A DNA stretch of 64,000 nucleotides, from positions 124,001 to 188,000 of the forward strand of contig JBCDMB010000002.1 in assembly GCA_038744685.1 (NCBI GenBank), given 5' to 3'. The position numbers and the translations under genes were made by a program. A model generated the notes under the pieces. The model searched no databases. It was not told where the DNA came from and saw only the letters and a program-made list of their open reading frames with translations. Positions within the stretch are counted from its first letter, which is position 1, and each line of letters begins with the position of its first letter. Source of the stretch: Verrucomicrobiota bacterium. GTDB taxonomy: Bacteria; Verrucomicrobiota; Verrucomicrobiia; Opitutales; Puniceicoccaceae. Positions 1 through 64,000 of this stretch are shown here, piece after piece.

Positions 1-234
1 TGGCTGAAATTGCCCCTGACCCCCTCCCGAGGTCGCTGCGGTCGGCAAGCTCCCCGAAAAGCTACCGACCAAACCAGACATACCATTACCAATATTTGCA
101 GCGTTTGTTCCAACCGTCGGGGATCCAGACGCATACTCAAAATCTGCATAAAACAGCGTCTCGGCAGGTAACCTCGAGCAGACCACCAGGAGCAAAGCCG
201 TAGAAAGAAGGGCGGAAAAAACCGGCGGCTTCAT
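1..234 (-). CDS. PEP-CTERM-type secreted protein, N-terminal part (runs off left edge)
   Basis: The 78 codons seen start at the ATG at 232-234 and stay open to the window edge. They give a signal peptide (about residues 1-24, ending LPAET) followed by a segment resembling the mature start of the next gene: ADFEYAS and GMSGLVGSFSG here against ADFSYSS and GMTGLVGTFSG there. The two look like tandem paralogues on the same strand, 78 bases apart. The C-terminal sorting tail is outside the window, so the PEP-CTERM assignment rests on this similarity. Role unknown; probably surface-exposed. Confidence 0.7.
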   Translation of the reverse strand, partial: MKPPVFSALLSTALLLVVCSRLPAETLFYADFEYASGSPTVGTNAANIGNGMSGLVGSFSGSLPTAATSGGGQGQFQP

Positions 235-260
235 TACAAATCTGTGCAAGGGTAAAACAC

Positions 261-290
261 AAATCCCGCCACCTCGCAGAGACGGGATTT
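261..290 (-). terminator. Hairpin between two PEP-CTERM genes
   Basis: Perfect 8-bp arms (AAATCCCG at 261-268, CGGGATTT at 283-290) enclose a 14-base loop. Read on the minus strand the stem is followed by GTGTTTTA, a weak T-rich tail. It lies 22 bases past the stop of the PEP-CTERM gene at 313, so it may terminate or attenuate that transcript before the next gene. Confidence 0.45.
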
Positions 291-312
291 CAAGTTCTCG
301 AGTTCAAGTGAC

Positions 313-1200
313 TCAGCGACGCCTCCTGACTGCGACGAGTCCGAATGATAAAAACCCTCCGACGAGAGCTAATCCTGACGGTTCAGGAATGATCGAAACG
401 TTTAGATCGTCTAAATAAATCCCGGACCGGTTAGCGTTGTTTCCACCCGGAGCACCTGCAAGCTGGAACTCTATCCTAGACAGTGATGTTGCAGCTCCGT
501 TGTACGCAATTGTATCCGTGAGGTACCCAATGCTATCCGCAACCGGTCCTCCAGTGACGGAAGAAAATCCAATCGTATACCCATCAGTGTTCAACGTGAG
601 GGTGATAAAACCGCCGGCCAACACGCTGTTTGTGGCGTCTAGATCTTCAATAGCGTCAACACCGGATACTGTCGTCAGATCGAAAGTTGTGGTTGCTCCA
701 CCGCCTGTCACGACGCCAATGCGCTCAGTCTGACCTCCACCGTTTTTGTCGGTGCCAATCGCTAAATGAAAGGCTTCGTTGTCGAAGGCATCATAGCCAA
801 CGATGGAGTAGTCGTCGCCTGCATTATTATTTCCCCTACGAGAAGCGAGGAAAAAAGAAGCTTGGAGACCCCCACCGAAAGCGGCGGCAGAGGTAAGATT
901 TGCTGTCAATACTGTAGCTGCAATTTGGTCGTCCACACCTAGCGCATCGATTACTTGCGGTGGGGCATTCGTTTCATCACTAGCAAAACTCAAAACGGCG
1001 CTGTTTGTTGCGCCCGAGAAAGTTCCCACTAGACCAGTCATTCCTGCGTTCAGGTCGGAGAAGTCTGTGGTGCTCGAGAAATCTGGCGTCGACGAGTAGG
1101 AGAAGTCGGCGTTAAAAAACGTCTGCGAATGGGCGGTTATCGTTAGAGATACCAAGGCTAAGAAGCCGGCAGAACAGCGGATGCAACTGGAGGGTTTCAT
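313..1200 (-). CDS. PEP-CTERM sorting domain surface protein
   Basis: 295 residues from the ATG at 1198-1200. I chose this start over one 66 bases upstream because it begins a clean signal peptide (MKPSSCIRC..., cut near AHSQ) and leaves the perfect palindrome at 1229-1244 in the promoter. The body is Ser/Thr/Gly/Asn-rich, beta-strand-like and without a recognised catalytic domain. The end is a typical sorting tail: IIPEPS, a hydrophobic span, then RRRR at the terminus. In this family the tail is processed by an exosortase and the protein ends at the outer surface; no exosortase is present here. The LDDLNVSIIPEPS context is common in such proteins with a lectin-like jelly-roll, but that fold is not proven. 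Confidence 0.88.
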   Translation of the reverse strand: MKPSSCIRCSAGFLALVSLTITAHSQTFFNADFSYSSTPDFSSTTDFSDLNAGMTGLVGTFSGATNSAVLSFASDETNAPPQVIDALGVDDQIAATVLTANLTSAAAFGGGLQASFFLASRRGNNNAGDDYSIVGYDAFDNEAFHLAIGTDKNGGGQTERIGVVTGGGATTTFDLTTVSGVDAIEDLDATNSVLAGGFITLTLNTDGYTIGFSSVTGGPVADSIGYLTDTIAYNGAATSLSRIEFQLAGAPGGNNANRSGIYLDDLNVSIIPEPSGLALVGGFLSFGLVAVRRRR

Positions 1201-1228
1201 GGTGGTATGGGGTAGACTGTGGTTTTTA

Positions 1229-1244
1229 GCGAAAACGTTTTCGC
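1229..1244 (-). promoter_or_regulatory. Operator-like palindrome, site 1
   Basis: GCGAAAACGTTTTCGC is a perfect 16-bp palindrome 28 bases before the chosen start of the PEP-CTERM gene at 1200. It is the most symmetric member of a motif family found upstream of many genes here. The shape suits a LacI-type dimeric regulator; this is inference. Confidence 0.6.
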
Positions 1245-1457
1245 ATTCTTGCGGCAAAGTGTCCAACTCTCACCGAAATAGTCAACTATTTTTCAAAATT
1301 CCGCCTCTACAGAAACGCTAGCCCAAAGCAAGAAAAGCTCGATACCGGTTTCCTTGTGCACTGAACCCCAAGTAACCGCACAACAAGCTGTTCATTCTAT
1401 TTTGAGTAGCTAGGACGCGATAAGAAAAGTAAATCCGGTTGAGGTTTGATCCAAAAA

Positions 1458-1479
1458 TCCTGATCTTCCCGAATCAGGA
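1458..1479 (-). terminator. Intrinsic terminator of the three-sulfatase operon
   Basis: On the minus strand a 7-bp stem (TCCTGAT/ATCAGGA) with an 8-base loop is followed directly by TTTTT. It lies about 80 bases past the stop at 1561 of the last gene of the minus-strand sulfatase operon, the expected place for a rho-independent terminator. Confidence 0.6.
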
Positions 1480-1560
1480 CTTTGAAAACGCACCACAGCT
1501 GATACGCCTGACAAAATTTCCGGTCCGTCAGTCAATAGGTGTAGATCCGAGAACCCTAAG

Positions 1561-3171
1561 CTAGGAACTATTTTTTCTCCTGCGAATGTTTCCTTGGGTG
1601 TTCTCTTGGTTCGCCCCGTATTGAGCCCGAAGAGTCTCCAATTCGTCTTTTAAGCTGGCGACAATTCCTGAGTATTCCGGGTTGTTGTAAACATTGTTCA
1701 TTTCAGAAGGGTCCTTTTCCAGGTCGAAAAGCTCCCACTCTTCTCCTCCCGGCACATCCCGACCGTAAAAGCGGATCAATTTGTAACGACCTCCAAAAAC
1801 CCCTTCATGCCGGCGCACGCTGTGGATACCCGGATACTCGTAATAGTGGTAGTAGAGGGAATCGCGCCAATCAGATGGTTTCGTTCCTGCAAGAAGCGGA
1901 ACGATGCTCCTTCCATGAAGATCTTCCGGAACCGGCTCTCCAGCCAATTCCAAGAAGGTGCCCGCCATGTCAATATTCTGGACGAGATCCTCGTTGACGG
2001 AGCCCGGCTCGATCTTTCCGGGCCACCAGGCTATCAGAGGAGTGCGAAACGATTCTTCATACATGAATCGCTTGTCGAACCAGCCGTGCTCGCCCATATA
2101 AAAGCCCTGATCACTGCTGTAAAAGACGATTGTGTTGTCCGCCAAACCAGACTCTTCAAGGTATTCCATCAACGCTCCCATAGAGTCGTCGACCGATTTT
2201 GTCGTCCGTAAATAATCTTTGAGGTAGCGCTGATATTTCCAACGGATTAAGTCTTCTCCCTCCAGATTTGCCGCAAGGAAAGCCTCGTTTTTCGGCTGAT
2301 AGGCTGCGTTCCACGCTTTGCGCTGATCGGCGTTCATCCGCCTGATCACCCGTTTTTTCAACCTTTCTTCCTCGTCGCGTTCCTGGATTTTTAGGTCCAT
2401 TCCATAGGTCATCGTTTCCGCGATCGAGAGATCCTGCTCGCGCGCCGCCGTCGTTCTCGTCTCGTAGTCATCGAACAAATTGTCGGGCTCTGGAATCTCC
2501 ACGACGTCGTAGAGCGTCAGGTATTTTGGCGCGGGCGACCACTCCCGGTGAGGTGCCTTGTGCTGCATCATCAACATAAACGGTTTGTCTTTATCCCGCT
2601 GCGATTCGAGCCAATCCAAAGTCTTGTCCGTTATGATCTCGGTAACATAGCCTTCTTCCCGGTATTTTCCGTCACTGTTGATAAAGTCGGGGTTGTAGTA
2701 GTGACCCTGTCCCGGAAGGATGTCCCAGTGGTCGAATCCGGTCGGGTCGGAAGTGAGGTGCCATTTCCCAATAATTGCCGTCTCGTAACCAGCGTCCTGT
2801 AAGAGCTTCGGGAAGGTCTGCTGCGATCCATCAAAACGACTCTTGTTGTCGTAGAAGCCATTAGCATGGCTGTGTTTTCCGGTCAGAATCGTTGCCCGAG
2901 CCGGACCGCAGATGGAGTTGCTGACATAGGATTTATCGAAGCGCATTCCCTCGGATGCCAGACGATCCAGATTCGGGGACGGATTTAGATGGGCCATCCG
3001 ACCTCCGTAAGCACCAATCGTCTGAAAGGCGTGATCATCCGAAAACACCCAGATGATATTTGGACGCTCATTGCTCTGCGCGAGGCTGGTGAACGGCGCA
3101 ACTCCGGAAAGAGCTCCACTGAGTGCAGAAAAACGAAGCAAAGGGAGAAGGAAAGTCTTCATTGAAGTCAT
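1561..3171 (-). CDS. Secreted S1 sulfatase, DUF4976-type C-terminus
   Basis: 536 residues; a second possible start is MKTFLL at 3162. Signal peptide to about residue 31, then the calcium-binding Asp pair (SDD, 45-46) and the active-site core CGPAR with Cys88, which would be converted to formylglycine. GKWHL and, near 350, [13 protein letters not shown] supply the other metal/substrate residues. The C-terminal part ([17 protein letters not shown], then LFDLEKDP) is that of GlcNAc-6-sulfatase-like or 'mucin-desulfating' bacterial sulfatases. It is a close paralogue of the sulfatase at 8548. Last gene of a three-gene operon, 47 bases after the previous gene. Sulfatase class is secure; the sulfated sugar is not. 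Confidence 0.95.
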
Positions 3172-3218
3172 GATTCGGTTGTGGAGAAAAAACAGAAACT
3201 GCTCGACTGCTGGTCCTA

Positions 3219-4712
3219 CTAGTTACGCGAGGCGAGCGGCGGCATCTCTACCTCGGGGTCAAAGGGCTCCGCATCCGGGCTCGCATCGGGATTGGGCTTC
3301 GGAAGGTAGGCACCAACCCGTTCCAGATACCCACTTAGGTCGTCAAGGAGAGAACTTGCCGTTTCTGGCATCTGGCGAGCCAGATTCTTCGTTTCGCCCA
3401 AATCTACACTAAGCCGGTAGAGATGCGGTTCATCCGGTATTTCATAAAAGGTGTAGAGCTTGAAATCCCCCCGAATGATGGCTGAATGCGGAGTTGAGTT
3501 CCGGAGATGTGGGTAATGGAAGTAGAGGGATCTGTCGACGAAGCTTTCATCGCCTTCTTCCCTGAAAACGGGGAGAAGACTACGACCGTCAACGCGATCC
3601 TCCAAGGCCACCGAGTCGCCGCCGGCGATCTCGTAAAAAGTCGGCAGTAGGTCATAGTTGACGATGTTGATGCTCGACCTTGATCCGGGAGCGATACCAG
3701 GTCCCTCGATCATAAAAGGCACCCGAATCCCAGCTTCCCAAAGCCACCACTTGTCTCCACGAAGGACACTATCCTCTCCATTGTAGAGATCCTTGCCGTT
3801 GTCTGACGTGACGATGAAATAGGAATTGTCTCGAATCCCTAATTCCTCGAGCCGATCCAGAACCTCGCCGATTGCCGAATCCATGTCGCGGACAGCCGCA
3901 CCGTGAGTCGAGGCTTCCTTTCTAGCTCCATCTCTTTCGATTTCCACGATCGAATCGAGCGCAAGCATCCCTTCGAGAGTTTCGGGCAGCGACATCTGCC
4001 TGTTGTGTTCGGCGTAATGAGAAATCTGCACATAGAACGGCTTGCCGGCGCGGTGCTGCTCCTCGATAAATTCAATCGCTTTATCCGTCATACTGAAGAT
4101 TCGTTTTGGGTCGCTTTCGTCGATCTCGCTCTTCCTCGGTGACCCTTCGGTGTTCGAGGTTTCCCCATCACTCACATCATAGCCATGACGCTCCGGTCCT
4201 CCACCGTAGACGTGCCATTTTCCCACGTGTGCCGTTGCGTAGCCCTGTTTTTGAAGAGCCTCTCCAATCGTCACAAACTCATCCTGCAACGTTCCGATCG
4301 GACTGGGTTCGATCAGCAAGCCATCCTGGTCTCTCCTCTTGAGCTCGTAAAAAACCTCGTCGGGAGCGGAATCTCCAAAGTTACTGTTTCCGCTGAAAAG
4401 GTGACGTGCCGGCGAAAGACCGGTTTGGATGCTGGTTCGCGAAGGGGCGCACATGCCGGCTGCTGAATAGGCGTTTGAAAAAGTCATTCCCCGCTCGGCG
4501 ATGCGCTCAATGTTGGGAGTTACCCGGAAATCAGAGGTCGATTGAGGGTTTCCCTCCATCTGGGCGACCGATGTGCCCCACCACGGCATGTCATCCACTA
4601 AGACGAAAACGATGTTCGGCCTACTCTCTCCAAAACAAAAGGTACTCAGAAAACTGAAACAAAGAAGCGCCTTGAGAATGCGGGATAAAGGCAAAGGGTT
4701 TGTTTTATTCAT
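3219..4712 (-). CDS. Secreted S1 sulfatase
   Basis: 497 residues. Signal peptide to about residue 29 (ends CFGES), metal-binding VDD at 40-41 and catalytic core CAPSR with Cys88. Near residue 304 TSDNGKD is the second metal site, followed by [15 protein letters not shown]. Its C-terminal half ([16 protein letters not shown]) matches that of the larger sulfatase at 42889 (FHYPHYRNTMPHSAIV), so the two belong to one subfamily. It sits mid-operon, 19 bases downstream of the sulfatase at 4732-6483. Likely periplasmic or outer-surface; exact substrate unknown. Confidence 0.95.
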
Positions 4713-4731
4713 TTCTTTCTCAGGGTTCGCT

Positions 4732-6483
4732 TTACTGAAGACGCTCCAGGACGAGAAGGCGGAAATCCATCACTTCTCCATTCGGAACCTTCTCGGCAAC
4801 GAGCCTCATCACTTGAGGGCCAGCGGACAGGTCGATCTCTCCAATCTCTTTTTCCTTAAAGCGCTTCACATACGATTCTTTTCGAGGAGAGCGATCATCC
4901 TCCGCCCCCAGCAAAGGCGGGTCATGGGGTTCATCGATGACAAAATCGAGTCGGTTCCCAGCTGACTCAAGGGTTACCTCTGAGCCGACGCCCGCTTCCG
5001 AGCAGGTGTAGTAGAGAGTGGCTTTGAACCGGCCATCTTCGGGCACCTCGGCTTTCCATGAGATGCTCTCACCTTCCCGCTTCCAATTCGTGAAGTAGGA
5101 GCAATTCGCCCATTTGCTGCTCCGCTCAATTCCACCACTGGCTTCTCCATCCCGTGCCGGGAGGTGGGTGTAACGAGCATCAGGGTGTCCAACGATGAAA
5201 GGACGGTCGTCCTCCTTGCGTGGGCTGAGTTCGGACAAAACATTTTTCCGGTAGTCTTCAATTGCCCTACCCAGTGTTTCTGCAACTTCCGGGTAGGTAT
5301 TGGTGACTTCCTTTGTCTGCCCCGGATCCGCCTCGATATCAAAGAGCTTACCCCGCTGGTCGAGACGGAACCGTTGGTTGCGGGCGCTCTGTCTCTTGCC
5401 CCAATGGCTCACGACGATGCGGTTTGTCATGGGTGTATCCTCGTCCTTCAACCAAGGAAGTTTGGAGATGCCATCGAGCGGTTTTTCGCTGGTAAAACTC
5501 AAGCCGGTCAGCTCAGTCAGCGTGGGGAGCAAATCGACCGCTGAAGACAAAGAATGAACCACGGTTCCGGGCGCGATTGCCGCCGGGTAGCGCACGTGCA
5601 AAGGGGATTTCACACCCCCCTCGTCAACAGCCCCTTTCTTTCCTTTGAGCCCGTCATTCCACCGCGGCCCGTTGGGTCCATTGTCGTTGAAGTAGATGAC
5701 AATCGTGTCTTCAGCGAGGCCCAACTCGTCAAGTTCGTCGAGAACCCGCCCGACGTTCCAATCAATGTTCTCGCACATCGCAAGGGCCGCCCTCGTATGG
5801 TCGTCGGGGCGTCTTTGCAATTTTAGATCCTTATCTTTGAACCGGTCCCAGTATTCATCCGGCACCTGCATCGGAGAATGCGGGGTATTGTAAGGCAAAT
5901 AGACAAAAAATGGTTCGTTCCTGTGCTCGCGGATGAACTCCATGGCGCGGTTGGTAAAATCATCGACACAAAACCCCTCACCTTGAACGACCTTGCCATT
6001 GTGCTCGAGCATGGGATCAAAATAGTTTCCCCAATGGCCGGAACAAAAACCGTAGAACTCGTCGAATCCCCGAGCATTCGGATGGTAAGGATACTGCATA
6101 CCATTGTGCCACTTTCCAAAAGCTGCAGTCGCGTATCCGGCCTCCTTGAAGACATCGGCGATCGTTACTTCGTCTACATCCATGCGCTCTCCTCCCTCAC
6201 TCGTCGAATAGACATTGCTCCGAGGATGGAAGCGCCCGGTTAAAAACTCAGCCCGTGTTGGAGAGCATACGGGACTTACGTAGAAATTCATGAACCGAGC
6301 GCCTTCCGTAGCCAAACGGTCGATATTCGGAGTCGCCATGTCCGTGTTCCCGGTGATCGAAAGGTCGCCCCAGCCCTGATCGTCAGACAGGAAAATGACT
6401 ACGTTGGGCGGTCGCGCGTCAACGGGTTTCAGGAGCGTAACGAGGGAGAAAAATACGACCGAAAAAAGGAGAGAGACTTTCAT
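4732..6483 (-). CDS. Secreted S1 sulfatase with C-terminal jelly-roll-like extension
   Basis: 583 residues and first gene of the minus-strand sulfatase operon. Signal peptide to about residue 23, metal site SDD (34-35), and a classical CSPTR core with Cys73 followed by AEFLTGR. The sulfatase domain ends around residue 425. The remaining ~150 residues (SKWANCSYF..., ISWKAEVPEDG..., LSAGPQVMRL) look like a beta-sandwich, probably carbohydrate binding; the sulfatase at 47146 carries a comparable tail. Expression is probably set by the 180-base divergent promoter shared with the gene at 6664, which holds operator-like site 2. Confidence 0.95.
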   Translation of the reverse strand: MKVSLLFSVVFFSLVTLLKPVDARPPNVVIFLSDDQGWGDLSITGNTDMATPNIDRLATEGARFMNFYVSPVCSPTRAEFLTGRFHPRSNVYSTSEGGERMDVDEVTIADVFKEAGYATAAFGKWHNGMQYPYHPNARGFDEFYGFCSGHWGNYFDPMLEHNGKVVQGEGFCVDDFTNRAMEFIREHRNEPFFVYLPYNTPHSPMQVPDEYWDRFKDKDLKLQRRPDDHTRAALAMCENIDWNVGRVLDELDELGLAEDTIVIYFNDNGPNGPRWNDGLKGKKGAVDEGGVKSPLHVRYPAAIAPGTVVHSLSSAVDLLPTLTELTGLSFTSEKPLDGISKLPWLKDEDTPMTNRIVVSHWGKRQSARNQRFRLDQRGKLFDIEADPGQTKEVTNTYPEVAETLGRAIEDYRKNVLSELSPRKEDDRPFIVGHPDARYTHLPARDGEASGGIERSSKWANCSYFTNWKREGESISWKAEVPEDGRFKATLYYTCSEAGVGSEVTLESAGNRLDFVIDEPHDPPLLGAEDDRSPRKESYVKRFKEKEIGEIDLSAGPQVMRLVAEKVPNGEVMDFRLLVLERLQ

Positions 6484-6571
6484 GGAGTGAGTAACAAAAT
6501 CGCGCCAATTGACTGGCAGCCATGCACCTCACGGCAAAAGATGCATGAGAACTGTTGCCGTAGGGTTTTGA

Positions 6572-6585
6572 CTAAACGATTAATC
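6572..6585. promoter_or_regulatory. Operator-like motif, site 2 (divergent promoter)
   Basis: CTAAACGATTAATC lies between the divergent sulfatase genes starting at 6483 (-) and 6664 (+). The same AAACGATTAATC string recurs at site 3 upstream of the Verru_Chthon-A-like gene, and its reverse complement core is at site 8. Confidence 0.5.
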
Positions 6586-6663
6586 TTGCAGGTAGACTGG
6601 AATAAATAGAGATTTCAAGCGTCTTTTTATTCCCTAGTTGCTGCAACTAAATTCCCCTAATTT

Positions 6664-8532
6664 ATGCGACGTATTCCTGCATTCATTTGCCTGGCGTTCC
6701 TGTCCGCTTTCTGGACCGGAAATGGGCTTGCCAATATCGACGGAGGCGAACCCGATGCGGATCGTCCAAACATTCTTTGGATCGTAAGTGAGGATAATGG
6801 CCAGTTTCTCGGCTGCTATGGAGACGAAAATGCCAAGACGCCGAATCTCGACAAGCTGGCCGAGGACGGGATCGTTTACACCAATTCCTTCGCTAATGCT
6901 CCCGTGTGTGCCGTCGCCCGCAGCAGCTGGATCTTCGGTATTCCTGCGGTGACCCTTGGGACACACCACATGCGCTCGCAATACCAGGTGCCAAGAAAAG
7001 AATTTACGACCTATCCGGAAGTCATTCGAGAGGAAGGCTACTACGCCACAAATCGGCACAAGACCGACTACAACACGGCGTCGATAAAGAAGAATCGGAT
7101 TTGGGACGTAAGCGGCCAAAAGGCACACTACAAAAATCGGCCGGATGGAGTGCCCTTTTTCGCAATCTTCAACCTCACACAGAGCCATGAGAGTGGCATT
7201 TTTTCCGGCAATCAAACAAACCCGCGTCTAGCTGCAGAAGATATCGAAGTGCCCCCCTATCAAAGTCCAACGCCGGAAACGGTGATGGACTGGAGGCGTT
7301 ACTACGACCGTCTCGAGTTGATGGACAAGGAGGTCGGGAAGATTATTGAAGAACTGGAGAGGTCTGGAGAGCGCGAAAACACGATCATCGCCTATTGCTC
7401 CGACCACGGCGGAGTGACTCTTCGGAGCAAGCGCTTCCTCCACGACACCGGAACCCGCGTTCCGCTGATCGTCAATTTTCCCGAAAAGTGGCAGCACCTC
7501 GCCCCCGAGCCACCCGGCACCGTTTCAGACCGTCTGGTCCAATTTATCGATATGCCCAAGACCTGGATCTCCCTCACGGGTGGCACGCCGCCTCCGCAGA
7601 TGAACGGGCGCATCTTTCTCGGAGAGGATATCGAACCGGCTCCGGAAGTCGTTTTTCTCTTCTCCTCCCGTTTTGACGAAGCACCGGACACATCGCGTGC
7701 GATTACCGATGGTCGCTGGAAGTACATCCGGAATTTCGAGTCGGATCGCGTGCGCTTCCAGATGCTCGGATATCCTCTGCGGCATGCGGGCCAAGTCAGT
7801 CAATACGAAGCCTTCGCCGCCGGTAAAACTACTCCAGCACAGTCTGCACACTACCAACCTCAACCGTCAGAGGAACTCTACGACACCGCCTCTGATCCAC
7901 ACGAGATCAACAACCTAGCGACTACGGAAACCGAACAACTGCAGCTCATGCGTGAACTTCTCGACAAGCAGATTATCGAAACTCGTGATCTCGGTTTCAT
8001 GCCCGAGCCTCTAATGGAGAAAATTGACCGGACAAGGGGACAAACGGTTTACGAATTCGGTCAATCGGATGAGAACTACCCGATTGAGGAATTACTTGCT
8101 CTTGCCAAGCTCGCGTCGGAAAAAAATCCGGTAAATCTCCCTGCTTTTACGCAAGCTCTCCAAGACGAGAACGAGTGCATTCGCTACTGGGGTGCCGTCG
8201 GTCTACGAGCTTTGGGCGAAGACGCCCGTCCAGCGCAAAGCGAGATCGTAGCGGCGTTAGACGATCCGAGTCCGAGTGTAAGGATCACAGCTGCAGTTTC
8301 ACTGGGCCAAATTGGAAAGCGTGACCAAGCTCTCGATTTCCTCGTCGGTGAGGCCGAAAATGCAGAAGGGCCGATCCACTCGATGTGGGCTTTGGATGGT
8401 TTAAAACTTCTCGACGGCGGTGGTGCCATCGTCAATCGGCCAAAGTCGTCTCTTGCGAAGGGAAAATATGCTGAGGACATCTACGATGCCCTCAGTGCCG
8501 GCGGCTCTGCTACTCGAAAACCTCAAAGTTAA
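6664..8532 (+). CDS. Secreted S1-like sulfatase with CxVxR core and C-terminal HEAT repeats
   Basis: 622 residues. Signal peptide to about residue 23. The domain opens with RPNILWIVSEDNG, where Glu43-Asp44 replace the usual Asp pair, as in N-sulfoglucosamine-sulfohydrolase-like groups. The active site reads CAVAR (Cys82, Val84), so the Pro/Ala normally needed at the third position is Val. The metal motif CSDHGG and the GTHHMRS segment are intact. Residues ~505-590 (RYWGAVGLRALGE..., VRITAAVSLGQIG) form two or three HEAT-type helical repeats, probably for protein contact. First gene of the plus-strand run, 15 bases before the next. Family membership is secure; catalytic maturation is uncertain. 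Confidence 0.9.
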   Translation: MRRIPAFICLAFLSAFWTGNGLANIDGGEPDADRPNILWIVSEDNGQFLGCYGDENAKTPNLDKLAEDGIVYTNSFANAPVCAVARSSWIFGIPAVTLGTHHMRSQYQVPRKEFTTYPEVIREEGYYATNRHKTDYNTASIKKNRIWDVSGQKAHYKNRPDGVPFFAIFNLTQSHESGIFSGNQTNPRLAAEDIEVPPYQSPTPETVMDWRRYYDRLELMDKEVGKIIEELERSGERENTIIAYCSDHGGVTLRSKRFLHDTGTRVPLIVNFPEKWQHLAPEPPGTVSDRLVQFIDMPKTWISLTGGTPPPQMNGRIFLGEDIEPAPEVVFLFSSRFDEAPDTSRAITDGRWKYIRNFESDRVRFQMLGYPLRHAGQVSQYEAFAAGKTTPAQSAHYQPQPSEELYDTASDPHEINNLATTETEQLQLMRELLDKQIIETRDLGFMPEPLMEKIDRTRGQTVYEFGQSDENYPIEELLALAKLASEKNPVNLPAFTQALQDENECIRYWGAVGLRALGEDARPAQSEIVAALDDPSPSVRITAAVSLGQIGKRDQALDFLVGEAENAEGPIHSMWALDGLKLLDGGGAIVNRPKSSLAKGKYAEDIYDALSAGGSATRKPQS

Positions 8533-8547
8533 AACGCGGATTCCGGG

Positions 8548-10137
8548 ATGTGGTTTCGAAGTGTTTTGAAAGGCTGCACAGCCGCGTTCTTGTTGGTCTC
8601 TCTGGTTGCGCGTGCCTCTGAGGAATCCCGACCGAACATCGTCTGGATCTTTTCCGACGATCACACGTATCAGGCAATTGGTGCTTATGGCGGTATCTTA
8701 GCCGAGGTTGATCCCACTCCGAATCTCGACCAGCTCGCTGCCGAGGGCATGCGATTCGACAAGAGTTACGTTGAAAACTCGATCTGTGCCCCTGCCCGGG
8801 CCACTCTCCTCACCGGCAAATTCAGCCACGTCCACGGGAAGTTCGACAACCACAATCGATTCGACCACAACCAGCAGCAGTTTCAGAAAATCCTTCAGCA
8901 AAACGGCTATCAAACGGCAATGATCGGGAAGATCCATCTCGCCGGGAAGATGCAGGGTTTCGACTATTGGGAGGTTCTGCCAGGACAAGGTTCTTACTAC
9001 CAACCCGAATTCATCACTGAGGAAGGAAGGGAAACCTACGAAGGCTATGTAGCGGATATTATCACCGAGAAGTCCATCGATTGGCTCGAAAACAAGCGGG
9101 ATCCAAATGAACCGTTTATGTTGATGGTTCATCACAAGGCCACTCACCGTACCTGGAAGCCTGCACCGCGGCACGTCGGCCTGTTTGATGACATCACCCT
9201 TCCGGAGCCGGAAACACTTTTCGATGACTACTCCAATCGAGGGGTAGCTGCCGCAGGGCAGGACATGACCATCGCCCGGACTATGCGCCCGCAGACAGAT
9301 CTGAAACTCCGGACAGCTGCTGATATCGCCGCCGGGGATAAAAAGTTCTCGGGGAGAAACAAGCTTCCCGGAGGTGAAGAAGGAGCCTATTTCCGGATGA
9401 CGCCCAAACAACGGGAGATTTGGAATGCAGCCTACGACCCGCGGAACCAAGCTTTTTTCGACGCAAATCTCGAAGAAGGAAGTGAGGATTGGGTTCGCTG
9501 GCGCTATCAACGATACGTCAAGGATTACCTCCGCACCGGCATGAGTATCGATGAAAGCGTGGGAGAGATTGTCGAATACTTGAAAGAGTCCGGACTCGAT
9601 CAGAACACGATTGTCCTGTATTCCTCGGATCAGGGATTTTATCTGGGCGAACACGGCTGGTTCGACAAACGCTTTATGTATGAAGAGTCCTTTCGGACCC
9701 CCTTGATTGTAAAGTGGCCGGGTTTAACTCAGCAAGGGAGCGTCAACTCTGATCTGGTTCAGAACATCGATTTTGCTCCAACCTTTTTGGATTTGGCTGG
9801 TGCGCCCATCCCCGATGACATGCAGGGCGAAAGCCTGGTCCCCTTGTTCAAGAATGAAACTCCCGAAAACTGGCGGGACTCGGTCTACTATCATTACTAC
9901 GAGTATCCGGGAATCCACGACGTTCGCCGTCATGAGGGAGTGTTCGATGGTCGCTGGAAACTCATTCGTTTTTACGGTCCTGATGTACCGAACGGAGAGG
10001 AATGGGAGCTTTTCGATACCGTAAACGATCCCAATGAACTGACCAGCGTCTACAGCAATCCCGAGAACGCTCCTCAAGTTTCTCGGCTCACTGATCAGCT
10101 TCATTTTCTCAAAGAAAAATATGACGTCCCCGATTAG
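8548..10137 (+). CDS. Secreted S1 sulfatase, paralogue of the one at 1561
   Basis: 529 residues with signal peptide to about residue 24, SDD at 37-38 and core CAPAR with Cys80. [28 protein letters not shown] and the tail [20 protein letters not shown] are nearly the same as in the sulfatase at 1561-3171. This copy has an extra loop around residues 250-280 (RTMRPQTDLKLRT...). It follows the HEAT-repeat sulfatase by 15 bases, so the two are probably co-transcribed. GlcNAc-6-sulfatase-like assignment is by family resemblance only. Confidence 0.95.
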   Translation: MWFRSVLKGCTAAFLLVSLVARASEESRPNIVWIFSDDHTYQAIGAYGGILAEVDPTPNLDQLAAEGMRFDKSYVENSICAPARATLLTGKFSHVHGKFDNHNRFDHNQQQFQKILQQNGYQTAMIGKIHLAGKMQGFDYWEVLPGQGSYYQPEFITEEGRETYEGYVADIITEKSIDWLENKRDPNEPFMLMVHHKATHRTWKPAPRHVGLFDDITLPEPETLFDDYSNRGVAAAGQDMTIARTMRPQTDLKLRTAADIAAGDKKFSGRNKLPGGEEGAYFRMTPKQREIWNAAYDPRNQAFFDANLEEGSEDWVRWRYQRYVKDYLRTGMSIDESVGEIVEYLKESGLDQNTIVLYSSDQGFYLGEHGWFDKRFMYEESFRTPLIVKWPGLTQQGSVNSDLVQNIDFAPTFLDLAGAPIPDDMQGESLVPLFKNETPENWRDSVYYHYYEYPGIHDVRRHEGVFDGRWKLIRFYGPDVPNGEEWELFDTVNDPNELTSVYSNPENAPQVSRLTDQLHFLKEKYDVPD

Positions 10138-10218
10138 AACTGGTGCTTTTGTTACAATGATCTGAACGAAGCTACCGCCCCACTTTTTCGACCCTGCCGC
10201 TCTCCCTTTTCCTGTTTC

Positions 10219-11703
10219 ATGTTTCCGAAGTCCTTAATTTTTTTCTGCAGCACCTTTGGGTTTAGCGGATTCGCCTACTCTTCTGACTCTGCCGAAGAGT
10301 CCGCTCCTCCCAACGTCCTTTTCATTATTTCGGACGACCTGAATACCGCTTTGAGCGGGTATGGGCATCCACAGGTCAATACTCCAAACCTCGACAAACT
10401 CGCGGAATCCGGGGTGAGCTTCACGAATGCTTACTGCCAGTTTCCGCTCTGCGGCCCTTCTCGCGCTTCGCTCTTCTCGGGCCTTTATCCGGAAAAAACC
10501 GGCATCCTCAAAAACAACGTCAGCCTAGCCGACGAGATTGTCAGCCTACCTCAGCATTTTGCGGACCATGGCTACTGGAGTGCCCGTGTAGGGAAGATCT
10601 ATCACATGGACATCCCGCACGATGTGATCATGGGCACCGATGGTGCGGACCACGCGCCTTCGTGGGACGAGAAACACAATATTCGTTCACTGGAAACCTT
10701 TCACCCGGGTCTCGTATCCAATGTAACTGCGCCCCCGACCGTGCAGCTCTACCCGGAGTTACGCGATCAATGGGACCAGGACACCTTGAATCTAAAAGCA
10801 GTCAAACAGCTGAGAGGTCAGCACAGTTGGGTGATTGTCCAAAGCACGGAAAGAGATGAAGAACTCGCCGACTCCCTCGCAACCGACAAAGCGATCTCTA
10901 TTCTCAAAGAACGCGCCGAAGACAAGCAGCCTTTCTTCCTCGCCGTCGGGCTCGTCCGCCCCCACTTCCCTTTCGTGGCACCGAAAGCAGATTTTGATGA
11001 CTATCCAGTTGAGGCGATGGAGATACCGGAAGTTTTGCCCGGCCAGCTGGAGAATGTCCCGCCACAGGCGTTAAGCCGAGACCTCAAGATTGGTCAGAGA
11101 GAGCGGCAGGAGATTCTCCAGGCCTACTACGCGTGCATCACCTACATGGACCGACAGGTGGGCCGCCTCGTGGAGAGCGTCGATCAGCTTGGACTGCGGG
11201 ACAACACCATCATCGTCTTCGTTTCTGATCACGGTTATCTCCTCGGAGAACATCTCTCATGGAAGAAGAAACTTCTTTGGGAGGAAGCTACCCGTGTTCC
11301 TCTGATCATCTCTGCGCCGGGAATGGAGAATCCCGGAAAGCACTCGGATCACCTCGTAGAACTCGTCGATCTCTACCCCACACTGACCGCACTTGCTAAC
11401 TTGCCAGAGCAATCCGCAGTTCAAGGCCTAAACCTCGAACCTCTGCTATCCGATCCGACGGACGGGACTCTTGAGCGGAAAGATGCTTTCACCCAAACTG
11501 CAACCAGCTACGGCCTTCGCCAAGGCAAGTGGGCTTACATGTGGTATCCGAAGGTCCGTAAAAACCCAGAGGGTTTTACACTCTACGACATGGAGAAGGA
11601 CCCTAACCAACGCTACAACTTGGCCACCAACCCCGAGTTTGATCCGATTCGCTCGGATTTACACGTGCGTCTCCTCGAGCGAATCGATCTGGCGAAAAAG
11701 TAA
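10219..11703 (+). CDS. Secreted S1 sulfatase, iduronate-2-sulfatase-like
   Basis: 494 residues. Signal peptide to about residue 20-27; the metal site ISDDLN (39-40) and QFPLCGPSRASLFSG (Cys78) are the signature of the iduronate-2-sulfatase-like group, as is SDHGYLLGEHLSWKKK further on. The C-terminal YDMEKDPNQRYNLA box is the normal family end. It lies 81 bases after the previous sulfatase and 18 bases before the giant DUF5060 gene, consistent with one operon. In marine polysaccharide degraders this subfamily acts on many 2- or 3-O-sulfated sugars, so iduronate need not be the substrate. Confidence 0.95.
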   Translation: MFPKSLIFFCSTFGFSGFAYSSDSAEESAPPNVLFIISDDLNTALSGYGHPQVNTPNLDKLAESGVSFTNAYCQFPLCGPSRASLFSGLYPEKTGILKNNVSLADEIVSLPQHFADHGYWSARVGKIYHMDIPHDVIMGTDGADHAPSWDEKHNIRSLETFHPGLVSNVTAPPTVQLYPELRDQWDQDTLNLKAVKQLRGQHSWVIVQSTERDEELADSLATDKAISILKERAEDKQPFFLAVGLVRPHFPFVAPKADFDDYPVEAMEIPEVLPGQLENVPPQALSRDLKIGQRERQEILQAYYACITYMDRQVGRLVESVDQLGLRDNTIIVFVSDHGYLLGEHLSWKKKLLWEEATRVPLIISAPGMENPGKHSDHLVELVDLYPTLTALANLPEQSAVQGLNLEPLLSDPTDGTLERKDAFTQTATSYGLRQGKWAYMWYPKVRKNPEGFTLYDMEKDPNQRYNLATNPEFDPIRSDLHVRLLERIDLAKK

Positions 11704-11721
11704 CCCCGTAAAAGTATCGAA

Positions 11722-14700
11722 ATGACTTCTCCAATCCGTTTCTTTGCCACCGCCGCTATAGCCGCTGCTATTTTTGGACCGTCGACCAGCGCGAATCCGG
11801 TAGCAGGCGCATTCCTTGAATCCAGTGGACTGGTCATCTTCGACGTCGAGGCGATGGATCCCGTTGCACCTTGGTCCGAAGAGACTTCGGTAAACGGGTT
11901 TCTGGGAACCAGCTTCTTTCGCGGCACCGAAGACCATTTCAACAATCCGGGACAGGGCGTAATCGCTTATCCCGTCTACATTTCCAACGCGGGCCGCTAT
12001 CAGCTTCAGTGGCGCAGCCGAATCATGTTGGGCGATAACACGACTGAACATAATGATTCCTTTGCCCGCTTAACCGATGCGAGCGGCACACCCGTTGATC
12101 CTGCCAGCAATGACAATGACCCAACCGGCGATTGGTATAAGGTATACATGAACACGACGGGATGGAGCTGGCAGACTTCAAACAAAGACAATGACGCTCG
12201 TTCACTCTCCTGGGACCTCCAGGCAAACACGCTCTACTATCTCGAAATTGCCGTTCGCTCGAATCATCACGCGGTAGATCGGATCGGCCTTTGGGATCAG
12301 GATCTTTACAACCTGGCCAACGAGACTACTGGCAAGAACCCAAACGACTCCGCCTTGGATGCCTTGTCGTTGTCTGCCCAGCAAGCCGCCACGCTTCCAG
12401 AAGTTAGAATCACCTCACCCATCAATGGGACGACGGGAACAGCCCCGGCTGACTTCACTGTAACTGCGGAGGCAAGCGATCCGAATGGGACCATCAGCCA
12501 GGTTGAGTTTTTCCTCGATGGACAGTCAGCCGGTATCGACGCTGCTACACCCTATTCAATCAGTCTGAGCGACCTGGCAGTAGGCACCTACCGCCTCGAA
12601 GTAGTCGCGACAGACAATGACGCGAATACTACACGATCAGAAGCGGTGGAAGTTGAGGTGGGGACACCCGTAACCAGTGGGCTTCTTAGCGGTGAACTTC
12701 AAAAGTGGCACAAAGTTACTCTGACCTTCAATGGTCCCAACAGCAGTGAAACCGCCGATCCCAACCCGTTTACCGATTACCGCATGGATGTCGTTTTTAC
12801 TGGTCCAAGCAGTCAAACCTACACCGTTCCAGGCTACTTTGCAGCAGACGGTAACGCTGCAAATACAGGAGCGAACAGCGGCGACAAATGGCGGGTTCAC
12901 TTTGCCCCTGATAAGGTCGGTGAGTGGTCCTACGTCGTCAGTTTCGTTACTGGGACAAACGTTGCAACAGACGAATTAGTCAGTGGAACTCCGGTCAGCT
13001 TTGACGGAGCAACCGGTAGCTTCACCATTACCGCCAGCGACAAAACGGGACGGGACCTCCGAGGAAAAGGGCGCCTTGAATATGTAGGTGGACATTACCT
13101 TCAGTTTGCCGACGGCGGTGAGTATTTTTTGAAGCAGGGACCCGATTCACCGGAGAACTTTCTCTCCTACACCGACTTCGACGGCTCCTTCAAGACCGAT
13201 GGCAACTACAACACGGGGACCTTCGGTTTGGAGGCATCTTCGATCAAGACCTGGTCGCCACACGCTGCAGACTGGGAGACTGGTGATCCAACTTGGGGCC
13301 AACTGGACGGAGTGGCTGGCACTTACGGAAAGAACATCATTGGTGCCGTGAACTACCTCGCTTCCGAGGGTCTGAATTCCTTTTCGTTTCTGACCTTCAA
13401 TATCGAGGGCGATGATAAGAATGTATTCGTCTACGCCGACTACACAGAAAGAGATCGGCTCGACGTCTCCCGCTTGGACCAGTGGGAAATCCTCTTTGAG
13501 CACGGCACCCAGCAAGGGTTTTTTCTTCACTTTAAGACTCAGGAGACCGAAAACGATCTCCTGCTCGACGGAGGAGAGCTCGGTAACCAACGAAAGCTCT
13601 ACTACCGTGAGTTGATCGCACGATTTGGCCATCATCTCGCTCTCAACTGGAATTTGGGCGAGGAAAATGATGTGTGGCGGGCCGACGAATTGAACGACCC
13701 GACCCAGACGAGGGTGAAATCCTATGCGCAGTTCTTTTCCGACAACGACCCCTACGGTCACCACATCGTCATCCATACTTATCCGAACGATACCGATGAG
13801 GTTTACGGACCTCTCCTCGGAGCTGCATCGGAATTGACCGGAGCCTCAGTCCAAAGAAACAACTCGAACTTTTCGGACGTCCACAACGAAATCAAAAAAT
13901 GGGTGGAGGATTCAGCGACTGCCGGAAAACCGTGGGCCGTGGCCTGTGATGAGCCCGGCGATGCAGAAAACGCTCTTCGCCCCGACAGCAATGCAGGCAA
14001 CTCTCATAGGAATGCGAGGCGCAGGGCACTCTGGGGCACGCTGCTGGCGGGGGGTTACGGAAATGAATGGTATTTCGGCTACGGCTTTCCCAATTCTGAC
14101 CTGACTTTACAGGACTTCAGAAGCCGCGACGAGTGGTGGGACTACTGTCGATACGCATTGGAGTTCTTTGAAAAATCCGAAGTTCCGTTCTGGGAGATGG
14201 TCAATGACAACAGTCTGCAGAACAATGCGCTCTACTGCTTCTACAAACGTGGCGAATCCTACATTGTCTTTGACGAAAACGGCCAAGGGGCGACCCTCGA
14301 TCTATCCGGCCAATCCGGAGATTTCACGGTGCGGTGGTATGATCCACGGAACGGAGGCGATCTTCAGACCAGCAACGTCACCACCGTCACGGGTGGATCG
14401 GCAAACATTTCGCTTGGTCAGGCGCCGAACACGACCAATCAGGATTGGGTCATTCTCATCACCAAAGCACGGAAGGTTGCCTACATCTATGGCGATGTTT
14501 CTGAAGCAGGCGATGTCCCATCCGGTGCCGAGGATCCCTACGATCAAATGCTTTTAACCGACTCAGGAAACACTGGGTTGTCACTATTCAAGACGATGGT
14601 CGAGGGCGAAGACTATACGATCGAGCAATATTACGACGCAACCACCACACTGGACGCCGCTTTTCTTGACCAATTCGAAGTCATTATCTTCGGGCTCCAC

Positions 14701-16377
14701 CAAAAGCTTTGGTCCTCCACGGAGAAATCGGCTTTGGATACCTGGCTGAGAGCCGGTGGAGGCTTGCTGATCTACAGCGACTCTGCTTCGGGCGGTAGGT
14801 TCAATGTAGTCGGTGCCCAGAACCCGGTCGGACAAAGTGTGGTCAACAACCTGATCAGCCAGTACGGTATGGAGGTCACTGTCGATCAGGGAAATGGAGT
14901 CAAACAAGCCACTGCTGGAATCACTGCAAGCCATCCGATTACTACAAGCACGGTTGGACTCGTTCTCGAAGGGGAAGGAGTTTCTCCGGTGGCGGTCGAT
15001 CCGAATGGCAGCGCTATTCGCCTGATTCCTTACGAGAATGAACCGATCCCCTTCCAACAGAATCTTACGATCAACAATCCGGACTTTGCAGCTCTGGCAC
15101 TCGCAGAAGTAGGATCTGGAAACGTCCTCGCCCTCTTTGACCGGCAACCGCTTTGGAACAATGGCCCCGGTTCCGACATTGAAGAGGAAGATAACGAGGA
15201 GCTCTTGCGAAGAATCATCAATTTCCTGATGGACCCGGATGATTCTGGCGAGAGTCCGATCGCGTTGATCAGTGCAACCCCCCTTACCGGAGAGTCCCCG
15301 CTTTTCGTTCAATTCGATGGATCAGGTTCCGCCGCATCAACGGGGGCAACCATTACGAGTTACTCTTGGGACTTCGAAAATGATGGAATCAACGACGCCA
15401 CAGGAGCAACCGTCTCCCATACGTACACAACCGCCGGAACGTTCACCGCAAAATTGACTGTGATTGACGACACCACAGCGTTGAGCACCTCCACCGTCTC
15501 GATTGTGGTTAGTTCCCAGGAGCCTTTTGGAAACAACGGAAATCCTTGGCCGGTTCCCGGACGCATTGAAGCGGAAGACTTCGACATCGGCGGAGAGGGG
15601 ATTGCCTACAACGATGCGGATCCCGGCAACAATGGCGACAGTTCTTACCGAAGCGGTGAGAACGTTGATCTACAAAACAGCGGAGGCACTGATAGTGGGT
15701 CCATTAATGTCGGTTGGACTACCAGCGGAGATTGGATGGAATACACCGTCGACGTCGCCGAGGCAGGAACTTACACGCTCGATCTAAGAGTTGGGTCTGA
15801 TCCCGGAGGTGCTTCCGCGAGATTGTTGTCCGACGGCACCGAGCTCTTTGGAAACCTCAGCATTGCTTCAACCGGGGGATGGCAGACCTACATCACAGCA
15901 ACGAGTCCCGAGTTCACTCTCTCGTCGGGAATTCAGGTGATCCGTCTCGAATTCCCAAGCGGCGGGGTAAATGTGAACTGGATCGAGTTTAAACGGGTCA
16001 CCACCGACTTCACGGATTTCATTAGCGGTTACCCGTCGCTAAGCGGTAATGATGCCCTTCCGAATGCCGATCCCGACCAAGATCGACTGGTCAGCGTTCT
16101 CGAGCAGTGGCTCATTTCCGATCCGACCCTCGCTACAAGCCGCAACGTTCCCGAAGTCTTCACCGATGGCAGCCAACTTCACGTTCGCTTCACCTACGAC
16201 GCATCCGTGACGGGAAGCACCCTGATTTACGAGACCTCGAACGACCTGGTCACTTGGGACCAGAAAGTTTTGCTGCCGGAATGGATCACCGAGGACGGAG
16301 ACCTGAGACACGTCGATATTGTTTACGACCTCTCCTCCAATCCCGATAGCTTCCATCGCCTCAGTGTCGTCGAATAG
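11722..16377 (+). CDS. Giant secreted modular DUF5060 glycosidase-like protein
   Basis: 1551 residues. Order seen: signal peptide (1-24); N-terminal beta-rich module (~30-220); Ig-like Big_9 type domain (~228-316); DUF5060 (~319-413); TIM-barrel-like catalytic region (~437-820) starting DKTGRDLRGKGRLEYVG; collagen-binding-2-like module with VRWYDPRNGG (~847-914); glutamine-amidotransferase-like alpha/beta domain (~917-1103) with GGGLLIYSDSA; PKD domain (~1178-1263); CBM6-like module opening RIEAEDFD (~1277-1423); a tail ending in FHRLSVVE. Candidate catalytic acids are Glu647/Glu648 in NLGEEN and Glu744 in DEPGD, both conserved in the paralogue at 53328. Domain names are from recognition, not a search; the sugar is unknown. 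Stop is followed at once by a sulfatase remnant. Confidence 0.85.
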   Translation: MTSPIRFFATAAIAAAIFGPSTSANPVAGAFLESSGLVIFDVEAMDPVAPWSEETSVNGFLGTSFFRGTEDHFNNPGQGVIAYPVYISNAGRYQLQWRSRIMLGDNTTEHNDSFARLTDASGTPVDPASNDNDPTGDWYKVYMNTTGWSWQTSNKDNDARSLSWDLQANTLYYLEIAVRSNHHAVDRIGLWDQDLYNLANETTGKNPNDSALDALSLSAQQAATLPEVRITSPINGTTGTAPADFTVTAEASDPNGTISQVEFFLDGQSAGIDAATPYSISLSDLAVGTYRLEVVATDNDANTTRSEAVEVEVGTPVTSGLLSGELQKWHKVTLTFNGPNSSETADPNPFTDYRMDVVFTGPSSQTYTVPGYFAADGNAANTGANSGDKWRVHFAPDKVGEWSYVVSFVTGTNVATDELVSGTPVSFDGATGSFTITASDKTGRDLRGKGRLEYVGGHYLQFADGGEYFLKQGPDSPENFLSYTDFDGSFKTDGNYNTGTFGLEASSIKTWSPHAADWETGDPTWGQLDGVAGTYGKNIIGAVNYLASEGLNSFSFLTFNIEGDDKNVFVYADYTERDRLDVSRLDQWEILFEHGTQQGFFLHFKTQETENDLLLDGGELGNQRKLYYRELIARFGHHLALNWNLGEENDVWRADELNDPTQTRVKSYAQFFSDNDPYGHHIVIHTYPNDTDEVYGPLLGAASELTGASVQRNNSNFSDVHNEIKKWVEDSATAGKPWAVACDEPGDAENALRPDSNAGNSHRNARRRALWGTLLAGGYGNEWYFGYGFPNSDLTLQDFRSRDEWWDYCRYALEFFEKSEVPFWEMVNDNSLQNNALYCFYKRGESYIVFDENGQGATLDLSGQSGDFTVRWYDPRNGGDLQTSNVTTVTGGSANISLGQAPNTTNQDWVILITKARKVAYIYGDVSEAGDVPSGAEDPYDQMLLTDSGNTGLSLFKTMVEGEDYTIEQYYDATTTLDAAFLDQFEVIIFGLHQKLWSSTEKSALDTWLRAGGGLLIYSDSASGGRFNVVGAQNPVGQSVVNNLISQYGMEVTVDQGNGVKQATAGITASHPITTSTVGLVLEGEGVSPVAVDPNGSAIRLIPYENEPIPFQQNLTINNPDFAALALAEVGSGNVLALFDRQPLWNNGPGSDIEEEDNEELLRRIINFLMDPDDSGESPIALISATPLTGESPLFVQFDGSGSAASTGATITSYSWDFENDGINDATGATVSHTYTTAGTFTAKLTVIDDTTALSTSTVSIVVSSQEPFGNNGNPWPVPGRIEAEDFDIGGEGIAYNDADPGNNGDSSYRSGENVDLQNSGGTDSGSINVGWTTSGDWMEYTVDVAEAGTYTLDLRVGSDPGGASARLLSDGTELFGNLSIASTGGWQTYITATSPEFTLSSGIQVIRLEFPSGGVNVNWIEFKRVTTDFTDFISGYPSLSGNDALPNADPDQDRLVSVLEQWLISDPTLATSRNVPEVFTDGSQLHVRFTYDASVTGSTLIYETSNDLVTWDQKVLLPEWITEDGDLRHVDIVYDLSSNPDSFHRLSVVE

Positions 16378-16379
16378 TC

Positions 16380-16859
16380 TTGGAAATCCTCGGTGAACAA
16401 GATTGGTGGAACAAGGTCACTCTTTACGAGTGGGGGGCTCGCGCTCCAATGATCATTTGGGTTCCCGGCGCTGATGGAATGGGGCAGCCAACCAAATCCA
16501 TCATGGAGTTTATCGATCTCTACCCAACCCTTTTGGATTTTGCAGGTCTGGAGCCCCCGCACGAACTGTCGGGACAAACCCTTCGCCCGGTCTTGGATGA
16601 CCCACAGACAACGATCAAGGACGCAGCTTTCACCCAAGTGACCCGTGGCGACCGGATGGGCTACAGTGTTCGCACGGACCGGTGGCGCTATATCGAATGG
16701 GGTAAAAACGGCGAATTCGGTAGTGAACTATACGATCACAGTAAGGACACCGGGGAGTATTTTAACCTGACCGAAAACCCCGAATACTCTTCCTACCGGA
16801 AAAAGCTCAGTGACTTACTCGACCAGAGCTTTCCCAGCCGGAGAAACTCTTTTCACTGA
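16380..16859 (+). pseudogene. Truncated sulfatase remnant (C-terminal third only)
   Basis: 159 codons, open from a TTG at 16380 three bases after the stop of the giant gene. The sequence begins ILGEQDWWNKVTLYEWGAR, which in S1 sulfatases lies right after the second metal site. It continues through FIDLYPTLLDFAGL, the GYSVRTDRWRYIEWG strand and a normal C-terminus. Signal peptide, metal pair and active-site Cys are all absent, so it cannot be a working sulfatase. The reading frame is intact, so the loss looks like a recent deletion or replacement of the first ~330 codons. It may still be transcribed as the tail of the operon. Confidence 0.85.
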
Positions 16860-16873
16860 GTCGACTTTATGCT

Positions 16874-18163
16874 CTAGCCGACTTGAGGCAGCTCGTAACC
16901 GGCTCTCCGGGGTCGATCCTGCATGGATGCCGCCTCAGGATCTCCGAGCACCTGCTCTGCTACAGGATCCCACACCACTGGACGATTCAATCTCTCTGCG
17001 ATTGAGGCGAGGTGACAGATCGTTGCTGTGCGGTGGCCAACTGCGGAAGGGCAAATCGTAGATTTCCGGTTTTTTACCGAGTTCAGAAAATTCCTCACGT
17101 GGTTTTTTGATTCTTCGACCGTGATGTCGTTGGGGCCCGGGCGGAATCCCCGGAGTTCGGCGGGCGAGGTCTGAATCGAAACACGGCTCACGAGAATCTC
17201 TCCATCAGTGCCAGTAAATCGGATCATGTGTTCAGCGTCCGGCTCACGATCGCGCCAAACTGTCAACCCGTCTGCATACCGAAACCGGTGAAAATCGGAT
17301 CCGTCAAAACCCGCGGGTAGGAACTCAACAGGGCCCGTGTCATCCCGGCCAAGCGCCCATTGAACAATGTCATAATGGTGCGCACCCCAATCCCCATTTT
17401 TTCGACCTCCGTAGTCCCAATAACAACGCCATCCACCACTGTAGTCCCCTAGAACCCGATGATCCGAATACTCGAAAAAAGGAGTCGGTCCTAGCCAGCG
17501 GTCATAATCAAATCCGTCTGGCACTGGCCCCGTCACCTCTTGGGCAGGCGGTTGAGGAAACGATCCCAGTCGGCAATCAATTTCCTTCAGCTCACCGATC
17601 ACTCCATTTCGCACGAGGTTAGCCGCAATCCGAAAATACACCGTTGACCGCTGTTGAGATCCGACCTGGACAATCCGCTGAGTCTTCTCCTGTGCCTCAA
17701 CCAGTGCTTTCCCCTCCTCGATCGTGAGGGTCATCGGTTTTTCAACGTAGACATCCTTACCTCTTTTCATGGCCTCGATCGCAATCGCAGCATGCCAATG
17801 ATCCGGGGTAGCCACGAGCACAGCATCGACATCGGGGTTTTCCAACACTTCAAAATAGTCGGCGGTCCCGGGAACATTCGGGTGCTTCTTCTTTCGCAAC
17901 ACCTCCTGCGCACGGAGAAGCTGCTCCGGCTTAACATCACAGACCACGATAGGCTGAACCGCTTTATTCGACCCGAAATTCTTAAGGTGATTGCCAGTAG
18001 CGATGAGCCCGGTCCCAATAAACCCAATACCGATCCGCGAATTCGCCGCGTCCTTTTTACTATTTCCCAGAGTATCGGATCGAACAATCAAAGGTGCCCC
18101 TAAAAACGCTCCCGTAGATGCAGCAGCAGTTCGTTTAAGAAACGCTCGGCGGGATTCCTTCAT
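16874..18163 (-). CDS. Tat-exported Gfo/Idh/MocA family oxidoreductase (1)
   Basis: 429 residues. The N-terminus ESRRAFLKRTAAAS is a Tat signal of the type common on exported members of this family. The Rossmann nucleotide site GFIGTGLIATGNH (~47-59) follows, then the family motif EKPMTLTIEEGKALVEA (~140) with the conserved Lys, and a C-terminal substrate-binding half with YWDYGGRKNGDWGAHHYD. Members oxidise or epimerise sugars with tightly bound NAD(P); some (GH109-like) hydrolyse glycosides by a redox route. Last gene of the long minus-strand run, convergent with the sulfatase remnant 14 bases away. Confidence 0.92.
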   Translation of the reverse strand: MKESRRAFLKRTAAASTGAFLGAPLIVRSDTLGNSKKDAANSRIGIGFIGTGLIATGNHLKNFGSNKAVQPIVVCDVKPEQLLRAQEVLRKKKHPNVPGTADYFEVLENPDVDAVLVATPDHWHAAIAIEAMKRGKDVYVEKPMTLTIEEGKALVEAQEKTQRIVQVGSQQRSTVYFRIAANLVRNGVIGELKEIDCRLGSFPQPPAQEVTGPVPDGFDYDRWLGPTPFFEYSDHRVLGDYSGGWRCYWDYGGRKNGDWGAHHYDIVQWALGRDDTGPVEFLPAGFDGSDFHRFRYADGLTVWRDREPDAEHMIRFTGTDGEILVSRVSIQTSPAELRGFRPGPNDITVEESKNHVRNFLNSVKNRKSTICPSAVGHRTATICHLASIAERLNRPVVWDPVAEQVLGDPEAASMQDRPRRAGYELPQVG

Positions 18164-18270
18164 GTTCTGTGATTCTCGGGTTCGTTAGATTCTTGTCAGT
18201 AGAGAATTGCGTCTCTCGCTCAGACCTTACATCCTCCAACCTAATTTACGTAGTCTCCGACTTTCCTACC

Positions 18271-18984
18271 TTAGAGGCTTTCACGGATTTCCGAGAACTG
18301 TACTCGTCCCGGGCGCCCTCCTTCAATTGGCGTGAAAATATACATAGTTCTAAGTCTAGAGGAGTAAAAAAGACTGCCCTTGAAAACACGGTAAGGCCTC
18401 ACTTGTTCGTCGCCTTCTTGTTTGGGTAGACTCACCATGACAGTATTTTGATATTGTCCTTCTTCACCCCGATTCTCTACGTCCTTGTACCCGTTTCTCG
18501 GCACAACGCTTCTTGTCTCTCCGATTTGAATCGCAATTTGATAAGGCGTAAGGTTTAGAAACCTGTACATCCCTGGTTTAAAGGTGGTCACGTCGTCAGG
18601 AATTGCCTTGACCCGATATCGTTCCCTTTCGGATGGACTTTTTATGAAAACCGCAAGGAAATCCCCGCTTTTCTTTGGGATACTCATCTTCCCAACGATC
18701 CTTCGCCTTGGCTCAGCCCCGCCCTCTCCAGGTGGAAGCTCCCTAAAAAAAGTAAGTTCGGGAGGACCTATGTAACGAAATGTTTCAGAACGCACACTGT
18801 TAAAAACATTGAGTGACTCTACTGCACCGTTCGACTCGTATTTTAGATCCTTGATCCCGCCGCTTAGAGTGATCGCGGACACATTGACATCCACGTAATT
18901 ATCGGTCTGCGCATAGACAAAAGTGCTTTTCGCATACAGAACCAGCCAAAGAGTAAGCAGAAAGGGACTCAAACGTGTTTGCAT
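18271..18984 (-). CDS. Small secreted protein next to Verru_Chthon-A-like gene, function unknown
   Basis: 237 residues with a clear signal peptide (to about residue 25, ending VYAQ). The mature part is beta-strand-like with motifs such as TFRYIGPPELTFFRELPPG, a GDFLAVF strand and MYRFLNLTPYQIAIQIGE. I do not recognise a named family. It starts 26 bases downstream of the stop of the Verru_Chthon-A-like gene, so the two are probably co-transcribed and may act together at the cell surface. Confidence 0.8.
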   Translation of the reverse strand: MQTRLSPFLLTLWLVLYAKSTFVYAQTDNYVDVNVSAITLSGGIKDLKYESNGAVESLNVFNSVRSETFRYIGPPELTFFRELPPGEGGAEPRRRIVGKMSIPKKSGDFLAVFIKSPSERERYRVKAIPDDVTTFKPGMYRFLNLTPYQIAIQIGETRSVVPRNGYKDVENRGEEGQYQNTVMVSLPKQEGDEQVRPYRVFKGSLFYSSRLRTMYIFTPIEGGRPGRVQFSEIRESL

Positions 18985-19010
18985 CGCTCCACATTCAGAC
19001 CTTCAGACCG

Positions 19011-22000
19011 TCAAACGTCGTCTTCGTCAAGCCAACGAAATGAGACAATCGAAAACTTGCGACCGAAAGGCGTAGAGTCACCGTTGGCCTCGAGGGCGGA
19101 CCAATACTCGTGGTCGGCCAAAGCACTCGTGCCTGCCCTTGGCACGACGGGCTCGGGAACACGCTGGACAATCGCCTCAACCCAAGCTTTACCGCTGACT
19201 TGTCCCGAAACAGGATCCACCGCTTCCCCATAGGAACGAATGCGGAAGGTATCACTCCTTGCAGAAACATAGGACCCGATTGCCTGTAAGATATCGCCTT
19301 GTAAGAGGTAGTTGGGGACAGTCGAAGCAGCGGATGGATTGGAGTCGTCCGGAAGCAAAAGATTATCTGCGTTCGAACCAAAGTTGATGAAGTCAGTGTT
19401 GAGATCAGCGGTATCAACGTCGATCAAACCACTGTGAAGATTAGAGTTTAGACCCGCCTCATCGATTGCCGCTTGTAAGACACCGCGACGTCCGAATTCG
19501 TCGTCGGATAAACTGCGATTCACAAAGCTGGACAACGAAAGGAATGGGTGGCCGTTTGAGTTAACTCGCTCTCTGATTTGCTCAACAATAGCAGTCGCGA
19601 GGTCTTCAATCTGACCGTCGGAGAGACTCCGAAAACCGCCCCAATCGTTCTGGGAGATAAAGTCCGTGCCCGCGGTCTCGGAAGCCACCGCCTGGGAAAA
19701 CCGGGAAAATGGTGTTTGTCCACTGGATGAAGGTGTTTCAAGGCCTCCACCAGACGTAAGAACCGCTTGATCCCTCGCTCCAGCAAGAAGTGTTTTCCAT
19801 GCATCAACAGATGTGGAGTTGATATTGAAGGCTCCCCTCACCATAAGATTTTCCGCAGCGCGAAGATAACCTTCACTCGATGGATCCCGGGATGAAAACA
19901 GCTTCGTGATGACCGAGCTGACTGATTCTCCGTCTCCAAGTTCAAGCTCAACTCGCGGATTGGGTAATGTTTCGGGATCGGAAGTATTGAAGGCAGCGTC
20001 AAATGTATCCTGAACCGCTCCGGAGTATTCATCCGGTCTGTAAGGTAGCGATAATGAAGAAAAGAAATAGCCATCCCAAAGGGCTTCATTCATGAGATAC
20101 GACATGTCCATAAAGATCCGGTCATTCCCGTATCGATTCTCATACATCTCAAATTTCTCTGTTAGCGGCACGTAGGGAGTGGCAAACGAATTGCTGATCG
20201 CGAGAGCTGGCATGTGATCATAGATAGTAACGTTAGCAAACTGTAGCTTCCCGAGGGAAAGAACCGGGGCAGTTGGCAGCTCAAGCATGACTGGTTGTAT
20301 GTTGGTCAACGAGCTGCTACCATTCTGCAGACTTCCGTCGGTCGGACCCCAAGACCGCAAATCGGGTCCGGTGCCTTGGGCCTGCGCAAGCGTAACCGAC
20401 CACCCAGGCGAGAATGCACCAAACCCTATGCCCTCGCCCCTTATATCGTCGGCAGGTAGCAAGTTTTTGTTGTCCTTAACCGGAGCGTTTGGATTCGTTA
20501 AGACGAAAGCTGGGTAAACTGGGTTCCTGCCTCCGCTTCCTTCCAAGAATGGGTCAAACTCGACTGGTTTGAGCTGAAAATCGATCGCTACGAGCGGGAG
20601 GGGGCCGTTTAAGGTGTTAAAGGCCGAGGGGCTAGCATTTTGCCCAAACGAAAACGGAATGGTGGTAATTGGGTAGTTGGGGCCTCGTGTGAATGCATTT
20701 TCTTCCTCTGGATCTGGGTAGGCCGACTCGAGTTTGCTACGGTTGAACTGGCCTAATCTTAGGACATCCTCGTAGCCAGAATTAATCCCCGCGACCATAG
20801 TGGTCATCGAATGGGTCATCGGCCACTGCGTATCCATTTCAGTGTCGTACCCACCGACATTACCGTCATCAAAAAAGGTATTCACATTCAGCTCGAGCTG
20901 TGAGTAATAACGCGTCTTTGGGTCACGATTGTCATCCTCGTTATTGTTGATAAACACCGTCTTCACGTTTCTGAAGTTTTGGACCCGTCCTACGAAAGTT
21001 CGCACACCGCCTGCAGGCACAGGAAGCATCGGACCAAAAGTCTCGTTGCCGGACCCCCGATCGACTTGAAATCCTGTCCAGTCAGTGATGTTCGCAAGCT
21101 CTTGAGCAAAAGCCGAACTGTCGCCCGTAACGCCTCTAAAAGACTTTATTTCACCGGGTTCCATCGGATCCCCTGTATTTGTTCGTATCCGCGCCTGTGA
21201 GTGAAGAGGTCGCGTCGGGATATTCAGCCAATCGTCGGTGTAGAACTCGTGGGGGGCTCCATCTCCATCAACTGCCTCTACCACGTCCCCAGTAATTGTG
21301 TTGTATGCAGAAACGGAAAACTGAGGTCCCTCGAAGTCAATGTTCATCTCGGGGTGTTCAAGCTTTACGTTGTAGGGGTTGTGGATCACAAACGTGCTCC
21401 TTGCGCGGCTTGCCGTCTCGTAATGCTGGAGTCCGTTTACAACATTATTCTCCAGAAACGTGACTCCAAACTCATGGGCCATCCTAATCATGTAGGGGAC
21501 GTAGTTTGCGGTAGCCATAGGTGAAAGGTTATTTTCCCTTCCTATGTTTGCGCGATAGGGGTCCCCTAGTTGGTCCTCATCAATCGTCGAATTCGCGACT
21601 TGAATTCGCATCCGAACAAGCGCCCCTGCGGGTTCCAGAGTGTTCGAACTACCACTCATGTCACTCTGTCCCCCGGAATACTGCATCGCAGGCTGCCTAT
21701 TGATGTTCGAGGTCGTTATTGGGTAAGTACCGTGTCTCACGTTTGGACCAAACACCTGCGACGAAAAAACAGGATCTGTGAGCGGGTTAGCAATTTCCCG
21801 ATAGATTCGGTAGTATTGTCGCAGCAGACTCCAAAGTGGTCCATGAGCGAAAACCCCTACTCCCGGATCAAAATCGCTAGTGCCGTCAATCACGTCTCCC
21901 GCCTGAGTGAGAGCAAAGACAGGTTGGACGAAGCCAAAACCGTCAACGTCGTAACTATGCCGGCCCTGTTGTCCGAAACGGGACTGAGAAAAGTCAATGT

Positions 22001-22916
22001 CGCTCATCTCAAAGGCCAAAGACAAATCACGCTTAAGGCCTCCATCTCTCACGTTCGCCTGCACACCTGACGACCACGTCGTTAGATCGCCGAAGTAAGT
22101 GTTGAACGAATCAGCTTGGGTGCCTGTCAGCTGGGTTTTCGTATCGGTAAACTCTATTAGCCGGTCATTGAAACCATCGAAACCGATGTCCTCGAGAGTC
22201 GTCGCTTCATTCGTGAATGCAGGCAGCTGCGACGGATTCCCTTCGCTAAACGCCATCGACTCCAAAACCGCTCTGTAGTCCTCGTCGTCTTCCGTTGGAG
22301 TTTCTCTTTCTAGATTCACCCGAGCCTTAACACCTTCGTCGTCGACCCACCACGCATACCTTCCCACTTCATCGCCACCGAGTTCAATCGTGGTATTTTG
22401 CATATCAATGACCACTGCATCATTTGGATCAACAAGTGTCCCGCCAGCCATAGGCAGGGAACCATCTCCAAGAAGCTCGACTGAAACTGCGTTGCCGGGG
22501 AGAGAGCCTTGATTGTAGTTGGTGATCAACCCACCCGTGTTTCTGGCATCAGAGGCGAGCCACCCAATGATATCTCCCTGATTGTAAATCGGCCCGTCGG
22601 GAGCAGCCGACCAAACACCGATCCGGTTGGTACGGGTGTTGTTGCTGTTGTTAATCAGCTCAGCCCTTGCGGACACCCGCTGGTCCGGACCCATCATTGA
22701 CTGCAGTTCCGACATTGCGATTCGCAGGCTCAGGAGCGCGTTTTGGCGGGCTTGTAGATTTTTGACTTCCGTTAAGGACGACTGTGCCTCGACACGAACG
22801 AAGGCACTCAGACTAACGATGAGCAGAACAGCAAACGCCACAAGGGCTAAGCTAATGATAAGAGCGAAACCGCTCCTACTTCGAGGAAAGCGAGAGAGTG
22901 AGGCTGGGGTCTTCAT
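19011..22916 (-). CDS. Verru_Chthon cassette protein A-like giant pilin-type protein
   Basis: 1301 residues from the ATG at 22914-22916; the upstream in-frame ATG is less likely because it would swallow operator-like site 3. The N-terminus SRSGFALIISLALVAFAVLL resembles a type IV prepilin leader with the hydrophobic helix after a Gly-Phe cut site, followed by VRVEAQSSL. The C-terminus (WVEAIVQRVPEP..., FGRKFSIVSFRWL) is the ending I associate with TIGR02600, Verru_Chthon cassette protein A. The usual B, C and D partners are not in the window; only the small secreted gene at 18271 accompanies it. Function of the family is unknown; surface assembly or secretion is a guess. Confidence 0.8.
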   Translation of the reverse strand: MKTPASLSRFPRSRSGFALIISLALVAFAVLLIVSLSAFVRVEAQSSLTEVKNLQARQNALLSLRIAMSELQSMMGPDQRVSARAELINNSNNTRTNRIGVWSAAPDGPIYNQGDIIGWLASDARNTGGLITNYNQGSLPGNAVSVELLGDGSLPMAGGTLVDPNDAVVIDMQNTTIELGGDEVGRYAWWVDDEGVKARVNLERETPTEDDEDYRAVLESMAFSEGNPSQLPAFTNEATTLEDIGFDGFNDRLIEFTDTKTQLTGTQADSFNTYFGDLTTWSSGVQANVRDGGLKRDLSLAFEMSDIDFSQSRFGQQGRHSYDVDGFGFVQPVFALTQAGDVIDGTSDFDPGVGVFAHGPLWSLLRQYYRIYREIANPLTDPVFSSQVFGPNVRHGTYPITTSNINRQPAMQYSGGQSDMSGSSNTLEPAGALVRMRIQVANSTIDEDQLGDPYRANIGRENNLSPMATANYVPYMIRMAHEFGVTFLENNVVNGLQHYETASRARSTFVIHNPYNVKLEHPEMNIDFEGPQFSVSAYNTITGDVVEAVDGDGAPHEFYTDDWLNIPTRPLHSQARIRTNTGDPMEPGEIKSFRGVTGDSSAFAQELANITDWTGFQVDRGSGNETFGPMLPVPAGGVRTFVGRVQNFRNVKTVFINNNEDDNRDPKTRYYSQLELNVNTFFDDGNVGGYDTEMDTQWPMTHSMTTMVAGINSGYEDVLRLGQFNRSKLESAYPDPEEENAFTRGPNYPITTIPFSFGQNASPSAFNTLNGPLPLVAIDFQLKPVEFDPFLEGSGGRNPVYPAFVLTNPNAPVKDNKNLLPADDIRGEGIGFGAFSPGWSVTLAQAQGTGPDLRSWGPTDGSLQNGSSSLTNIQPVMLELPTAPVLSLGKLQFANVTIYDHMPALAISNSFATPYVPLTEKFEMYENRYGNDRIFMDMSYLMNEALWDGYFFSSLSLPYRPDEYSGAVQDTFDAAFNTSDPETLPNPRVELELGDGESVSSVITKLFSSRDPSSEGYLRAAENLMVRGAFNINSTSVDAWKTLLAGARDQAVLTSGGGLETPSSSGQTPFSRFSQAVASETAGTDFISQNDWGGFRSLSDGQIEDLATAIVEQIRERVNSNGHPFLSLSSFVNRSLSDDEFGRRGVLQAAIDEAGLNSNLHSGLIDVDTADLNTDFINFGSNADNLLLPDDSNPSAASTVPNYLLQGDILQAIGSYVSARSDTFRIRSYGEAVDPVSGQVSGKAWVEAIVQRVPEPVVPRAGTSALADHEYWSALEANGDSTPFGRKFSIVSFRWLDEDDV

Positions 22917-23504
22917 GATAGAACACGGGTACGTTTCTGAAGGGATTATGAGAAAACGATTAATCAATAGTAATTGGGGATGCACTTTACAAGGCAAAAC
23001 CTAACTATTTCTCTTCCGTATGCAAGGTTTCACGTCCAGTCTTTCCCGCAATTTTCTAACTACTTTTACAAAATTTTCTGTAGCCTGAAATGAACTTTTC
23101 TTGATGCGACACGGTGCCAAAACTGGAAAACCTCTGGCCACCTCAAAAATCAATCCCCTAGGAAGACCCCATTTTTCTTGAGCAGTAGTGGCAGGCACCT
23201 TTTCCAAGAAAGGGATTGGCGATTCAAAGCGAAGATTCATTGGAAAAATCGAGCAAAATGAAGGTGGTGTTGATAGGTCAGAAAACGATCTCATTCACTA
23301 CTCAATTTTATTGAAAAAAAATCCAACCGCACCTCTTCTTGCCATACCCAGATTCGTCCTTGCTTAGTAGACAGGGAAGGCACCAAAGTCCCAAATCTAC
23401 CGCTCGTTCCCACTGGGATCCGTGCACTTTGGAGACCCTTTGCCGATGGAACAAGTTTTCAAAACACCGCGTGCTCTATTCCTCGACGCGAGACGTAGGG
23501 CTTT
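22917..23504. other. 588-base intergenic region with one operator-like site
   Basis: It separates the Verru_Chthon-A-like gene from the isomerase-like gene and holds site 3 close to the start at 22916. A 97-codon minus-strand open frame (23001-23294) has no signal peptide, no recognisable motif and no convincing ribosome site, so I do not call it. The rest shows nothing I can name. Confidence 0.5.
22952..22965 (-). promoter_or_regulatory. Operator-like motif, site 3
   Basis: GAAAACGATTAATC lies 36-49 bases upstream of the Verru_Chthon-A-like start. It shares AAACGATTAATC exactly with site 2 in the divergent sulfatase promoter. Confidence 0.5.
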
Positions 23505-24395
23505 CTACTGATTACCGGCCTCCAAAAGGGCCTTCATCGCCTGAACACCCTCCACCGGGCCGAGGTTCTTCCCTTCGTATTCGATGGCAACGATACCGGT
23601 AAATCCGGCTTTGCGGACAATTTCCATCAATCGGGGATAATCAAAGTCTTTCTGTGTCCCATCCGGCTTGAAATCGTGGCCTTTCGCCGAAACGACCACC
23701 GTGTAAGGCATCATGTCCTCGGTTCCCTGATAAAAATCGGTTCCCTTCATTTTCCCAAAATCCGGCATGAGTCGGCAGTTCGGTCGATCGACCGTCTCCA
23801 CCAAGGTGGCAAGGTAGGAGCCCAGGGGCGTTGATCGAGGCGTGGGTTCAATTGCGATTGTTACCCCTTTCGGCAGGGCATAATCTGCGAGGGCACCCAA
23901 TGCGACAGCCGCCCGGCGGATAGACTCCTCGTCCGGAGCGCTGTTATCCACCTTAACGAAAACCCTGACGTACTCCGATCCAAGCGCTTCGGCCATGTCG
24001 ACATAGGACTTGTATTTGAGACCATTCCTCTCAAGTGCCTTATCGGCCGAAGGAGTCGCATTGACGATTCCTGCCATCACCAGAAAAATCTCACTTCCAG
24101 CGGCCTCCGCCCTGCTCCTCAATTCCGGAATGAAATTGGGGTCGTTTTTCCATCCGTCGGGAAACCCGCCATCCCAAACATCAATTTTTGTGATTCCGAA
24201 CTTCTCTTTCGCAAAATCAGGGTAGTCAAAGGCATGAAGCTCACCGGATTGGAAGAGCTGGCGCAGCGAATACATCGACAGACCAATTTCGTAGTGAGGA
24301 TGGATCTCGTCTGCCCCAACCCTTGTAAAACCGAAAACTAGAAGCGCGGTGAAGGGGAGCCAGAGCAATCGGCCGGCACGTAGTGTAGAATGCAT
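23505..24395 (-). CDS. Secreted sugar isomerase/epimerase-like protein (AP endonuclease 2 family TIM barrel)
   Basis: 296 residues. Unusually for the family it has a Sec signal peptide (to about residue 29, ending GADE). The mature protein has the barrel features EIGLSMYSLRQLF, TKIDVWDGGF, VRVFVKVDN, VTIAIEPTP, LMPDFGKM and GIVAIEYEGKN; the acidic residues in these strands are the likely metal ligands. Family members interconvert or epimerise sugars and inositols. It follows the Tat oxidoreductase at 24478 by 82 bases, so an exported oxidoreductase-plus-isomerase pair on the same sugar is plausible but unproven. Confidence 0.85.
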   Translation of the reverse strand: MHSTLRAGRLLWLPFTALLVFGFTRVGADEIHPHYEIGLSMYSLRQLFQSGELHAFDYPDFAKEKFGITKIDVWDGGFPDGWKNDPNFIPELRSRAEAAGSEIFLVMAGIVNATPSADKALERNGLKYKSYVDMAEALGSEYVRVFVKVDNSAPDEESIRRAAVALGALADYALPKGVTIAIEPTPRSTPLGSYLATLVETVDRPNCRLMPDFGKMKGTDFYQGTEDMMPYTVVVSAKGHDFKPDGTQKDFDYPRLMEIVRKAGFTGIVAIEYEGKNLGPVEGVQAMKALLEAGNQ

Positions 24396-24477
24396 AATTT
24401 GGGAATTGGGTTTCAGAAAACCGAAGTTAAATCAGCTGCCCAGCAGAGGCGATCAGAGCCGGTTCCGTGGTTCAACC

Positions 24478-25830
24478 TCAACCAGCAAAAAACTCTGGGC
24501 GATACTCATATTGGCTTTTCAGCAATGAATTCGCCTGAGCGCTGTTCGAAAACTGAAGCCTTTCCGAATCGAACTCCAGCGGACCTTGAACCGCCAACGA
24601 GATCGCTCCGATCAGCGCGGTGCCGGTGAAATCAGCCGCGTAGTCAACGATGTTTCCATTTGGCTGCCTTCCTGCCTTGATACCATCCACCCATTCCATG
24701 AAGTGGGTGCCGTCGACTCGATCCAGTGTTTTTGCCGGCATTGCTTTGTCCTTGCGGAGTTGCCGGAAATACTCGTCGGGAAAAATGCGGCCGCGCTTCG
24801 CATACATGTCCGCGAGAATTGACCCTTTTGAACCGACAATGACAGAGCCGCTTGGCATTCCTCTTTTGTTCCTTTCAGGGTCTGCCTGGATCGCAGAATT
24901 GGGGACAAACGGGACATCGAGAGGCCGTCGGCTGCCGTCCATCCAGGTCATACGCACGGGACCACGCCCGTTGGCCGCCGGAAACTCGAAGTAAATCGTA
25001 GACTCAGTCGGAAAAGCTACTTCCGTCGTTCCGACGGAATCCGAAACCACTCTGGACGGGAATCCCAACTTGAGCGGTGTGTAGGACACGTCCATCGCAT
25101 GACACGCAATGTCGCCAATGGCACCGCTACCATAATCCCAAAATCCCCGCCAGTTGAAGGGAGCAATCTCCTCACTGTAGGACCGCTCCGGGGCAACGCC
25201 CAACCAAAGGTTCCAGTCGATTGAACTCCGAGAAGGCTGCGCCTGTGGCCAGGAACTCATTCCCTGCGGCCAAATCGGTCGGTTCGTCCAGTGGTAGACT
25301 TCCTCCACATCCCCAATCAGTCCGGCGTCAATCCACTCTTCAATGTCACGAAGGCCGCTATTGGCATGCCCTTGGTTACCCATTTGAGTGATCACCCCAG
25401 ACTGCCTTGCAGCCTCCTTCAACAGCATAGCTTCTTCAAACGTGCGTACAAGAGGCTTCTCACAAAGGACGTGTTTCCCGTTGGCCATCGCCCAAAGAGC
25501 AATCGGATAGTGCATGTGGTCGGGTACCGCTATCGAAACCGCGTCGAACTGATCCCCCATCTTGTCAAACATCACTCGGAAGTCTGAAAACCGGGGAACG
25601 TTTGGATACTGGTTGAAAGCTTTTGCGGCCCGGACTTCATCCACATCGCAAAAAGCGACAAACTGCTCGGACGAGAGGCCGTCAACGTGCTTCGCACCAC
25701 GTCCTCCGACGCCGATCATTGCGAGGCGGAGTTTCTGGCCGCCGAGGTTCTCGGCACGGATGATGTTAGGAATGAAGAGACTCGAGGCACAAACGGCACT
25801 CGAAGCTTTGAGGAATTTTCTGCGATTCAT
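24478..25830 (-). CDS. Tat-exported Gfo/Idh/MocA family oxidoreductase (2)
   Basis: 450 residues from MNRRKFLKASSA, a textbook Tat signal; this start is preferred over the ORF start 63 bases upstream, which would bury site 4. The NAD-binding fold shows IGVGGRGAKHVDGL (~40-53) and CDVDE; the family Lys motif is LCEKPLVRTFEEA. QMGNQGHANSGLR and WRGFWDYGSGAIGDIACHAMD mark the secreted subgroup shared with the gene at 30975 (QGHNMEGMRL, GLGGLGDIGCHTLE). It is closer to that gene than to the one at 16874. Confidence 0.92.
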   Translation of the reverse strand: MNRRKFLKASSAVCASSLFIPNIIRAENLGGQKLRLAMIGVGGRGAKHVDGLSSEQFVAFCDVDEVRAAKAFNQYPNVPRFSDFRVMFDKMGDQFDAVSIAVPDHMHYPIALWAMANGKHVLCEKPLVRTFEEAMLLKEAARQSGVITQMGNQGHANSGLRDIEEWIDAGLIGDVEEVYHWTNRPIWPQGMSSWPQAQPSRSSIDWNLWLGVAPERSYSEEIAPFNWRGFWDYGSGAIGDIACHAMDVSYTPLKLGFPSRVVSDSVGTTEVAFPTESTIYFEFPAANGRGPVRMTWMDGSRRPLDVPFVPNSAIQADPERNKRGMPSGSVIVGSKGSILADMYAKRGRIFPDEYFRQLRKDKAMPAKTLDRVDGTHFMEWVDGIKAGRQPNGNIVDYAADFTGTALIGAISLAVQGPLEFDSERLQFSNSAQANSLLKSQYEYRPEFFAG

Positions 25831-25860
25831 GGGCTTTTGGGTAAGGATAAGATAGCTTGG

Positions 25861-25873
25861 GGAAACGTTTATT
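25861..25873 (-). promoter_or_regulatory. Operator-like motif, site 4
   Basis: GGAAACGTTTATT lies 30 bases upstream of the Tat oxidoreductase start at 25830, in the 135-base gap after the beta-helix gene. Spacing to the start resembles that of site 1. Confidence 0.5.
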
Positions 25874-25965
25874 CCCCGATCCTTTATCTGCAACTACAAA
25901 AATACTTCATCCCTAGCTTTGAGCAGATCCCGCGGACCCATTTCCTCACCAATCAAGTCGCTACC

Positions 25966-28485
25966 CTATCGACGGCCACGCTCCATAACTAGTTCATAGT
26001 CAGCATTTTCCCCAGTCCGAATGAAAGGCCCCCTGGTAACTACTCCGATCCATTCAGCCCGCGAGTTTCGATCTACAAAGAGGTGCTGTCCGAGATTATT
26101 AAAACTAAGATTGTAGCCTCGAAGCTGTCCTCCGGTAATTACGGCTCCTTCTCCATGACGGTTGGCGTGCATATTCTGAAGGGTGAGAGTGCCATTTAAA
26201 ACCTCGGCAAGACGGTCAGGCTGGCCCCAAATCATCGTGTTGATCAAGGTGGCCTCCGAGTCAAAGTTGTCGCCAATTCGGATCGCAGTCTTGTCGGTGG
26301 ACGACATCGCGACCAACTCGCTGTTGACCATGGTGATGGTTCCGTGACCGTGTTCGAAAAAAACGCCGATCTTAGACCCATCAGTACCGTGACCATGACT
26401 CACACAATCTACAGCACCCTCTCCTTCTTGCTCGGTGAAATGAATTCCATAGAGCGAACCATAGACGAAATTCTGAAAGAGAAACTGGCCCTTCGTGCTT
26501 CCCACGACCAACGCGTCTAGATTCTCTTTTTGATACTCCCAAAGAATTTTTCCACTGCCTCCGGCGATGCCACCGTTGGGTTGGTTTGCGTAAAGTGGGT
26601 TCCGATTCGGTGAACGTCCCCAATAGTGAGGGTTGAATTGCATGTTCATGACTATGCCACTTTCGCTGCCTCCACCAACGAGGATTCCCATCAACAAGGG
26701 AGCCCCGGATGCATAGTCGATGTAGTGTCGATCACAGCGATAAGTCATGAAATCGATGAAGCGGTAGGGATTCGCCGCGTTAACGTTAATCACGTAGATG
26801 TCACTCCCTCGGCCCTGGATCAAAAAGGGATAGGGACGGATCACCTCCACATCCTGATCCGGGTAATGGAAGCCCAACCCGCGCAAACCACTTTGCTCGC
26901 TAAGCACCAAAGTCGGTTCCTCGCCCTCACCGTAAACATGCAGGACGCTTCCTCCACCCATGGTATGGTGAGGCACATCATGCACACCCCTCAACTCCAC
27001 CCCGGAAGGAACCACCAGTTGACCCTCGAGGCGATAATCTCCGGCCGGCAGAAAGACAATTCCACCACCCTTTCGTGAGACACTTTCCATCGCACGTTGA
27101 ATCGGGTTCGTATCGTCTTTACCAGAGGGTTCAACGACCTCCAGAACCTCACGGTTCCCGGGGTAAAAAGCCCTCTGCGGATCCTTCGGATAGGAAGGAA
27201 GCGGATTTAAAGGAAGATCCTGATCAAAAATCTGGACTACTCTCCCTGAACCCTGACTTTCAACCAGCGACTGCCAAGACCTCTGACCCGCCAGAGCAAG
27301 TCCTTCGACACTCCCGGAAAGGGCAAAACGGGCCTGAGGGTCCTGCATGGTTGGGTTTAGAGAAACAAGGACCCCCGCCTCTACTACGACATCACCATTG
27401 GCAACCTGGCACTGCTCCATTAGGATCTTGCCCCGACCGTTTGAGCGGATCGCCTCACCGCCGGTAAAGATGCAGTTCGAGAACATGATCGTCGATTTGA
27501 ACGGCTCATCGACCAAAACTCCATGCTCGCTGCCCTCAAAGAAACACTGCGTGAAAACCATCCCATAAGGGTTCGTCTCCTCGACCTCCATCCCTACCTC
27601 GCAATCACGAAGAATCAGTCGGTAAAACTGTGCATTCGCTGCACCTCTCTCGCCCTTTGCGATGTGAAACCCACGACGGTAACCCTGCGCATGAACGTTT
27701 GCTACGTACTCCCAGTCGGAACGCCCCATGAATATCGCGGTGCCATTTTGCCGAATCCATGAGTAGTTCTGTGGAACGTTCGGCAAGCCGCTATTCCTCC
27801 ACACAGACGGGGTAAAGACTATGGTCTGAAGACGACCGATATCCGTCGTAGAATCATACCATACTCCTGTCCTGATCGGTGTTCCATAAACGTTTCTGAC
27901 AAAGTGTAATTCATTTGGACCCGGTCCGATCTTAATTCCCTGATACGGGTTCACCAGCGTCAGATTCTCAAAAGTGGCATTGTTTCCACGCTTTTGGATC
28001 ATCGAATACGGGTAAGGAATCGGCCTTTCTAAATTCTGCTCCGGGTACCATACGTTCAGATCTTTAACCCCAGCGCACACATCGACGGTAATGAACGGTT
28101 CTCCTTCGGCGTTTCCTTTCCCTCCTGTAGGCATCAATATCGTTCCCCAAACTGTAGGGTCTTCAACAGTCGGCGCACGCCACTCCCCCCGAAGCGTCAC
28201 GGAAACTGGAATTTCCAGGCTCCCTTCAAAAAGATATCTGCCCTCCGGCGCGAAAACCGTCCCACCGCCAGCGTCTCCCATCCGATCCAAGGCTCGTTGG
28301 AAAGCCCTGGTTGAATCTCGCGCGCCTTTGGGGTCAGCACCAAAATCAATCACGTTCAACCCCGCCACAACCACATCGTCAGTCGGGTATTCCGTGGAGA
28401 TGATTCTCCACTCAATTTCCTGCGCAATTACGGCCGAAATTCCTAGTCGAAGGGAGATGAAACAAAATACAAAAGCGCGTATCAT
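25966..28485 (-). CDS. Secreted double beta-helix protein (pectate-lyase-3-like)
   Basis: 839 residues with a short signal peptide (to about residue 21). Two successive right-handed beta-helix units are visible. The first opens INVIDFGADPKGARDSTRAFQRAL-type sequence near residue 45 with GGGTVFAPEGRYLFEGSL. The second opens near residue 455 with TNPIQRAMESVSRKGGGIVFLPAGDY and LRGVHDVPHH. Each continues in short repeating strands such as NMQFNPHYWGR. The fold is shared by polysaccharide lyases and GH28-related hydrolases; the catalytic residues cannot be fixed by eye. It follows the HAD gene by 12 bases, so they are co-transcribed. The internal duplication in one chain is notable. Confidence 0.85.
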   Translation of the reverse strand: MIRAFVFCFISLRLGISAVIAQEIEWRIISTEYPTDDVVVAGLNVIDFGADPKGARDSTRAFQRALDRMGDAGGGTVFAPEGRYLFEGSLEIPVSVTLRGEWRAPTVEDPTVWGTILMPTGGKGNAEGEPFITVDVCAGVKDLNVWYPEQNLERPIPYPYSMIQKRGNNATFENLTLVNPYQGIKIGPGPNELHFVRNVYGTPIRTGVWYDSTTDIGRLQTIVFTPSVWRNSGLPNVPQNYSWIRQNGTAIFMGRSDWEYVANVHAQGYRRGFHIAKGERGAANAQFYRLILRDCEVGMEVEETNPYGMVFTQCFFEGSEHGVLVDEPFKSTIMFSNCIFTGGEAIRSNGRGKILMEQCQVANGDVVVEAGVLVSLNPTMQDPQARFALSGSVEGLALAGQRSWQSLVESQGSGRVVQIFDQDLPLNPLPSYPKDPQRAFYPGNREVLEVVEPSGKDDTNPIQRAMESVSRKGGGIVFLPAGDYRLEGQLVVPSGVELRGVHDVPHHTMGGGSVLHVYGEGEEPTLVLSEQSGLRGLGFHYPDQDVEVIRPYPFLIQGRGSDIYVINVNAANPYRFIDFMTYRCDRHYIDYASGAPLLMGILVGGGSESGIVMNMQFNPHYWGRSPNRNPLYANQPNGGIAGGSGKILWEYQKENLDALVVGSTKGQFLFQNFVYGSLYGIHFTEQEGEGAVDCVSHGHGTDGSKIGVFFEHGHGTITMVNSELVAMSSTDKTAIRIGDNFDSEATLINTMIWGQPDRLAEVLNGTLTLQNMHANRHGEGAVITGGQLRGYNLSFNNLGQHLFVDRNSRAEWIGVVTRGPFIRTGENADYELVMERGRR

Positions 28486-28497
28486 TGAACCAATCGC

Positions 28498-29493
28498 TTA
28501 CGACCGAGATTTGATTTTCGCCAGCAACGATTCGAAGTCCTCTTCGTAAATGCTGCACAGACCTTTCGTTCCGGACTGCTCAATGTTGCCGCCACCAATC
28601 CCCCATGCCTGAAGGCCGGCGAGTCGAATCGAACAGATCCCCGCACCACTGTCTTCGATTCCAATCGCAGACCCACGCCGGGAAAAATCCATACCCAAAC
28701 CGACTCGAAAGGTTTCCGCATACAACCACGGATGCGGCTTAGGCGAAAGTTCACCCAAGGTTCCTGTCTCGCCCTTTCTCAAAGCGAACCCGGCTGTTAT
28801 GATCGCATCGTAGAAATGCGTGGGGTCGCCAAGATCGAGAGTTTTGAAGGCATCCAGAATTTCCGGGTAAGCTTTCTCATACAAACCGGAGGTAACCAAG
28901 CCAAGTTTGATACCCATATCCTTGAGCTCGAGTAGAAAGTCCTTGATCCCAGGTGAAGGGCGAAAGGCTCCTGGCTTTCCCTTTCCATCCAGGATCAACT
29001 TCATCTCGCGATGGGTGTGCTCGAAATAAAATTTGCGGGCTTCCTCGACCGACCTGTCCGGACAATATTTGTCCACACAATATTGAAGGTGCTCCGAGAC
29101 GGAATGCCCGGAAACATAAGGCAGGTCCGCTTCTTCAAGCTCAAAATACCGGTCTCCAAGCAAACTGGCCGTGCTCATCTGAATGATCCAGATCCAAAAC
29201 TCCTCGCTGTGAACCGTTGTTCCGTCCAAATCCATGAGGACCGCTTCAATCGGCAGCTCTTCGCCGAGATCTTCAACCGGATAATAGGCTGGGTAGCCCA
29301 TCGCAGAGTTGACCAAAGCAAGAGTCTGGTTCGGCAACCCAACAAACTCCACTTTACCGTCGCCTGTTTTCGCTATGGCCTGCACTCCATCCCGGCCAGC
29401 AGTGAAGCGGTGATCGCTGGTCGATTCGATGGATGTGAGCCCAAGTGACTCAGCGTTATTTCCTAATTTTGGGAACTGCATCATTCTGATCAA
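28498..29493 (-). CDS. HAD-superfamily phosphatase/phosphomutase-like protein
   Basis: 331 residues, cytoplasmic (no signal), with an alternative start two codons in at MMQFPK. After an ~80-residue leader of unknown role comes HAD motif I, MDLDGTTVHSEEF, near residue 87, with Asp nucleophile and the +2 Asp. Motif II is LGLVTSGL, motif III the Lys in SPKPHP and motif IV EDSGAG. The cap is helical, as in beta-phosphoglucomutase-type subfamily IA enzymes. It is one of very few non-exported proteins in the locus and could handle a sugar phosphate made from the degraded glycan. It lies 25 bases after the sulfatase at 29519-30955 and 12 bases before the beta-helix gene. Confidence 0.85.
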   Translation of the reverse strand: MIRMMQFPKLGNNAESLGLTSIESTSDHRFTAGRDGVQAIAKTGDGKVEFVGLPNQTLALVNSAMGYPAYYPVEDLGEELPIEAVLMDLDGTTVHSEEFWIWIIQMSTASLLGDRYFELEEADLPYVSGHSVSEHLQYCVDKYCPDRSVEEARKFYFEHTHREMKLILDGKGKPGAFRPSPGIKDFLLELKDMGIKLGLVTSGLYEKAYPEILDAFKTLDLGDPTHFYDAIITAGFALRKGETGTLGELSPKPHPWLYAETFRVGLGMDFSRRGSAIGIEDSGAGICSIRLAGLQAWGIGGGNIEQSGTKGLCSIYEEDFESLLAKIKSRS

Positions 29494-29518
29494 ACCGGCT
29501 GTAGGTCAGCGTCGTTGA

Positions 29519-30955
29519 CTAATTCGAGTTCGGGTTCATCGCAGCCATCTCCCTCTGGAGCAACTGTTTCAACGTTTTCGCTTTCTCCGGATACTGCTCA
29601 ATCACGTTCGTTTGCTCACCAAGATCCTCCTCCAAGTTGAAAAGCTGCTCCACTTGAGGGTTTTCAGCACCCTTCTGCTTCCGGATCCACGTTCCATGAA
29701 GCCTTCCTTTCCGGTATTTCCAACCGTCCTTCGAAATCCCCTGGCCTCCGCCGTAAATGAAGAATTCCCGCGAGGGCGCCTCCGATTCATTCCCCAAAAG
29801 AACAGGCCGGATATCAAGACCATCGATGACGCGATCCGTCGGCAGCTCGGCACCAGCAAGCGCTGCTACGGTCGGCAAAATATCGAGGGTGCTACCGTCG
29901 AAATCGGACACGACACCTGCTGGAATTCGACCAGGCCACCAGAAAATGCTGGGGACACGCTGCCCACCTTCGTAAGTGGTGCCCTTGCCGTCGCGCAAAG
30001 ACCCGGCCGAGCCACCCGTATCCCCTTGAGCCAGCCATGGACCGTTGTCCGAAGTAAAAACAACCAGGGTATTTTGATCGAGTCCACGCTCCCTCAGTGC
30101 CTCCAACACTTGTCCGACCGACCAATCAATTTCTTCAATCACATCGCCATAGAGACCTCGCTCCGTTCGCTCCTCGAAGGTGTCAGACACGAAAAGCGGG
30201 ACGTGCGGCATCGAATGGGCGAGATAGAGGAAGAAGGGTCGGTCTGCATTTTCATCGATAAAGTCGATGGCACGCTCGGTGAACCGCCGCGTGATCTGCG
30301 TCTGGTCCACCGGCCACTCGATCACCTCGGTATTTTCCATCAGAGGAACCTTGTCTTTGTATTTTCTATACAACTCACGGCCTTCGTCCTTTCCCACTTC
30401 CTGCGGAAGATAGGCATGATAGTCTTCGAGCGTCATGCCGCCAAGGAGCTTTGCGTTCGGCGCGAGCGGCATGCCACCGTCATGGGCCATGTCATTGCTG
30501 TAGGGAATTCCGAAATACGAATCAAACCCCTGCTCTGTAGGAAGGAACTCGGGCAAATGCCCTAAATGCCATTTTCCAACGATAGAGGTTGCGTAGCCCT
30601 GTTCCTTCAGGATTTCCGCGATCGTGACCTCACTCTGAGGCAGTCCGTCGCGACTCCACGGAAAGTAGACTCCCCCCATTTTTCCCCATCGGTAGGGATA
30701 GCGCCCGGTCAAAAGCCCCATCCGCGACATGGTGCAGCTCGGAAAAACTACGTGGAAATTTGTAAATCGAATGCCCTCACTTGCCATCCGATCAATCTCC
30801 GGAGTCGAAAACCCCTCAGCCCCGTAAACGCCTAGATCGCCATAACCCTGATCATCGGTAAAAATGACAATCACGTTCGGCTTCTCTGCACGGGTTCCCA
30901 ACGTCCCGCAAAGCACAACGCCGCACAAAAGAAGCAGTCGGAGAACGATAGCCAT
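29519..30955 (-). CDS. Secreted S1-like sulfatase with CxMxR core
   Basis: 478 residues, arylsulfatase A/GALNS-like in layout. Signal peptide to about residue 23, TDDQGYGDLG at the metal pair (34-35), then FPSCTMSRMGLLTGRYPYR. Cys74 and Arg78 are present but the third core position is Met76 instead of Pro/Ala; the bases (TGC ACC ATG TCG CGG on the coding strand) leave no doubt. Other catalytic regions (GKWHLGH, TSDNGPWL, EGGQRVPSIFWWPG) are normal. It lies 19 bases downstream of the Tat oxidoreductase at 30975, with site 5 in between. Fold assignment is secure; whether the Cys is matured is open. Confidence 0.92.
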   Translation of the reverse strand: MAIVLRLLLLCGVVLCGTLGTRAEKPNVIVIFTDDQGYGDLGVYGAEGFSTPEIDRMASEGIRFTNFHVVFPSCTMSRMGLLTGRYPYRWGKMGGVYFPWSRDGLPQSEVTIAEILKEQGYATSIVGKWHLGHLPEFLPTEQGFDSYFGIPYSNDMAHDGGMPLAPNAKLLGGMTLEDYHAYLPQEVGKDEGRELYRKYKDKVPLMENTEVIEWPVDQTQITRRFTERAIDFIDENADRPFFLYLAHSMPHVPLFVSDTFEERTERGLYGDVIEEIDWSVGQVLEALRERGLDQNTLVVFTSDNGPWLAQGDTGGSAGSLRDGKGTTYEGGQRVPSIFWWPGRIPAGVVSDFDGSTLDILPTVAALAGAELPTDRVIDGLDIRPVLLGNESEAPSREFFIYGGGQGISKDGWKYRKGRLHGTWIRKQKGAENPQVEQLFNLEEDLGEQTNVIEQYPEKAKTLKQLLQREMAAMNPNSN

Positions 30956-30963
30956 AATTGAAG

Positions 30964-30975
30964 TAAACGTTTTAT
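30964..30975 (-). promoter_or_regulatory. Operator-like motif, site 5
   Basis: TAAACGTTTTAT sits in the 19-base gap between the oxidoreductase stop and the sulfatase start at 30955. Its position inside an otherwise tight gene pair suggests either an internal promoter or a chance match. Confidence 0.4.
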
Positions 30976-32336
30976 CAGCTACCGGAACGGATCAATCCTT
31001 CACCGTATTCCCAACCCGATCGGACAGGCTCTCGAATATAGAAATCGAGGGATGGATCCTTAAAACGCATTTGATCCGGGAGATACTCCACATTCTTCCC
31101 TGACCTAACCGCAATGGTCCCAAGGATCACGGTCTCGGTCAGCGGAGCTGCGTAATCAAAGTTGGAGCCACAGCCCGGGATCTCTCCCTTTATTGCCATG
31201 ATGATCTCTTTGACCGGACCTCCAACAGCCCGCGGGAGGGTCTTGGGTGGAAGCTGACGTCGAAGCTCCATCCAGTCGTTCGCCAGCCGTGGACTGCTCG
31301 GCCGCATACCAGGTGAGAAGAGGATATTCTTGTCACCGATCATAAGACACCCACCTTCCAACGGCACTCTGGACTTTTCGATCTCCTCTGGGAATCGAGG
31401 TAAACGACCGCCCTCATACCAATAAATTGTAACCGGCGGCTGGCTACCCTGCGCAGGAAATTCATACACATAGGTTGCGCTCGCAGCTTTCGATTTTTTG
31501 CCATCAAACTCGTTCCTGTAGTCCATCTCGGGAGCCATGTAGACCAAGTTCGGGTAGCCCAATTGCATTGCGTACGTGGGAATTTCCAACGTGTGACAGC
31601 CAATGTCTCCCAAACCACCGAGACCGTACTGCCACCACCAACGCCAGCCCTTTGGAACGAAAGTTTTGTTGTAGGCAGCCTCGGGCACCGGTCCTTGCCA
31701 CAACTCCCAATCTAAAGTCGGCGGAACCGGTTCTGGAGGAGGAGTCGTGCCCTCGTTCTTCACGTTTACCGAGGTTCGGTTTGTCCAAGCATGGACTTCC
31801 CTGACCTTACCGACAAGGCCCGCCTCATACCACTCCCGGATCAAACGCATCCCTTCCATATTGTGACCCTGATTCCCCATTACAGTTTGAACTCCAAACT
31901 TGTCCGCAGCGGCCTGAAGCGTTCGTGCCTCCCAAATGTTATGGGTCAAAGGTTTTTGGGTGTGCACGGCAATTCCACGCTCCATTGCGGCATAAGTGGC
32001 AACAAAGTGGGTATGATCCGGAGTGCTGACGATAACCAAATCCAACTCGTCACCGTGAGCGTCCAGCATGCGGCGAAAATCGACGTAGCGCTGTGCATCG
32101 GGAAAAGTATTGAAGCCAATGGACCCAGCAACCTGATCGACATCGGCGATTGCTATAACGTTTTCTCTACGACAGTCGCCAAATGCTGTTTTTGCAATTC
32201 CACCACCTCCAACGAGACCAATGTTCAATTTGCTGTTTGCACCGCGCCCTGATTGTCCAATGCTGAAACAGGGTAAGGCGAAACTGGCAGCAGCGACTGC
32301 TGTCGTCTTCAAGTAGTTGCGTCGTGAGATTTTCAT
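30975..32336 (-). CDS. Tat-exported Gfo/Idh/MocA family oxidoreductase (3)
   Basis: 453 residues from MKISRRNYLKTTAVAAASF, a Tat-type leader; the upstream ATG at 32402 lies in the divergent promoter and is rejected. IGLVGGGGIAKTAFG is the nucleotide-binding loop, TPDHTHFVATYAAM and QKPLTHNIWEARTL cover the catalytic Lys region, and GLGGLGDIGCHTLEIP is shared with the gene at 24478. It is first of the minus-strand run and is transcribed away from the GH38 gene across a 97-base AT-rich promoter region. A glycan-derived sugar is the likely substrate, by context. Confidence 0.92.
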   Translation of the reverse strand: MKISRRNYLKTTAVAAASFALPCFSIGQSGRGANSKLNIGLVGGGGIAKTAFGDCRRENVIAIADVDQVAGSIGFNTFPDAQRYVDFRRMLDAHGDELDLVIVSTPDHTHFVATYAAMERGIAVHTQKPLTHNIWEARTLQAAADKFGVQTVMGNQGHNMEGMRLIREWYEAGLVGKVREVHAWTNRTSVNVKNEGTTPPPEPVPPTLDWELWQGPVPEAAYNKTFVPKGWRWWWQYGLGGLGDIGCHTLEIPTYAMQLGYPNLVYMAPEMDYRNEFDGKKSKAASATYVYEFPAQGSQPPVTIYWYEGGRLPRFPEEIEKSRVPLEGGCLMIGDKNILFSPGMRPSSPRLANDWMELRRQLPPKTLPRAVGGPVKEIIMAIKGEIPGCGSNFDYAAPLTETVILGTIAVRSGKNVEYLPDQMRFKDPSLDFYIREPVRSGWEYGEGLIRSGS

Positions 32337-32433
32337 GGGGCTTTGTTTTCTTTGCTGACCTAGCAAATTTTTATTTTGAATTTTTCGCGTTGCATCTGTC
32401 AAACACCTACTCTCCTACAGATAGTCCACAGAG

Positions 32434-35247
32434 ATGAATATTCCTGAAAAGAAAACTGCTATTGTTGTTGCTCACACTCATTGGGACAGAGAGTGGCGCT
32501 ACCCGATTTGGAAAAACCGTTCCCTGCTCATCGAGTTTATGGACTGGTTGCTCGAAATTCTGGAGAATGACCCTGACTACAGTGGGTTCCTTCTCGATGG
32601 CCAAACGGTCTGTATCGACGACTACCTTGAAATCAAGCCGGAGAACCGGGACCGCATTGCCGCTCAGGTCAAAGCGGGACGACTGGCAATCGGCCCCTGG
32701 TATACCCTACCCGACCTCTTCCCGATCGCAGGAGAATGTCTCGTGCGCAATCTGAACAAGGGGATCCGTTTCGCCGAAGAGTTTGGCGGCTACAACCCAA
32801 TCGCCTACCATACCTTTGGGTGGGGGCAGACGGCGCAGTTCCCGCAAATCTATCAAGACCTTGGTATCAACTATGCCGTAGCGGCAAAGAAGGTTTCCGA
32901 GGAACGCGCTCCCTTTTGCGAGTTCATGTGGACAGCCCCTGACGGATCTCAGCTCCTCACTTCGCGACTTGGACACTTTACCAGACAAAACGTTTATTTT
33001 TATCTCCATTTCCCAGTCCGCTTGAACAACATTTACGATGATAACGAGTTCGCGTGGAAATGGGGTGAAACCGGTGTCGCCTACCACCGTGCCGATGCGG
33101 AGCTTGCTCGAAACGACTATTTCCGGGTCGATCACGAGGATGGTTATTTCAAGGAGAACGTAAAAGATGGAGCCCAGCGCATTTGGGACAATATGGAGAA
33201 GACTCTGGTTGGGGATTACCGGATACTCATGTGCGGCTGCGATTTCTCGACTCCCAACCCGTATCTCCCGAGGATGATTGCCGACTGCAACGAGGCCATT
33301 CCCGACATCGACTTCAAGATGGGCTCCCTGGAGGAATACTTCTCGGGACTAGAAGAACGGATCGACCGGAGCCAGGTGCCGGTGGTCCATGGAGAGCTGC
33401 GCGATGGCGAGCCCTGCTGGGCTTCCGCCAACGCCTTGTCGACACGAATCCACATCAAACAGCTCAACAAGGCTGCGGAGAACACGATGATCCGCCGCAC
33501 CGAACCTCTGGCCGCTTCTCTCTTCAAGCTCGGCTGGCAGTATCCCGATGGATTCTTCAAGCGCGGCTGGAATTACCTTCTCAAATCCCACCCCCACGAT
33601 TCGATCAACGGCGTGACGCAGGATAAAACGGTGGAAGACAACCTCTACCGGATCAACCAAGCCATCGAGATCAGCGAGTCCATCTACGAAGACTGTATCG
33701 CCGGCTTACTCAATCGACTCGATCTCTCCGCGTTCGGTCAGGAGGACCAACTCCTTCTCCTGCACAATCCGCAACCGCGTCCGGTCAACGAAGTCATCAA
33801 AATCGTCGTCGATACTCCTCAGGAAAAGAATGTCTGGGCCATCGGTGTGGCCGAAGAGAACGGAAATCCCCTGGTTGTTCAGCCGATCTCCCGCGACGAA
33901 CACAAGCAGCCGGTCCACGATATCGAAGCACGCCCCTGGCCTCTTAACGTAGACCGCCACTTTGTTTACCTCGAAACCGGCGAAATCCCGGCGGGCGGCT
34001 ACAAGGTTGTCAAAGTGACCCACAAGTCGACGTTCTGGCGAGAGGAAGAGTGGTGGCCACCCATGCGCAAGAGCGTTCAAAACCCAATCGCCAAGGACTC
34101 CCTCTCCCTCGAGAACGAATTCCTGAGGGTTGCGGTGAACCCCGACGGAACCTTCGATCTGACCGACAAACAGAACGGACGGACAATTCAAAACGTGCAC
34201 TCCTTCGAAGACGAAGGGGACACGGGCGATTACTGGGCGTTTTACGTCCCTTTCAATAACCAGGCCATCAGCAGCCGCGGCTTTAACTCGCGCATCTGGC
34301 TGGAGGACAACGGATCACTGAGTGCGACGATCGCCGTTGAGACGGTTATGCAAGTTCCGGCCAATGCTGAGTACGAGAACGTAAAGATTCAGGGCTATGG
34401 GAAAAGGAGCGAAGAACTCGTCGATCTGAAAATCGTCTCTCATCTGACGCTGGCAAAGGGTTCGAAGCACCTCCGAATCAAGACCTCGATCAACAATACG
34501 GCGAAAGACCATCGCCTTCGCGTCTTGATTCCAACCGACGTGCAGACCGATTTTTCCGATGCAGCCGGGCACTTTACCGTCGACCGTCGCGAGATCGTTC
34601 ACGAGAGGGAAGAAAACGGCGAGTATTATCCGGAGATGGCTCTGCGACCCATGGCCGAGTTCTGCTCCGCAAGCGACGGCAAATGCGGGCTTTCCGTTCT
34701 CAACAACTGCTTGACCGAGTTCCAACTTCTCGAGGACGAGCGCCGCACCCTGGCGATCACTCTGCTTCGCGCTACACGGAACCGTATTTGCACCGAGTCC
34801 CGCATTTCCTCCGAGTTTCCCGAAAAACTCGGAAGCCAAATGCTGCAGACCATCGACTACGAATACGCGATCTACCCGCACAAAGGAGACTGGGTCGAAG
34901 GAAAGGTCTATGCAGAGGCAGATAAACTGAACGCCAAGGTGGTACCCGTGCAGATCTCGATGAACCGCGGGGGAGATCTCCCAAGCAGCGCATCGCACTA
35001 CTCCATCGACAACAAAGCGATTGTGATTACCGCCTTCAAAAAAGCCGAAGACCGTGATGCGCTGATTTTGCGTCTTTGTAACCCTACTGACAAAGAACAG
35101 ACCACCACGATTCGGACGGATCTCCCTGTTGAACATGCCTGGCTAAACAATCTCAATGAAGTCAGGGGTGAGGAACTCCCATTCGAGAATGGGTGTATAA
35201 ACCTTTCCCTCTCCAAAGGAAAAATCGTTACCGTCGAACTTCAGTAA
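32434..35247 (+). CDS. GH38 alpha-mannosidase-like protein with unusual nucleophile position
   Basis: 937 residues without a signal peptide, so probably cytoplasmic. AHTHWDREW at the N-terminus supplies the GH38 zinc ligands His16 and Asp18, and SHPHDSING (His388, Asp389) is the third cluster. The C-terminal beta-sandwich (LLHNPQPR... to VELQ) and the overall length fit bacterial GH38. The segment that normally carries the catalytic Asp, usually D-x-FG-x, reads AYHTFGWGQTAQFP, with His126 at that place. Because this Asp is also a zinc ligand in characterised GH38 enzymes, His could keep the metal while changing chemistry. Activity on mannosides is therefore inferred from the family only. Confidence 0.88.
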   Translation: MNIPEKKTAIVVAHTHWDREWRYPIWKNRSLLIEFMDWLLEILENDPDYSGFLLDGQTVCIDDYLEIKPENRDRIAAQVKAGRLAIGPWYTLPDLFPIAGECLVRNLNKGIRFAEEFGGYNPIAYHTFGWGQTAQFPQIYQDLGINYAVAAKKVSEERAPFCEFMWTAPDGSQLLTSRLGHFTRQNVYFYLHFPVRLNNIYDDNEFAWKWGETGVAYHRADAELARNDYFRVDHEDGYFKENVKDGAQRIWDNMEKTLVGDYRILMCGCDFSTPNPYLPRMIADCNEAIPDIDFKMGSLEEYFSGLEERIDRSQVPVVHGELRDGEPCWASANALSTRIHIKQLNKAAENTMIRRTEPLAASLFKLGWQYPDGFFKRGWNYLLKSHPHDSINGVTQDKTVEDNLYRINQAIEISESIYEDCIAGLLNRLDLSAFGQEDQLLLLHNPQPRPVNEVIKIVVDTPQEKNVWAIGVAEENGNPLVVQPISRDEHKQPVHDIEARPWPLNVDRHFVYLETGEIPAGGYKVVKVTHKSTFWREEEWWPPMRKSVQNPIAKDSLSLENEFLRVAVNPDGTFDLTDKQNGRTIQNVHSFEDEGDTGDYWAFYVPFNNQAISSRGFNSRIWLEDNGSLSATIAVETVMQVPANAEYENVKIQGYGKRSEELVDLKIVSHLTLAKGSKHLRIKTSINNTAKDHRLRVLIPTDVQTDFSDAAGHFTVDRREIVHEREENGEYYPEMALRPMAEFCSASDGKCGLSVLNNCLTEFQLLEDERRTLAITLLRATRNRICTESRISSEFPEKLGSQMLQTIDYEYAIYPHKGDWVEGKVYAEADKLNAKVVPVQISMNRGGDLPSSASHYSIDNKAIVITAFKKAEDRDALILRLCNPTDKEQTTTIRTDLPVEHAWLNNLNEVRGEELPFENGCINLSLSKGKIVTVELQ

Positions 35248-35268
35248 TCAGTTTGACCCGAATGGCGC

Positions 35269-35416
35269 GAACTTAAGCGACTTTCTGAATGACTCTCGGT
35301 AGCATCGGTCGCCAAGACCGATGAACCGCGAAAGGCGGTGGACACTCATTGAAAGAAGGTCATCCGCCTGCGCGGCGGATGCTACGATATTGTCGATACA
35401 GAGTCTTAAGTTAGCG
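35269..35416. repeat. Composite palindromic (REP/MITE-like) intergenic element
   Basis: Three hairpins in a row: 35303-35323 (8-bp stem CATCGGTC), 35326-35338 (4-bp stem CCGC) and 35361-35381 (8-bp stem CATCCGCC). They are framed by GTAGCAT at 35299 and its complement ATGCTAC ending at 35385. Outside these, AACTTAAG-containing ends near 35273 and 35404 form a further imperfect inverted repeat. No coding capacity. It lies past the GH38 gene and may also end its transcript. Confidence 0.65.
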
Positions 35417-35541
35417 TCGGTCCAAAGCGAAAATGCCACGTTTCTGACCGATCTCTTGCGGGAATTCTGAGCGGTTTGTTTCCTTGCGCACAATCGCTCA
35501 CCTCGGCTTTGAAGAGCGTCAAAAGATCCTTTTCTAAATTC

Positions 35542-36600
35542 TCACCTCAGGTGAGTCAGGACATCCCTCGAAAAATAGGGTTCTTCGTTTTGCCAGAAGA
35601 TGTACTGCACACCGAGGAACTCCTTGGCGAAGGCGTGAAGCATCGGAACTCCAGTTGATTCCGTGGCCTCACCGATCGGAATTTCCTCACCCGGGGCGAC
35701 GTCCGCTCCTGTCATCCCGATGTAATTCCCGCGTTGAACAGCGATACCCAGAGGAACCGAAAAAGTATTTTCGTGCATCAAAGCCAGCGTATGGTTCAGC
35801 TGCGATCTACGCCCCACCATCAAGTCCGGACCTCCGAGACCGACTCCAACCTCTTCGCCATACTCATAAACCGAGCGAAGGTATCCCCGGTCATTCCAAG
35901 GCAGCCACTCGCCGGGCATGAAGTTGGCATACTGGATCGCAACCGATTTCGGGAATGCCCGCTTGAGAGCGAGCATGTTTGCCCGAATCCCTTCGGCATA
36001 GGCTTCCGGAGTAAAGGATGGATCAGTCTCTTCACTCAAGCCCTCGGCCGCAGTTTCCGGTAGGTTGATCCCTTCGATCTTGCCGTCGAATTGCTCTCCG
36101 AGCGCCTTCAATAACTGACCAAACCGCTCTCGAACATTAGCGTTCCAGCGTTTTGCAATCCACCCCGAAGGCAGACCGTCCGGATTCCTCTTCGCAAACT
36201 CCCCAACATCAAATTCCGAAGTCCGCAAGTAGGGTGGAACCACGTGCCGATCGGGAACAAAACTGGTATCCTGAAGCTGGATGAAGAGCTTTTTCCCTTT
36301 GCTCTCCAAGTAATCCAGGTCCTCTTGGATTGCGGAGAAGTCATAGATCCCACGGGATGGTTCCAGCAGGGTCCAAGGGTAGAGCACCTGTGCCCCGGCA
36401 ACGCGGTCATTGTTCAGGAAAGCATGGTTCCGGATTTCCTTCCGCGGAAGAAAAACAAAGTGCGTGACGCTGTCATCGGGAAGCGGCGAAGGAGAATCGA
36501 TGAACTGCCGGTAGACGGAAGCGTAGCGATCCGCGTCAACCGGCTTTGCAACCGCAATCGAACCGAAAATCGTAAAAACCAAAAACCCGAGAACCTTCAC
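35542..36600 (-). CDS. Secreted TIM-barrel glycosidase-like protein
   Basis: 352 residues with signal peptide to about residue 18 (SIAVAKPVD). The mature protein has barrel-type strands and helices: AGAQVLYPWTLLEPSRGIYDFSAI, KKLFIQLQDTSF, IEGINLPETAAEG, VAIQYANFMPGEW and a final VQYIFWQNEEPYF. Glu in NLPET and Glu in WQNEEP sit where retaining barrel glycosidases (GH5/GH42-like) keep acid/base and nucleophile. I cannot assign a CAZy family. It is convergent with the GH38 gene and has its own upstream region. Confidence 0.7.
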   Translation of the reverse strand: MKVLGFLVFTIFGSIAVAKPVDADRYASVYRQFIDSPSPLPDDSVTHFVFLPRKEIRNHAFLNNDRVAGAQVLYPWTLLEPSRGIYDFSAIQEDLDYLESKGKKLFIQLQDTSFVPDRHVVPPYLRTSEFDVGEFAKRNPDGLPSGWIAKRWNANVRERFGQLLKALGEQFDGKIEGINLPETAAEGLSEETDPSFTPEAYAEGIRANMLALKRAFPKSVAIQYANFMPGEWLPWNDRGYLRSVYEYGEEVGVGLGGPDLMVGRRSQLNHTLALMHENTFSVPLGIAVQRGNYIGMTGADVAPGEEIPIGEATESTGVPMLHAFAKEFLGVQYIFWQNEEPYFSRDVLTHLR

Positions 36601-37090
36601 TCACAGATCGATGAGATCATTCAACGGTCTCGGCAACTCCGAAGTATTCCACTTCCTCAAAATCCAAATTGTTCCCAAGGATCTACCAAAGGTCTCGTTC
36701 GGGATCGAGACAGCCATCGTTACCACCGGGAGACAAGAAAGGAGTTTGATGACACTCGGGAACCAGCAGTTGGAACAGACTTTCAGCTCAAGACGAAAGA
36801 TGGAGGAGTTGGAATCGATCAGGATCTCCTGGGTAATTTCGGTAAAACGATTTTTCTCGTCAGTGCACCGTAAGATGGTCACGCTATGAATCTGTTCTCC
36901 GCTCCCCCCCCTGAAGCCCAGGTCAGTGCTAAAGAGGTTTCTTTGCTTTATTAAACCGCGCCTCATACAAAGCATAATGTAAATATCGAAATCGAAATCG
37001 GTATCGCTATCGAAAGCACTCGAGACCCGATATCGATCCCGATATCGAATCCCGAGTATGTTCAATTTAAGCAGCGAAGTAATATCCTCA
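36601..37090. other. 490-base divergent intergenic region with an ATCG repeat
   Basis: It lies between the TIM-barrel gene (-) and the GH67/GH20-like gene (+). Open frames on both strands of the left half show no recognisable protein. The right end holds the ATCG-rich repeat described separately. No operator-like motif was seen here. Confidence 0.5.
36985..37050. repeat. ATCG-unit low-complexity inverted repeat
   Basis: Units of ATATCG, ATCGAAATCG, GATATCGATC and similar run for 66 bases just upstream of the gene at 37091. The left half (ATCGAAATCGGTATCGCTATCG) and the right half (GATATCGATCCCGATATCG) are imperfect reverse complements, so the stretch can fold into a long hairpin around the CTCGAG at 37021. 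It could affect translation of the downstream gene if it lies in the leader. Confidence 0.6.
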
Positions 37091-39175
37091 ATGAATAACT
37101 TTCCCCGAGGTTTACTGAAACCGTGTATCCTATTTCTCCCCCTGGCTGGCCTGGTCAGTCTTCCGGTATCGGCTGGGGTAGAAATCATCCTCGCCCTCGA
37201 CGAGGACTCTAAACTCGAGCAATACGGTGCCGATCGGTTGGAATCCGTTTTACTGCAAGCGGGCACACAGCTGGTTCGCCTGGCTAACGATGACCTCGAA
37301 AACGGAGCGGATATTCGAACAAAGATCATCTCCGAATCCAACTCTGAGGGCCTCCAGCCGGAAGGCTTCCGCCTTCAGCGTGAAGAGGACATCCTGACTA
37401 TTAGTGCCGTCGATCCAAAGGGAATTCTGTATGGTCTCATGGAACTCGCAGAACAAATCGAATTTCGAGGAAGCCTCGATACCGTAGAACCGGTCACCCA
37501 AAACCCGCGTTTCCCGTTCCGCGCGATCAAGTTCAATCTCCCCTGGTCCTCCTATCGTCAATTTCCAGCGCTTCAGGCGAATCTGGAAGCCTGTCGCGAT
37601 CTCGAGATGTGGGAGGACTTTCTTGATATGATGGTCGAGAACCGGTTCAACGCCCTCACTCTCTGGAACATCCATCCATGGCCGGATCTCGTTCGAAGCG
37701 AATCGTTTCCGCTGGCCAATTCCCACTCCGAGGAGGAATTGGCGGAGTGGAAGAAATTTTGGAATGCACTCTTTGGGATGGCCAAGAATCGGGGAATCGA
37801 TACCTACCTACTCAATTGGAATGCCTTTGTTTCCGAGGGTTTCAAAGAGCACTACGGCGATGGAAACGTCGATACCGGGCACCACTTTATCGAGGGGATT
37901 GATAGTCCCCTCATCCGCCAATACAACCGGGAATCGATCACTCAGGTCATCAACGAGTATCCCGATCTCACCGGCCTTGGCGTAACCCTCGGCGAGGGCA
38001 TGGAAGGCTGGTCCAGCGAACTTCAAATCGATTGGGTTGAGGACGTCTTTTTCGAAGGCATTCGGGCCGCGGATCGCCCGATCAAATTCATCTATCGAGC
38101 CGCCCTCAAGGGGGACCACACCCTCAACCGACAGGCAATCGACCGATCCGGGCTCGATACACCGGAGAGCCCCATCATCGTCGAGCTGAAATTCAACTGG
38201 TCGCATGGCCACTCCACTCCGACCCTGATCAAGGCACATGGTGGTGGGACCGGCGAGGAGTATTGGACCAATCCAGCCCCGAGCCACCACAAGATGGCGT
38301 GGATGGTGCGCAATGAGGACTTCTTCCGTCTGCGTTGGGGCGAACCGGACTTCATCCGCGAGCACATCCGCTTAAACGGGCAGGATTTCGTTGCAGGCTA
38401 TTTCATCGGTTCCGAATGCTACATTCCGGCTGCTGATATTTTCACCGTCTCCGATCAAGAACACGTCGATTGGAAATGGGCTTTCGAGCGACAATGGCTC
38501 TTCTATATGCTTTGGGGGCGCCTCCTCTACAAGCCGGATCTCGGTAACGAAGTCTTCGCCGCCGCCTACGATGAGCGCTTCCCCGGCGGACACGGAGAGG
38601 AGATGGTCGAAGCATTTCGGCTCGCCTCGCAAACCGCCCAGCGGATCGCCGGATTCTTCAGCTGGACATGGGACTATACCTTCTACACCGAGGGTTTTCT
38701 TTCGCGCCGCGGTTTCCTCACACTACGCCAGATGATGCGGACCGACACGACCGAGCCTCGTTTCGTCTCGATTAAGGAGTATCGACAAGGTAACCGCGAC
38801 TTCGGAGACCGCATCACCCCACCTGAACTCGCCGACCTTCTCGAGCAGGATTGCACGCGAGCGCTCGAGATTGTGAACGCCATCCAAAATCCGCCTCCCT
38901 CGCTGCAGTTTGAAATTGCAGACGTCCGTGCTTGGAGCCAGCTCGGCCTTTATTTTGCCGATAAGCTCCGTGCCGCCGTAAGCCTCAATCAGGGCAACAA
39001 GGAGCTAGCGGTTCAACAATTGGAAGCCGCGAAGGACCACTGGCTCAAACTGGTCGAAATCACCGAAGCCACCATCCAACCCAGTTCACTTGGTCACATT
39101 GGCGGCGGTGACTTCCACTGGAAAAACTACGTTAAGGATGTCGAGAGAGACATCCGGTGGGCCCGGTCACAATGA
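37091..39175 (+). CDS. Secreted GH67/GH20-like glycoside hydrolase
   Basis: 694 residues from MNNFPRGLLKP; an ATG 33 bases upstream is possible but adds residues ahead of the signal peptide. Signal to about residue 28 (VSAGVE). Residues ~30-140 resemble the N-terminal alpha/beta domain shared by GH20 and GH67/GH115-type enzymes (EGFRLQREEDILTISAVDPKGI-like layout, YGLMELAEQI). A barrel follows with FRAIKFNLPWSSYR, NALTLWNIHPWPDL and GLGVTLGEGMEGW, where a Glu could be catalytic. Alpha-glucuronidase-like activity is a guess. Its last ~11 codons are part of a duplicated segment whose second copy is near 40554. Confidence 0.75.
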   Translation: MNNFPRGLLKPCILFLPLAGLVSLPVSAGVEIILALDEDSKLEQYGADRLESVLLQAGTQLVRLANDDLENGADIRTKIISESNSEGLQPEGFRLQREEDILTISAVDPKGILYGLMELAEQIEFRGSLDTVEPVTQNPRFPFRAIKFNLPWSSYRQFPALQANLEACRDLEMWEDFLDMMVENRFNALTLWNIHPWPDLVRSESFPLANSHSEEELAEWKKFWNALFGMAKNRGIDTYLLNWNAFVSEGFKEHYGDGNVDTGHHFIEGIDSPLIRQYNRESITQVINEYPDLTGLGVTLGEGMEGWSSELQIDWVEDVFFEGIRAADRPIKFIYRAALKGDHTLNRQAIDRSGLDTPESPIIVELKFNWSHGHSTPTLIKAHGGGTGEEYWTNPAPSHHKMAWMVRNEDFFRLRWGEPDFIREHIRLNGQDFVAGYFIGSECYIPAADIFTVSDQEHVDWKWAFERQWLFYMLWGRLLYKPDLGNEVFAAAYDERFPGGHGEEMVEAFRLASQTAQRIAGFFSWTWDYTFYTEGFLSRRGFLTLRQMMRTDTTEPRFVSIKEYRQGNRDFGDRITPPELADLLEQDCTRALEIVNAIQNPPPSLQFEIADVRAWSQLGLYFADKLRAAVSLNQGNKELAVQQLEAAKDHWLKLVEITEATIQPSSLGHIGGGDFHWKNYVKDVERDIRWARSQ

Positions 39176-39450
39176 ACAGTTCGGACCACCCACAGTCCCT
39201 CAGAATTGCCGCGCGGGCGGGTCGGGCCTCGCCTTCTTTCGGATTAAGCCGCCTACGAGGCGGATCGGCGACGGCGGCGAAGGGCAACGACAGAGAGAGC
39301 CAGAAATCCGACAAGCATCCCCGCAACCGACGGCTCAGGAATGACCCCAATCGTGATCTCGGAAATGCGGATGTTGTTCGTATTCGGGTTTGTGACCGCA
39401 AACTCTTTTCCATCGGTTGCAAGGATTTCGAATGTAGGCGGAACACAGGG
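39140..39450. repeat. Duplicated segment, copy A
   Basis: It carries the last codons of the GH67/GH20-like gene, the following spacer (CAGTTCGGACCA...) and the 3' part of a PEP-CTERM gene. Copy B at 40554-40858 has the same order. The stretch around 39300-39350 is almost base-for-base the same as 40715-40765. Confidence 0.8.
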
Positions 39451-39660
39451 AGTAAGCGACCCGAGAAAAACTGAGTTTTCTAACCATCCCCTCCGATCCA
39501 GCTTTATATCTCAACCACCACCAAAACGGTTATTTCCTTCCCCGGATTAGCCGCCTCGGAATCCGCTGCGTCAAAGGTCGAAACGAACCCTTCCCTTGAG
39601 TGATACTTCCATTTAACCCCCCGCCCGAATATTGGTCGCAAAAATAGACTTGAATCGCGG
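39253..39660 (-). pseudogene. Decayed PEP-CTERM gene
   Basis: Reading the minus strand recovers, in three frames, a paralogue of the PEP-CTERM protein at 40666-41376. The first piece is a GGGLNGSITQGKG segment; the second TFDAADSEAANPGKEITVLV, ended by an in-frame stop; the third LENSVFLGSLTP through EFAVTNPNTNNIRISEIT to IPEPSVAGMLVGF and a RRRRR tail with normal stop. The intact paralogue has FEAANPGQEISFLAV and GSVLIGSF at the matching places. At least two frameshifts, one stop and loss of the N-terminal half make it non-functional. Confidence 0.85.
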
Positions 39661-39771
39661 CAAAATCAGCCGTGCCGAAAACCGGAACTTTGGGCTGTAA
39701 GCTCGCCGGCTTTCTGGGTTCTTGCAATCTAACGGAGTTTAGCTATTCTCGTTTTTACCCCAATACCCAAA

Positions 39772-40521
39772 ATGAATTCTGCACTTCATAAAATCCTTCT
39801 CATACCCCCCTTCCTATTTGCTTCGATGGCTGCGGCTCAGATCATCAATGTACGAGATCCGGGTTTTGACGGAACAGTTACCGACGGAGGAACCGGTGAC
39901 ACGTTGTTGAGTGAACCTGGGCTTTTTACCAGCGATTGGACCACCGGGACGCGATTAGGTGTGGGATGGTCTTTTTCAACGGTTGGTGCGCCTGACGCTG
40001 CAGCCTTGGAAAACACTACAAGAATGTTCTCTCTGGTTCAGTCGATCAATGTGACTGGCGTCTCAACGACCGCTTCTCCATTCACCTTTTCGATAGATGC
40101 AGCGAGAACTGGAACTGGTGATTTAACCACGAATATCGGCATTCGAATTTACTCTTGGGCAATCGGCGAAACAGCGCCTCGAATCGACCAAAATAAAAGC
40201 CAGACTGATTGGACAAGCCTTTTCGAGGATCCTGGCGATGCTTCGCTTCTCCTGAGCCAACAGCTCGTCTCTGAAGGTGATTTTGTCACCGCTGGTGGAT
40301 TGGTAGCGGGTGAACTCACAGGGACATACACAAGCAACTTCGTCCTGCCTGAAAACCACGCATTCGTCTCGATCGTTTTTTCAGGTCGCTCTAACCCCTC
40401 CGCAAGCGCAAGCTTCGACGATCTGTCAATCGTTGTGGTGCCCGAGCCATCTAGCTTCGGCCTATTTGCTGGTGCACTGGCAGCTTCCTGTCTCCTTCTT
40501 CGTCGCCAACGGCATTCGTGA
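39772..40521 (+). CDS. PEP-CTERM sorting domain surface protein
   Basis: 249 residues. Signal peptide to about residue 21 (MAAAQ), then an Asp/Thr/Gly-rich beta-sandwich-like body (VGWSFSTVG, FTFSIDAARTGTGDL, ASASFDDLSIVV). The end is VPEPSSFGLFAG, a hydrophobic helix and RRQRHS. It stands alone on the plus strand between the pseudogene and its intact paralogue, as if inserted between the two copies of the duplication. No operator-like motif was found upstream, unlike most other PEP-CTERM genes here. Role unknown. Confidence 0.88.
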   Translation: MNSALHKILLIPPFLFASMAAAQIINVRDPGFDGTVTDGGTGDTLLSEPGLFTSDWTTGTRLGVGWSFSTVGAPDAAALENTTRMFSLVQSINVTGVSTTASPFTFSIDAARTGTGDLTTNIGIRIYSWAIGETAPRIDQNKSQTDWTSLFEDPGDASLLLSQQLVSEGDFVTAGGLVAGELTGTYTSNFVLPENHAFVSIVFSGRSNPSASASFDDLSIVVVPEPSSFGLFAGALAASCLLLRRQRHS

Positions 40522-40553
40522 GGAGAACTTTCCGCTCGCTCGGTCGCTCAGGT

Positions 40554-40858
40554 GTCGAGAGATATATCCGATGAGCCCGGTCACAGTAAACAGTTCGGAC
40601 CATCCACACTCACTAAGAGGCACCGCGTAGCCGAGTCAGGACTCGCCTTCTTTCGACTGAGCGGCCTACGAGACAGATCGGCGACGGCGACGAAGGGCAA
40701 CGACGGAGAGAGCCAGAAATCCGACAAGCATCCCCGCAACCGACGGCTCAGGAATGACTCCAATCGTGATTGAAGAGACGCGGATCTGGTTCGTCGTACT
40801 CGGGTTTGTAACCGCAAACTCTTTTCCGTCGGGTGCGGGGATATCGAATGTAGCCGGA
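40554..40858. repeat. Duplicated segment, copy B
   Basis: It starts with a degenerate copy of the GH67/GH20-like gene's last codons (VERYIR, stop, ARSQ, stop against VERDIRWARSQ, stop in copy A) and runs into the 3' part of the PEP-CTERM gene at 40666. The coding relic shows that the duplication copied from the left-hand locus. Confidence 0.8.
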
Positions 40859-41376
40859 GAACCGGAAGTAAATGAACCGATCAATACTGACCCCTCTTCC
40901 CATACGTCCCCGGTCCGGGTCTGCACTTGGGCCACAGCCAAAAACGAAATCTCTTGGCCCGGGTTTGCCGCCTCAAAATCCGCAGTGTTGAAAGTCAAGA
41001 CAATGCCGTCGCCGAGGGCTATCCCCCCTGACACACCAAGGCCATTAGTGTTCGAACCCATGTTTGCTGGGGTCCCGGTGAAGTCATCCGTGCTAAATGA
41101 GGTAGTATCTGTAACTCCGAATCCAGAAAAAGTAATCGAGAAAGAAGTGTCCGTAAGGCTTTCGCTGAATGATCCCGAGACAATAGCGACCGCAGTCGAT
41201 TCGGCTCCATCTAAAGTCACAACATCGGATACGACATCGAAGGCGAGAGTTTCTACGCTAGAGTTCCAGTTGTCTTGGCTCTGGAAATTTACGATTACCT
41301 GACCTGAAACAACATGTGCAAAGAAGGAAGATGAAGCGAGGCATATAAACGCCGGAATTCTTTTGGGTAATGTCAT
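40666..41376 (-). CDS. PEP-CTERM sorting domain surface protein
   Basis: 236 residues. Signal peptide to about residue 25 (VVSGQ), then a body with TFSGFGVTDTTSFSTDDFTG and GLGVSGGIALGDGIVLTFNTADFEAANPGQ, a pattern also seen in the PEP-CTERM proteins at 49072 and 52087. IPEPSVAGMLVGF, a hydrophobic span and RRRRRSVS close it. Operator-like site 6 ends 15 bases before the start. Intact source or sister of the pseudogene at 39253. Confidence 0.9.
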   Translation of the reverse strand: MTLPKRIPAFICLASSSFFAHVVSGQVIVNFQSQDNWNSSVETLAFDVVSDVVTLDGAESTAVAIVSGSFSESLTDTSFSITFSGFGVTDTTSFSTDDFTGTPANMGSNTNGLGVSGGIALGDGIVLTFNTADFEAANPGQEISFLAVAQVQTRTGDVWEEGSVLIGSFTSGSPATFDIPAPDGKEFAVTNPSTTNQIRVSSITIGVIPEPSVAGMLVGFLALSVVALRRRRRSVS

Positions 41377-41390
41377 AGTTTCAAAAAGAG

Positions 41391-41403
41391 GTTAAACGTT
41401 TAG
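41391..41403 (-). promoter_or_regulatory. Operator-like motif, site 6
   Basis: The core TAAACGTTTA (41393-41402) is a perfect 10-bp palindrome directly upstream of the PEP-CTERM start at 41376, close enough to block transcription or mask the leader. Confidence 0.55.
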
Positions 41404-41464
41404 TTAAAACAGTGGGAAACAATGAGAAGATTGTCAATCGCTAGATTCAGCGTGCTTCTGCCCT

Positions 41465-42772
41465 TCACTCCCCTGGCGAGTGTAGAGTGCCCGAATTGTT
41501 TCTTAGACTCGAGAGCAAATCAGGAGCCCCAAGGATCTCCCTTATTCGGACGTTTCGAATCGGGCAGTATCCTGAGAAAGCAAAATGACCTTCTTGCGGC
41601 AGCTCGTTCAGCGGGACTCGAAAGCGGTTGCGGCTACCATCCGGGTTCCGCCCCGCTATGGTCCATTGGTCCAAGTCCATGACAATCAGCTCCTGATCGT
41701 TGATCGATGCGCGAATGCGTCCGTTCTCGGCCCGCAAAGAAACCGTGTTCCATTCGCCGCGAAGAACTTTCGGAGTCTCCGCAGGCGTAGCGCATCCGCG
41801 GATTGAACCCACCGAATTGGGATGCGCGTGCGAATTCGGCTCCCAGTCGCCAAAGCGAAACTGAAAACCATCTGCTTTTCGCTTCGAAGGATCCTGTTTC
41901 CAGAACTCAACGTGCCCGTCCTCGCCTTCTGAGGCGAAGAACTCAAATTCCAGCTCAAAGTCCTGAACTCTGTTTTTTGAGACGATGGGAAACGGACGGC
42001 CAAGGAAGCGGAGCACATCCTCCTCAACAATCCAGGCTCTTTCGTCGAGCACCCACTGGATGGTATCGGTGCCGTCGAAAAGAACCTGCCACCCGTCGAC
42101 CTCGCGGATTTCCGGCAGGTCACCTGCCTGAAACGTCGTGCCCAGCGGCTTGATTCTTATGTCCCGAAACCATACTGGGTCATTGTGGTCCTGTAAGCCG
42201 ATGAAACCTGAGCGCGGCTTGTCCTTTCCGGCGATTTTAAATTTGTTCTTCGTTCCGTCCGGGTTTTTCCCAACTTCGGTCCACTCATCCAGATTCACCT
42301 CCAAAACCTCTTCGCCATTCAGGACGATTTGAACCATCGGTCCGTCGCAGACGATTCGGTAGGAGTTCCACTCGCCCGCAGGATTGACAGCCATAGTTGA
42401 TTCCGGACCCGCCATGTCGTAGATCGCGCCACAAACGTGAGTCAGGTTTTTCGGCTCAGTTCCATGACTGTCGAGCACCTGCACCTCCAAACCCCTTTGG
42501 ACGTAATCCTTTCGATCATCCACTCGAATCATCACCCCGCTGTTGGTTCCGGGCGCAAGTTTGAAGTCCAACTCCAACTCAAAATCGTCGAACTCCCGAA
42601 GTGTCCAAACCGTCCCACCTCCTGGCCTCGCTGCAATTGCTCCGTCCGAATCTACCCGCCACTCCTCTGGATCAAAAACGAAACCAGACCACGGATTTTC
42701 TGCTTCCGGTAAACCAGCTAAAATGAACCGGGCCATGCTCAGGAAGACTGATGCGCATACTGTTCTTTTCAC
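41465..42772 (-). CDS. Secreted protein with two DUF1080 (3-keto-disaccharide hydrolase-like) domains
   Basis: 435 residues with signal peptide to about residue 19. Two concanavalin-like DUF1080 units follow. The first (~25-205) shows FDDFELELDFKLAPGTNSGVMIR, CGAIYDM and GFIGLQDHNDPVWFRDIRIKPL. The second (~225-415) shows WQVLFDGTD, DFELEFEFFASEGEDGHVEF and GHFAFSGYCPIRNVRI. Family members hydrolyse 3-keto-glycosides or bind glycans. In this locus a 3-keto substrate could come from the exported Gfo/Idh/MocA oxidoreductases; that link is inference. Divergent from the sulfatase operon at 42889 with site 7 between them. Confidence 0.88.
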   Translation of the reverse strand: MKRTVCASVFLSMARFILAGLPEAENPWSGFVFDPEEWRVDSDGAIAARPGGGTVWTLREFDDFELELDFKLAPGTNSGVMIRVDDRKDYVQRGLEVQVLDSHGTEPKNLTHVCGAIYDMAGPESTMAVNPAGEWNSYRIVCDGPMVQIVLNGEEVLEVNLDEWTEVGKNPDGTKNKFKIAGKDKPRSGFIGLQDHNDPVWFRDIRIKPLGTTFQAGDLPEIREVDGWQVLFDGTDTIQWVLDERAWIVEEDVLRFLGRPFPIVSKNRVQDFELEFEFFASEGEDGHVEFWKQDPSKRKADGFQFRFGDWEPNSHAHPNSVGSIRGCATPAETPKVLRGEWNTVSLRAENGRIRASINDQELIVMDLDQWTIAGRNPDGSRNRFRVPLNELPQEGHFAFSGYCPIRNVRIREILGAPDLLSSLRNNSGTLHSPGE

Positions 42773-42833
42773 GATGGTTTGAAGGTTGGGAAGACTTTTG
42801 AAATAGAGCGAACCACAATCGTCTCAATATTGG

Positions 42834-42847
42834 TTGAACGTTTTACC
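42834..42847. promoter_or_regulatory. Operator-like motif, site 7
   Basis: TTGAACGTTTTACC lies in the 116-base divergent promoter between the DUF1080 gene (-) and the four-gene sulfatase operon (+), about 42 bases before the start at 42889. Confidence 0.45.
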
Positions 42848-42888
42848 AAATTCTGTTTCTTAGATCCATAACGACCCTGTTTCATTCA

Positions 42889-45255
42889 ATGCACCCTTGT
42901 AGCCTACCCCTTGCAGGCCTGCTCTTCATTTGTTTGACCGCATTTGCCCAGGCGCAAACGCCGGTTGGAAATATCATCTGGCTCTATCACGATGACAACG
43001 GATCTTATGTCACTGTAGACGGTGACTTATCCGATCAACTTACAGCAAGAGATACCGCCCGCGTAGGTCCGACGGAGAGATTCCTCGTGGAGGATGTTGG
43101 CGATGGCAACTTTCGCCTACGGTCGACTGCAAACGAGAAATTTGTGCGGGTCAACACGAGCAACGTCGACAAACTCATTGCCGATTCCACAAATCCCAGT
43201 GATCCGCTTACCCATTTCTCCTGGACCACAGTACCAGGCGGTAAGGTCCGAATCACGAGTGTGGGGGATGACGACTCAGCGAGGTACCTTAGCCCCTCCG
43301 GTAGTGCCCAGATTGTCCGATCAAATCGATCCACCACCGGAAGCGAAAGCGAATTCACTTGGGGAATTTACACCGAGAGACCGCCCAACATAGTCATGAT
43401 TTACATCGACGACTGGGCGTGGAACGGCTCCTCGGTGGCAATGGATGAACGAATGGCAAATTCTCATTTCCCCAACATCATCGAAATGCCTAACCTCGAT
43501 GCGATGGCTGCGAACGGTATGGTTTTTCGCAATGCTTACGGTTCACCCCAATGCACCCCAGCCCGCGCTGCCATTCAGACCGGGCAGTCCAACGCACGCA
43601 ACGGGATGACCGTTTTCATGGGCAACTCCGGTTACTTTGATCGAGACTCCACTACTGAGGGTCGGCAGTACTACCACTTCCCAGTCATCGCCAACGGCGC
43701 AGAAAGCACCCTGCGACCGGAAGCAACCACCATCCCCGAGGCCCTTGCTCCTTTTGGCTACGTATCCGCCCACATTGGCAAGTGGCATCTCCGCGGGAGT
43801 CCTGGCGACGAGGGCTACATCCTACATGACGGACCTACTACGAACGACGAGGGAAACAACTTCACCAACTCTGAAGGCCTCGAAGGACTGGAGGATCCAA
43901 AACTGATGACCTACATTACCGATACCGGGAAGGCATTCATGGAAGCCCAGGTCGACGCGGAAAAACCCTTTTATCTTCAACTATCCCACTACGCAGTGCA
44001 TGGCGGTAGCGAATGCACTCCCGAATCCAGAGCCCGCTACCAGAATATTCCCGAGGTCGTCGCATTTAATGGTGGCAAGACGAACCCGGACAACATCAAC
44101 CGCAAAAACGATCCAGCAGTCTGGCTTGGCATGGTCTACGAGCTGGATCAGAAAATCGGGGAAATCCGTGACAAAGTCGATGAGCTCGGTATCGCCGACA
44201 ACACCTACATCATTGTGACTGGAGACAACGGCTACCGCCACAGTTTCTTCGATGAGCTCACCGGACTGCCGCAACCTCTTCACTCCCGCAAATGGTGGGC
44301 TTGGCAAGGGGGTATCCGCGTTCCCCAAGTGATTGAGGGTCCCGACATTCCAAAGAATTCGTTTTTTACGCCAAACACCGCCAACTACGATTTCCTTCCG
44401 ACCTTTGTGGAATGGGCGGGCGGCGACCCGGTATTCATTCCCGACCTCGACGGCGTGAGTCTAGCGGGAGTTCTTGCCGGGGAAACTCCAACCGAGGAGT
44501 TCATCAACCGTTCGCTGTATTTCCACTATCCTCACTACCGCAACACCATGCCTCACTCCGCTATCGTGAAAGGTGGCCACAAGGCGATTTACTTTTATGA
44601 AACTCCGGTGCGTTTCCCCGCTTGGGACCCAATCATGTTGTTCGACCTGAACAACGATGCCGGAGAGTATCACAACATCTATGCTGAAAACTCCGATCTG
44701 GGAGACGCTCTCTACAATGATCTGATGAGTTACCTTGTAGCCGTCGAAGCGCGGATTCCTGAAGTCCCCAATCCGAATTATGATGCGGATGTCTACGAAA
44801 GCGACGACGCCTTTGGCGGGCGTTCTTCACAAGGTCCATTCGTCGGAACTAGAAGTACTAGCGGTGATCAACTTGGACCCACTCCGTTCTTCAATTATTG
44901 GATGGAGTCTTGGGGAGTGGATCTAGGGTCCGAGGAGGATGACTATGACGGAGACGGTGCTTCGAACTGGATGGAGTACACGATGGCCGGAAATCCAACG
45001 GATATCAGAGACGTCGGTCTTCAACCCGTTTTTTCCACAGTCGACGGTGCTCTCAACTTTTCCTTTTTCGAACGGAACGACGACTCAGCAATCACCTACG
45101 TTTTGGAGTCGTCGACCACCCTCTTGCCAGACAGTTGGGCACCGGTCAGTGGACCGTTTGATTCTGTTTATGGAATCGGAGAAATTCTGCAACGCATCTA
45201 CACCGTTCCGATCGATGACTCACCACAAGTCTTCTACCGTCTGAACGTTCAATGA
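42889..45255 (+). CDS. Large secreted S1 sulfatase with N-terminal beta-trefoil-like module
   Basis: 788 residues. Signal peptide to about residue 22. Residues ~25-162 (VDGDLSDQLTARDTA..., FRLRSTANEKFVRVNT, KVRITSVGDDDSARYL) look like a fascin/ricin-type beta-trefoil, likely sugar binding. The sulfatase part starts RPPNIVMIYIDD (Asp174-175), core CTPAR with Cys222, and resembles the sulfatase at 3219 to its end. A C-terminal segment (~660-788) has the calcium-type DYDGDGASNWMEY and a FYRLNVQ finish, like the tail of the giant protein at 11722. Its stop overlaps the next start by four bases (ATGA). Confidence 0.93.
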   Translation: MHPCSLPLAGLLFICLTAFAQAQTPVGNIIWLYHDDNGSYVTVDGDLSDQLTARDTARVGPTERFLVEDVGDGNFRLRSTANEKFVRVNTSNVDKLIADSTNPSDPLTHFSWTTVPGGKVRITSVGDDDSARYLSPSGSAQIVRSNRSTTGSESEFTWGIYTERPPNIVMIYIDDWAWNGSSVAMDERMANSHFPNIIEMPNLDAMAANGMVFRNAYGSPQCTPARAAIQTGQSNARNGMTVFMGNSGYFDRDSTTEGRQYYHFPVIANGAESTLRPEATTIPEALAPFGYVSAHIGKWHLRGSPGDEGYILHDGPTTNDEGNNFTNSEGLEGLEDPKLMTYITDTGKAFMEAQVDAEKPFYLQLSHYAVHGGSECTPESRARYQNIPEVVAFNGGKTNPDNINRKNDPAVWLGMVYELDQKIGEIRDKVDELGIADNTYIIVTGDNGYRHSFFDELTGLPQPLHSRKWWAWQGGIRVPQVIEGPDIPKNSFFTPNTANYDFLPTFVEWAGGDPVFIPDLDGVSLAGVLAGETPTEEFINRSLYFHYPHYRNTMPHSAIVKGGHKAIYFYETPVRFPAWDPIMLFDLNNDAGEYHNIYAENSDLGDALYNDLMSYLVAVEARIPEVPNPNYDADVYESDDAFGGRSSQGPFVGTRSTSGDQLGPTPFFNYWMESWGVDLGSEEDDYDGDGASNWMEYTMAGNPTDIRDVGLQPVFSTVDGALNFSFFERNDDSAITYVLESSTTLLPDSWAPVSGPFDSVYGIGEILQRIYTVPIDDSPQVFYRLNVQ

Positions 45256-46781
45256 TGATCCGTTCGACGATTCTGGGCCGTCGTCGATTTCTTGCAACCC
45301 TTGGAGCACTGGTAGCCGGCGGTTTGAGAGCCCTCGGTGAACCGGTTTCACCGAAAATCCGTATTTCTCTCAAAGAAGCCCATCGGGGAACCCCGGAAAT
45401 CGATTCGATGCTCCTTGAGAGCTACGGAAAACCCCTCGAACCGATCCGGAAATTTTACCTTGAGGCCCGCGAAATTTTCTCGATGGACCAATCCGCTGAT
45501 TTTTCTAACCCTGCGCTGCTTCAGGCTGCGGTTCGCAATGATCGTGTGCTGATGGGCGGCCCTTTGCTCGGCGGTCTGAGGGCTGATGGCCTGACTATTT
45601 GGATCCGTCCTTCCCTGCCGGACGCAATGACTCTGGAGGTTTGGGAAACCGGGGGCAGTCGACGGCAGCAATTCGCCATTGAACGAGGCTCTCCGGGACA
45701 AGTCCGCCGTGTCGAACTACGAGAGTTGAAAGCAGATACGAAATACCGCTATCGAATTTCGCACCACTCGACTCCGCTCGCAGAAGGAGCGTTTCGAACA
45801 GCGCCTGAGATCGATCAACGAGGACCATTCCGCATCGCTTTCGGCTCCTGCATGCACAAAATCGGCGTTCATAATACGTATCTGTCGCACGCCATCCGAA
45901 GGCGAGATCCCGCCGCCCTCCTCCTCCTCGGAGATATCGCAGCCGATGACCGGGAAGAGAAGGTAAACATGCACCGTGCCGACTACCTCTTGCGAGACGT
46001 CTCGACCGCTTGGAGCGAGCTGGCTGCAAATGTTCCGATCTATGCCTCATGGGACGATCACGACTATTTCAACAATGACCTAAGTGGCGTTCCGAATCGC
46101 TTTCGTCCCTCCGACCGGACGGCCTTGCGCGAGGTCTGGAAGGAAAACTGGAATAATCCTCAACCGGATGAGAGCCGCGCTGGAATTTACTTTAACCAAC
46201 GCGTCGGCCCGGTCGAAATTATTATGCTGGATACCCGTTCTTGCCGCGAGAACTACCGCCGAAACGAATACGGCTGCTTTCTCGGCAGCGAGCAAATGGC
46301 TTGGCTGAAAACGACGCTGCAGAACTCCACCGCACCTTTCAAAATCATCAGCAGCGGGACGATGTGGAGCGACTACGTGAGCCAGGCAAAGGACTCTTGG
46401 GGCACTTGGGACCGGGAAGGACGGGAGGAACTCTTCAACCTAATCGAGCAGGAGGGAATTGGCGGCGTTCTCCTCGTCAGCGGCGATCGACATGGTGCGC
46501 GGGCCTTCCGCATTCCTCGTCCGAGCGGATTTCAGTTTTTTGAATTCGAGCCTGCCACCCTTGGTGGTGTTCCAGGCCCGAAAGGAATTGTCAAAAACTG
46601 CCCCGAGCAGATTTTCGGCTACGACGGAAGGGATTTCGTTGCTTTCGGAGAGTTCACTTTTGAGACGGACACCGCCGAACCCGGTGTCACTTTCCGCCTG
46701 ATCGACCAATCCGGCGCGGTGCTGGAAGAACATCACTTTCAATACGGTGAGCTGTTGCCGAAGACTTCCGCTCAAGCTTGA
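45252..46781 (+). CDS. Tat-exported PhoD-like alkaline phosphatase
   Basis: 509 residues. GRRRFLATLGALVAGG is a Tat signal. After a ~75-residue leader and a small Ig-like domain (LRADGLTIWIRPSLPD), the metallophosphoesterase part shows FRIAFGSCMH, LLLLGDIAADD, YASWDDHDYFNND and VSGDRHGARAF, the metal-binding blocks of the PhoD family. PhoD enzymes hydrolyse phosphate esters, using calcium and iron; here it may act on phosphorylated glycan or simply on sulfate/phosphate ester mixtures. Translationally coupled to the sulfatase before it. Confidence 0.9.
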   Translation: MMIRSTILGRRRFLATLGALVAGGLRALGEPVSPKIRISLKEAHRGTPEIDSMLLESYGKPLEPIRKFYLEAREIFSMDQSADFSNPALLQAAVRNDRVLMGGPLLGGLRADGLTIWIRPSLPDAMTLEVWETGGSRRQQFAIERGSPGQVRRVELRELKADTKYRYRISHHSTPLAEGAFRTAPEIDQRGPFRIAFGSCMHKIGVHNTYLSHAIRRRDPAALLLLGDIAADDREEKVNMHRADYLLRDVSTAWSELAANVPIYASWDDHDYFNNDLSGVPNRFRPSDRTALREVWKENWNNPQPDESRAGIYFNQRVGPVEIIMLDTRSCRENYRRNEYGCFLGSEQMAWLKTTLQNSTAPFKIISSGTMWSDYVSQAKDSWGTWDREGREELFNLIEQEGIGGVLLVSGDRHGARAFRIPRPSGFQFFEFEPATLGGVPGPKGIVKNCPEQIFGYDGRDFVAFGEFTFETDTAEPGVTFRLIDQSGAVLEEHHFQYGELLPKTSAQA

Positions 46782-46804
46782 GCTCTCCAAACAGAAACCT
46801 CGAA

Positions 46805-47149
46805 ATGAACATGCACCCGAAGCATCGTCTTGCAGAGGCTTTTCTTCTGCTCGCCGCCTCTTCTTTCCCTCTCTCGGCAGCTGAAACGCCCATCGACCAC
46901 CCAGCGGTCGACAATCTCGAATTCCTTTGGTGGCAATACCGGGAGGCGGGAGACTTCCCCGGAATTATTTCGATTGAAGGCGTCTCTGAACAAGTGGCAA
47001 CGGTAAGTCTTCCACTCGAAGCCGGCGGTACCCAAATTCATCTCATTTTGGAAGTGCGCGACCTCAATCCGATCGCTTCGCTTTACGACTATCGGCGGAT
47101 TGTTTTCGATACAGAGGACGGCGAGCCGAAGAAAGATCCAGTTTTATGA
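46805..47149 (+). CDS. Small secreted protein: lone Sde182 C-terminal-like domain
   Basis: 114 residues from the ATG at 46805 (a TTG at 46778 is less likely). Signal peptide to about residue 20 (PLSAAE). The mature part, DHPAVDNLEFLWWQYREAGDFPG through IHLILEVRD and LYDYRRIVF, matches the C-terminal beta-sandwich that normally ends DUF1593/Sde182-type cellulose-binding or nucleoside-hydrolase-like proteins. The catalytic-like front domain is absent, yet a signal peptide is present, so this looks like a purposeful stand-alone binding module. Its stop overlaps the next sulfatase start (ATGA). Confidence 0.75.
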   Translation: MNMHPKHRLAEAFLLLAASSFPLSAAETPIDHPAVDNLEFLWWQYREAGDFPGIISIEGVSEQVATVSLPLEAGGTQIHLILEVRDLNPIASLYDYRRIVFDTEDGEPKKDPVL

Positions 47150-48924
47150 AGAGCAACAACCGAACGACAAAGGTCGGGCAAGTCAGCGCAATTTTGCTGG
47201 GTCTGATTGGGGGTTTGTCATCCGCTTTTTCGGGAGAGCGCCCCAACATTCTACTCATTCAGGTGGATGATCTCGGCTACAGTGACCTCGGCATCCACGG
47301 GAACACCGTAATTCAAACACCAAGCCTCGATCGTCTGGGCGAAGAGTCGATGCGCTTCGACCGCTTCTACGTCCACCCTCTCTGTGCACCGACGCGTGCC
47401 TCTCTTCTGTCCGGCAAGCACTTCTGGCGGGTTGGTGTCTACGGTGTTCATGCGGGAACTGACTTCATGAATCTTGAGGAGACCACCGTCGCCGAAATCA
47501 TGCGCGACGCTGGCTACCGAACCGGCATGTGGGGCAAATGGCACAGCGGAAAGACGGACGGCTACTTCCCTTGGGACCGTGGATTCGAAGAGGCCTTTAT
47601 GGCTGACCTCTATGAGTATCAGGACAACGAGGGCCGGTTGAATGGCGAGCCAGTCCAAACCGATGGATGGACACCGGCAGTCCTCACCGATTTCGCGATC
47701 GACTTCATGCGAAAGGACTCGCCGAAACCGTTCTTTGCCTACGTTTCGTATCTTTCTCCACACGGGCCGTGGACGGCTCCCGAGGACTACATCGAGCCCT
47801 ACACTTCCGCTGGCTTTTCGGAGCATGCATCCACTTTGTTTGGTATGATCACCCACCTGGATTTCCAGATCGGAAGGCTTCTCGAGGCAGTCGACCAATC
47901 AGGTCTTCGAGACTCCACTCTTGTTCTCTTTATCAGTGACAACGGACCCGCCCGGAACGTGAAGGGTCAGCCGGTCACAATTGAAGAGTGGGAGCAACGC
48001 GTTGCCCCGCTCGAACTTCGGGGACACAAGTCGTCACCCTACGAAAACGGTATTCGCTCTCCTCTCTTTATTCGCTGGGGCGACCGCCTCCCTGCGGTTG
48101 CGGACAGCCGTCTTCTTTCCGTTGAGGATCTTCTGCCGACCTTTGCGGAACTGGCTGGTGCCGAGATTCCCTATGACCTTGATGGGCAGAGTTTCGCTGG
48201 CCTTCTCGAAAACTCCGAAACAGAATGGCCTGATCGGACGCTGTTTTTCTCCTCCAGTTATCCGCGGCTCCCGAAAGGTATGAGCAGACAGCAGGCGCGC
48301 TTGGAGAAGTCCGAGCTTCCGGCTGATCTCCAATTGCTGACCGTCATGTCAGATGACTTCAAGTTTCTCAAACAGGGCGACAGTGCCGAGCTTTTCGCCT
48401 TTCCGGACGATATCCGCGAACAGAACAACCTCGCCTCCGAACAACCGGAAACAGCTGAGGCGTTGCGAGACATGGCAGACGCATGGTTTGGCGAAATTAT
48501 CTCCGAACCGGGTTCCTTCACCCGGCCTCTTTTGCTCGTTGGACATGAAGGGAACGTAATTTCCAGAATTCCCGCCTACTGCCTCGCCGGTTCGCGAGGT
48601 GGCCTGAGAAACGCCAACCACACCCTGAACAATTGGAGAAATCCGGGAGACGCAGCCCTTTTTGATTTGGATATACAGACTCCCGGAAACTACACAATCG
48701 AAGTCGAGTTTGCCAAGCCGGTGAGCAGCCCAACCCGAATGCAGGTCCAAATTTCTGGTCAAACTGTCGAACTGACTGTCTTTGGGGAAACTCCGTCGAA
48801 GAATCTAACGTCCTCTGAGCCGGTTCAGCTCGAAATGGGTCCCGCATCCTTAGAGATCGAGCTGATTACTCCACTGGATAACCCCGCATCGGTGGATCTC
48901 GTCCGTATCGAACGCTCGCTCTAG
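47146..48924 (+). CDS. Secreted S1 sulfatase with C-terminal beta-sandwich
   Basis: 592 residues, last of the four-gene operon. Signal peptide to about residue 30, metal pair Asp41-Asp42 in QVDDLGYSD and core CAPTR with Cys80, then ASLLSGKHFWRVGVYG. GKWHSGKTDGYFPWDRG and ISDNGPARN are normal family blocks; an extra segment (TIEEWEQRVAPLELRG) precedes the YENGIRSPLFIRWG strand. Residues ~480-592 (GDAALFDLDIQTPGNYTIEVEF) form a beta-sandwich like that on the sulfatase at 4732. It may position the enzyme on polymeric substrate. Confidence 0.94.
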   Translation: MKSNNRTTKVGQVSAILLGLIGGLSSAFSGERPNILLIQVDDLGYSDLGIHGNTVIQTPSLDRLGEESMRFDRFYVHPLCAPTRASLLSGKHFWRVGVYGVHAGTDFMNLEETTVAEIMRDAGYRTGMWGKWHSGKTDGYFPWDRGFEEAFMADLYEYQDNEGRLNGEPVQTDGWTPAVLTDFAIDFMRKDSPKPFFAYVSYLSPHGPWTAPEDYIEPYTSAGFSEHASTLFGMITHLDFQIGRLLEAVDQSGLRDSTLVLFISDNGPARNVKGQPVTIEEWEQRVAPLELRGHKSSPYENGIRSPLFIRWGDRLPAVADSRLLSVEDLLPTFAELAGAEIPYDLDGQSFAGLLENSETEWPDRTLFFSSSYPRLPKGMSRQQARLEKSELPADLQLLTVMSDDFKFLKQGDSAELFAFPDDIREQNNLASEQPETAEALRDMADAWFGEIISEPGSFTRPLLLVGHEGNVISRIPAYCLAGSRGGLRNANHTLNNWRNPGDAALFDLDIQTPGNYTIEVEFAKPVSSPTRMQVQISGQTVELTVFGETPSKNLTSSEPVQLEMGPASLEIELITPLDNPASVDLVRIERSL

Positions 48925-49021
48925 AGATTTCATAAACCGAAAACTCTCTGGCGGGTGATATCCTATCAATGACTGCATGCCTCGCCAATAATCGGATATC
49001 AATTACTTGTAACGTCCATGG

Positions 49022-49032
49022 TTAATCGTTTT
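49022..49032 (+). promoter_or_regulatory. Operator-like motif, site 8
   Basis: TTAATCGTTTT is the reverse complement of the AAAACGATTAA core of site 3. It lies 39 bases before the start chosen for the PEP-CTERM gene at 49072. Confidence 0.45.
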
Positions 49033-49071
49033 TTCTTGACGACCAGACCTCTTCATTGCAGCCTTCTTGTA

Positions 49072-49764
49072 ATGGCAAATTCCAGAATTTTCCTCAAGGT
49101 AGTTTTACCCCTCTTTCTTGCGTCCGTCTCCTACTCTCAAGTCACGATCAGTTGGATCCAAGGTTCGCAAGATAACGCTGGCTCGGGGGTATCGCACACC
49201 CTCTCAAACCTCTCGGGGAGCGTCACTTTAGCGACCGACCCGGTCTTGTCATGGGGTGCTTTGTCGTCCGATCTTTTTTCTACGCCTTCAACCGGGTTCA
49301 TCGAAATCGTTTACGATGGGCGTTTGAGTTTCGACCCCAATGATTTCGCGAGCGGAACAGACTCAGGAGGGAATTCACTTCGGACCAACAGCAGCGGACT
49401 TGGAATTGCGGGAGGTAGCAACGGTAACAATGCAGGAGCAGGTGACGCTTTACTGCTCACCTTCAACTTTACCGACCTCACAGCCGGAGCACAAGTAGTT
49501 GTAACCGGATATTCGTCAGGCATAAATGGTCTGCAGCTCTGGGAAGACGGAGCCTCTAGTGCGTCTGCAAGCGGCAGCACTGTGGCGGGACAGAGTATTG
49601 TGATCGAGGACGGAGATACGATCGCTCTCTACGTGGCGAGTGGAGCGGGTCGAATTGGAAGCTACACCCTCGACATCATTCCAGAGCCATCTAGCTTTGG
49701 GATGATCGCAGGTATAGGAGCCGCAGTTCTGGTCCTCACCCGAAGGAAAAAGCGGATATCCTAG
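49072..49764 (+). CDS. PEP-CTERM sorting domain surface protein
   Basis: 230 residues from MANSRIFLKVVLPLFLASVSYSQ, a compact signal peptide. The in-frame ATG at 49018 would add 18 residues and place site 8 inside the gene. The body contains GFIEIVYDGRLSFDPNDFASGTDSGG and GLGIAGGSNGNNAGAGDALLLTFNFTDL, the same arrangement as in the PEP-CTERM proteins at 40666 and 52087. IPEPSSFGMIAGI, a hydrophobic helix and RRKKRIS end it. Function unknown. Confidence 0.88.
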   Translation: MANSRIFLKVVLPLFLASVSYSQVTISWIQGSQDNAGSGVSHTLSNLSGSVTLATDPVLSWGALSSDLFSTPSTGFIEIVYDGRLSFDPNDFASGTDSGGNSLRTNSSGLGIAGGSNGNNAGAGDALLLTFNFTDLTAGAQVVVTGYSSGINGLQLWEDGASSASASGSTVAGQSIVIEDGDTIALYVASGAGRIGSYTLDIIPEPSSFGMIAGIGAAVLVLTRRKKRIS

Positions 49765-49916
49765 GCGGATTCGGGGAATTTCCCAAGCACGACCTTTTGC
49801 CCAATCAAAAGACTTTACCTAGAAAGCTCTTTAGGCACTGCTTGACGGCAAGAAGTAATCTTGCCTCCGCAAAAAACCCAGACGTCAAGGGCGGCCAAGC
49901 GATCAGCGCTACGGGC

Positions 49917-51509
49917 TCAAAGCGGATCGCCTTCTCCACCCCAGTCTGAGAGAGCATCCCAGATTGTGCCTTCGCGCTGGGCTGGCGTGGTCACCAGCAC
50001 GACTGCTTCCGAACCCAAACGATCCTCCAGCTGTTTGTAATAGAGACTCCGCGGAGTCACGTGAACCTGGCGCGACTCCCAGAAACCAAACGGCTCTCCG
50101 GGGACCCAGATGCCCTGAGAGCGTGAACCAACGCATCCGATCGCGAAGTTCATGGCTCCTTTCGGTGCGTCGCAGATAAAGCTGTCCGACACGCAATTCC
50201 AAAAGACGGTTTGCGCACCGGCCCAACCATGCCCACTCCCCGAGCCTCCGCGGTTTTGCACGTTGATTTCCTCTCCCTTGACGTTGTCAAAAAGGATGCC
50301 CTCCGAGTAGCGGTGGTGTGGTCCAATATCGGAGAACGTGTTCTCCGCCAAACAATCCACAAAGGCGATCGGACCCGGTGTTTTTGAATTGGTTACATAA
50401 TCGTGCCGACCACCCCGCGTGTAGCAGCGATGCACCAGAATAAAAGAGGAGTCGTCGATCGTGAATGAGTAGCGTCGACCACCGGTGAGGATCGACTTCG
50501 GGTCAAGCTGCGCACAATCCTCAACAGTGATATAGAGGCTATGGTTGCCGATGTCGACGCAGCTTCGTCCAAAATATCGAGCCGTAACCTGCCGCGCCCA
50601 GCCATTTTCAACCCGCGAGAAGCGGATCGCATCCCAACCGTGTTTTTCGTCCGTATCGTTTGTAAAGGAAGATTCCAACCGCACCCGTTCGATCCCCACA
50701 TTTTGCAAAGCACCGTCGAACTGGTAGCGATAGATCTCGCCGCCTCCATACTGTGACTCAATCGCCTGCACTACCGGAGCATTGAGAGTGATTTCATTTC
50801 CATCGATTGCCGTAACCACCCGGGGGCTGGTCGCGCGGTATGCCCGGTCCGTCCAGCCCCACTGGGCCATATCGAGCAACTCGATCCAAGCCTGATTCGG
50901 CGTCCGGTGAACCATCACTCGATCGCCAACCGAGAGCCCTGAAGTCGAAGCCACATTGAAGGAATGGGCACCACTCGGCACGAGGGCATCAGTGATCGCT
51001 GTCGAGGTGCCCCCGATCCTGCTCCAGCCACCAGATCCCTCGAACTCGAAAAGGTTGTCCCGAACCGTAGCGGTAAATTCGATGACGGTTCCTGATGTCC
51101 CCTGCCCCTCACCCCGGATCACAATTCCCCCGGTGGTGATCCGAAGGGTCTTTGAGACAGAGTAGTTGCCGGCTCGCAGAAGGACCGCTCCGCGAAAGCC
51201 CTCTGCCGAAAGAGGCATGGCCGCAACTGTATCAATTGCGTCCTGGATCCGCGCCCAGTCGTCTCCACCATTTGAATCCGGATCCAGCGAAACCGCTACC
51301 GGCACCCATGGAATCGGCACCCCGCCCCCTCGGTAACCCGCATGGGAAAAATCAATCATTCGATTGCCGGTGCTCGTCTGCCCCTCGTTTGCATAACCGG
51401 CGTAGACCAATCGTCCGTCCTCCCCGGGGAACACCAACGAAGAATATGACTCAGCGTTGAGGGAAACGGTCTGAAATATGAAGAAAAAAAGGATTGGGAG
51501 GGGCTTCAT
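49917..51509 (-). CDS. Secreted right-handed beta-helix protein, polysaccharide-lyase-like
   Basis: 530 residues from MKPLPILFFFIF; an upstream in-frame ATG would add 25 non-signal residues. Signal to about residue 19 (LNAES). The mature start VFPGEDGRLVYAGYAN and GNRMIDFSHAGYRGGGVPIP is typical of a secreted beta-helix group. QDAIDTVAAMPLS and GAVLLRAGNYSVSKTLRITTGGIVIRGEG open the helix. Later turns include DTDEKHGWDAIRFSRVENGWARQV and VHRCYTRGGRHDYVTNSKTPGPIAFVD-like strands. Catalytic residues and CAZy class cannot be fixed by eye; a lyase or hydrolase on an acidic glycan is plausible. Confidence 0.8.
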   Translation of the reverse strand: MKPLPILFFFIFQTVSLNAESYSSLVFPGEDGRLVYAGYANEGQTSTGNRMIDFSHAGYRGGGVPIPWVPVAVSLDPDSNGGDDWARIQDAIDTVAAMPLSAEGFRGAVLLRAGNYSVSKTLRITTGGIVIRGEGQGTSGTVIEFTATVRDNLFEFEGSGGWSRIGGTSTAITDALVPSGAHSFNVASTSGLSVGDRVMVHRTPNQAWIELLDMAQWGWTDRAYRATSPRVVTAIDGNEITLNAPVVQAIESQYGGGEIYRYQFDGALQNVGIERVRLESSFTNDTDEKHGWDAIRFSRVENGWARQVTARYFGRSCVDIGNHSLYITVEDCAQLDPKSILTGGRRYSFTIDDSSFILVHRCYTRGGRHDYVTNSKTPGPIAFVDCLAENTFSDIGPHHRYSEGILFDNVKGEEINVQNRGGSGSGHGWAGAQTVFWNCVSDSFICDAPKGAMNFAIGCVGSRSQGIWVPGEPFGFWESRQVHVTPRSLYYKQLEDRLGSEAVVLVTTPAQREGTIWDALSDWGGEGDPL

Positions 51510-52086
51510 ACGATGGGGGTCGTCCGCAACAGTCGTTTTTGCAAGAGGCCCTCCTTTGCTACGATCATTCCCCACAAGAGACAAACCTAATCACCTCCGG
51601 ACTTGCGGCGGGCGGGCCTAAATAATATTTTACACATCGAGCCCCGACGGAGAATTCTCGGCAGGCAGAGAAAAGGGGGAACCCGCAGAGTCGATCACAG
51701 CACCGCTTTCAGGCACGATATGCAGAAGCGGGGTGCTTACTGGAGAAAGCATCTATCGTAGGTTTCGCCCTACGGATTCTTCCGAACCTCAGAAAAAGAG
51801 ATTTCTTAGAGGATTAACGTTTGCTTCGGTTTGGGTCCTTCCTCTTTCCAAAACCGTTGCCTTCCATGGAAAAACGAGAGTCTTCAGGGGGTTCCACAAA
51901 AATTTAGCGCTACTATCGACTCACTTGTCGGAAGTTCGAAAAGCCAAAAAATTCTGGTTTCTGATTTAAGCAAACCTCCCTACCCAATAGACCGGGGCCG
52001 CCCTGAGCTTCATGTTGGGACCTTCTATCCTGTGGGTGGTGACGATAAAGGGCTCCGCGGCCCAACTCGTTGTGCCCGACCGAGCC
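51510..52086. other. 577-base intergenic region with hairpin and a 40-codon frame
   Basis: No gene is convincing. A 40-codon minus-strand frame at 51630-51752 (starting MLSPVSTPLLHIVPESG) reads like the end of a protein rather than a gene. Beside it is a 6-bp hairpin, CGTAGG/CCTACG, at 51757-51774. A TAACGTTT near 51816 is not upstream of any gene. The region may hold remains of a lost gene. Confidence 0.4.
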
Positions 52087-52854
52087 CTACCGGCGGCGGC
52101 GAAGAAGCACCAACGTAAAGGCGCCTAAGCCGATCAAACTCGCGTAAGCAGACGGTTCAGGCACGATGACGAACTGCCAATCCTTCAAACTTTTCGTACC
52201 GGAACCCTCCGCCCAGAAAGCAAATTGGTCCCCGTCAAGGACCTCTCTGTTGTTCAAAGGCCATATAACGCTGCTTCCCGGCGCGAATTCACTCCCGTCA
52301 ATTATTTGGATGGGGGTCGTGGGAGTTCCAGCGACGTTACGATACTGCAAGTTGAGGTTGGCACTGGTGTCCCTCACCCTTGTGTTCACAATCGCTAGAA
52401 ATTCTCCGTCCACCAAATTTAAGTTCGTGGTGTCAAATTCGAAGATGATTGCCTCTCCGGCCCCAATACTCAAACCACCACCTCCGTCGTTCAAACCCCA
52501 GCCGTTAGCATTGTTTGTCTCAATGAAATTTCCAGTGCTTCCGCCACTCCAATCAACAGGATTAAACGCAGTATCATTGTCGCCAAGCCCAACGATAGTC
52601 ATTTCAAAAGTCCCAGTAGAGCTGATAGCACCAAAACTCCCTCCAGAGCCGCTTATTGACAGGCTGTTCGTATCGTCTGGGTTAATCGCTGTCTGAACAA
52701 CCGTATCCGCGACGACGTCGAACTGGAACGTCGCATTGGCCGTCAAACCTGAGCCTCCAGTTGTCATGTCGAACGTGAACTGCGAGTGGGCCGAGAGCCC
52801 AAACGCCGCCGTTCCAACCAAAACTGAAAGGAATCCTGGGGAAAATACATTCAT
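52087..52854 (-). CDS. PEP-CTERM sorting domain surface protein
   Basis: 255 residues from MNVFSPGFLSVLVG; the ORF start 147 bases upstream would include site 9 and a Cys/Arg-rich non-signal leader. Signal to about residue 25 (LSAHSQ). Mature motifs include STGTFEMTIVGLGDNDTAFNPVDW and NGWGLNDGGGGLSIGAGEAIIFEFDTTNLN, again the pattern of the 40666 and 49072 proteins. The tail is IVPEPSAYASLIGLGAF and RRRR at the very end. Confidence 0.88.
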   Translation of the reverse strand: MNVFSPGFLSVLVGTAAFGLSAHSQFTFDMTTGGSGLTANATFQFDVVADTVVQTAINPDDTNSLSISGSGGSFGAISSTGTFEMTIVGLGDNDTAFNPVDWSGGSTGNFIETNNANGWGLNDGGGGLSIGAGEAIIFEFDTTNLNLVDGEFLAIVNTRVRDTSANLNLQYRNVAGTPTTPIQIIDGSEFAPGSSVIWPLNNREVLDGDQFAFWAEGSGTKSLKDWQFVIVPEPSAYASLIGLGAFTLVLLRRRR

Positions 52855-53327
52855 GGCTTTAACAGATTTCAGGGTTTCAGTGATTAGCTCAAACCGTAGA
52901 TCTCGAAAACACTGATTGCAATAGCAAAAACGTTTTATCATCCTGCACATTCTCGACTCAATTGAGCAATCTTTTCGGAACCACCACACCAATCCAACCA
53001 CCGAAGGTCATTTCGATTCACATAATTTTCCTACTCTTAGCCACTAATTTCCCACCCGGGTTTCCCTGTCCCACTGTGTATCGCCAGCCTTGCTCCTCTT
53101 TTTGGAGGAGAGCGAATTTACATCGCAGCGGATTTCGAAGCGGACGATGACTCTGGGCGCGCTCAAAGCTAGTCGCTTACCGCCTACGATCCCAATGACG
53201 CTAAAGAAACCAAGGAAATCGTCCTCCGCATTATCGACGGAGAATAGCTCGAAACCAAAACCTCAACCGTCTTGATTCAAAACTAGCCGATCATTGTCCT
53301 GTTCACTCCTCCCCGAAAGAACCCCCT
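52855..53327. other. 473-base divergent region with an operator-like site and a possible gene relic
   Basis: Site 9 lies at its left end. From about 53099 to 53287 one plus-strand frame reads YIAADFEADDDSGRAQ, stop, SLTAYDPNDAKETKEIVLRI, stop, and ends with another stop. The wording looks protein-like but is interrupted, so it may be a relic of a secreted protein. I could not identify the family. Confidence 0.35.
52926..52939 (-). promoter_or_regulatory. Operator-like motif, site 9
   Basis: AAAAACGTTTTATC lies 71 bases upstream of the PEP-CTERM start at 52854. Its right half ACGTTTTATC is shared with site 5. Confidence 0.5.
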
Positions 53328-56300
53328 ATGAAATTCCCTAAATCCTCCGTTGGGACGCGTCCCCGCTTCTTTATCCACGGCTTTTTGCTGCTTTTTTTAA
53401 CCGGCCTCGCCTCCGTCTTGGAGGGAACACAGATTCACAACGAATCGGGCGGCCTTGTCGTCATCGAGATGGAAAACACACCGTCTGATTACGGCCTCTG
53501 GGTCCTTGAAAACGAGGGCCTGGAAGGCACGACAGGTGAAGGCTTTCTGCGCTTCACCGGAAACCGTGAATTGGGAGGCGAGAAAAATTCACCTCTCGAA
53601 TACAGGTTCCGTATCAACAAGCCGAGGCTCTACTATCTCGTCCTCCACTGCGCGAAAGAAACCTTTGTCATCGACGGGGAAACCCGCACCGACGTTGCCA
53701 ACGACCGCTACGTCCGGGTCGACGGTGACTACGACTCCGGCCCGAATGCCGGCGACAAACACAAGGATGACGCGAGGCTCAAGTATTTACAGAGCGACTA
53801 CAAGTTCTTCGGAGGCGATCCGGATGCCTATGAGTGGGCGTGGGGCCATCGCTTGGACTTGGGAAAACATCGCAACAAGCGAGTCGCGATCTACGACTTC
53901 AAAGCTGGCGAAGACTACACCCTCACAATTCACGGCCGATCCAAGGAATTCAGGATCAATCGGATCTTGTTTCGACATGAAAGCGTCGACCCGGAGGTCG
54001 CTCATGATCCACAGCTTCCCGAGTCCGAGCTTCTCGTTTTTGATTCACACAGCTACTCTGCGATGAGGGATTTCGACCGCTTCCTCGCGGCGGAATCCGA
54101 TGGAGAGGTCGACTACTATAAAGACAGGAAGCGGAGAGCTTTTGCAATCGATGCAGGTGTCGTCTCAAACCGGGATCGGTTTGCCCGGGCGTCAATACCA
54201 TTCGACGGCACGCCGGGCACCTACGACCTAACCCTAACCGCCTTGCGCGAGCTCGACGGAGAGTGCTCCTACCGCCTCCTCGTCAATGGAGAGGTGATCG
54301 GGGAAGCGACCAATGCGATGACTGACGTCGACTATGCTCCGCAAGAACATCAGTTCCGAAGTGTCCGGATTCCCACTGGTGCGATCCTTTCGGTTGAATC
54401 GAATGCAGTCACCAACGGAAAAATACCAGAGGGTGATGGCACCGCCTTTGCGAGAGGCCGCTGGACAAAGCTTGAGCTCTCGCCGGCTGCAACAGCTTCA
54501 ACCGTAGCTCCGGATCAGATCGTCGAACTGTCGATTCAGGTCATTCCGGAACCAGACTCACCCGGAAGCCCCACAAATCGGACACAAGAACTTTCTAAAA
54601 ACAAGCAAAATGGAGGCACTGCCATTGACGTTGATCTACTTCCGGATCCGGACGGGTATGAGCCGCCGGTTGGCACCCAAGCCCGGATCAGTGGCGAGCT
54701 GAAAAAATGGCATAAAATCACTCTCGATTGGATTGGCCCGGAAACCAGCGAAATTGCAGAAGTGAATCCTCTCGCCGACTACCGGCTCGATGTAACCTTC
54801 ACTCACCCCGGCGGAACGACCTACATTGTTCCCGGGTACTATGCTGCAGATGGAAATGCGGCCAATACCAGTGCCGACTCTGGCAACGTCTGGCGGGCCC
54901 ATTTCGCGCCGGACGAGATCGGAGAATGGACGTACGAGGCGTCCTTCCGCCAGGGTCCGGATGTCGCTCTCTCCAACGATCCAGGAGCCGGGTCAAGCGC
55001 TAACTTTTTTGACGGAGATAGTGGGGAATTCGAAGTCGATGCGAGCGATAAAACCGGCCGGGATCTGCGTGGCAAAGGCCGCTTGGAATATGTCGGAAAA
55101 CACCATCTTCAGTTTGCGGAGACAGGCGAGTATTTCCTCAAGGCAGGTGCCGATGCTCCCGAAAACCTCCTTGCCTACGACGACTTCGACGATACGCCGA
55201 ATGACCCAAACGGTAGCCCCAATCTTCGCAAGAGTTGGAGCCCGCACGCAGCGGACTTCGATATCGAAGACGCAGCCGCCTACACTTGGAAAAAAGGAAA
55301 CGGCACCGAGCTTCTTGGGGCGATTCGCTATCTCAGCGACACCGGAATGAATGTCTTCTCGTTTCTCACCTTCAGCCTCGATGGCGATGACGACAATGTC
55401 TTTCCCCACCGTTTGATCGGAAGCGTCGCCGACTACGAAAGCCTCGAAGACAACACCCGCTGGGCCAATGACGAAAAGGGCGTCTATCATGATCGATTCG
55501 ATGTCTCAAAACTGGATCAATGGGAGCGCATTTTTGAATACGCGGACAAGAAAGGAATGTATCTGCACTTCAAGACGCAAGAAACGGAGAACGACGACCG
55601 AATGGACGGCGGCGAACTCGGGCGAACCCGGAAGCTTTACTACCGGGAGTTGATTGCGCGCTATGCTCATCACCTCGCCCTGAATTGGAATCTCGGTGAA
55701 GAAAACACCAACTCCGTCGAACAACAACGAGCCTTTGCCCAGTATATCTCCGATACGGACCCCTACGATCACAGCATTGTAATCCACACCTACCCGAACC
55801 AGAAAGAGAAAGTCTATCCGTCGCTCCTTGGCGACCAATCCGCCCTCACCGGAGCCTCGCTTCAGGGTGGCAAAATCCACTTTAAGGACATTTTCCCCGA
55901 CGTGAAAGAATGGGTGGAAAGGTCGGCAGCCGCTGGAAAACCGTGGGTCGTGGCAACAGACGAACCCGGCGATGCAAAAGAGGCGCTGCGTCCAGCCAGC
56001 GATCCGGGCAACAGCTGGAATATGGCTCGAAAATTTGCTCTTTGGGGAACCGTGATGGCCGGCGGCGCCGGTAGCGAATACTACTTCGGCTATCGATTTG
56101 AGCACTCCGACCTGACGGCCCAGGACTTCAGGAGCCGCGACGGTTTCTGGGACTTCTGCCGCTACCAACTCGAGTTTTTCTACGACAATCAGATCCCTTT
56201 CCAGGATCTAAGCAACACCGACCTGAGTTCGAATCCCGAGAGTTGGTGTCTTTCTCAGGATGGCGGACCCTACGTGGTTTATCTCCAACGAGGAGGGACA

Positions 56301-56540
56301 ACCGATTTGGACCTATCTGAAACCAGTGGCGATTTCTCTGTAAGATGGTATGATCCGCTCCTTGGAGGTGCTCTTCAGGAGGGAACGGTTTCAACCATTC
56401 AGGGCGGCGCATCCGTAAATCTAGGAAGCCCCCCTTCGAGGAAAAATCAAGACTGGGTCGTTCTGATTACACCGAGCTTGATTAAAAGTGGGGGTTTCGG
56501 GCTAATGGCACCGATGCGGACTGAAGTCCGCGCTCCATAG
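53328..56540 (+). CDS. Secreted modular DUF5060 glycosidase-like protein, paralogue of 11722
   Basis: 1070 residues. Signal peptide to about residue 34. Two beta-rich N-terminal modules (~40-210 and ~225-385) differ from those of the 1551-residue paralogue. From DUF5060 (~455-550) onward the two align closely: DKTGRDLRGKGRLEYVGKHHLQFA-type opening, FSFLTFSLDGDDDNVF, HHLALNWNLGEEN (Glu791/Glu792) and VVATDEPGDAKEALRP (Glu879). The collagen-binding-2-like module (VRWYDPLLGGALQEG) closes the conserved part. The amidotransferase-like, PKD and CBM6 modules of the paralogue are missing. The last ~20 residues (MAPMRTEVRAP) are encoded by an inverted repeat, so the natural C-terminus may have been replaced. 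Confidence 0.85.
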   Translation: MKFPKSSVGTRPRFFIHGFLLLFLTGLASVLEGTQIHNESGGLVVIEMENTPSDYGLWVLENEGLEGTTGEGFLRFTGNRELGGEKNSPLEYRFRINKPRLYYLVLHCAKETFVIDGETRTDVANDRYVRVDGDYDSGPNAGDKHKDDARLKYLQSDYKFFGGDPDAYEWAWGHRLDLGKHRNKRVAIYDFKAGEDYTLTIHGRSKEFRINRILFRHESVDPEVAHDPQLPESELLVFDSHSYSAMRDFDRFLAAESDGEVDYYKDRKRRAFAIDAGVVSNRDRFARASIPFDGTPGTYDLTLTALRELDGECSYRLLVNGEVIGEATNAMTDVDYAPQEHQFRSVRIPTGAILSVESNAVTNGKIPEGDGTAFARGRWTKLELSPAATASTVAPDQIVELSIQVIPEPDSPGSPTNRTQELSKNKQNGGTAIDVDLLPDPDGYEPPVGTQARISGELKKWHKITLDWIGPETSEIAEVNPLADYRLDVTFTHPGGTTYIVPGYYAADGNAANTSADSGNVWRAHFAPDEIGEWTYEASFRQGPDVALSNDPGAGSSANFFDGDSGEFEVDASDKTGRDLRGKGRLEYVGKHHLQFAETGEYFLKAGADAPENLLAYDDFDDTPNDPNGSPNLRKSWSPHAADFDIEDAAAYTWKKGNGTELLGAIRYLSDTGMNVFSFLTFSLDGDDDNVFPHRLIGSVADYESLEDNTRWANDEKGVYHDRFDVSKLDQWERIFEYADKKGMYLHFKTQETENDDRMDGGELGRTRKLYYRELIARYAHHLALNWNLGEENTNSVEQQRAFAQYISDTDPYDHSIVIHTYPNQKEKVYPSLLGDQSALTGASLQGGKIHFKDIFPDVKEWVERSAAAGKPWVVATDEPGDAKEALRPASDPGNSWNMARKFALWGTVMAGGAGSEYYFGYRFEHSDLTAQDFRSRDGFWDFCRYQLEFFYDNQIPFQDLSNTDLSSNPESWCLSQDGGPYVVYLQRGGTTDLDLSETSGDFSVRWYDPLLGGALQEGTVSTIQGGASVNLGSPPSRKNQDWVVLITPSLIKSGGFGLMAPMRTEVRAP

Positions 56541-56573
56541 TTGTGGTCTTGAGGAGCGCGGACTTCAGTCCGC
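56516..56573. repeat. Perfect inverted repeat between convergent genes
   Basis: Arms of 21 bases (56516-56536 and 56553-56573) are exact reverse complements around a 16-base spacer. Each arm contains its own short palindrome (GCGGACT...AGTCCGC). It overlaps the last codons and stop of the DUF5060 gene and lies 67 bases from the convergent sulfatase end. It could act as a two-way terminator, but its form also fits a REP-type element. Confidence 0.75.
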
Positions 56574-56639
56574 GCCGTTGGAGTGGTGTGATTTCCACAT
56601 TACCCTGTGGCTCTAATTGCACCCGGTTACCCCGAGTGC

Positions 56640-58109
56640 TTAGTTTCTCCGGGCTCTCCTGAGCCAGTTCCGATATTCGGGGCGTTTTTCAAGTTCTTCA
56701 AAGTAAGGCTCGTAGCGATCGTCCTCGCTCCAGAAATGTCGAACAGCATAGGAATCCAGCGGCAACACCATACCCTCCGGATAGTCTCTCCCTGCGACGC
56801 TTTCTTCGACGGAAGCTTCCCACTGACGATAGGTCTCCAGCATGGACTGGTAGCGCTCTGGGTACTTCTCCGCCACATTAGCTTGTTCAGACGAGTCATC
56901 TGCTAAATCGAAAAGCAGGAATTCCTCTCTGCGATTTTTGGAGGATTCTTCCTTCGTCCGGTCCTTTGCTCGGATCAGTTTAAAGTTGTTATCAATCAAC
57001 GCCGCCTGGCTGCCAAAGCGAAAGGCAATGGGTTTCTCCCTCGGCCTCGCTTCACCCTGAAAAAGAGGCTGAAGACTGATGCCGTCGATCGGTTGGACAA
57101 AGACCTCATCTGGCAGACCACATAGTTCAGCGATGGTCGGAAAAATATCCATCGTAGACGCAGGATATTCGGTGATCCGGGGGCGAATCCCCGCTGGCCA
57201 TTCAACTATGCAGGGGACTCGTAGACCACCCTCCCAGAGGCTGCCTTTGTGACCTCGAAGGCCGCCGGTTGTTTCGGGCGTGATTCCATTCAGTCCGCCA
57301 TTATCACTGCAAAACCAGATAAGCGTATCGTCTGCCACTCCAAGCTCCCGCAACCCAGCTCGTAAAACGCCAACGCTGCGATCAAAAGCAACCAGCTCAC
57401 CGTAGTGCTCGCGACTTTTTTGATCGAGCCCGGCGAACGCCTGCTGATCTTCTTCGCTGGCAACGAACGGACTGTGCGGAGACCCATCCCAAATCACCGC
57501 AAAAAACGGTTTCCCAGCCTCTGTCGCGCGAGCAACAAACTTCAGAGCCTCGTCAACGATCACTTCCGAGCTATCTCCTTCGAAGGAGGCAAACTCTCCG
57601 TTTCGGCTCAAAAGCGGATCGACGTCAAAATAATTGCTAACGGTCAACCATTCTTCAAAACCAAAGACTCCCGGACTATGCTTGTCATCGGCAAATAGAG
57701 GCACCCCCGGACCACGAAGGCCGTTGAGATGCCATTTCCCAAAATGGCCGGTCGCGTACCCAGCATTGCGAAGCGCCGCTGCAAGAGTCTTTTCCTGCAA
57801 GCGCAACGCGTGGCCGTGGCCGGGAACGCCACTGCGATCACTGTGCCGTCCGGTGAGAACACTCGCACGGGTCGGCGAGCAAACGGGTGCACCTGCATAG
57901 AAACGATCAAACCGTAATCCATTTGCGGCCATCGCATCCAAGTTCGGTGTCTCCAAAACCGGGTGATCATAGTATCCCGTCTGACCCCAGCCCTGATCAT
58001 CCGTCATGATCAGAACGATATTCGGCGGTTCGGCAGATGCGCCGAGTCCTGAAGCCAGCCAGAGTGACAGTGCAACAGGCTTAAGAAGGGAAAATCCCAT
58101 AGGGATCAA
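56640..58109 (-). CDS. Secreted S1 sulfatase, arylsulfatase A/GALNS-like
   Basis: 489 residues; MGFSLL at 58100 is an alternative start. Signal peptide to about residue 26 (GASAE), TDDQGWGQTGYY at the metal pair (37-38), core CSPTR with Cys77 and RASVLTGRHSDRSG. GKWHLNGLRG and CSDNGGLNGI...EGGLRVPCIVEWP complete the site. A C-terminal block with GFVLPLDSYAVRHFWSEDDRYE-like wording ends in a basic tail. It begins six bases after the stop of the preceding sulfatase, so the two are co-transcribed. Confidence 0.95.
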   Translation of the reverse strand: MIPMGFSLLKPVALSLWLASGLGASAEPPNIVLIMTDDQGWGQTGYYDHPVLETPNLDAMAANGLRFDRFYAGAPVCSPTRASVLTGRHSDRSGVPGHGHALRLQEKTLAAALRNAGYATGHFGKWHLNGLRGPGVPLFADDKHSPGVFGFEEWLTVSNYFDVDPLLSRNGEFASFEGDSSEVIVDEALKFVARATEAGKPFFAVIWDGSPHSPFVASEEDQQAFAGLDQKSREHYGELVAFDRSVGVLRAGLRELGVADDTLIWFCSDNGGLNGITPETTGGLRGHKGSLWEGGLRVPCIVEWPAGIRPRITEYPASTMDIFPTIAELCGLPDEVFVQPIDGISLQPLFQGEARPREKPIAFRFGSQAALIDNNFKLIRAKDRTKEESSKNRREEFLLFDLADDSSEQANVAEKYPERYQSMLETYRQWEASVEESVAGRDYPEGMVLPLDSYAVRHFWSEDDRYEPYFEELEKRPEYRNWLRRARRN

Positions 58110-58115
58110 TCGGGT

Positions 58116-59558
58116 CTAAAGCGTCTTGCCGATGGACCGACTGGCGGGAGTGTCGCGGATCGCCTGTAGCAATTTCTGACCCTCGGCAACTACCTCGGGG
58201 TATTGCTTACTTACATCGTCCTTCTCACCGGGGTCGGTTTCCAAGTTGTAGAGCTCAATCCTTTTCGCGTCCCTCCCCGGCACCTGATCATCGATCAGCT
58301 TCCATGGACCAAACCTTAGCGCTTGGCGCCCGAGCGCATCACGCATTACCAGATGCGGACGCGTTGAAGCCTTTTCCGGGTGGAGAAGTGACTGGGCGAA
58401 CGAAAAACTATCGGGCGCCGTTTCCAGCGGTAAATCCCGAACCCCGTTGATCTCTGCAATCGTCGCGAATAAATCTGCGGTGCTCACTTTTGCCTCACTG
58501 CGGACTCCACCTTCGACCACTCTTGGGTAGGCCACAATCATCGGCACCCGCAGACCACCTTCGTAGATGACGTGCTTATCGCCCCGCCAATCACCGTTGA
58601 TATCCAGCCCGGCCTCGAGGGCCTGCACCTCAGGACGTTTGTGATTCTTGTCGCCGGGGATATCGCCCCCGTTGTCGCTGGTGAAAATGAACACCGTGTT
58701 GTCGAGTTGTCCCCGAGCCTCAACAGCTGCCATCAAAGCGCCAACGGAGTCATCTATGTCGTGGATAAAATCACCGTAGGTGCCGGCTGCACTTCCCCCG
58801 AAGTTTTTTGCGGAAGGCATGACCGGGTGGTGCACACTTACCGCTGCGAAATATAGGAAGAACGGCGTGTCTAAATCCACCTGATTGATCCAGTCGATCG
58901 CCCTCTGGGTGGTCTCTGCCATGACTTCTGGTTCATCTCGTTGGGGAGCGTCGTAGCCAAAATATTGTGTCCCGTAGAAACTTTTTCCATAGGGTGAGAT
59001 ACGATCAGAGCGGAGACCATAAACACCCCGGTTTTCAATGTAGACTTTGTGTAAATCGTCCATGTTGTTTGGAACTCCGAAGTGATAATCGAAGCCCACG
59101 TCGTTCGGCCCAGGCCGAATTTCGCCGAGGAGGTTTTTGAAGCGCTCCGCATGGTAACCGAGGTGCCATTTGCCCACTTGAGCGGTTTGGTAGCCAAGTT
59201 CCTGCAACCAGCTTCCGATAGTCGGAGTTGCCGGATCAATCAGCAAAGGATCAAACGAATTAACGACACCAGATTTTAGCCGGGTTCTCCACGAATACTG
59301 CCCCGTAAGCATCGCATAGCGGGTTGGCGAGCAGACCGATGCTGTCGTCGACGCATTGTCGAAAGTCACTCCTTTCTCAGCCAAAACGTCGATAAAAGGA
59401 GTCTCAATCAGCTCCGGATTTGCTCCGTAAGGCCCTGTGCTGCCCCATCCGAGATCATCCGCCATGTAGATGATGATATTTGGTCGGGACGCTTGCAGAT
59501 GGGAAGCCGCAGAAAGGACTAAAGCAGACGCGAACAAGAGAATCGAATTACGATACAT
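58116..59558 (-). CDS. Secreted S1 sulfatase, arylsulfatase-like
   Basis: 480 residues from MYRNSILLFASALVL; the ORF start 90 bases upstream adds a leader without signal features. Signal to about residue 23 (HLQAS), MADDLGWGSTGPYG at the metal pair (34-35), core CSPTR with Cys76 followed by YAMLTGQYSWRTRL. GKWHLGYHAERF, TSDNGGDIPGDKNHKRP and EGGLRVPMIVAYP are the remaining active-site blocks. It is first of a two-sulfatase minus-strand operon, divergent from the sulfatase at 59983. Confidence 0.95.
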   Translation of the reverse strand: MYRNSILLFASALVLSAASHLQASRPNIIIYMADDLGWGSTGPYGANPELIETPFIDVLAEKGVTFDNASTTASVCSPTRYAMLTGQYSWRTRLKSGVVNSFDPLLIDPATPTIGSWLQELGYQTAQVGKWHLGYHAERFKNLLGEIRPGPNDVGFDYHFGVPNNMDDLHKVYIENRGVYGLRSDRISPYGKSFYGTQYFGYDAPQRDEPEVMAETTQRAIDWINQVDLDTPFFLYFAAVSVHHPVMPSAKNFGGSAAGTYGDFIHDIDDSVGALMAAVEARGQLDNTVFIFTSDNGGDIPGDKNHKRPEVQALEAGLDINGDWRGDKHVIYEGGLRVPMIVAYPRVVEGGVRSEAKVSTADLFATIAEINGVRDLPLETAPDSFSFAQSLLHPEKASTRPHLVMRDALGRQALRFGPWKLIDDQVPGRDAKRIELYNLETDPGEKDDVSKQYPEVVAEGQKLLQAIRDTPASRSIGKTL

Positions 59559-59853
59559 AGGTTTAGGGGTCAGTAGGAGTGAAGAGAAACAGACTTGTTT
59601 ACAACTATTTGGATGCGTGAACGCAGACCTTATTTCAATAAAACCCAAAGTTAATGATTTTTCTAAAAACAGCGGCGGAGTTTTGCACTTGTATCTTGGA
59701 AATGCCTTCGGTTATTCGATGAGGTCCACTTGAAAGGTCATAGATGCGTTGTTTACGTATTCGATAAAGCCTTTCCTGAATAATCCCCTCTCCAGACTTA
59801 ACGCCCTCTCCATAGCCTTTCCGATTTTCTACCTTGGTTAAAAAAATCATGAT

Positions 59854-59866
59854 GAAACGTTTTGTC
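59854..59866 (+). promoter_or_regulatory. Operator-like motif, site 10
   Basis: GAAACGTTTTGTC lies about 117 bases before the sulfatase start at 59983, with site 11 downstream. The pairing of two sites would suit a looping repressor or an activator/repressor arrangement. Confidence 0.45.
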
Positions 59867-59967
59867 ACAATGAATTGCCAACAGGCAATCAAAACTTGGA
59901 AAGCTCTGACACGGCAAAATCCGGGAAGATATTCCGGCCTACGGCCCACTCATTCTTCAACCAACAC

Positions 59968-59980
59968 AAAAACGTTTCTT
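59968..59980 (+). promoter_or_regulatory. Operator-like motif, site 11
   Basis: AAAAACGTTTCTT ends two bases before the ATG at 59983. At this place it would overlap the ribosome site, so a bound protein would block the leader; alternatively it is a chance match. Confidence 0.4.
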
Positions 59981-59982
59981 CC

Positions 59983-61488
59983 ATGAAGAGAATACCGATC
60001 AGGGTCAGCTGGATCGTCTGCTTCTTTCCGGTCCTTTTTTCGAATCAACTTCTCGGAAAAGAGCAGCCGAACATCATTTTCTTTGCGACGGACGATCTGA
60101 GCGATTGGATCTCGCCGATGGGCTACTCTCAGGCGATCACTCCGAATATGGATCGACTGGCAAGAGCCGGGGTTACATTCCAAAACGCACACACTGCCGG
60201 CACCTACTGCGCGCCTTCACGGACGGCAATTTTCTCGGGACGCCACGTGAGTACTACGGGTTGCTACCGCGGGCAGATCTACTTCGTTGCCGACCCCGAA
60301 ATCAAGCCACTCCAGGTCGCCCTACAGGAGGCAGGTTACAAAACAATGGGTGGCGGAAAACTCTTTCACCACACCTTCGGTCAGATCGACTTCCGTGGGT
60401 GGGATGAATATTTCCACCGCGATGAGTCGGCCAAGCTGGAGGGCTGGCCCCTCAAAGACTGGTCGCTCGATACACCCTTTCTACCACAACCGTATCCGAA
60501 CAGTGTATACAACCAAAGCGACCGTCCCACCAAAGCACCCTGGTTTCTTGAATGGGGCCCCGTCCTCAACGAGCACGAAGAAGAAATGGCCGATACGAAG
60601 CGCATCAACTGGGTCTGCCAGAAGCTCATGGAACCTCAGCAAGAGCCCTTCTTTCTCGCGGTCGGAATCTACGCGCCGCACTTCCCAAACTACGTTCCGC
60701 AAAAGTACTTCGACCTTTATGATCGCGATTCGCTGGTGCCCCCGGACTACCTGGAAACAGATCTGGACGACTTACCGGAACACGTTCGAAAGGCGAAGAC
60801 CGCCCGGGGTCGAATCCACAAACACCTTGAAAGTATTGATGCGGTAAAAGATGCGATTCACGGATATCTCGCCAGCGTCTCCTATGCCGATGCGATGCTC
60901 GGCCGCGTCCTGGACACACTGGCAAAGAGCCCGTATCGCGGCGATACCATCCTGGTCCTCTGGAGCGACCATGGCTACCATCACGGACAGAAGTTCGATT
61001 GGGGAAAGCACAACCTGTGGGAACGCACATCCAACGTTCCTCTTCTTTGGGCCGGACCCGGGATTGCCCGTAACCAAAGTGTTGATACGACTGTCAGCCT
61101 GATTGATCTCTACCCGACTCTCATGGATCTTGCCGGAATTCCGGTAGACCCGGAGTTGGACGGAACCTCTCTCGCCGGAGTATTGGCCGATCCTTCCACT
61201 GCCCGGGATCGTGATGTTCTGCTTCCCGGCTTGGAGCCTGAAGAGTACGCCATCATCAATCAGGACTGGCGCTACATCCGCTACGCCAACGGTACCGAGG
61301 AGCTTTACGATTTGCAGAACGATCCGAACGAGTGGAACAACCTCGCCGGCAATCCGGAGTATGATGAGGTAAAGACCAAACTGGCGGATTCTGCTCCCCA
61401 AACATTTGCTCCGCCCGCCTACCAACTGAACGACTACCGAATGGTGACCAACGGCGAAACCTTCACCTGGGTCAAAAAGGAGAAGTAA
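59983..61488 (+). CDS. Secreted S1 sulfatase, iduronate-2-sulfatase-like
   Basis: 501 residues from MKRIPIRVSWIVCFFPVLFS. I reject the ORF start 108 bases upstream, which would include site 11 and lacks signal character. Signal to about residue 25, TDDLSDW at the metal pair (37-38), core CAPSR with Cys76 and TAIFSGRHVSTTG. GGGKLFHHTFG replaces the usual GKWHL, as in iduronate-2-sulfatase-like enzymes. SDHGYHHGQKFDWGKHNLWE and IDLYPTLMDLAGIP follow. It is 34 bases from the next sulfatase, in a plus-strand operon of at least three. Confidence 0.94.
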   Translation: MKRIPIRVSWIVCFFPVLFSNQLLGKEQPNIIFFATDDLSDWISPMGYSQAITPNMDRLARAGVTFQNAHTAGTYCAPSRTAIFSGRHVSTTGCYRGQIYFVADPEIKPLQVALQEAGYKTMGGGKLFHHTFGQIDFRGWDEYFHRDESAKLEGWPLKDWSLDTPFLPQPYPNSVYNQSDRPTKAPWFLEWGPVLNEHEEEMADTKRINWVCQKLMEPQQEPFFLAVGIYAPHFPNYVPQKYFDLYDRDSLVPPDYLETDLDDLPEHVRKAKTARGRIHKHLESIDAVKDAIHGYLASVSYADAMLGRVLDTLAKSPYRGDTILVLWSDHGYHHGQKFDWGKHNLWERTSNVPLLWAGPGIARNQSVDTTVSLIDLYPTLMDLAGIPVDPELDGTSLAGVLADPSTARDRDVLLPGLEPEEYAIINQDWRYIRYANGTEELYDLQNDPNEWNNLAGNPEYDEVKTKLADSAPQTFAPPAYQLNDYRMVTNGETFTWVKKEK

Positions 61489-61522
61489 GGAATTTTATCT
61501 CTATCAGGACACTCCCTTTAAC

Positions 61523-63106
61523 ATGCACCGATCACGATCAACTCTTCCATTGATTTTTGCCTGCACCTGCGCACTGCTTTCCGTTTGCCTCCAAGGATTG
61601 CACGGCCAAGGCTCACCGTCGAAGCCAAACATTGTCTTCATCATCACCGATGATCAGAGCTGGGACTCGCTCGGCTTTATGGGAGGACAGGTGCACACTC
61701 CCCGGATCGACCAAATGGCCGCGGAAGGACTTTTCCTCAGTGATTTCAATGTCACTTCGACGGTTTGCTCACCCTCCCGCTACAGTTTTCTCACTGGTCG
61801 TTTTGCTGGACGCTGCGAAGGGGAACACTTCATGAAAGAGCACCCCTACGGCGACCAGACTCAGGTCGAGAACATTGGTGAACTTGAGTTGGATCAATGG
61901 AATCTTCCGAAAGTGCTTCAGGCGAACGGCTACGTCACGGGATTCGTGGGGAAATCGCACTTGATTCGTCACGACTGGATGGGGCCCCGTGCAACGGCGA
62001 TGGAGCGTGCGGGTATGGATGCCGATCCTCGCGATCTCGAAGTGAACGCGAGGATGCGTCGGAACCACGAAAAGTGGTGTGAGGAGATGAAGAAATACGG
62101 ATTTGATTTTGTGGACGGATTCTATGGAGCGAACCTGCGGGAGCTCTGGAACGAGGAGTTGAACGTCCATAACCTCGACTGGACCGTTGATAAGGCTTTC
62201 GATTTTTTCGAAAAATATAAAGACGAGCCTTTTTTCCTCTACTTCTCAACAACCCTTCATCACGGGCCGCTTCCCTGGAACAACAAATATTCCCTCAACG
62301 CCGACCCACGGATGACCGGCGAGGGATTCGTTGAGGAAGGATTTGATGTCTTACCCCCAAGGGAGGACGTTTTGCGGCGCAATCGCGAGGCTGGCTTCAA
62401 GGATCGCGACGCTTACGCCCTCTGGCTCGACGATGGCGTCGGTGCAATCATTGATAAAATTGACGAGCTTGGTCTCTCCGAGGATACGCTGATCATTTTT
62501 GTTCCGGACCACGGTTCCTACCGTCACGGAAAAGCGACGCTGCATGAATACGGGATGCGAGTTCCGATGCTCCTCTTGTGGAAAGGCACCATCGAACCGG
62601 GACTGGAATACGATGGTATCGTGGCCAACATAGACTTGGCCCCAACGTTGATGGATCTAGCCGGAATCGAAAAACCTGCTGACTACAAGATCGATGGCCT
62701 GAGCTTCAAAAGTGTTCTTTTTGGAGACCAGCAACCGATCCGCCAGGTCCTCTTTGGCGAACTCGGCCATTCAAGGGCGATCAAATCAAAAGAATGGAAA
62801 TACATTGCTATTCGCTACCCGCCGGAGCTGCAAAAGCGGATCGACTCTGGGGAAGAATTCAAGGGCTTTGATGGCGAGCCTATTCCCCTTCCCTACCTCA
62901 CCCGTAACGGGCATTTGGGGCATCACGCTTCAAGAGCCAACCCGAACTATTTTGATGCCGACCAGCTCTACAACCTCGTAGACGATCCTGAAGAAACCAA
63001 TAACATCTTTCAGCAAAATCCCGAGGTTGCGGAGATGGCAAAACGGGCGCTTTCCCGGGAGCTGGCCCGTTTCGAAGACCGTCCCTTTGGCGAATTTACC
63101 AATTGA
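61523..63106 (+). CDS. Secreted S1 sulfatase, choline-sulfatase-like layout
   Basis: 527 residues with signal peptide to about residue 28 (LHGQG). ITDDQSWDSLG holds the metal pair (43-44); the core is CSPSR with Cys82, then YSFLTGRFAGR. VGKSHLIRHDWMG stands for the Lys/His block, and VPDHGSYRHGKATLHEYGMRVP gives the second metal site and the Lys after it. The middle insert (MKEHPYGDQTQVENIGELELD) is unusual. The end (LYNLVDDPEETNNI, then RFEDRPFG) is a normal family finish. The next sulfatase starts 27 bases on behind a good ribosome site. Confidence 0.94.
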   Translation: MHRSRSTLPLIFACTCALLSVCLQGLHGQGSPSKPNIVFIITDDQSWDSLGFMGGQVHTPRIDQMAAEGLFLSDFNVTSTVCSPSRYSFLTGRFAGRCEGEHFMKEHPYGDQTQVENIGELELDQWNLPKVLQANGYVTGFVGKSHLIRHDWMGPRATAMERAGMDADPRDLEVNARMRRNHEKWCEEMKKYGFDFVDGFYGANLRELWNEELNVHNLDWTVDKAFDFFEKYKDEPFFLYFSTTLHHGPLPWNNKYSLNADPRMTGEGFVEEGFDVLPPREDVLRRNREAGFKDRDAYALWLDDGVGAIIDKIDELGLSEDTLIIFVPDHGSYRHGKATLHEYGMRVPMLLLWKGTIEPGLEYDGIVANIDLAPTLMDLAGIEKPADYKIDGLSFKSVLFGDQQPIRQVLFGELGHSRAIKSKEWKYIAIRYPPELQKRIDSGEEFKGFDGEPIPLPYLTRNGHLGHHASRANPNYFDADQLYNLVDDPEETNNIFQQNPEVAEMAKRALSRELARFEDRPFGEFTN

Positions 63107-63120
63107 GCTGATTCAACTCC

Positions 63121-63125
63121 GGAGG
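63121..63125 (+). promoter_or_regulatory. Strong Shine-Dalgarno site
   Basis: GGAGG eight bases before the ATG at 63134 fixes the start of the last sulfatase. Most other starts in the window have only weak purine-rich leaders. Confidence 0.7.
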
Positions 63126-63133
63126 CTCCACAC

Positions 63134-64000
63134 ATGAAGAACCTAAACCTTTGGTGCCTCGTCCCACTGCTTTTTGGTCTCACCAGTGCTCATAGCAGTG
63201 AACGCCCAAACGTCCTCTTTATCGTGGTCGATGACTTGAATGTGGACATCGCGTCCTACGGGCATCCGATCGTCAAAACGCCGAACTTGGACCAGCTGAG
63301 GGAGCGGAGTATGCAGTTTAATCGGGCTTATTCGCAATACCCGCTCTGCAATCCCAGTCGAAATTCGTTCCTCACCGGACTCTACCCGGGGACCAGCGGA
63401 AACCTGAACAATGCCGATCACATCCGCGATTTAATCCCGGATGTCGTTACGCTTCCCCAGCTCTTCAAGGAAAACGGCTACCGCACCGTCTCGACCGGGA
63501 AAATTTTTCATCAGCGGGATCCGCAATCGTGGACGCAAATCTCAGACATGCACACCGGTGGTTTGCTACCGATGGACCGCCAACCGCGTTTTTATCAGCA
63601 GGGCGAGGAAGGCCGAACAAAAGGCCCCGGGCGACTGATTGTTGATGAAACTGTTCCATGGTTTGAGTGGCGCTCGGTTGTTGACGGAGAGGAATTCCTC
63701 AAAGACGGGCAAATCGCCCGTGCTACCATCAACCGAGCCGATGAGATTGCCGAGGATGGAGTTCCCTTTTTCCTCGGGATCGGTTTCTCGAGGCCGCACG
63801 ATCCTTTTTTCGCACCCCAGCGTTTTTTTGACATGTATCCCCTCGACTCACTCGAGCTCCCGGAAACGCCTGAAGGAGCAAGTGAGGTCCCTGATCATGC
63901 TTTCTACTACGTCTTCAAGGACGCCTTCGATCAAATGGATCGGCAGGACAAGCTCGAAGCAATGCGGGCCTTCTACGCAGGAATCAGCTACATGGATGAG
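63134..64000 (+). CDS. Secreted S1 sulfatase, iduronate-2-sulfatase-like (cut by right edge)
   Basis: The first 289 codons are in the window and stay open. Signal peptide to about residue 22 (TSAHSS), then RPNVLFIVVDDLNVDIASYG with the metal pair at 33-34 and QYPLCNPSRNSFLTGLYP with Cys72. GKIFHQRDP is the GK-x-x-H block of this subgroup, and FFLGIGFSRPHDPFFAP a further family strand. It shares the VDDLN and CNPSR/CGPSR style with the sulfatase at 10219. The missing part should hold the second metal site and C-terminus. Confidence 0.93.
   Translation, partial: MKNLNLWCLVPLLFGLTSAHSSERPNVLFIVVDDLNVDIASYGHPIVKTPNLDQLRERSMQFNRAYSQYPLCNPSRNSFLTGLYPGTSGNLNNADHIRDLIPDVVTLPQLFKENGYRTVSTGKIFHQRDPQSWTQISDMHTGGLLPMDRQPRFYQQGEEGRTKGPGRLIVDETVPWFEWRSVVDGEEFLKDGQIARATINRADEIAEDGVPFFLGIGFSRPHDPFFAPQRFFDMYPLDSLELPETPEGASEVPDHAFYYVFKDAFDQMDRQDKLEAMRAFYAGISYMDE

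Follow-up and report, generated by a model that had tools for sequence, protein, structure and literature searches.

A recurrent palindrome and a candidate LacI-type glycan-utilisation programme in a bacterium of the Verrucomicrobiota

The stretch of DNA considered here (the window, 64 kb of contig C2 in the genome of a bacterium of the Puniceicoccaceae, GCA_038744685.1) raises the question of whether a palindrome that recurs in front of sulfatase and PEP-CTERM genes is the operator of a single regulator and, if so, which protein reads it and which genes it joins. An initial annotation had proposed an apparent regulon of sulfatases, PEP-CTERM proteins and a Verru_Chthon-A-like protein, with sites resembling LacI-family operators.

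Palindromic sites and the genes beside them

The 11 noncoding sites named in the initial annotation were all found, each within a few bases of the position named, and a weight matrix was trained on them; held-out counts were taken at 16 bits or more. Their common core is a 16-bp palindrome, approximately GATWAAACGTTTWATC, and the forms AAACGTTT and AAACGATTAATC become a single motif once oriented on one strand. The two central matrix columns are C and G at 0.97, so that the 16-mer is an even palindrome. LacI-type motifs are mostly even palindromes of 16-22 nt with a central CG, and their sites lie mostly 30-140 bp before start codons, according to the accessible text of PMC4052901. Similarly, 29 of the 36 strong sites in noncoding DNA precede a start by 10-150 bp, and none of the 36 lies in a convergent gap. 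Genes were called with an in-house hexamer caller that misses some genes (e.g. 40666-41376); thus, a few site-to-start distances are overestimated, and the position of some starts is uncertain.

The predicted sites in the window are as follows.

1229-1244: predicted operator GCGAAAACGTTTTCGC, a perfect palindrome, before the PEP-CTERM-like gene 313-1200; 19.1 bits, training site
6570-6585: predicted operator between divergent sulfatase genes 4732-6483 (-) and 6664-8532 (+); 20.1 bits, training site
22950-22965: predicted operator before the giant pseudopilin-like gene 19011-22916; 20.9 bits, training site
25859-25874: predicted operator before the Gfo/Idh/MocA oxidoreductase gene 24478-25830; 19.4 bits, training site
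30961-30976: predicted operator immediately before sulfatase gene 29519-30955; 21.0 bits, training site
32984-32999: palindrome within the GH38 gene, about 550 bp past its start, operator or chance; 19.5 bits
36841-36856: predicted operator, overlooked initially, before gene 37058-39175 (+); 19.7 bits, not a training site
41390-41405: predicted operator before the PEP-CTERM-like gene 40666-41376; 18.7 bits, training site
42832-42847: predicted operator between the divergent PF06439 gene 41465-42772 (-) and sulfatase gene 42889-45255 (+); 17.3 bits, training site
49020-49035: predicted operator before PEP-CTERM gene 49072-49764; 19.6 bits, training site
52924-52939: predicted operator before PEP-CTERM gene 52087-52854; 22.0 bits, training site
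59851-59866: predicted operator between divergent sulfatase genes 58116-59648 (-) and 59983-61488 (+), starts uncertain; 21.1 bits, training site
59966-59981: second predicted operator of the same divergent pair; 16.9 bits, training site

In the window, AAACGTTT occurs 10 times, against a mean of 1.42 and a maximum of 5 in 100 dinucleotide shuffles, none of which reached 10. The whole genome has 108 copies, compared with 81 of the reversed control. The 8-mer is thus only slightly over-represented genome-wide, and its excess is local and resides in the longer palindrome. Two copies inside genes (27888 and 32988) had been reported; both are present, but a third, at 396, had been overlooked. Of these, only the copy at 32984 continues into the full palindrome; those at 396 and 27888 score below 6.5 bits.

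The genes marked by these sites, or belonging with them, are listed below.

313-1200 (-): PEP-CTERM-like protein; ends PEPS...RRR by eye, below curated cut-offs
4732-6483 (-): sulfatase (PF00884), followed by same-strand sulfatases 3219-4712 and 1561-3171
6664-8532 (+): sulfatase (PF00884), followed by same-strand sulfatases 8548-10137 and 10219-11703
18271-18984 (-): small partner gene after the giant gene; matches the gene that follows the G132 ortholog at 36.5%
19011-22916 (-): giant, tentatively GspK-like pseudopilin (initially Verru_Chthon-A-like), from profile and model comparison
24478-25830 (-): Gfo/Idh/MocA oxidoreductase (PF01408)
28498-29493 (-): HAD-type hydrolase (PF13419), conserved programme member; 74-82% in G083, G132, G234 and G200
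29519-30955 (-): sulfatase (PF00884)
32434-35247 (+): GH38 alpha-mannosidase-like protein (PF01074), conserved programme member; 72-80% over 937 aa in G083, G132, G234 and G200
40666-41376 (-): PEP-CTERM-like protein; ends PEPS...RRR by eye, below curated cut-offs
41465-42772 (-): PF06439 protein (3-keto-disaccharide hydrolase, former DUF1080)
42889-45255 (+): sulfatase (PF00884)
49072-49764 (+): PEP-CTERM protein; TIGR02595 16.8 of 16 bits, PF07589 above cut-off
52087-52854 (-): PEP-CTERM protein; TIGR02595 18.2 of 16 bits, PF07589 above cut-off
58116-59648 (-): sulfatase (PF00884), followed by same-strand sulfatase 56640-58109
59983-61488 (+): sulfatase (PF00884), followed by same-strand sulfatase 61523-63106

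The genes downstream of the sites are therefore as originally described, except that only two of the four marked PEP-CTERM-like genes pass a curated cut-off. The window's highest PEP-CTERM score belongs to gene 39772-40521, which is without a strong site, the best there being 9.0 bits at 39520. A structure prediction for the PEP-CTERM proteins from five sequences had a mean pLDDT of 41.1 and was discarded.

Extent of the motif and its candidate regulator

Held-out DNA of C2 (the part of a 200-kb stretch that lies outside the window) contains nine matches of at least 16 bits, eight of them noncoding in DNA that is 11.6% noncoding (p 2.6e-7); none of 500 column-permuted matrices reached nine matches there. 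All 44 genomic places of GRWNAAWCGTTT were classified. Of the 19 within C2:59-190k, 17 lie in noncoding DNA, each scoring at least 16 bits; elsewhere, 3 of 25 are both noncoding and this strong, one of which adjoins a lacI gene on contig C40. Four strong sites off C2 lie within genes (C4:34501, C9:85384, C16:41344 and C22:12326). Many stretches of this genome, and those of G151, were picked for scanning by pattern matches. The matrix scan thus places strong sites in noncoding DNA before genes, held-out DNA included, and the random spread over coding and noncoding DNA that would have spoken against a regulon is absent from the C2 stretch. Only 4 of 56 PEP-CTERM matches are closely preceded by a strong site, and the sites are restricted to about 125 kb and the regulator's contig; the motif was therefore rejected as a general mark of sulfatase or PEP-CTERM genes. 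What stands of the proposed regulon is its LacI type, as one programme and not as control of these classes in general.

Three genes in the genome encode a LacI helix-turn-helix (HTH) domain: C40:9771-10829, C2:217519 and C7:120156. The first encodes a 352-aa protein with PF00356 (HTH) and PF13377 (periplasmic-binding-like, sugar-binding) above cut-off, and a 19.7-bit site at C40:10868 lies about 40 bp past it, ahead of a sodium:solute symporter gene. A LacI gene with a site at its own promoter had been anticipated; a LacI gene with an adjoining strong site exists on C40, but the site follows the gene. As no site of at least 14 bits precedes C40 lacI, autoregulation, which is common but optional, is not indicated in this genome. 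Both this and the location of the gene on a contig other than the window's count against the C40 protein. In two relatives, G083 and G132, a site lies on each side of lacI.

Two further families of the order have orthologs of the C40 LacI, with 49-55% identity, and those of G083 and G132 sit among sulfatase genes. In these two lacI regions, selected after sites near lacI had already been seen, 8 of 8 and 8 of 8 matches of at least 16 bits are noncoding. In a matrix-free test, AAACGTTT ranked first of 256 palindromic 8-mers in both (p 1e-11 and 3e-15). It also ranked first in the pooled lacI contigs of G234, G200 and G254 (p 6e-7), to which G254, an ortholog-bearing genome without AAACGTTT on its lacI contig, contributes no site. 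Control loci with other LacIs hold no copy, and the regions examined in G089, G163 and G242 are not enriched. GATWAAACGTTT occurs nine times in this genome (control 1) and 0 and 1 times in two genomes of the same genus (controls 1 and 1), which have neither a lacI ortholog nor enrichment of the core motif. Whole-genome counts of AAACGWTTWNTC in 24 genomes do not separate ortholog-bearing from ortholog-free genomes (against control, G083 10 vs 6, G132 15 vs 12, G089 5 vs 10 and ortholog-free G003 14 vs 7); only local clustering does. A LacI protein scan of named genomes gave three loci; at one of these (L123, a Puniceicoccales MAG), identity exceeds 50% across a portion of the protein.

In other families the regulator and motif are kept together with several of the targets. 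Among the targets, conservation is highest for GH38 and a GH99-like enzyme (27.1 of 33 bits, under the Pfam cut-off), and the GH38 gene has operators beside it in four relatives. In this genome GH38, the best conserved target, has only its internal site and a weak match of 15.4 bits within the divergently transcribed gene, which counts against the proposed assignment. The G132 ortholog of the giant gene has a 22.6-bit site upstream.

What was computed here, namely the operators, their placement ahead of genes, the persistence of the motif near lacI orthologs in relatives and the conserved targets, is very probably explained by one LacI-family regulator, most likely the C40:9771-10829 protein, whose operators mark a glycan-utilisation programme. 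That the regulon is real and the sites are read by the C2 or C7 LacI, or by a regulator of another family, is improbable. The C2 gene does share a contig with the window, the last strong site being about 34 kb away, but there is no site of at least 14 bits in C2:188-240 kb around it or in the 3-kb locus of the C7 gene, AAACGTTT is not enriched to the right of the window, and the recognition helices of the two proteins (SRVTVSA and SRWTVSR) differ from the conserved SIATVSN. Both proteins were rejected on these grounds.

A promoter element or structural DNA signal common to highly expressed genes would also place palindromes upstream of genes and none in convergent gaps. Such a signal is very unlikely here, as the palindrome is restricted to one stretch of the genome, is missing at the five other giant-family loci, is even and CG-centred like most LacI-type motifs in the accessible text of PMC4052901, and tracks the lacI ortholog into other families. 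The motif was picked after the window had been seen, and a chance pattern from close reading of 64 kb has to be weighed for this reason; since it recurs in held-out DNA, both on this contig and in other families, that reading has a negligible probability.

A proposed glycan-utilisation programme

The programme proposed under the C40 LacI comprises about 20 predicted operators over C2:59.7-184 kb and one on C40 between lacI and the symporter gene. A LacI dimer would bind the palindromes and repress in the absence of substrate. A sugar from the polymer would enter the periplasmic-binding-like domain, and the protein would then leave the DNA. Release would switch on together the sulfatases, glycoside hydrolases (GH) and lyase-like enzymes, the symporter, a few anchored PEP-CTERM proteins and the giant GspK-like pseudopilin. 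The substrate may be a sulfated glycan that contains alpha-mannose, a guess suggested by GH38 and the GH99-like enzyme being the most conserved targets.

Local LacI-family sugar regulons, as described in the accessible text of PMC4052901, share with this programme the even CG-centred 16-bp palindrome, sites mostly 10-150 bp before starts, a LacI HTH with a sugar-binding domain, carbohydrate targets and a site adjoining the regulator gene. However, the operators here number about 20 over 125 kb, the regulator is on another contig, and the cargo includes sulfatases, PEP-CTERM proteins and the giant pseudopilin; the word Verrucomicrobia is absent from the main text of that paper in its accessible form. 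The accessible text on sulfated alpha-mannan degradation in Polaribacter (PMC13063451) likewise combines sulfatases, a GH99-related enzyme and an alpha-mannosidase, but this member of the Bacteroidota uses GH195 and GH92, whereas GH38, a GH99-like enzyme and far more sulfatases occur here. The predicted transcriptional control of PEP-CTERM genes resembles their RpoN-dependent regulation (PMC9850573), which concerns RpoN and floc formation, whereas here a sugar-type regulator would mark a few PEP-CTERM genes of a degradation programme. In the literature searched, with subscription papers mostly outside its coverage, no LacI regulon of sulfated-glycan or PEP-CTERM genes in Verrucomicrobiota was found. 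Sulfatases without an evident link and proteins of unknown role may in this way be brought together in a single testable programme that has a candidate regulator, a DNA site and conserved targets, and the PEP-CTERM proteins and the giant protein gain a nutritional context. The palindrome adjoining a lacI ortholog is also a simple way to spot such programmes in relatives.

The giant pseudopilin-like gene

The label Verru_Chthon-A-like for 19011-22916 did not hold, TIGR02600 scoring 19.9 of 332.3 bits, under its curated cut-off, and matching 2 of 22 giant-family members at E 0.01; a literature search for 'Verru_Chthon' gave no match. The GspK profile NF037980 is also under its curated cut-off (16.3 of 130 bits) and matches 3 of 22 members at E 0.01. 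For a model of a paralog (mean pLDDT 56.3), three GspK chains came top with Z 9.3, 8.2 and 7.9, the next being 3.5, in a second-look aligner only, Foldseek having returned nothing at E 0.001. The family profile had no match among PDB sequences at E 1. A resemblance to GspK pseudopilins is suggested by the model with low confidence.

The family has six members in this genome and more in relatives. A small gene follows the giant one at 20 of 20 loci examined, and neighbours include sulfatase, GH2, GH3 and GH43 genes. Operators before the giant gene here and in G132, the size of the family, these neighbours and the small gene prompt a rather doubtful reading in which the GspK-like protein and the small gene's product could form a substrate-specific, exchangeable tip module of a type II secretion or type IV pilus-like machine. 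Every glycan programme would carry a tip under its own control, along with a few anchored PEP-CTERM proteins, for capturing or secreting whatever that glycan requires. Counting against a tip module, closeness to LacI genes (within 5 kb) is not significant in G003 (5 of 29, 2.4 expected, p 0.087) or G002 (2 of 12, 0.87 expected, p 0.21), and the five other loci of this genome are without AAACGTTT.

Pilin-like proteins are tied to glycan use in the same phylum, in the mucin utilisation loci (MUL) of Akkermansiaceae, where MUL2A resembles a type IV pilin of archaea and MUL2B is a PilM protein (PMC13174399). The accessible text of that paper is without LacI or PEP-CTERM; unlike there, a giant GspK-like protein would here belong to an operator-marked programme. 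No SusC/SusD pair occurs among the window genes scanned with Pfam. In Bacteroidota there is one SusCD pair per locus, and the proposed tip module would likewise be present once per glycan programme.

Predicted operators in the window and across the genome

A series of palindromic sites, placed at 11 window positions by the initial annotation, had been read as a LacI-type regulon of sulfatases, PEP-CTERM proteins and a Verru_Chthon-A-like gene. All 11 sites were confirmed in the sequence and, placed on one strand, form a single motif; the regulon was supported by held-out sites, a candidate LacI gene with an adjacent site, and conservation. The 64-kb window holds 10 copies of AAACGTTT, against an average of 1.42 in 100 shuffles, none of which reached 10. 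The symmetrised 16-bp matrix has an almost invariant core, AA[A/T]CG[T/A]TT, outer G and C, and weaker intervening positions.

With training restricted to the window sites, the matrix was scanned over C2:40001-240000, C2 being the contig on which the window occupies 124001-188000 in this 3.64-Mb draft genome of 56 contigs. Outside the window, nine matches scored at least 16 bits, eight of them in noncoding DNA, which makes up 11.6% of the sequence there (p 2.6e-7); the ninth (87756) lies 18 bp within a sulfatase gene, counted from the called start. At a 14-bit threshold, 8 of 11 were noncoding. None of 500 column-permuted matrices attained nine matches (mean 0.38, maximum 4), and the 22 real matches in 200 kb, training sites counted, compare with 0-4 in ten Markov-3 simulations. 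The matrix scan found no site of at least 14 bits in C2 188-240 kb.

Genome-wide, the pattern GRWNAAWCGTTT occurs at 44 places (14 for a reversed control), all of which were classified as coding or noncoding and by matrix score. C2:59-190k contains 19 of these, 17 noncoding and all 17 scoring at least 16 bits, the remaining two being coding and weak. Among the 25 places elsewhere, 8 are noncoding, 7 reach 16 bits and 3 do both (Fisher's p 5e-5 for score, 1.4e-4 for noncoding position). Because 9 of the 17 C2 places were training sites, the held-out C2 scan is the cleaner test.

Pattern places outside C2:59-190k that are noncoding and reach 16 bits
C40:10868, adjoins lacI
C4:110743, upstream of a Glt-type symporter gene, then a sulfatase gene
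C7:1656

Placement was assessed for 36 noncoding strong sites on C2 and in G083 and G132, two other genomes of the order. Most (29/36) lie 10-150 bp upstream of a called start. Divergent gaps, 32 of the 158 gaps of at least 30 bp, contain 20 of the sites, and none of the 36 is in a convergent gap. LacI-type sites are described as typically even palindromes with a central CG, 140-30 bp upstream (PMC4052901).

A candidate LacI regulator and its conservation

Three LacI HTH matches were found in the source genome. The protein encoded at C40:9771-10829 has both LacI HTH and sugar-binding domains, and a 19.7-bit site lies about 40 bp 3' of its gene. Beyond that site come a sodium:solute symporter gene, a gene whose product is GH99-like (27.1 bits against a cut-off of 33) and a KDPG-type aldolase gene. 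At E 0.001, LacI matches number 3 in the source genome versus 29 and 43 in the same-genus genomes G002 and G003, a contrast between a single candidate regulator with many operators and many LacIs.

Matches to the C40 LacI at E 1e-50 occur in 20 of 372 genomes of the order, source genome counted; in nine of the others the match is at 49-55% identity, covering only part of the protein in G183. The best matches in G002 and G003 have about 30% identity or less, and GATWAAACGTTT occurs 9 times in the source genome versus 0 and 1 in the two same-genus genomes. Two of the orthologs, from families f22 (G083) and f11 (G132), are inside a sulfatase cluster, with matrix sites flanking lacI on both sides, and all matches of at least 16 bits are noncoding (8/8 in each). 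Without use of the matrix, AAACGTTT ranks top among 256 palindromic 8-mers in the noncoding DNA of each lacI region (G083, 11 copies for 0.24 expected; G132, 9 for 0.26). Pooled contigs of G234, G200 and G254 gave 6 copies for 0.29 expected, with 0 in G254 by itself. Enrichment was not found in the regions examined of G089, G163 and G242, and six control loci with other LacIs (G002, G003) had 0 copies. Whole-genome counts of AAACGWTTWNTC did not separate ortholog-bearing from ortholog-less genomes.

The recognition helix reads SIATVSN in seven orthologs (source genome, G083, G132, G151, G254, G234 and G200), SIATVSK in G089 and SIATVSY in G242; the changed residue is presumably the equivalent of Arg22 in E. 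coli LacI. Three AAACGTTT sites in the G089 stretches examined are GGAAAACGTTTTCC, GGAAAACGTTTTCA and AGAAAACGTTTACC. All six of their half-sites carry G or C six bases out from the centre, a position degenerate in the window motif; a fourth copy is GCAAACGTTTGG. This pattern, from few sites, is compatible with an altered contact by the changed helix residue. Palindromes at G089 C1:2348688 and C1:2395813 read AAGGAAAACGTTTTC near the SIATVSK-type regulator. SIATVSK and the altered palindromes are a possible paired change in protein and DNA, though sites are few.

Target genes and the proposed glycan programme

Target genes and identity in relatives
GH38, window 32434-35247 (+), 72-80%, 937 aa each
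HAD-type gene, 74-82%
Symporter, 44-73%
GH99-like gene, 65-76%, closest match per relative
Beta-helix protein, 46-60%
423-aa protein, no Pfam match, C2:61580-62851, 62-68% in G083, G132, G234 and G200

GH38 adjoins a predicted operator in G083, G132, G234 and G200; in the source genome the sole one is intragenic. Palindromes at window 32152 (15.4 bits) and 32984 (19.5 bits), both in coding DNA and separated by about 830 bp, flank the start of GH38, arranged like a possible looping pair. The gene for the 423-aa protein adjoins an operator in three of the same four genomes, and its product is probably an unnamed enzyme of the programme. Several sulfatases also have matches in relatives, and C2:59-192k carries 32 of the genome's 74 sulfatase matches.

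Four of 56 PEP-CTERM matches in the source genome (E 0.5) have a site of at least 16 bits close upstream (C2:116815, 164684, 173678 and 176093), and a fifth, C3:258617, has a 15.8-bit site at its called start. The site-marked window gene 313-1200 is absent from the 56. A PEP-CTERM gene in G083 has an 18.2-bit site 35 bp upstream.

We infer that a LacI dimer on the palindromes would block transcription until a polymer-derived sugar binds; once on, the programme would provide for removing sulfate, cutting chains, import and anchoring at the surface, and would add a pilus-like part. Its substrate is possibly an alpha-mannose-containing sulfated glycan, which is a lead and not a test. Bacteroidota are described as degrading diatom sulfated alpha-mannan with two sulfatases, GH195 and GH92, GH195 being a distant relative of GH99 (PMC13063451). 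The regulon is ordinary in kind and unusual in layout and members. Its novelty lies in the candidate regulator with a conserved site, and in linking PEP-CTERM and GspK-like proteins to such a regulon.

The giant GspK-like gene

Giant gene and neighbour
Window 19011-22916 (-), giant GspK-like gene
Window 18271-18984 (-), small gene following it

The giant gene scores 19.9/332.3 bits for Verru_Chthon A and 16.3/130 bits for GspK, and by eye its protein's N-terminus resembles a prepilin signal. Its G132 counterpart (38.6% identity) is likewise followed by the small gene, homology of the small gene having been compared for the window and G132 loci only. Six family members were counted in the source genome (match pieces merged) and more in relatives, with 21 and 45 match pieces in G002 and G003. 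A gene of 129-268 aa, in some cases cut by the stretch end, follows the giant gene in 20/20 family loci examined, and neighbours are often glycan-degrading (sulfatases, GH2, GH3, GH43). The five other loci of the source genome have no noncoding AAACGTTT; thus, the operator goes with the glycan programme and not with the giant family.

For a paralog model (mean pLDDT 56.3), plain Foldseek returned nothing at E 0.001. The best matches in a second look were three GspK structures, the next having Z 3.5.

Second-look GspK matches
Match 1, Z 9.3, 168 aligned, rmsd 15.0
Match 2, Z 8.2, 211 aligned, rmsd 3.4
Match 3, Z 7.9, 202 aligned, rmsd 3.7

Follow-up and report, generated by a model that had tools for sequence, protein, structure and literature searches.

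GH38-fold proteins without the catalytic aspartate in many bacterial phyla: candidate zinc-dependent inverting glycoside phosphorylases with a HAD partner

The 64,000-nucleotide stretch of DNA analysed in this work (the window) carries an intact open reading frame that starts with ATG at 32434, stops at 35247, and encodes a protein of 937 residues. The GH38 N, C, and C2 domains of this protein all exceed their Pfam cut-offs, and its GH38 middle domain falls just under (28.1 against a cut-off of 31.1). The AlphaFold2 model of the protein, computed from an alignment of 65 relatives, has a mean pLDDT of 93.3 and a pTM of 0.93. The model exhibits the full-length GH38 fold when compared with Enterococcus faecalis 3lvt (Z 43.4) and Streptococcus pyogenes 2wyh (Z 40.1, rmsd 2.0 Å, 849 residues), and Foldseek gave TM-scores of 0.84-0.85 to 5kbp and 2wyh. 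The protein is thus a GH38 member by both sequence and fold. It is the sole GH38 N-domain match in the host genome, and its N-terminus looks cytoplasmic, with no signal peptide visible by sequence inspection. The features of the locus are shown in Table 1.

The HAD-superfamily gene listed in Table 1 lies 3 kb from the GH38-fold gene, beyond one sulfatase gene and one Gfo/Idh/MocA gene. The window also contains at least eight sulfatase genes, a 1551-residue CBM6/PKD multidomain protein, and a PhoD-like phosphatase gene (1561-16377, 29519-30955, and 42889-48924), and these sulfatase-rich parts look like a region for the degradation of sulfated polysaccharides. At 16874-18163, 23505-25893, 30975-32402, and 41465-42772 there are genes for three Gfo/Idh/MocA oxidoreductases, one xylose-isomerase-like protein, and one 3-keto-disaccharide hydrolase (PF06439), and together these genes are reminiscent of 3-keto-glycoside catabolism. 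The protein of 705 residues at 37058-39175 has a weak match to the NCBIfam alpha-D-galacturonidase model (133 bits, cut-off 1300) and a GH20 domain-2 match, and is possibly a distant relative of the alpha-D-galacturonidase family. Two long open reading frames, at 35542-36600 (352 residues) and 19011-22997 (1328 residues), have no Pfam matches.

Table 1. Coordinates in the window of the GH38-fold gene, its active-site positions, and the HAD gene.
Feature	Position	Strand	Details and evidence
GH38-fold protein without catalytic nucleophile	32434..35247	+	937 aa; Pfam GH38 domains, AlphaFold2 model, fold matches
Zinc-ligand motif His16-Trp-Asp18	32479..32487	+	Aligned with SpGH38 H13/D15; kept in all full-length relatives
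Arg22	32497..32499	+	Basic in 88% of the Asp-less branch vs 16% of Asp-bearing relatives
Former nucleophile motif Tyr125-His126-Thr127-Phe128-Gly129-Trp130-Gly131-Gln132	32806..32829	+	Ungapped alignment
Lys152, position of SpGH38 Arg149	32887..32889	+	Basic in 93/93 Asp-less rows
Arg184-x-Asn186, branch signature	32983..32991	+	Arg in 93/93 Asp-less vs 0/25 Asp-bearing rows
His218	33085..33087	+	Basic (H/R/K) in 92/93 Asp-less vs 0/25 Asp-bearing rows
Asp270, predicted general acid/base, position of SpGH38 Asp232	33241..33243	+	Alignment
His388 (zinc ligand)-Asp389 (sugar contact)	33595..33600	+	Aligned with SpGH38 H351/D352
HAD-superfamily phosphatase/phosphomutase, 331 aa	28498..29493	-	Pfam HAD_2, alignment, model, linkage to the branch

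The zinc ligands of the S. pyogenes alpha-mannosidase SpGH38 are His13, Asp15, Asp125, and His351, where Asp125 also acts as the nucleophile, Asp232 is the acid/base, and Phe127 is conserved (PMC2815779). Arg149 is thought to hold Asp125 ionised, and Tyr192 hydrogen-bonds Asp125 (PMC2815779). In the ungapped alignment, Phe128 of the window protein (32815-32817) occupies the position of Asp125, Phe127 pairs with Trp130, and the glycine of DxFG pairs with Gly131. The motif G-Y-I-P-D-T-F-G-H of an Asp-bearing relative (L025) is thereby paired with A-Y-H-T-F-G-W-G-Q. Between Tyr125 and Pro137, both included, the loop is 13 residues long in every one of the 118 relatives compared (93 Asp-less and 25 Asp-bearing), so the alignment over the motif is free of gaps. 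The gap-free phmmer alignments to the solved structures 2wyh (S. pyogenes) and 3lvt (E. faecalis) exhibit a register identical to that of the family alignment, by which HTFGW is distinct from the D-x-F-G-x motif.

The initial annotation had described a full-length gene with the zinc ligands His16/Asp18 and the His388-Asp389 pair, and this description is borne out by the intact reading frame, the GH38 domains, the modelled fold, and the alignment with SpGH38. It had also placed His126 at the position of the nucleophile Asp. Asp is indeed missing from the nucleophile position, and the alignment places no other conserved Asp there; His126, however, is two residues out of register and the position itself is taken by Phe128. 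Most relatives have Thr, Asn, Ser, or Glu at residue 126, and just six of the 93 Asp-less rows have His. Being variable and out of register, His126 was ruled out as a substitute nucleophile or ligand. The further suggestion that a His keeps the zinc bound is not sustained, since the position holds Phe (or Cys, Thr, Ser, or Asn). As the alignment stands, the metal site must be left with three protein ligands: His16, Asp18, and His388.

The relatives come from a search of 387 Verrucomicrobiota genomes; in addition, an alignment built from Asp-less members was used to scan species genomes of bacteria and archaea. Cultured species with homologues include Paenibacillus mangrovi (L047), Ruminiclostridium cellobioparum (L037), and Robinsoniella peoriensis (L075). 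Full-length relatives were found in Verrucomicrobiota, Kiritimatiellae, Planctomycetes, Clostridia, Paenibacillus, and Treponema, and also in Armatimonadetes, Hydrogenedentota, Ignavibacteria, Balneolaceae, KSB1, Calditrichota, and others. In the tree set, the nucleophile position of the 93 Asp-less rows holds Phe in 82, Cys in four, Thr in three, Ser in three, and Asn in one. In the tree, the Asp-less rows fall together with few changes. The free tree requires two changes, and a single Asp-less clade is not rejected (p-AU 0.27), with the root uncertain owing to the long outgroup. The loss of the nucleophile goes beyond chance, as it is common to every member of a multi-phylum branch. The gene belongs to a distinct branch of the GH38 fold, large and widespread among bacteria, that is without the catalytic Asp. 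This supports the earlier proposal of a GH38 branch with changed chemistry and a blocked retaining mechanism, and the branch spans far more than one gene. Among the non-subscription papers searched, none reports a GH38 phosphorylase, a GH38 protein without the nucleophile, or an alpha-mannoside phosphorylase; a 2022 review of glycoside phosphorylases counts 11 CAZy families without naming GH38 (PMC8950772).

The remainder of the catalytic apparatus is kept. Compared with a retaining GH38 alpha-mannosidase, the protein has the His-x-Asp motif, the His-Asp motif, and the predicted general acid (H16, D18, H388, D389, and D270) and lacks the Asp that serves as nucleophile and zinc ligand, which is found in none of the 93 branch members. 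His16, Asp18, His388, and Asp389 are kept in all 93 Asp-less rows, and Asp270 in all but one. The branch also acquired its own residues. Position 184 carries its signature Arg, Asn186 and Gln132 occur in nearly all Asp-less rows, and the basic residue at position 218 is His in 75 rows, Arg in 12, and Lys in five. His218 lies inside an extra stretch, some 45 residues long (about 200-250), that is missing from most Asp-bearing relatives. Arg184-x-Asn186 lies in the loop that carries Tyr192 of SpGH38, with the exact pairing uncertain by one or two residues between alignments. Position 152 is basic in every row. Because position 152 stays basic and Arg184 sits in the Tyr192-bearing loop, the gained positive charge probably points at the vacated Asp site. 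By counts, Phe at residue 128 goes with His or Lys at 218 and small residues go with Arg, a pattern that comprises only two or three independent changes and is not significant.

No substitute carboxylate was found among branch-specific Asp and Glu positions (93 against 25 rows) other than Glu163 and the distant Glu764. Glu163 was rejected because SpGH38 and the E. faecalis enzyme carry it too, and Glu764 because it is far off in the sequence.

The branch is linked to the HAD gene. HAD genes of two related subgroups, counted together, lie next to the branch gene, or near it, in 45 of 80 branch loci and in none of 20 Asp-bearing GH38 loci (8-kb flanks; Fisher p 1e-6, shared ancestry not corrected). 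Most of these HAD genes are immediately adjacent to and co-directional with the branch gene; in a close relative (L055), the HAD gene and the GH38-like gene are direct neighbours in divergent orientation. Among the 387 Verrucomicrobiota genomes, all 14 genomes with the HAD gene belong to the 20 branch genomes (p 2.5e-21, shared ancestry uncorrected), where branch genomes were scored by a single full-length match and the motif was verified in the loci examined. The six branch genomes that lack it are mostly of the Cys or Thr type. Among 291 Clostridia genomes, 11 of the 13 HAD genomes fall within the 13 branch genomes (p 2e-16, likewise uncorrected for shared ancestry), and the other two are partial matches. 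Where no HAD gene is adjacent, it is found elsewhere in the genome in 14 of 21 cases.

The HAD protein of the window keeps the four catalytic motifs (Asp88/Asp90, Thr201-Ser202, Lys252, and Glu280-Asp281), and its model (pLDDT 89) exhibits a HAD C1-cap fold. Fold comparison was rejected as a means of separating mutase from phosphatase, since CbbY, phosphoglycolate phosphatase, and beta-phosphoglucomutase are matched about equally. The protein scores 22.9 bits against the beta-phosphoglucomutase equivalog model, far from the cut-off of 189.4. Val132 aligns, against solved beta-phosphoglucomutase homologues, with the phosphate-binding Arg49, so phosphatase activity is no less likely than mutase activity.

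Other genes recur near the branch at lower frequency and are absent from the 20 Asp-bearing loci. These are GH94 phosphorylase (9/100 branch loci), PfkB sugar kinase (about 11/100), PGM/PMM (6/100), and mannose-6-phosphate isomerase (5/100). Five ignavibacterial operons (L082, L083, L090, L098, and L104) combine a hydantoinase-like gene, PGM/PMM, a HAD gene with a large insertion, the Asp-less GH38, and GH94 phosphorylase. Three Clostridia loci have an Asp-less GH38-HAD pair and, next to it on the other strand, a large GH38 gene of the Asp-bearing kind (L089:898-4059, L105:3639-6803, and L107:3633-6791, all on the minus strand); this arrangement hints at a mannoside context.

From the computed fold, Asp loss, kept catalytic residues, basic signature, and HAD linkage, we tentatively propose, at a little under an even chance, that the branch protein is an inverting glycoside phosphorylase with phosphate sited where the Asp carboxylate was. 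Retaining double displacement would have been given up. The zinc site and Asp270 would hold and protonate an alpha-linked mannose-like glycoside, and the vacated carboxylate site would be lined by Arg184, His/Arg/Lys218, Lys/Arg152, and often Arg22, plus Gln132 and Asn186. Inorganic phosphate at that site may then attack the anomeric carbon directly. Cleavage of an alpha-glycoside would release a beta-hexose 1-phosphate, which the co-inherited HAD protein, of the beta-phosphoglucomutase/phosphatase class, would convert. Phosphate as the nucleophile, the inversion, mannose as the sugar, and the HAD reaction are what we infer. The wider reading, held a shade more tentatively, is that zinc-dependent inverting phosphorylases of alpha-glycosides, probably alpha-mannosides, make up a large bacterial branch within GH38, that this branch arose when a phosphate site took the place of the nucleophile Asp, and that a dedicated HAD protein acts with them on a beta-hexose 1-phosphate.

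The branch alignment exhibits a kept general acid and no enzymic base or nucleophile. A lost carboxylate, a kept acid, and new basic residues are expected of an inverting phosphorylase derived from a retaining hydrolase. Arg184, basic 218, and Lys152 are conserved, and their placement in the pocket comes from alignment. Two precedents are available: the phosphate site of GH112 sits where the retaining GH42 has its nucleophile (PMC8106489), and three basic residues tell phosphorylases from hydrolases in GH130 (PMC4599007). HAD co-inheritance and the cytoplasmic-looking start of the protein fit a sugar-phosphate product. The GH94 phosphorylase, PGM/PMM, and mannose-6-phosphate isomerase genes that recur near the branch also speak for a phosphorylase. 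Against a phosphorylase, a HAD protein acting as phosphatase would waste the phosphorolytic product, the nearby PfkB kinases fit the release of free sugar, the six Verrucomicrobiota branch genomes mentioned above lack the HAD gene, and Phe, being bulkier than Asp, must turn aside for phosphate to enter.

Two rivals stand out, namely a glycosidase that acts on a charged substrate and a hydrolase that works by inversion. The former, which we consider unlikely yet the strongest of the alternatives, is an active glycosidase whose basic cluster binds the phosphate, sulfate, or carboxylate of the sugar itself. Zinc-bound water or a substrate group would hydrolyse the bond without an enzymic nucleophile, and the HAD protein would remove phosphate before or after. 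The closest curated NCBIfam model, although matched far under its cut-off, is mannosylglycerate hydrolase, whose substrate is phosphorylated; the many sulfatases around the window gene and a possible phosphatase role of the HAD protein also agree with such an enzyme. However, Asp-bearing relatives of the mannosylglycerate hydrolase type lack the basic cluster, and the cluster arises together with nucleophile loss, which substrate recognition alone would not need. Sulfatases are near the branch gene in only 5/80 and 5/20 branch loci.

The inverting hydrolase, in which water is held by zinc or a distant base in place of a covalent nucleophile, is rather improbable. Zinc with three ligands, an open site, and the retained general acid would suit it. 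It requires a base, yet the branch gained no specific carboxylate near the site, and a basic cluster has the wrong charge for that role; in GH130 it is the hydrolases that have carboxylates and the phosphorylases that have basic residues (PMC4599007).

A catalytically dead pseudoenzyme or sugar-binding protein is less likely again: the nucleophile is lost, but members from many phyla keep the metal ligands and the general acid and share a new invariant Arg, and the gene is inherited together with that of an enzyme. The least likely is elimination (3-keto-glycoside) chemistry in which zinc holds a sugar oxidised by Gfo/Idh/MocA oxidoreductases. The Gfo/Idh/MocA, xylose-isomerase-like, and PF06439 genes of the window would suit it, but it was rejected because Gfo/Idh/MocA genes occur at only 5/100 branch loci against 3/20 Asp-bearing loci, which makes the link local to the window.

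GH38 is a well-studied glycosidase family. Because a multi-phylum branch has discarded the nucleophile and kept the zinc site and acid, automatic annotation of its genes as GH38 or alpha-mannosidase is wrong in mechanism. If the phosphorylase reading is true, it would be, to our knowledge, the first phosphorylase in the GH38 fold and would add to the examples of inverting phosphorylases built on the scaffold of a retaining hydrolase. It would also be a possible tool for the synthesis of alpha-mannosides from sugar phosphate.

Among known systems, the window protein is most similar in structure to the alpha-mannosidases SpGH38 (2wyh/2wyi) and E. faecalis GH38 (5kbp/3lvt), with the full-length fold (Z 39-43), about 26% identity, the same His/Asp/His zinc ligands, general acid, and His-Asp motif, and equal motif-loop length. 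It differs in having Phe128 for the nucleophile Asp125, in the gained Arg184, basic 218, and Gln132, in the extra segment around residues 200-250, and in the HAD gene neighbour. The nearest curated model is that of the mannosylglycerate hydrolase MngB (NCBIfam PRK09819, E 2e-122), but the score of 409.9 bits against a cut-off of 1138 places the window protein outside that equivalog family. The HAD protein shares the HAD core fold and the four catalytic motifs with beta-phosphoglucomutase, CbbY, and phosphoglycolate phosphatase (HAD type IA), and differs from them in its identity of about 20%, an N-terminal extension of about 80 residues, and Val at the Arg49 position. The proposed exchange of the nucleophile for phosphate with the proton donor kept resembles that of galacto-N-biose phosphorylase of GH112, a relative of GH42 (PMC8106489), although GH112 has an unrelated fold, acts on beta-galactosides, and has no zinc. 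The basic residues are similar to those of the GH130 mannoside phosphorylases, where they bind phosphate (PMC4599007); GH130, in contrast, has a different fold and converts beta-mannosides to alpha-mannose 1-phosphate.
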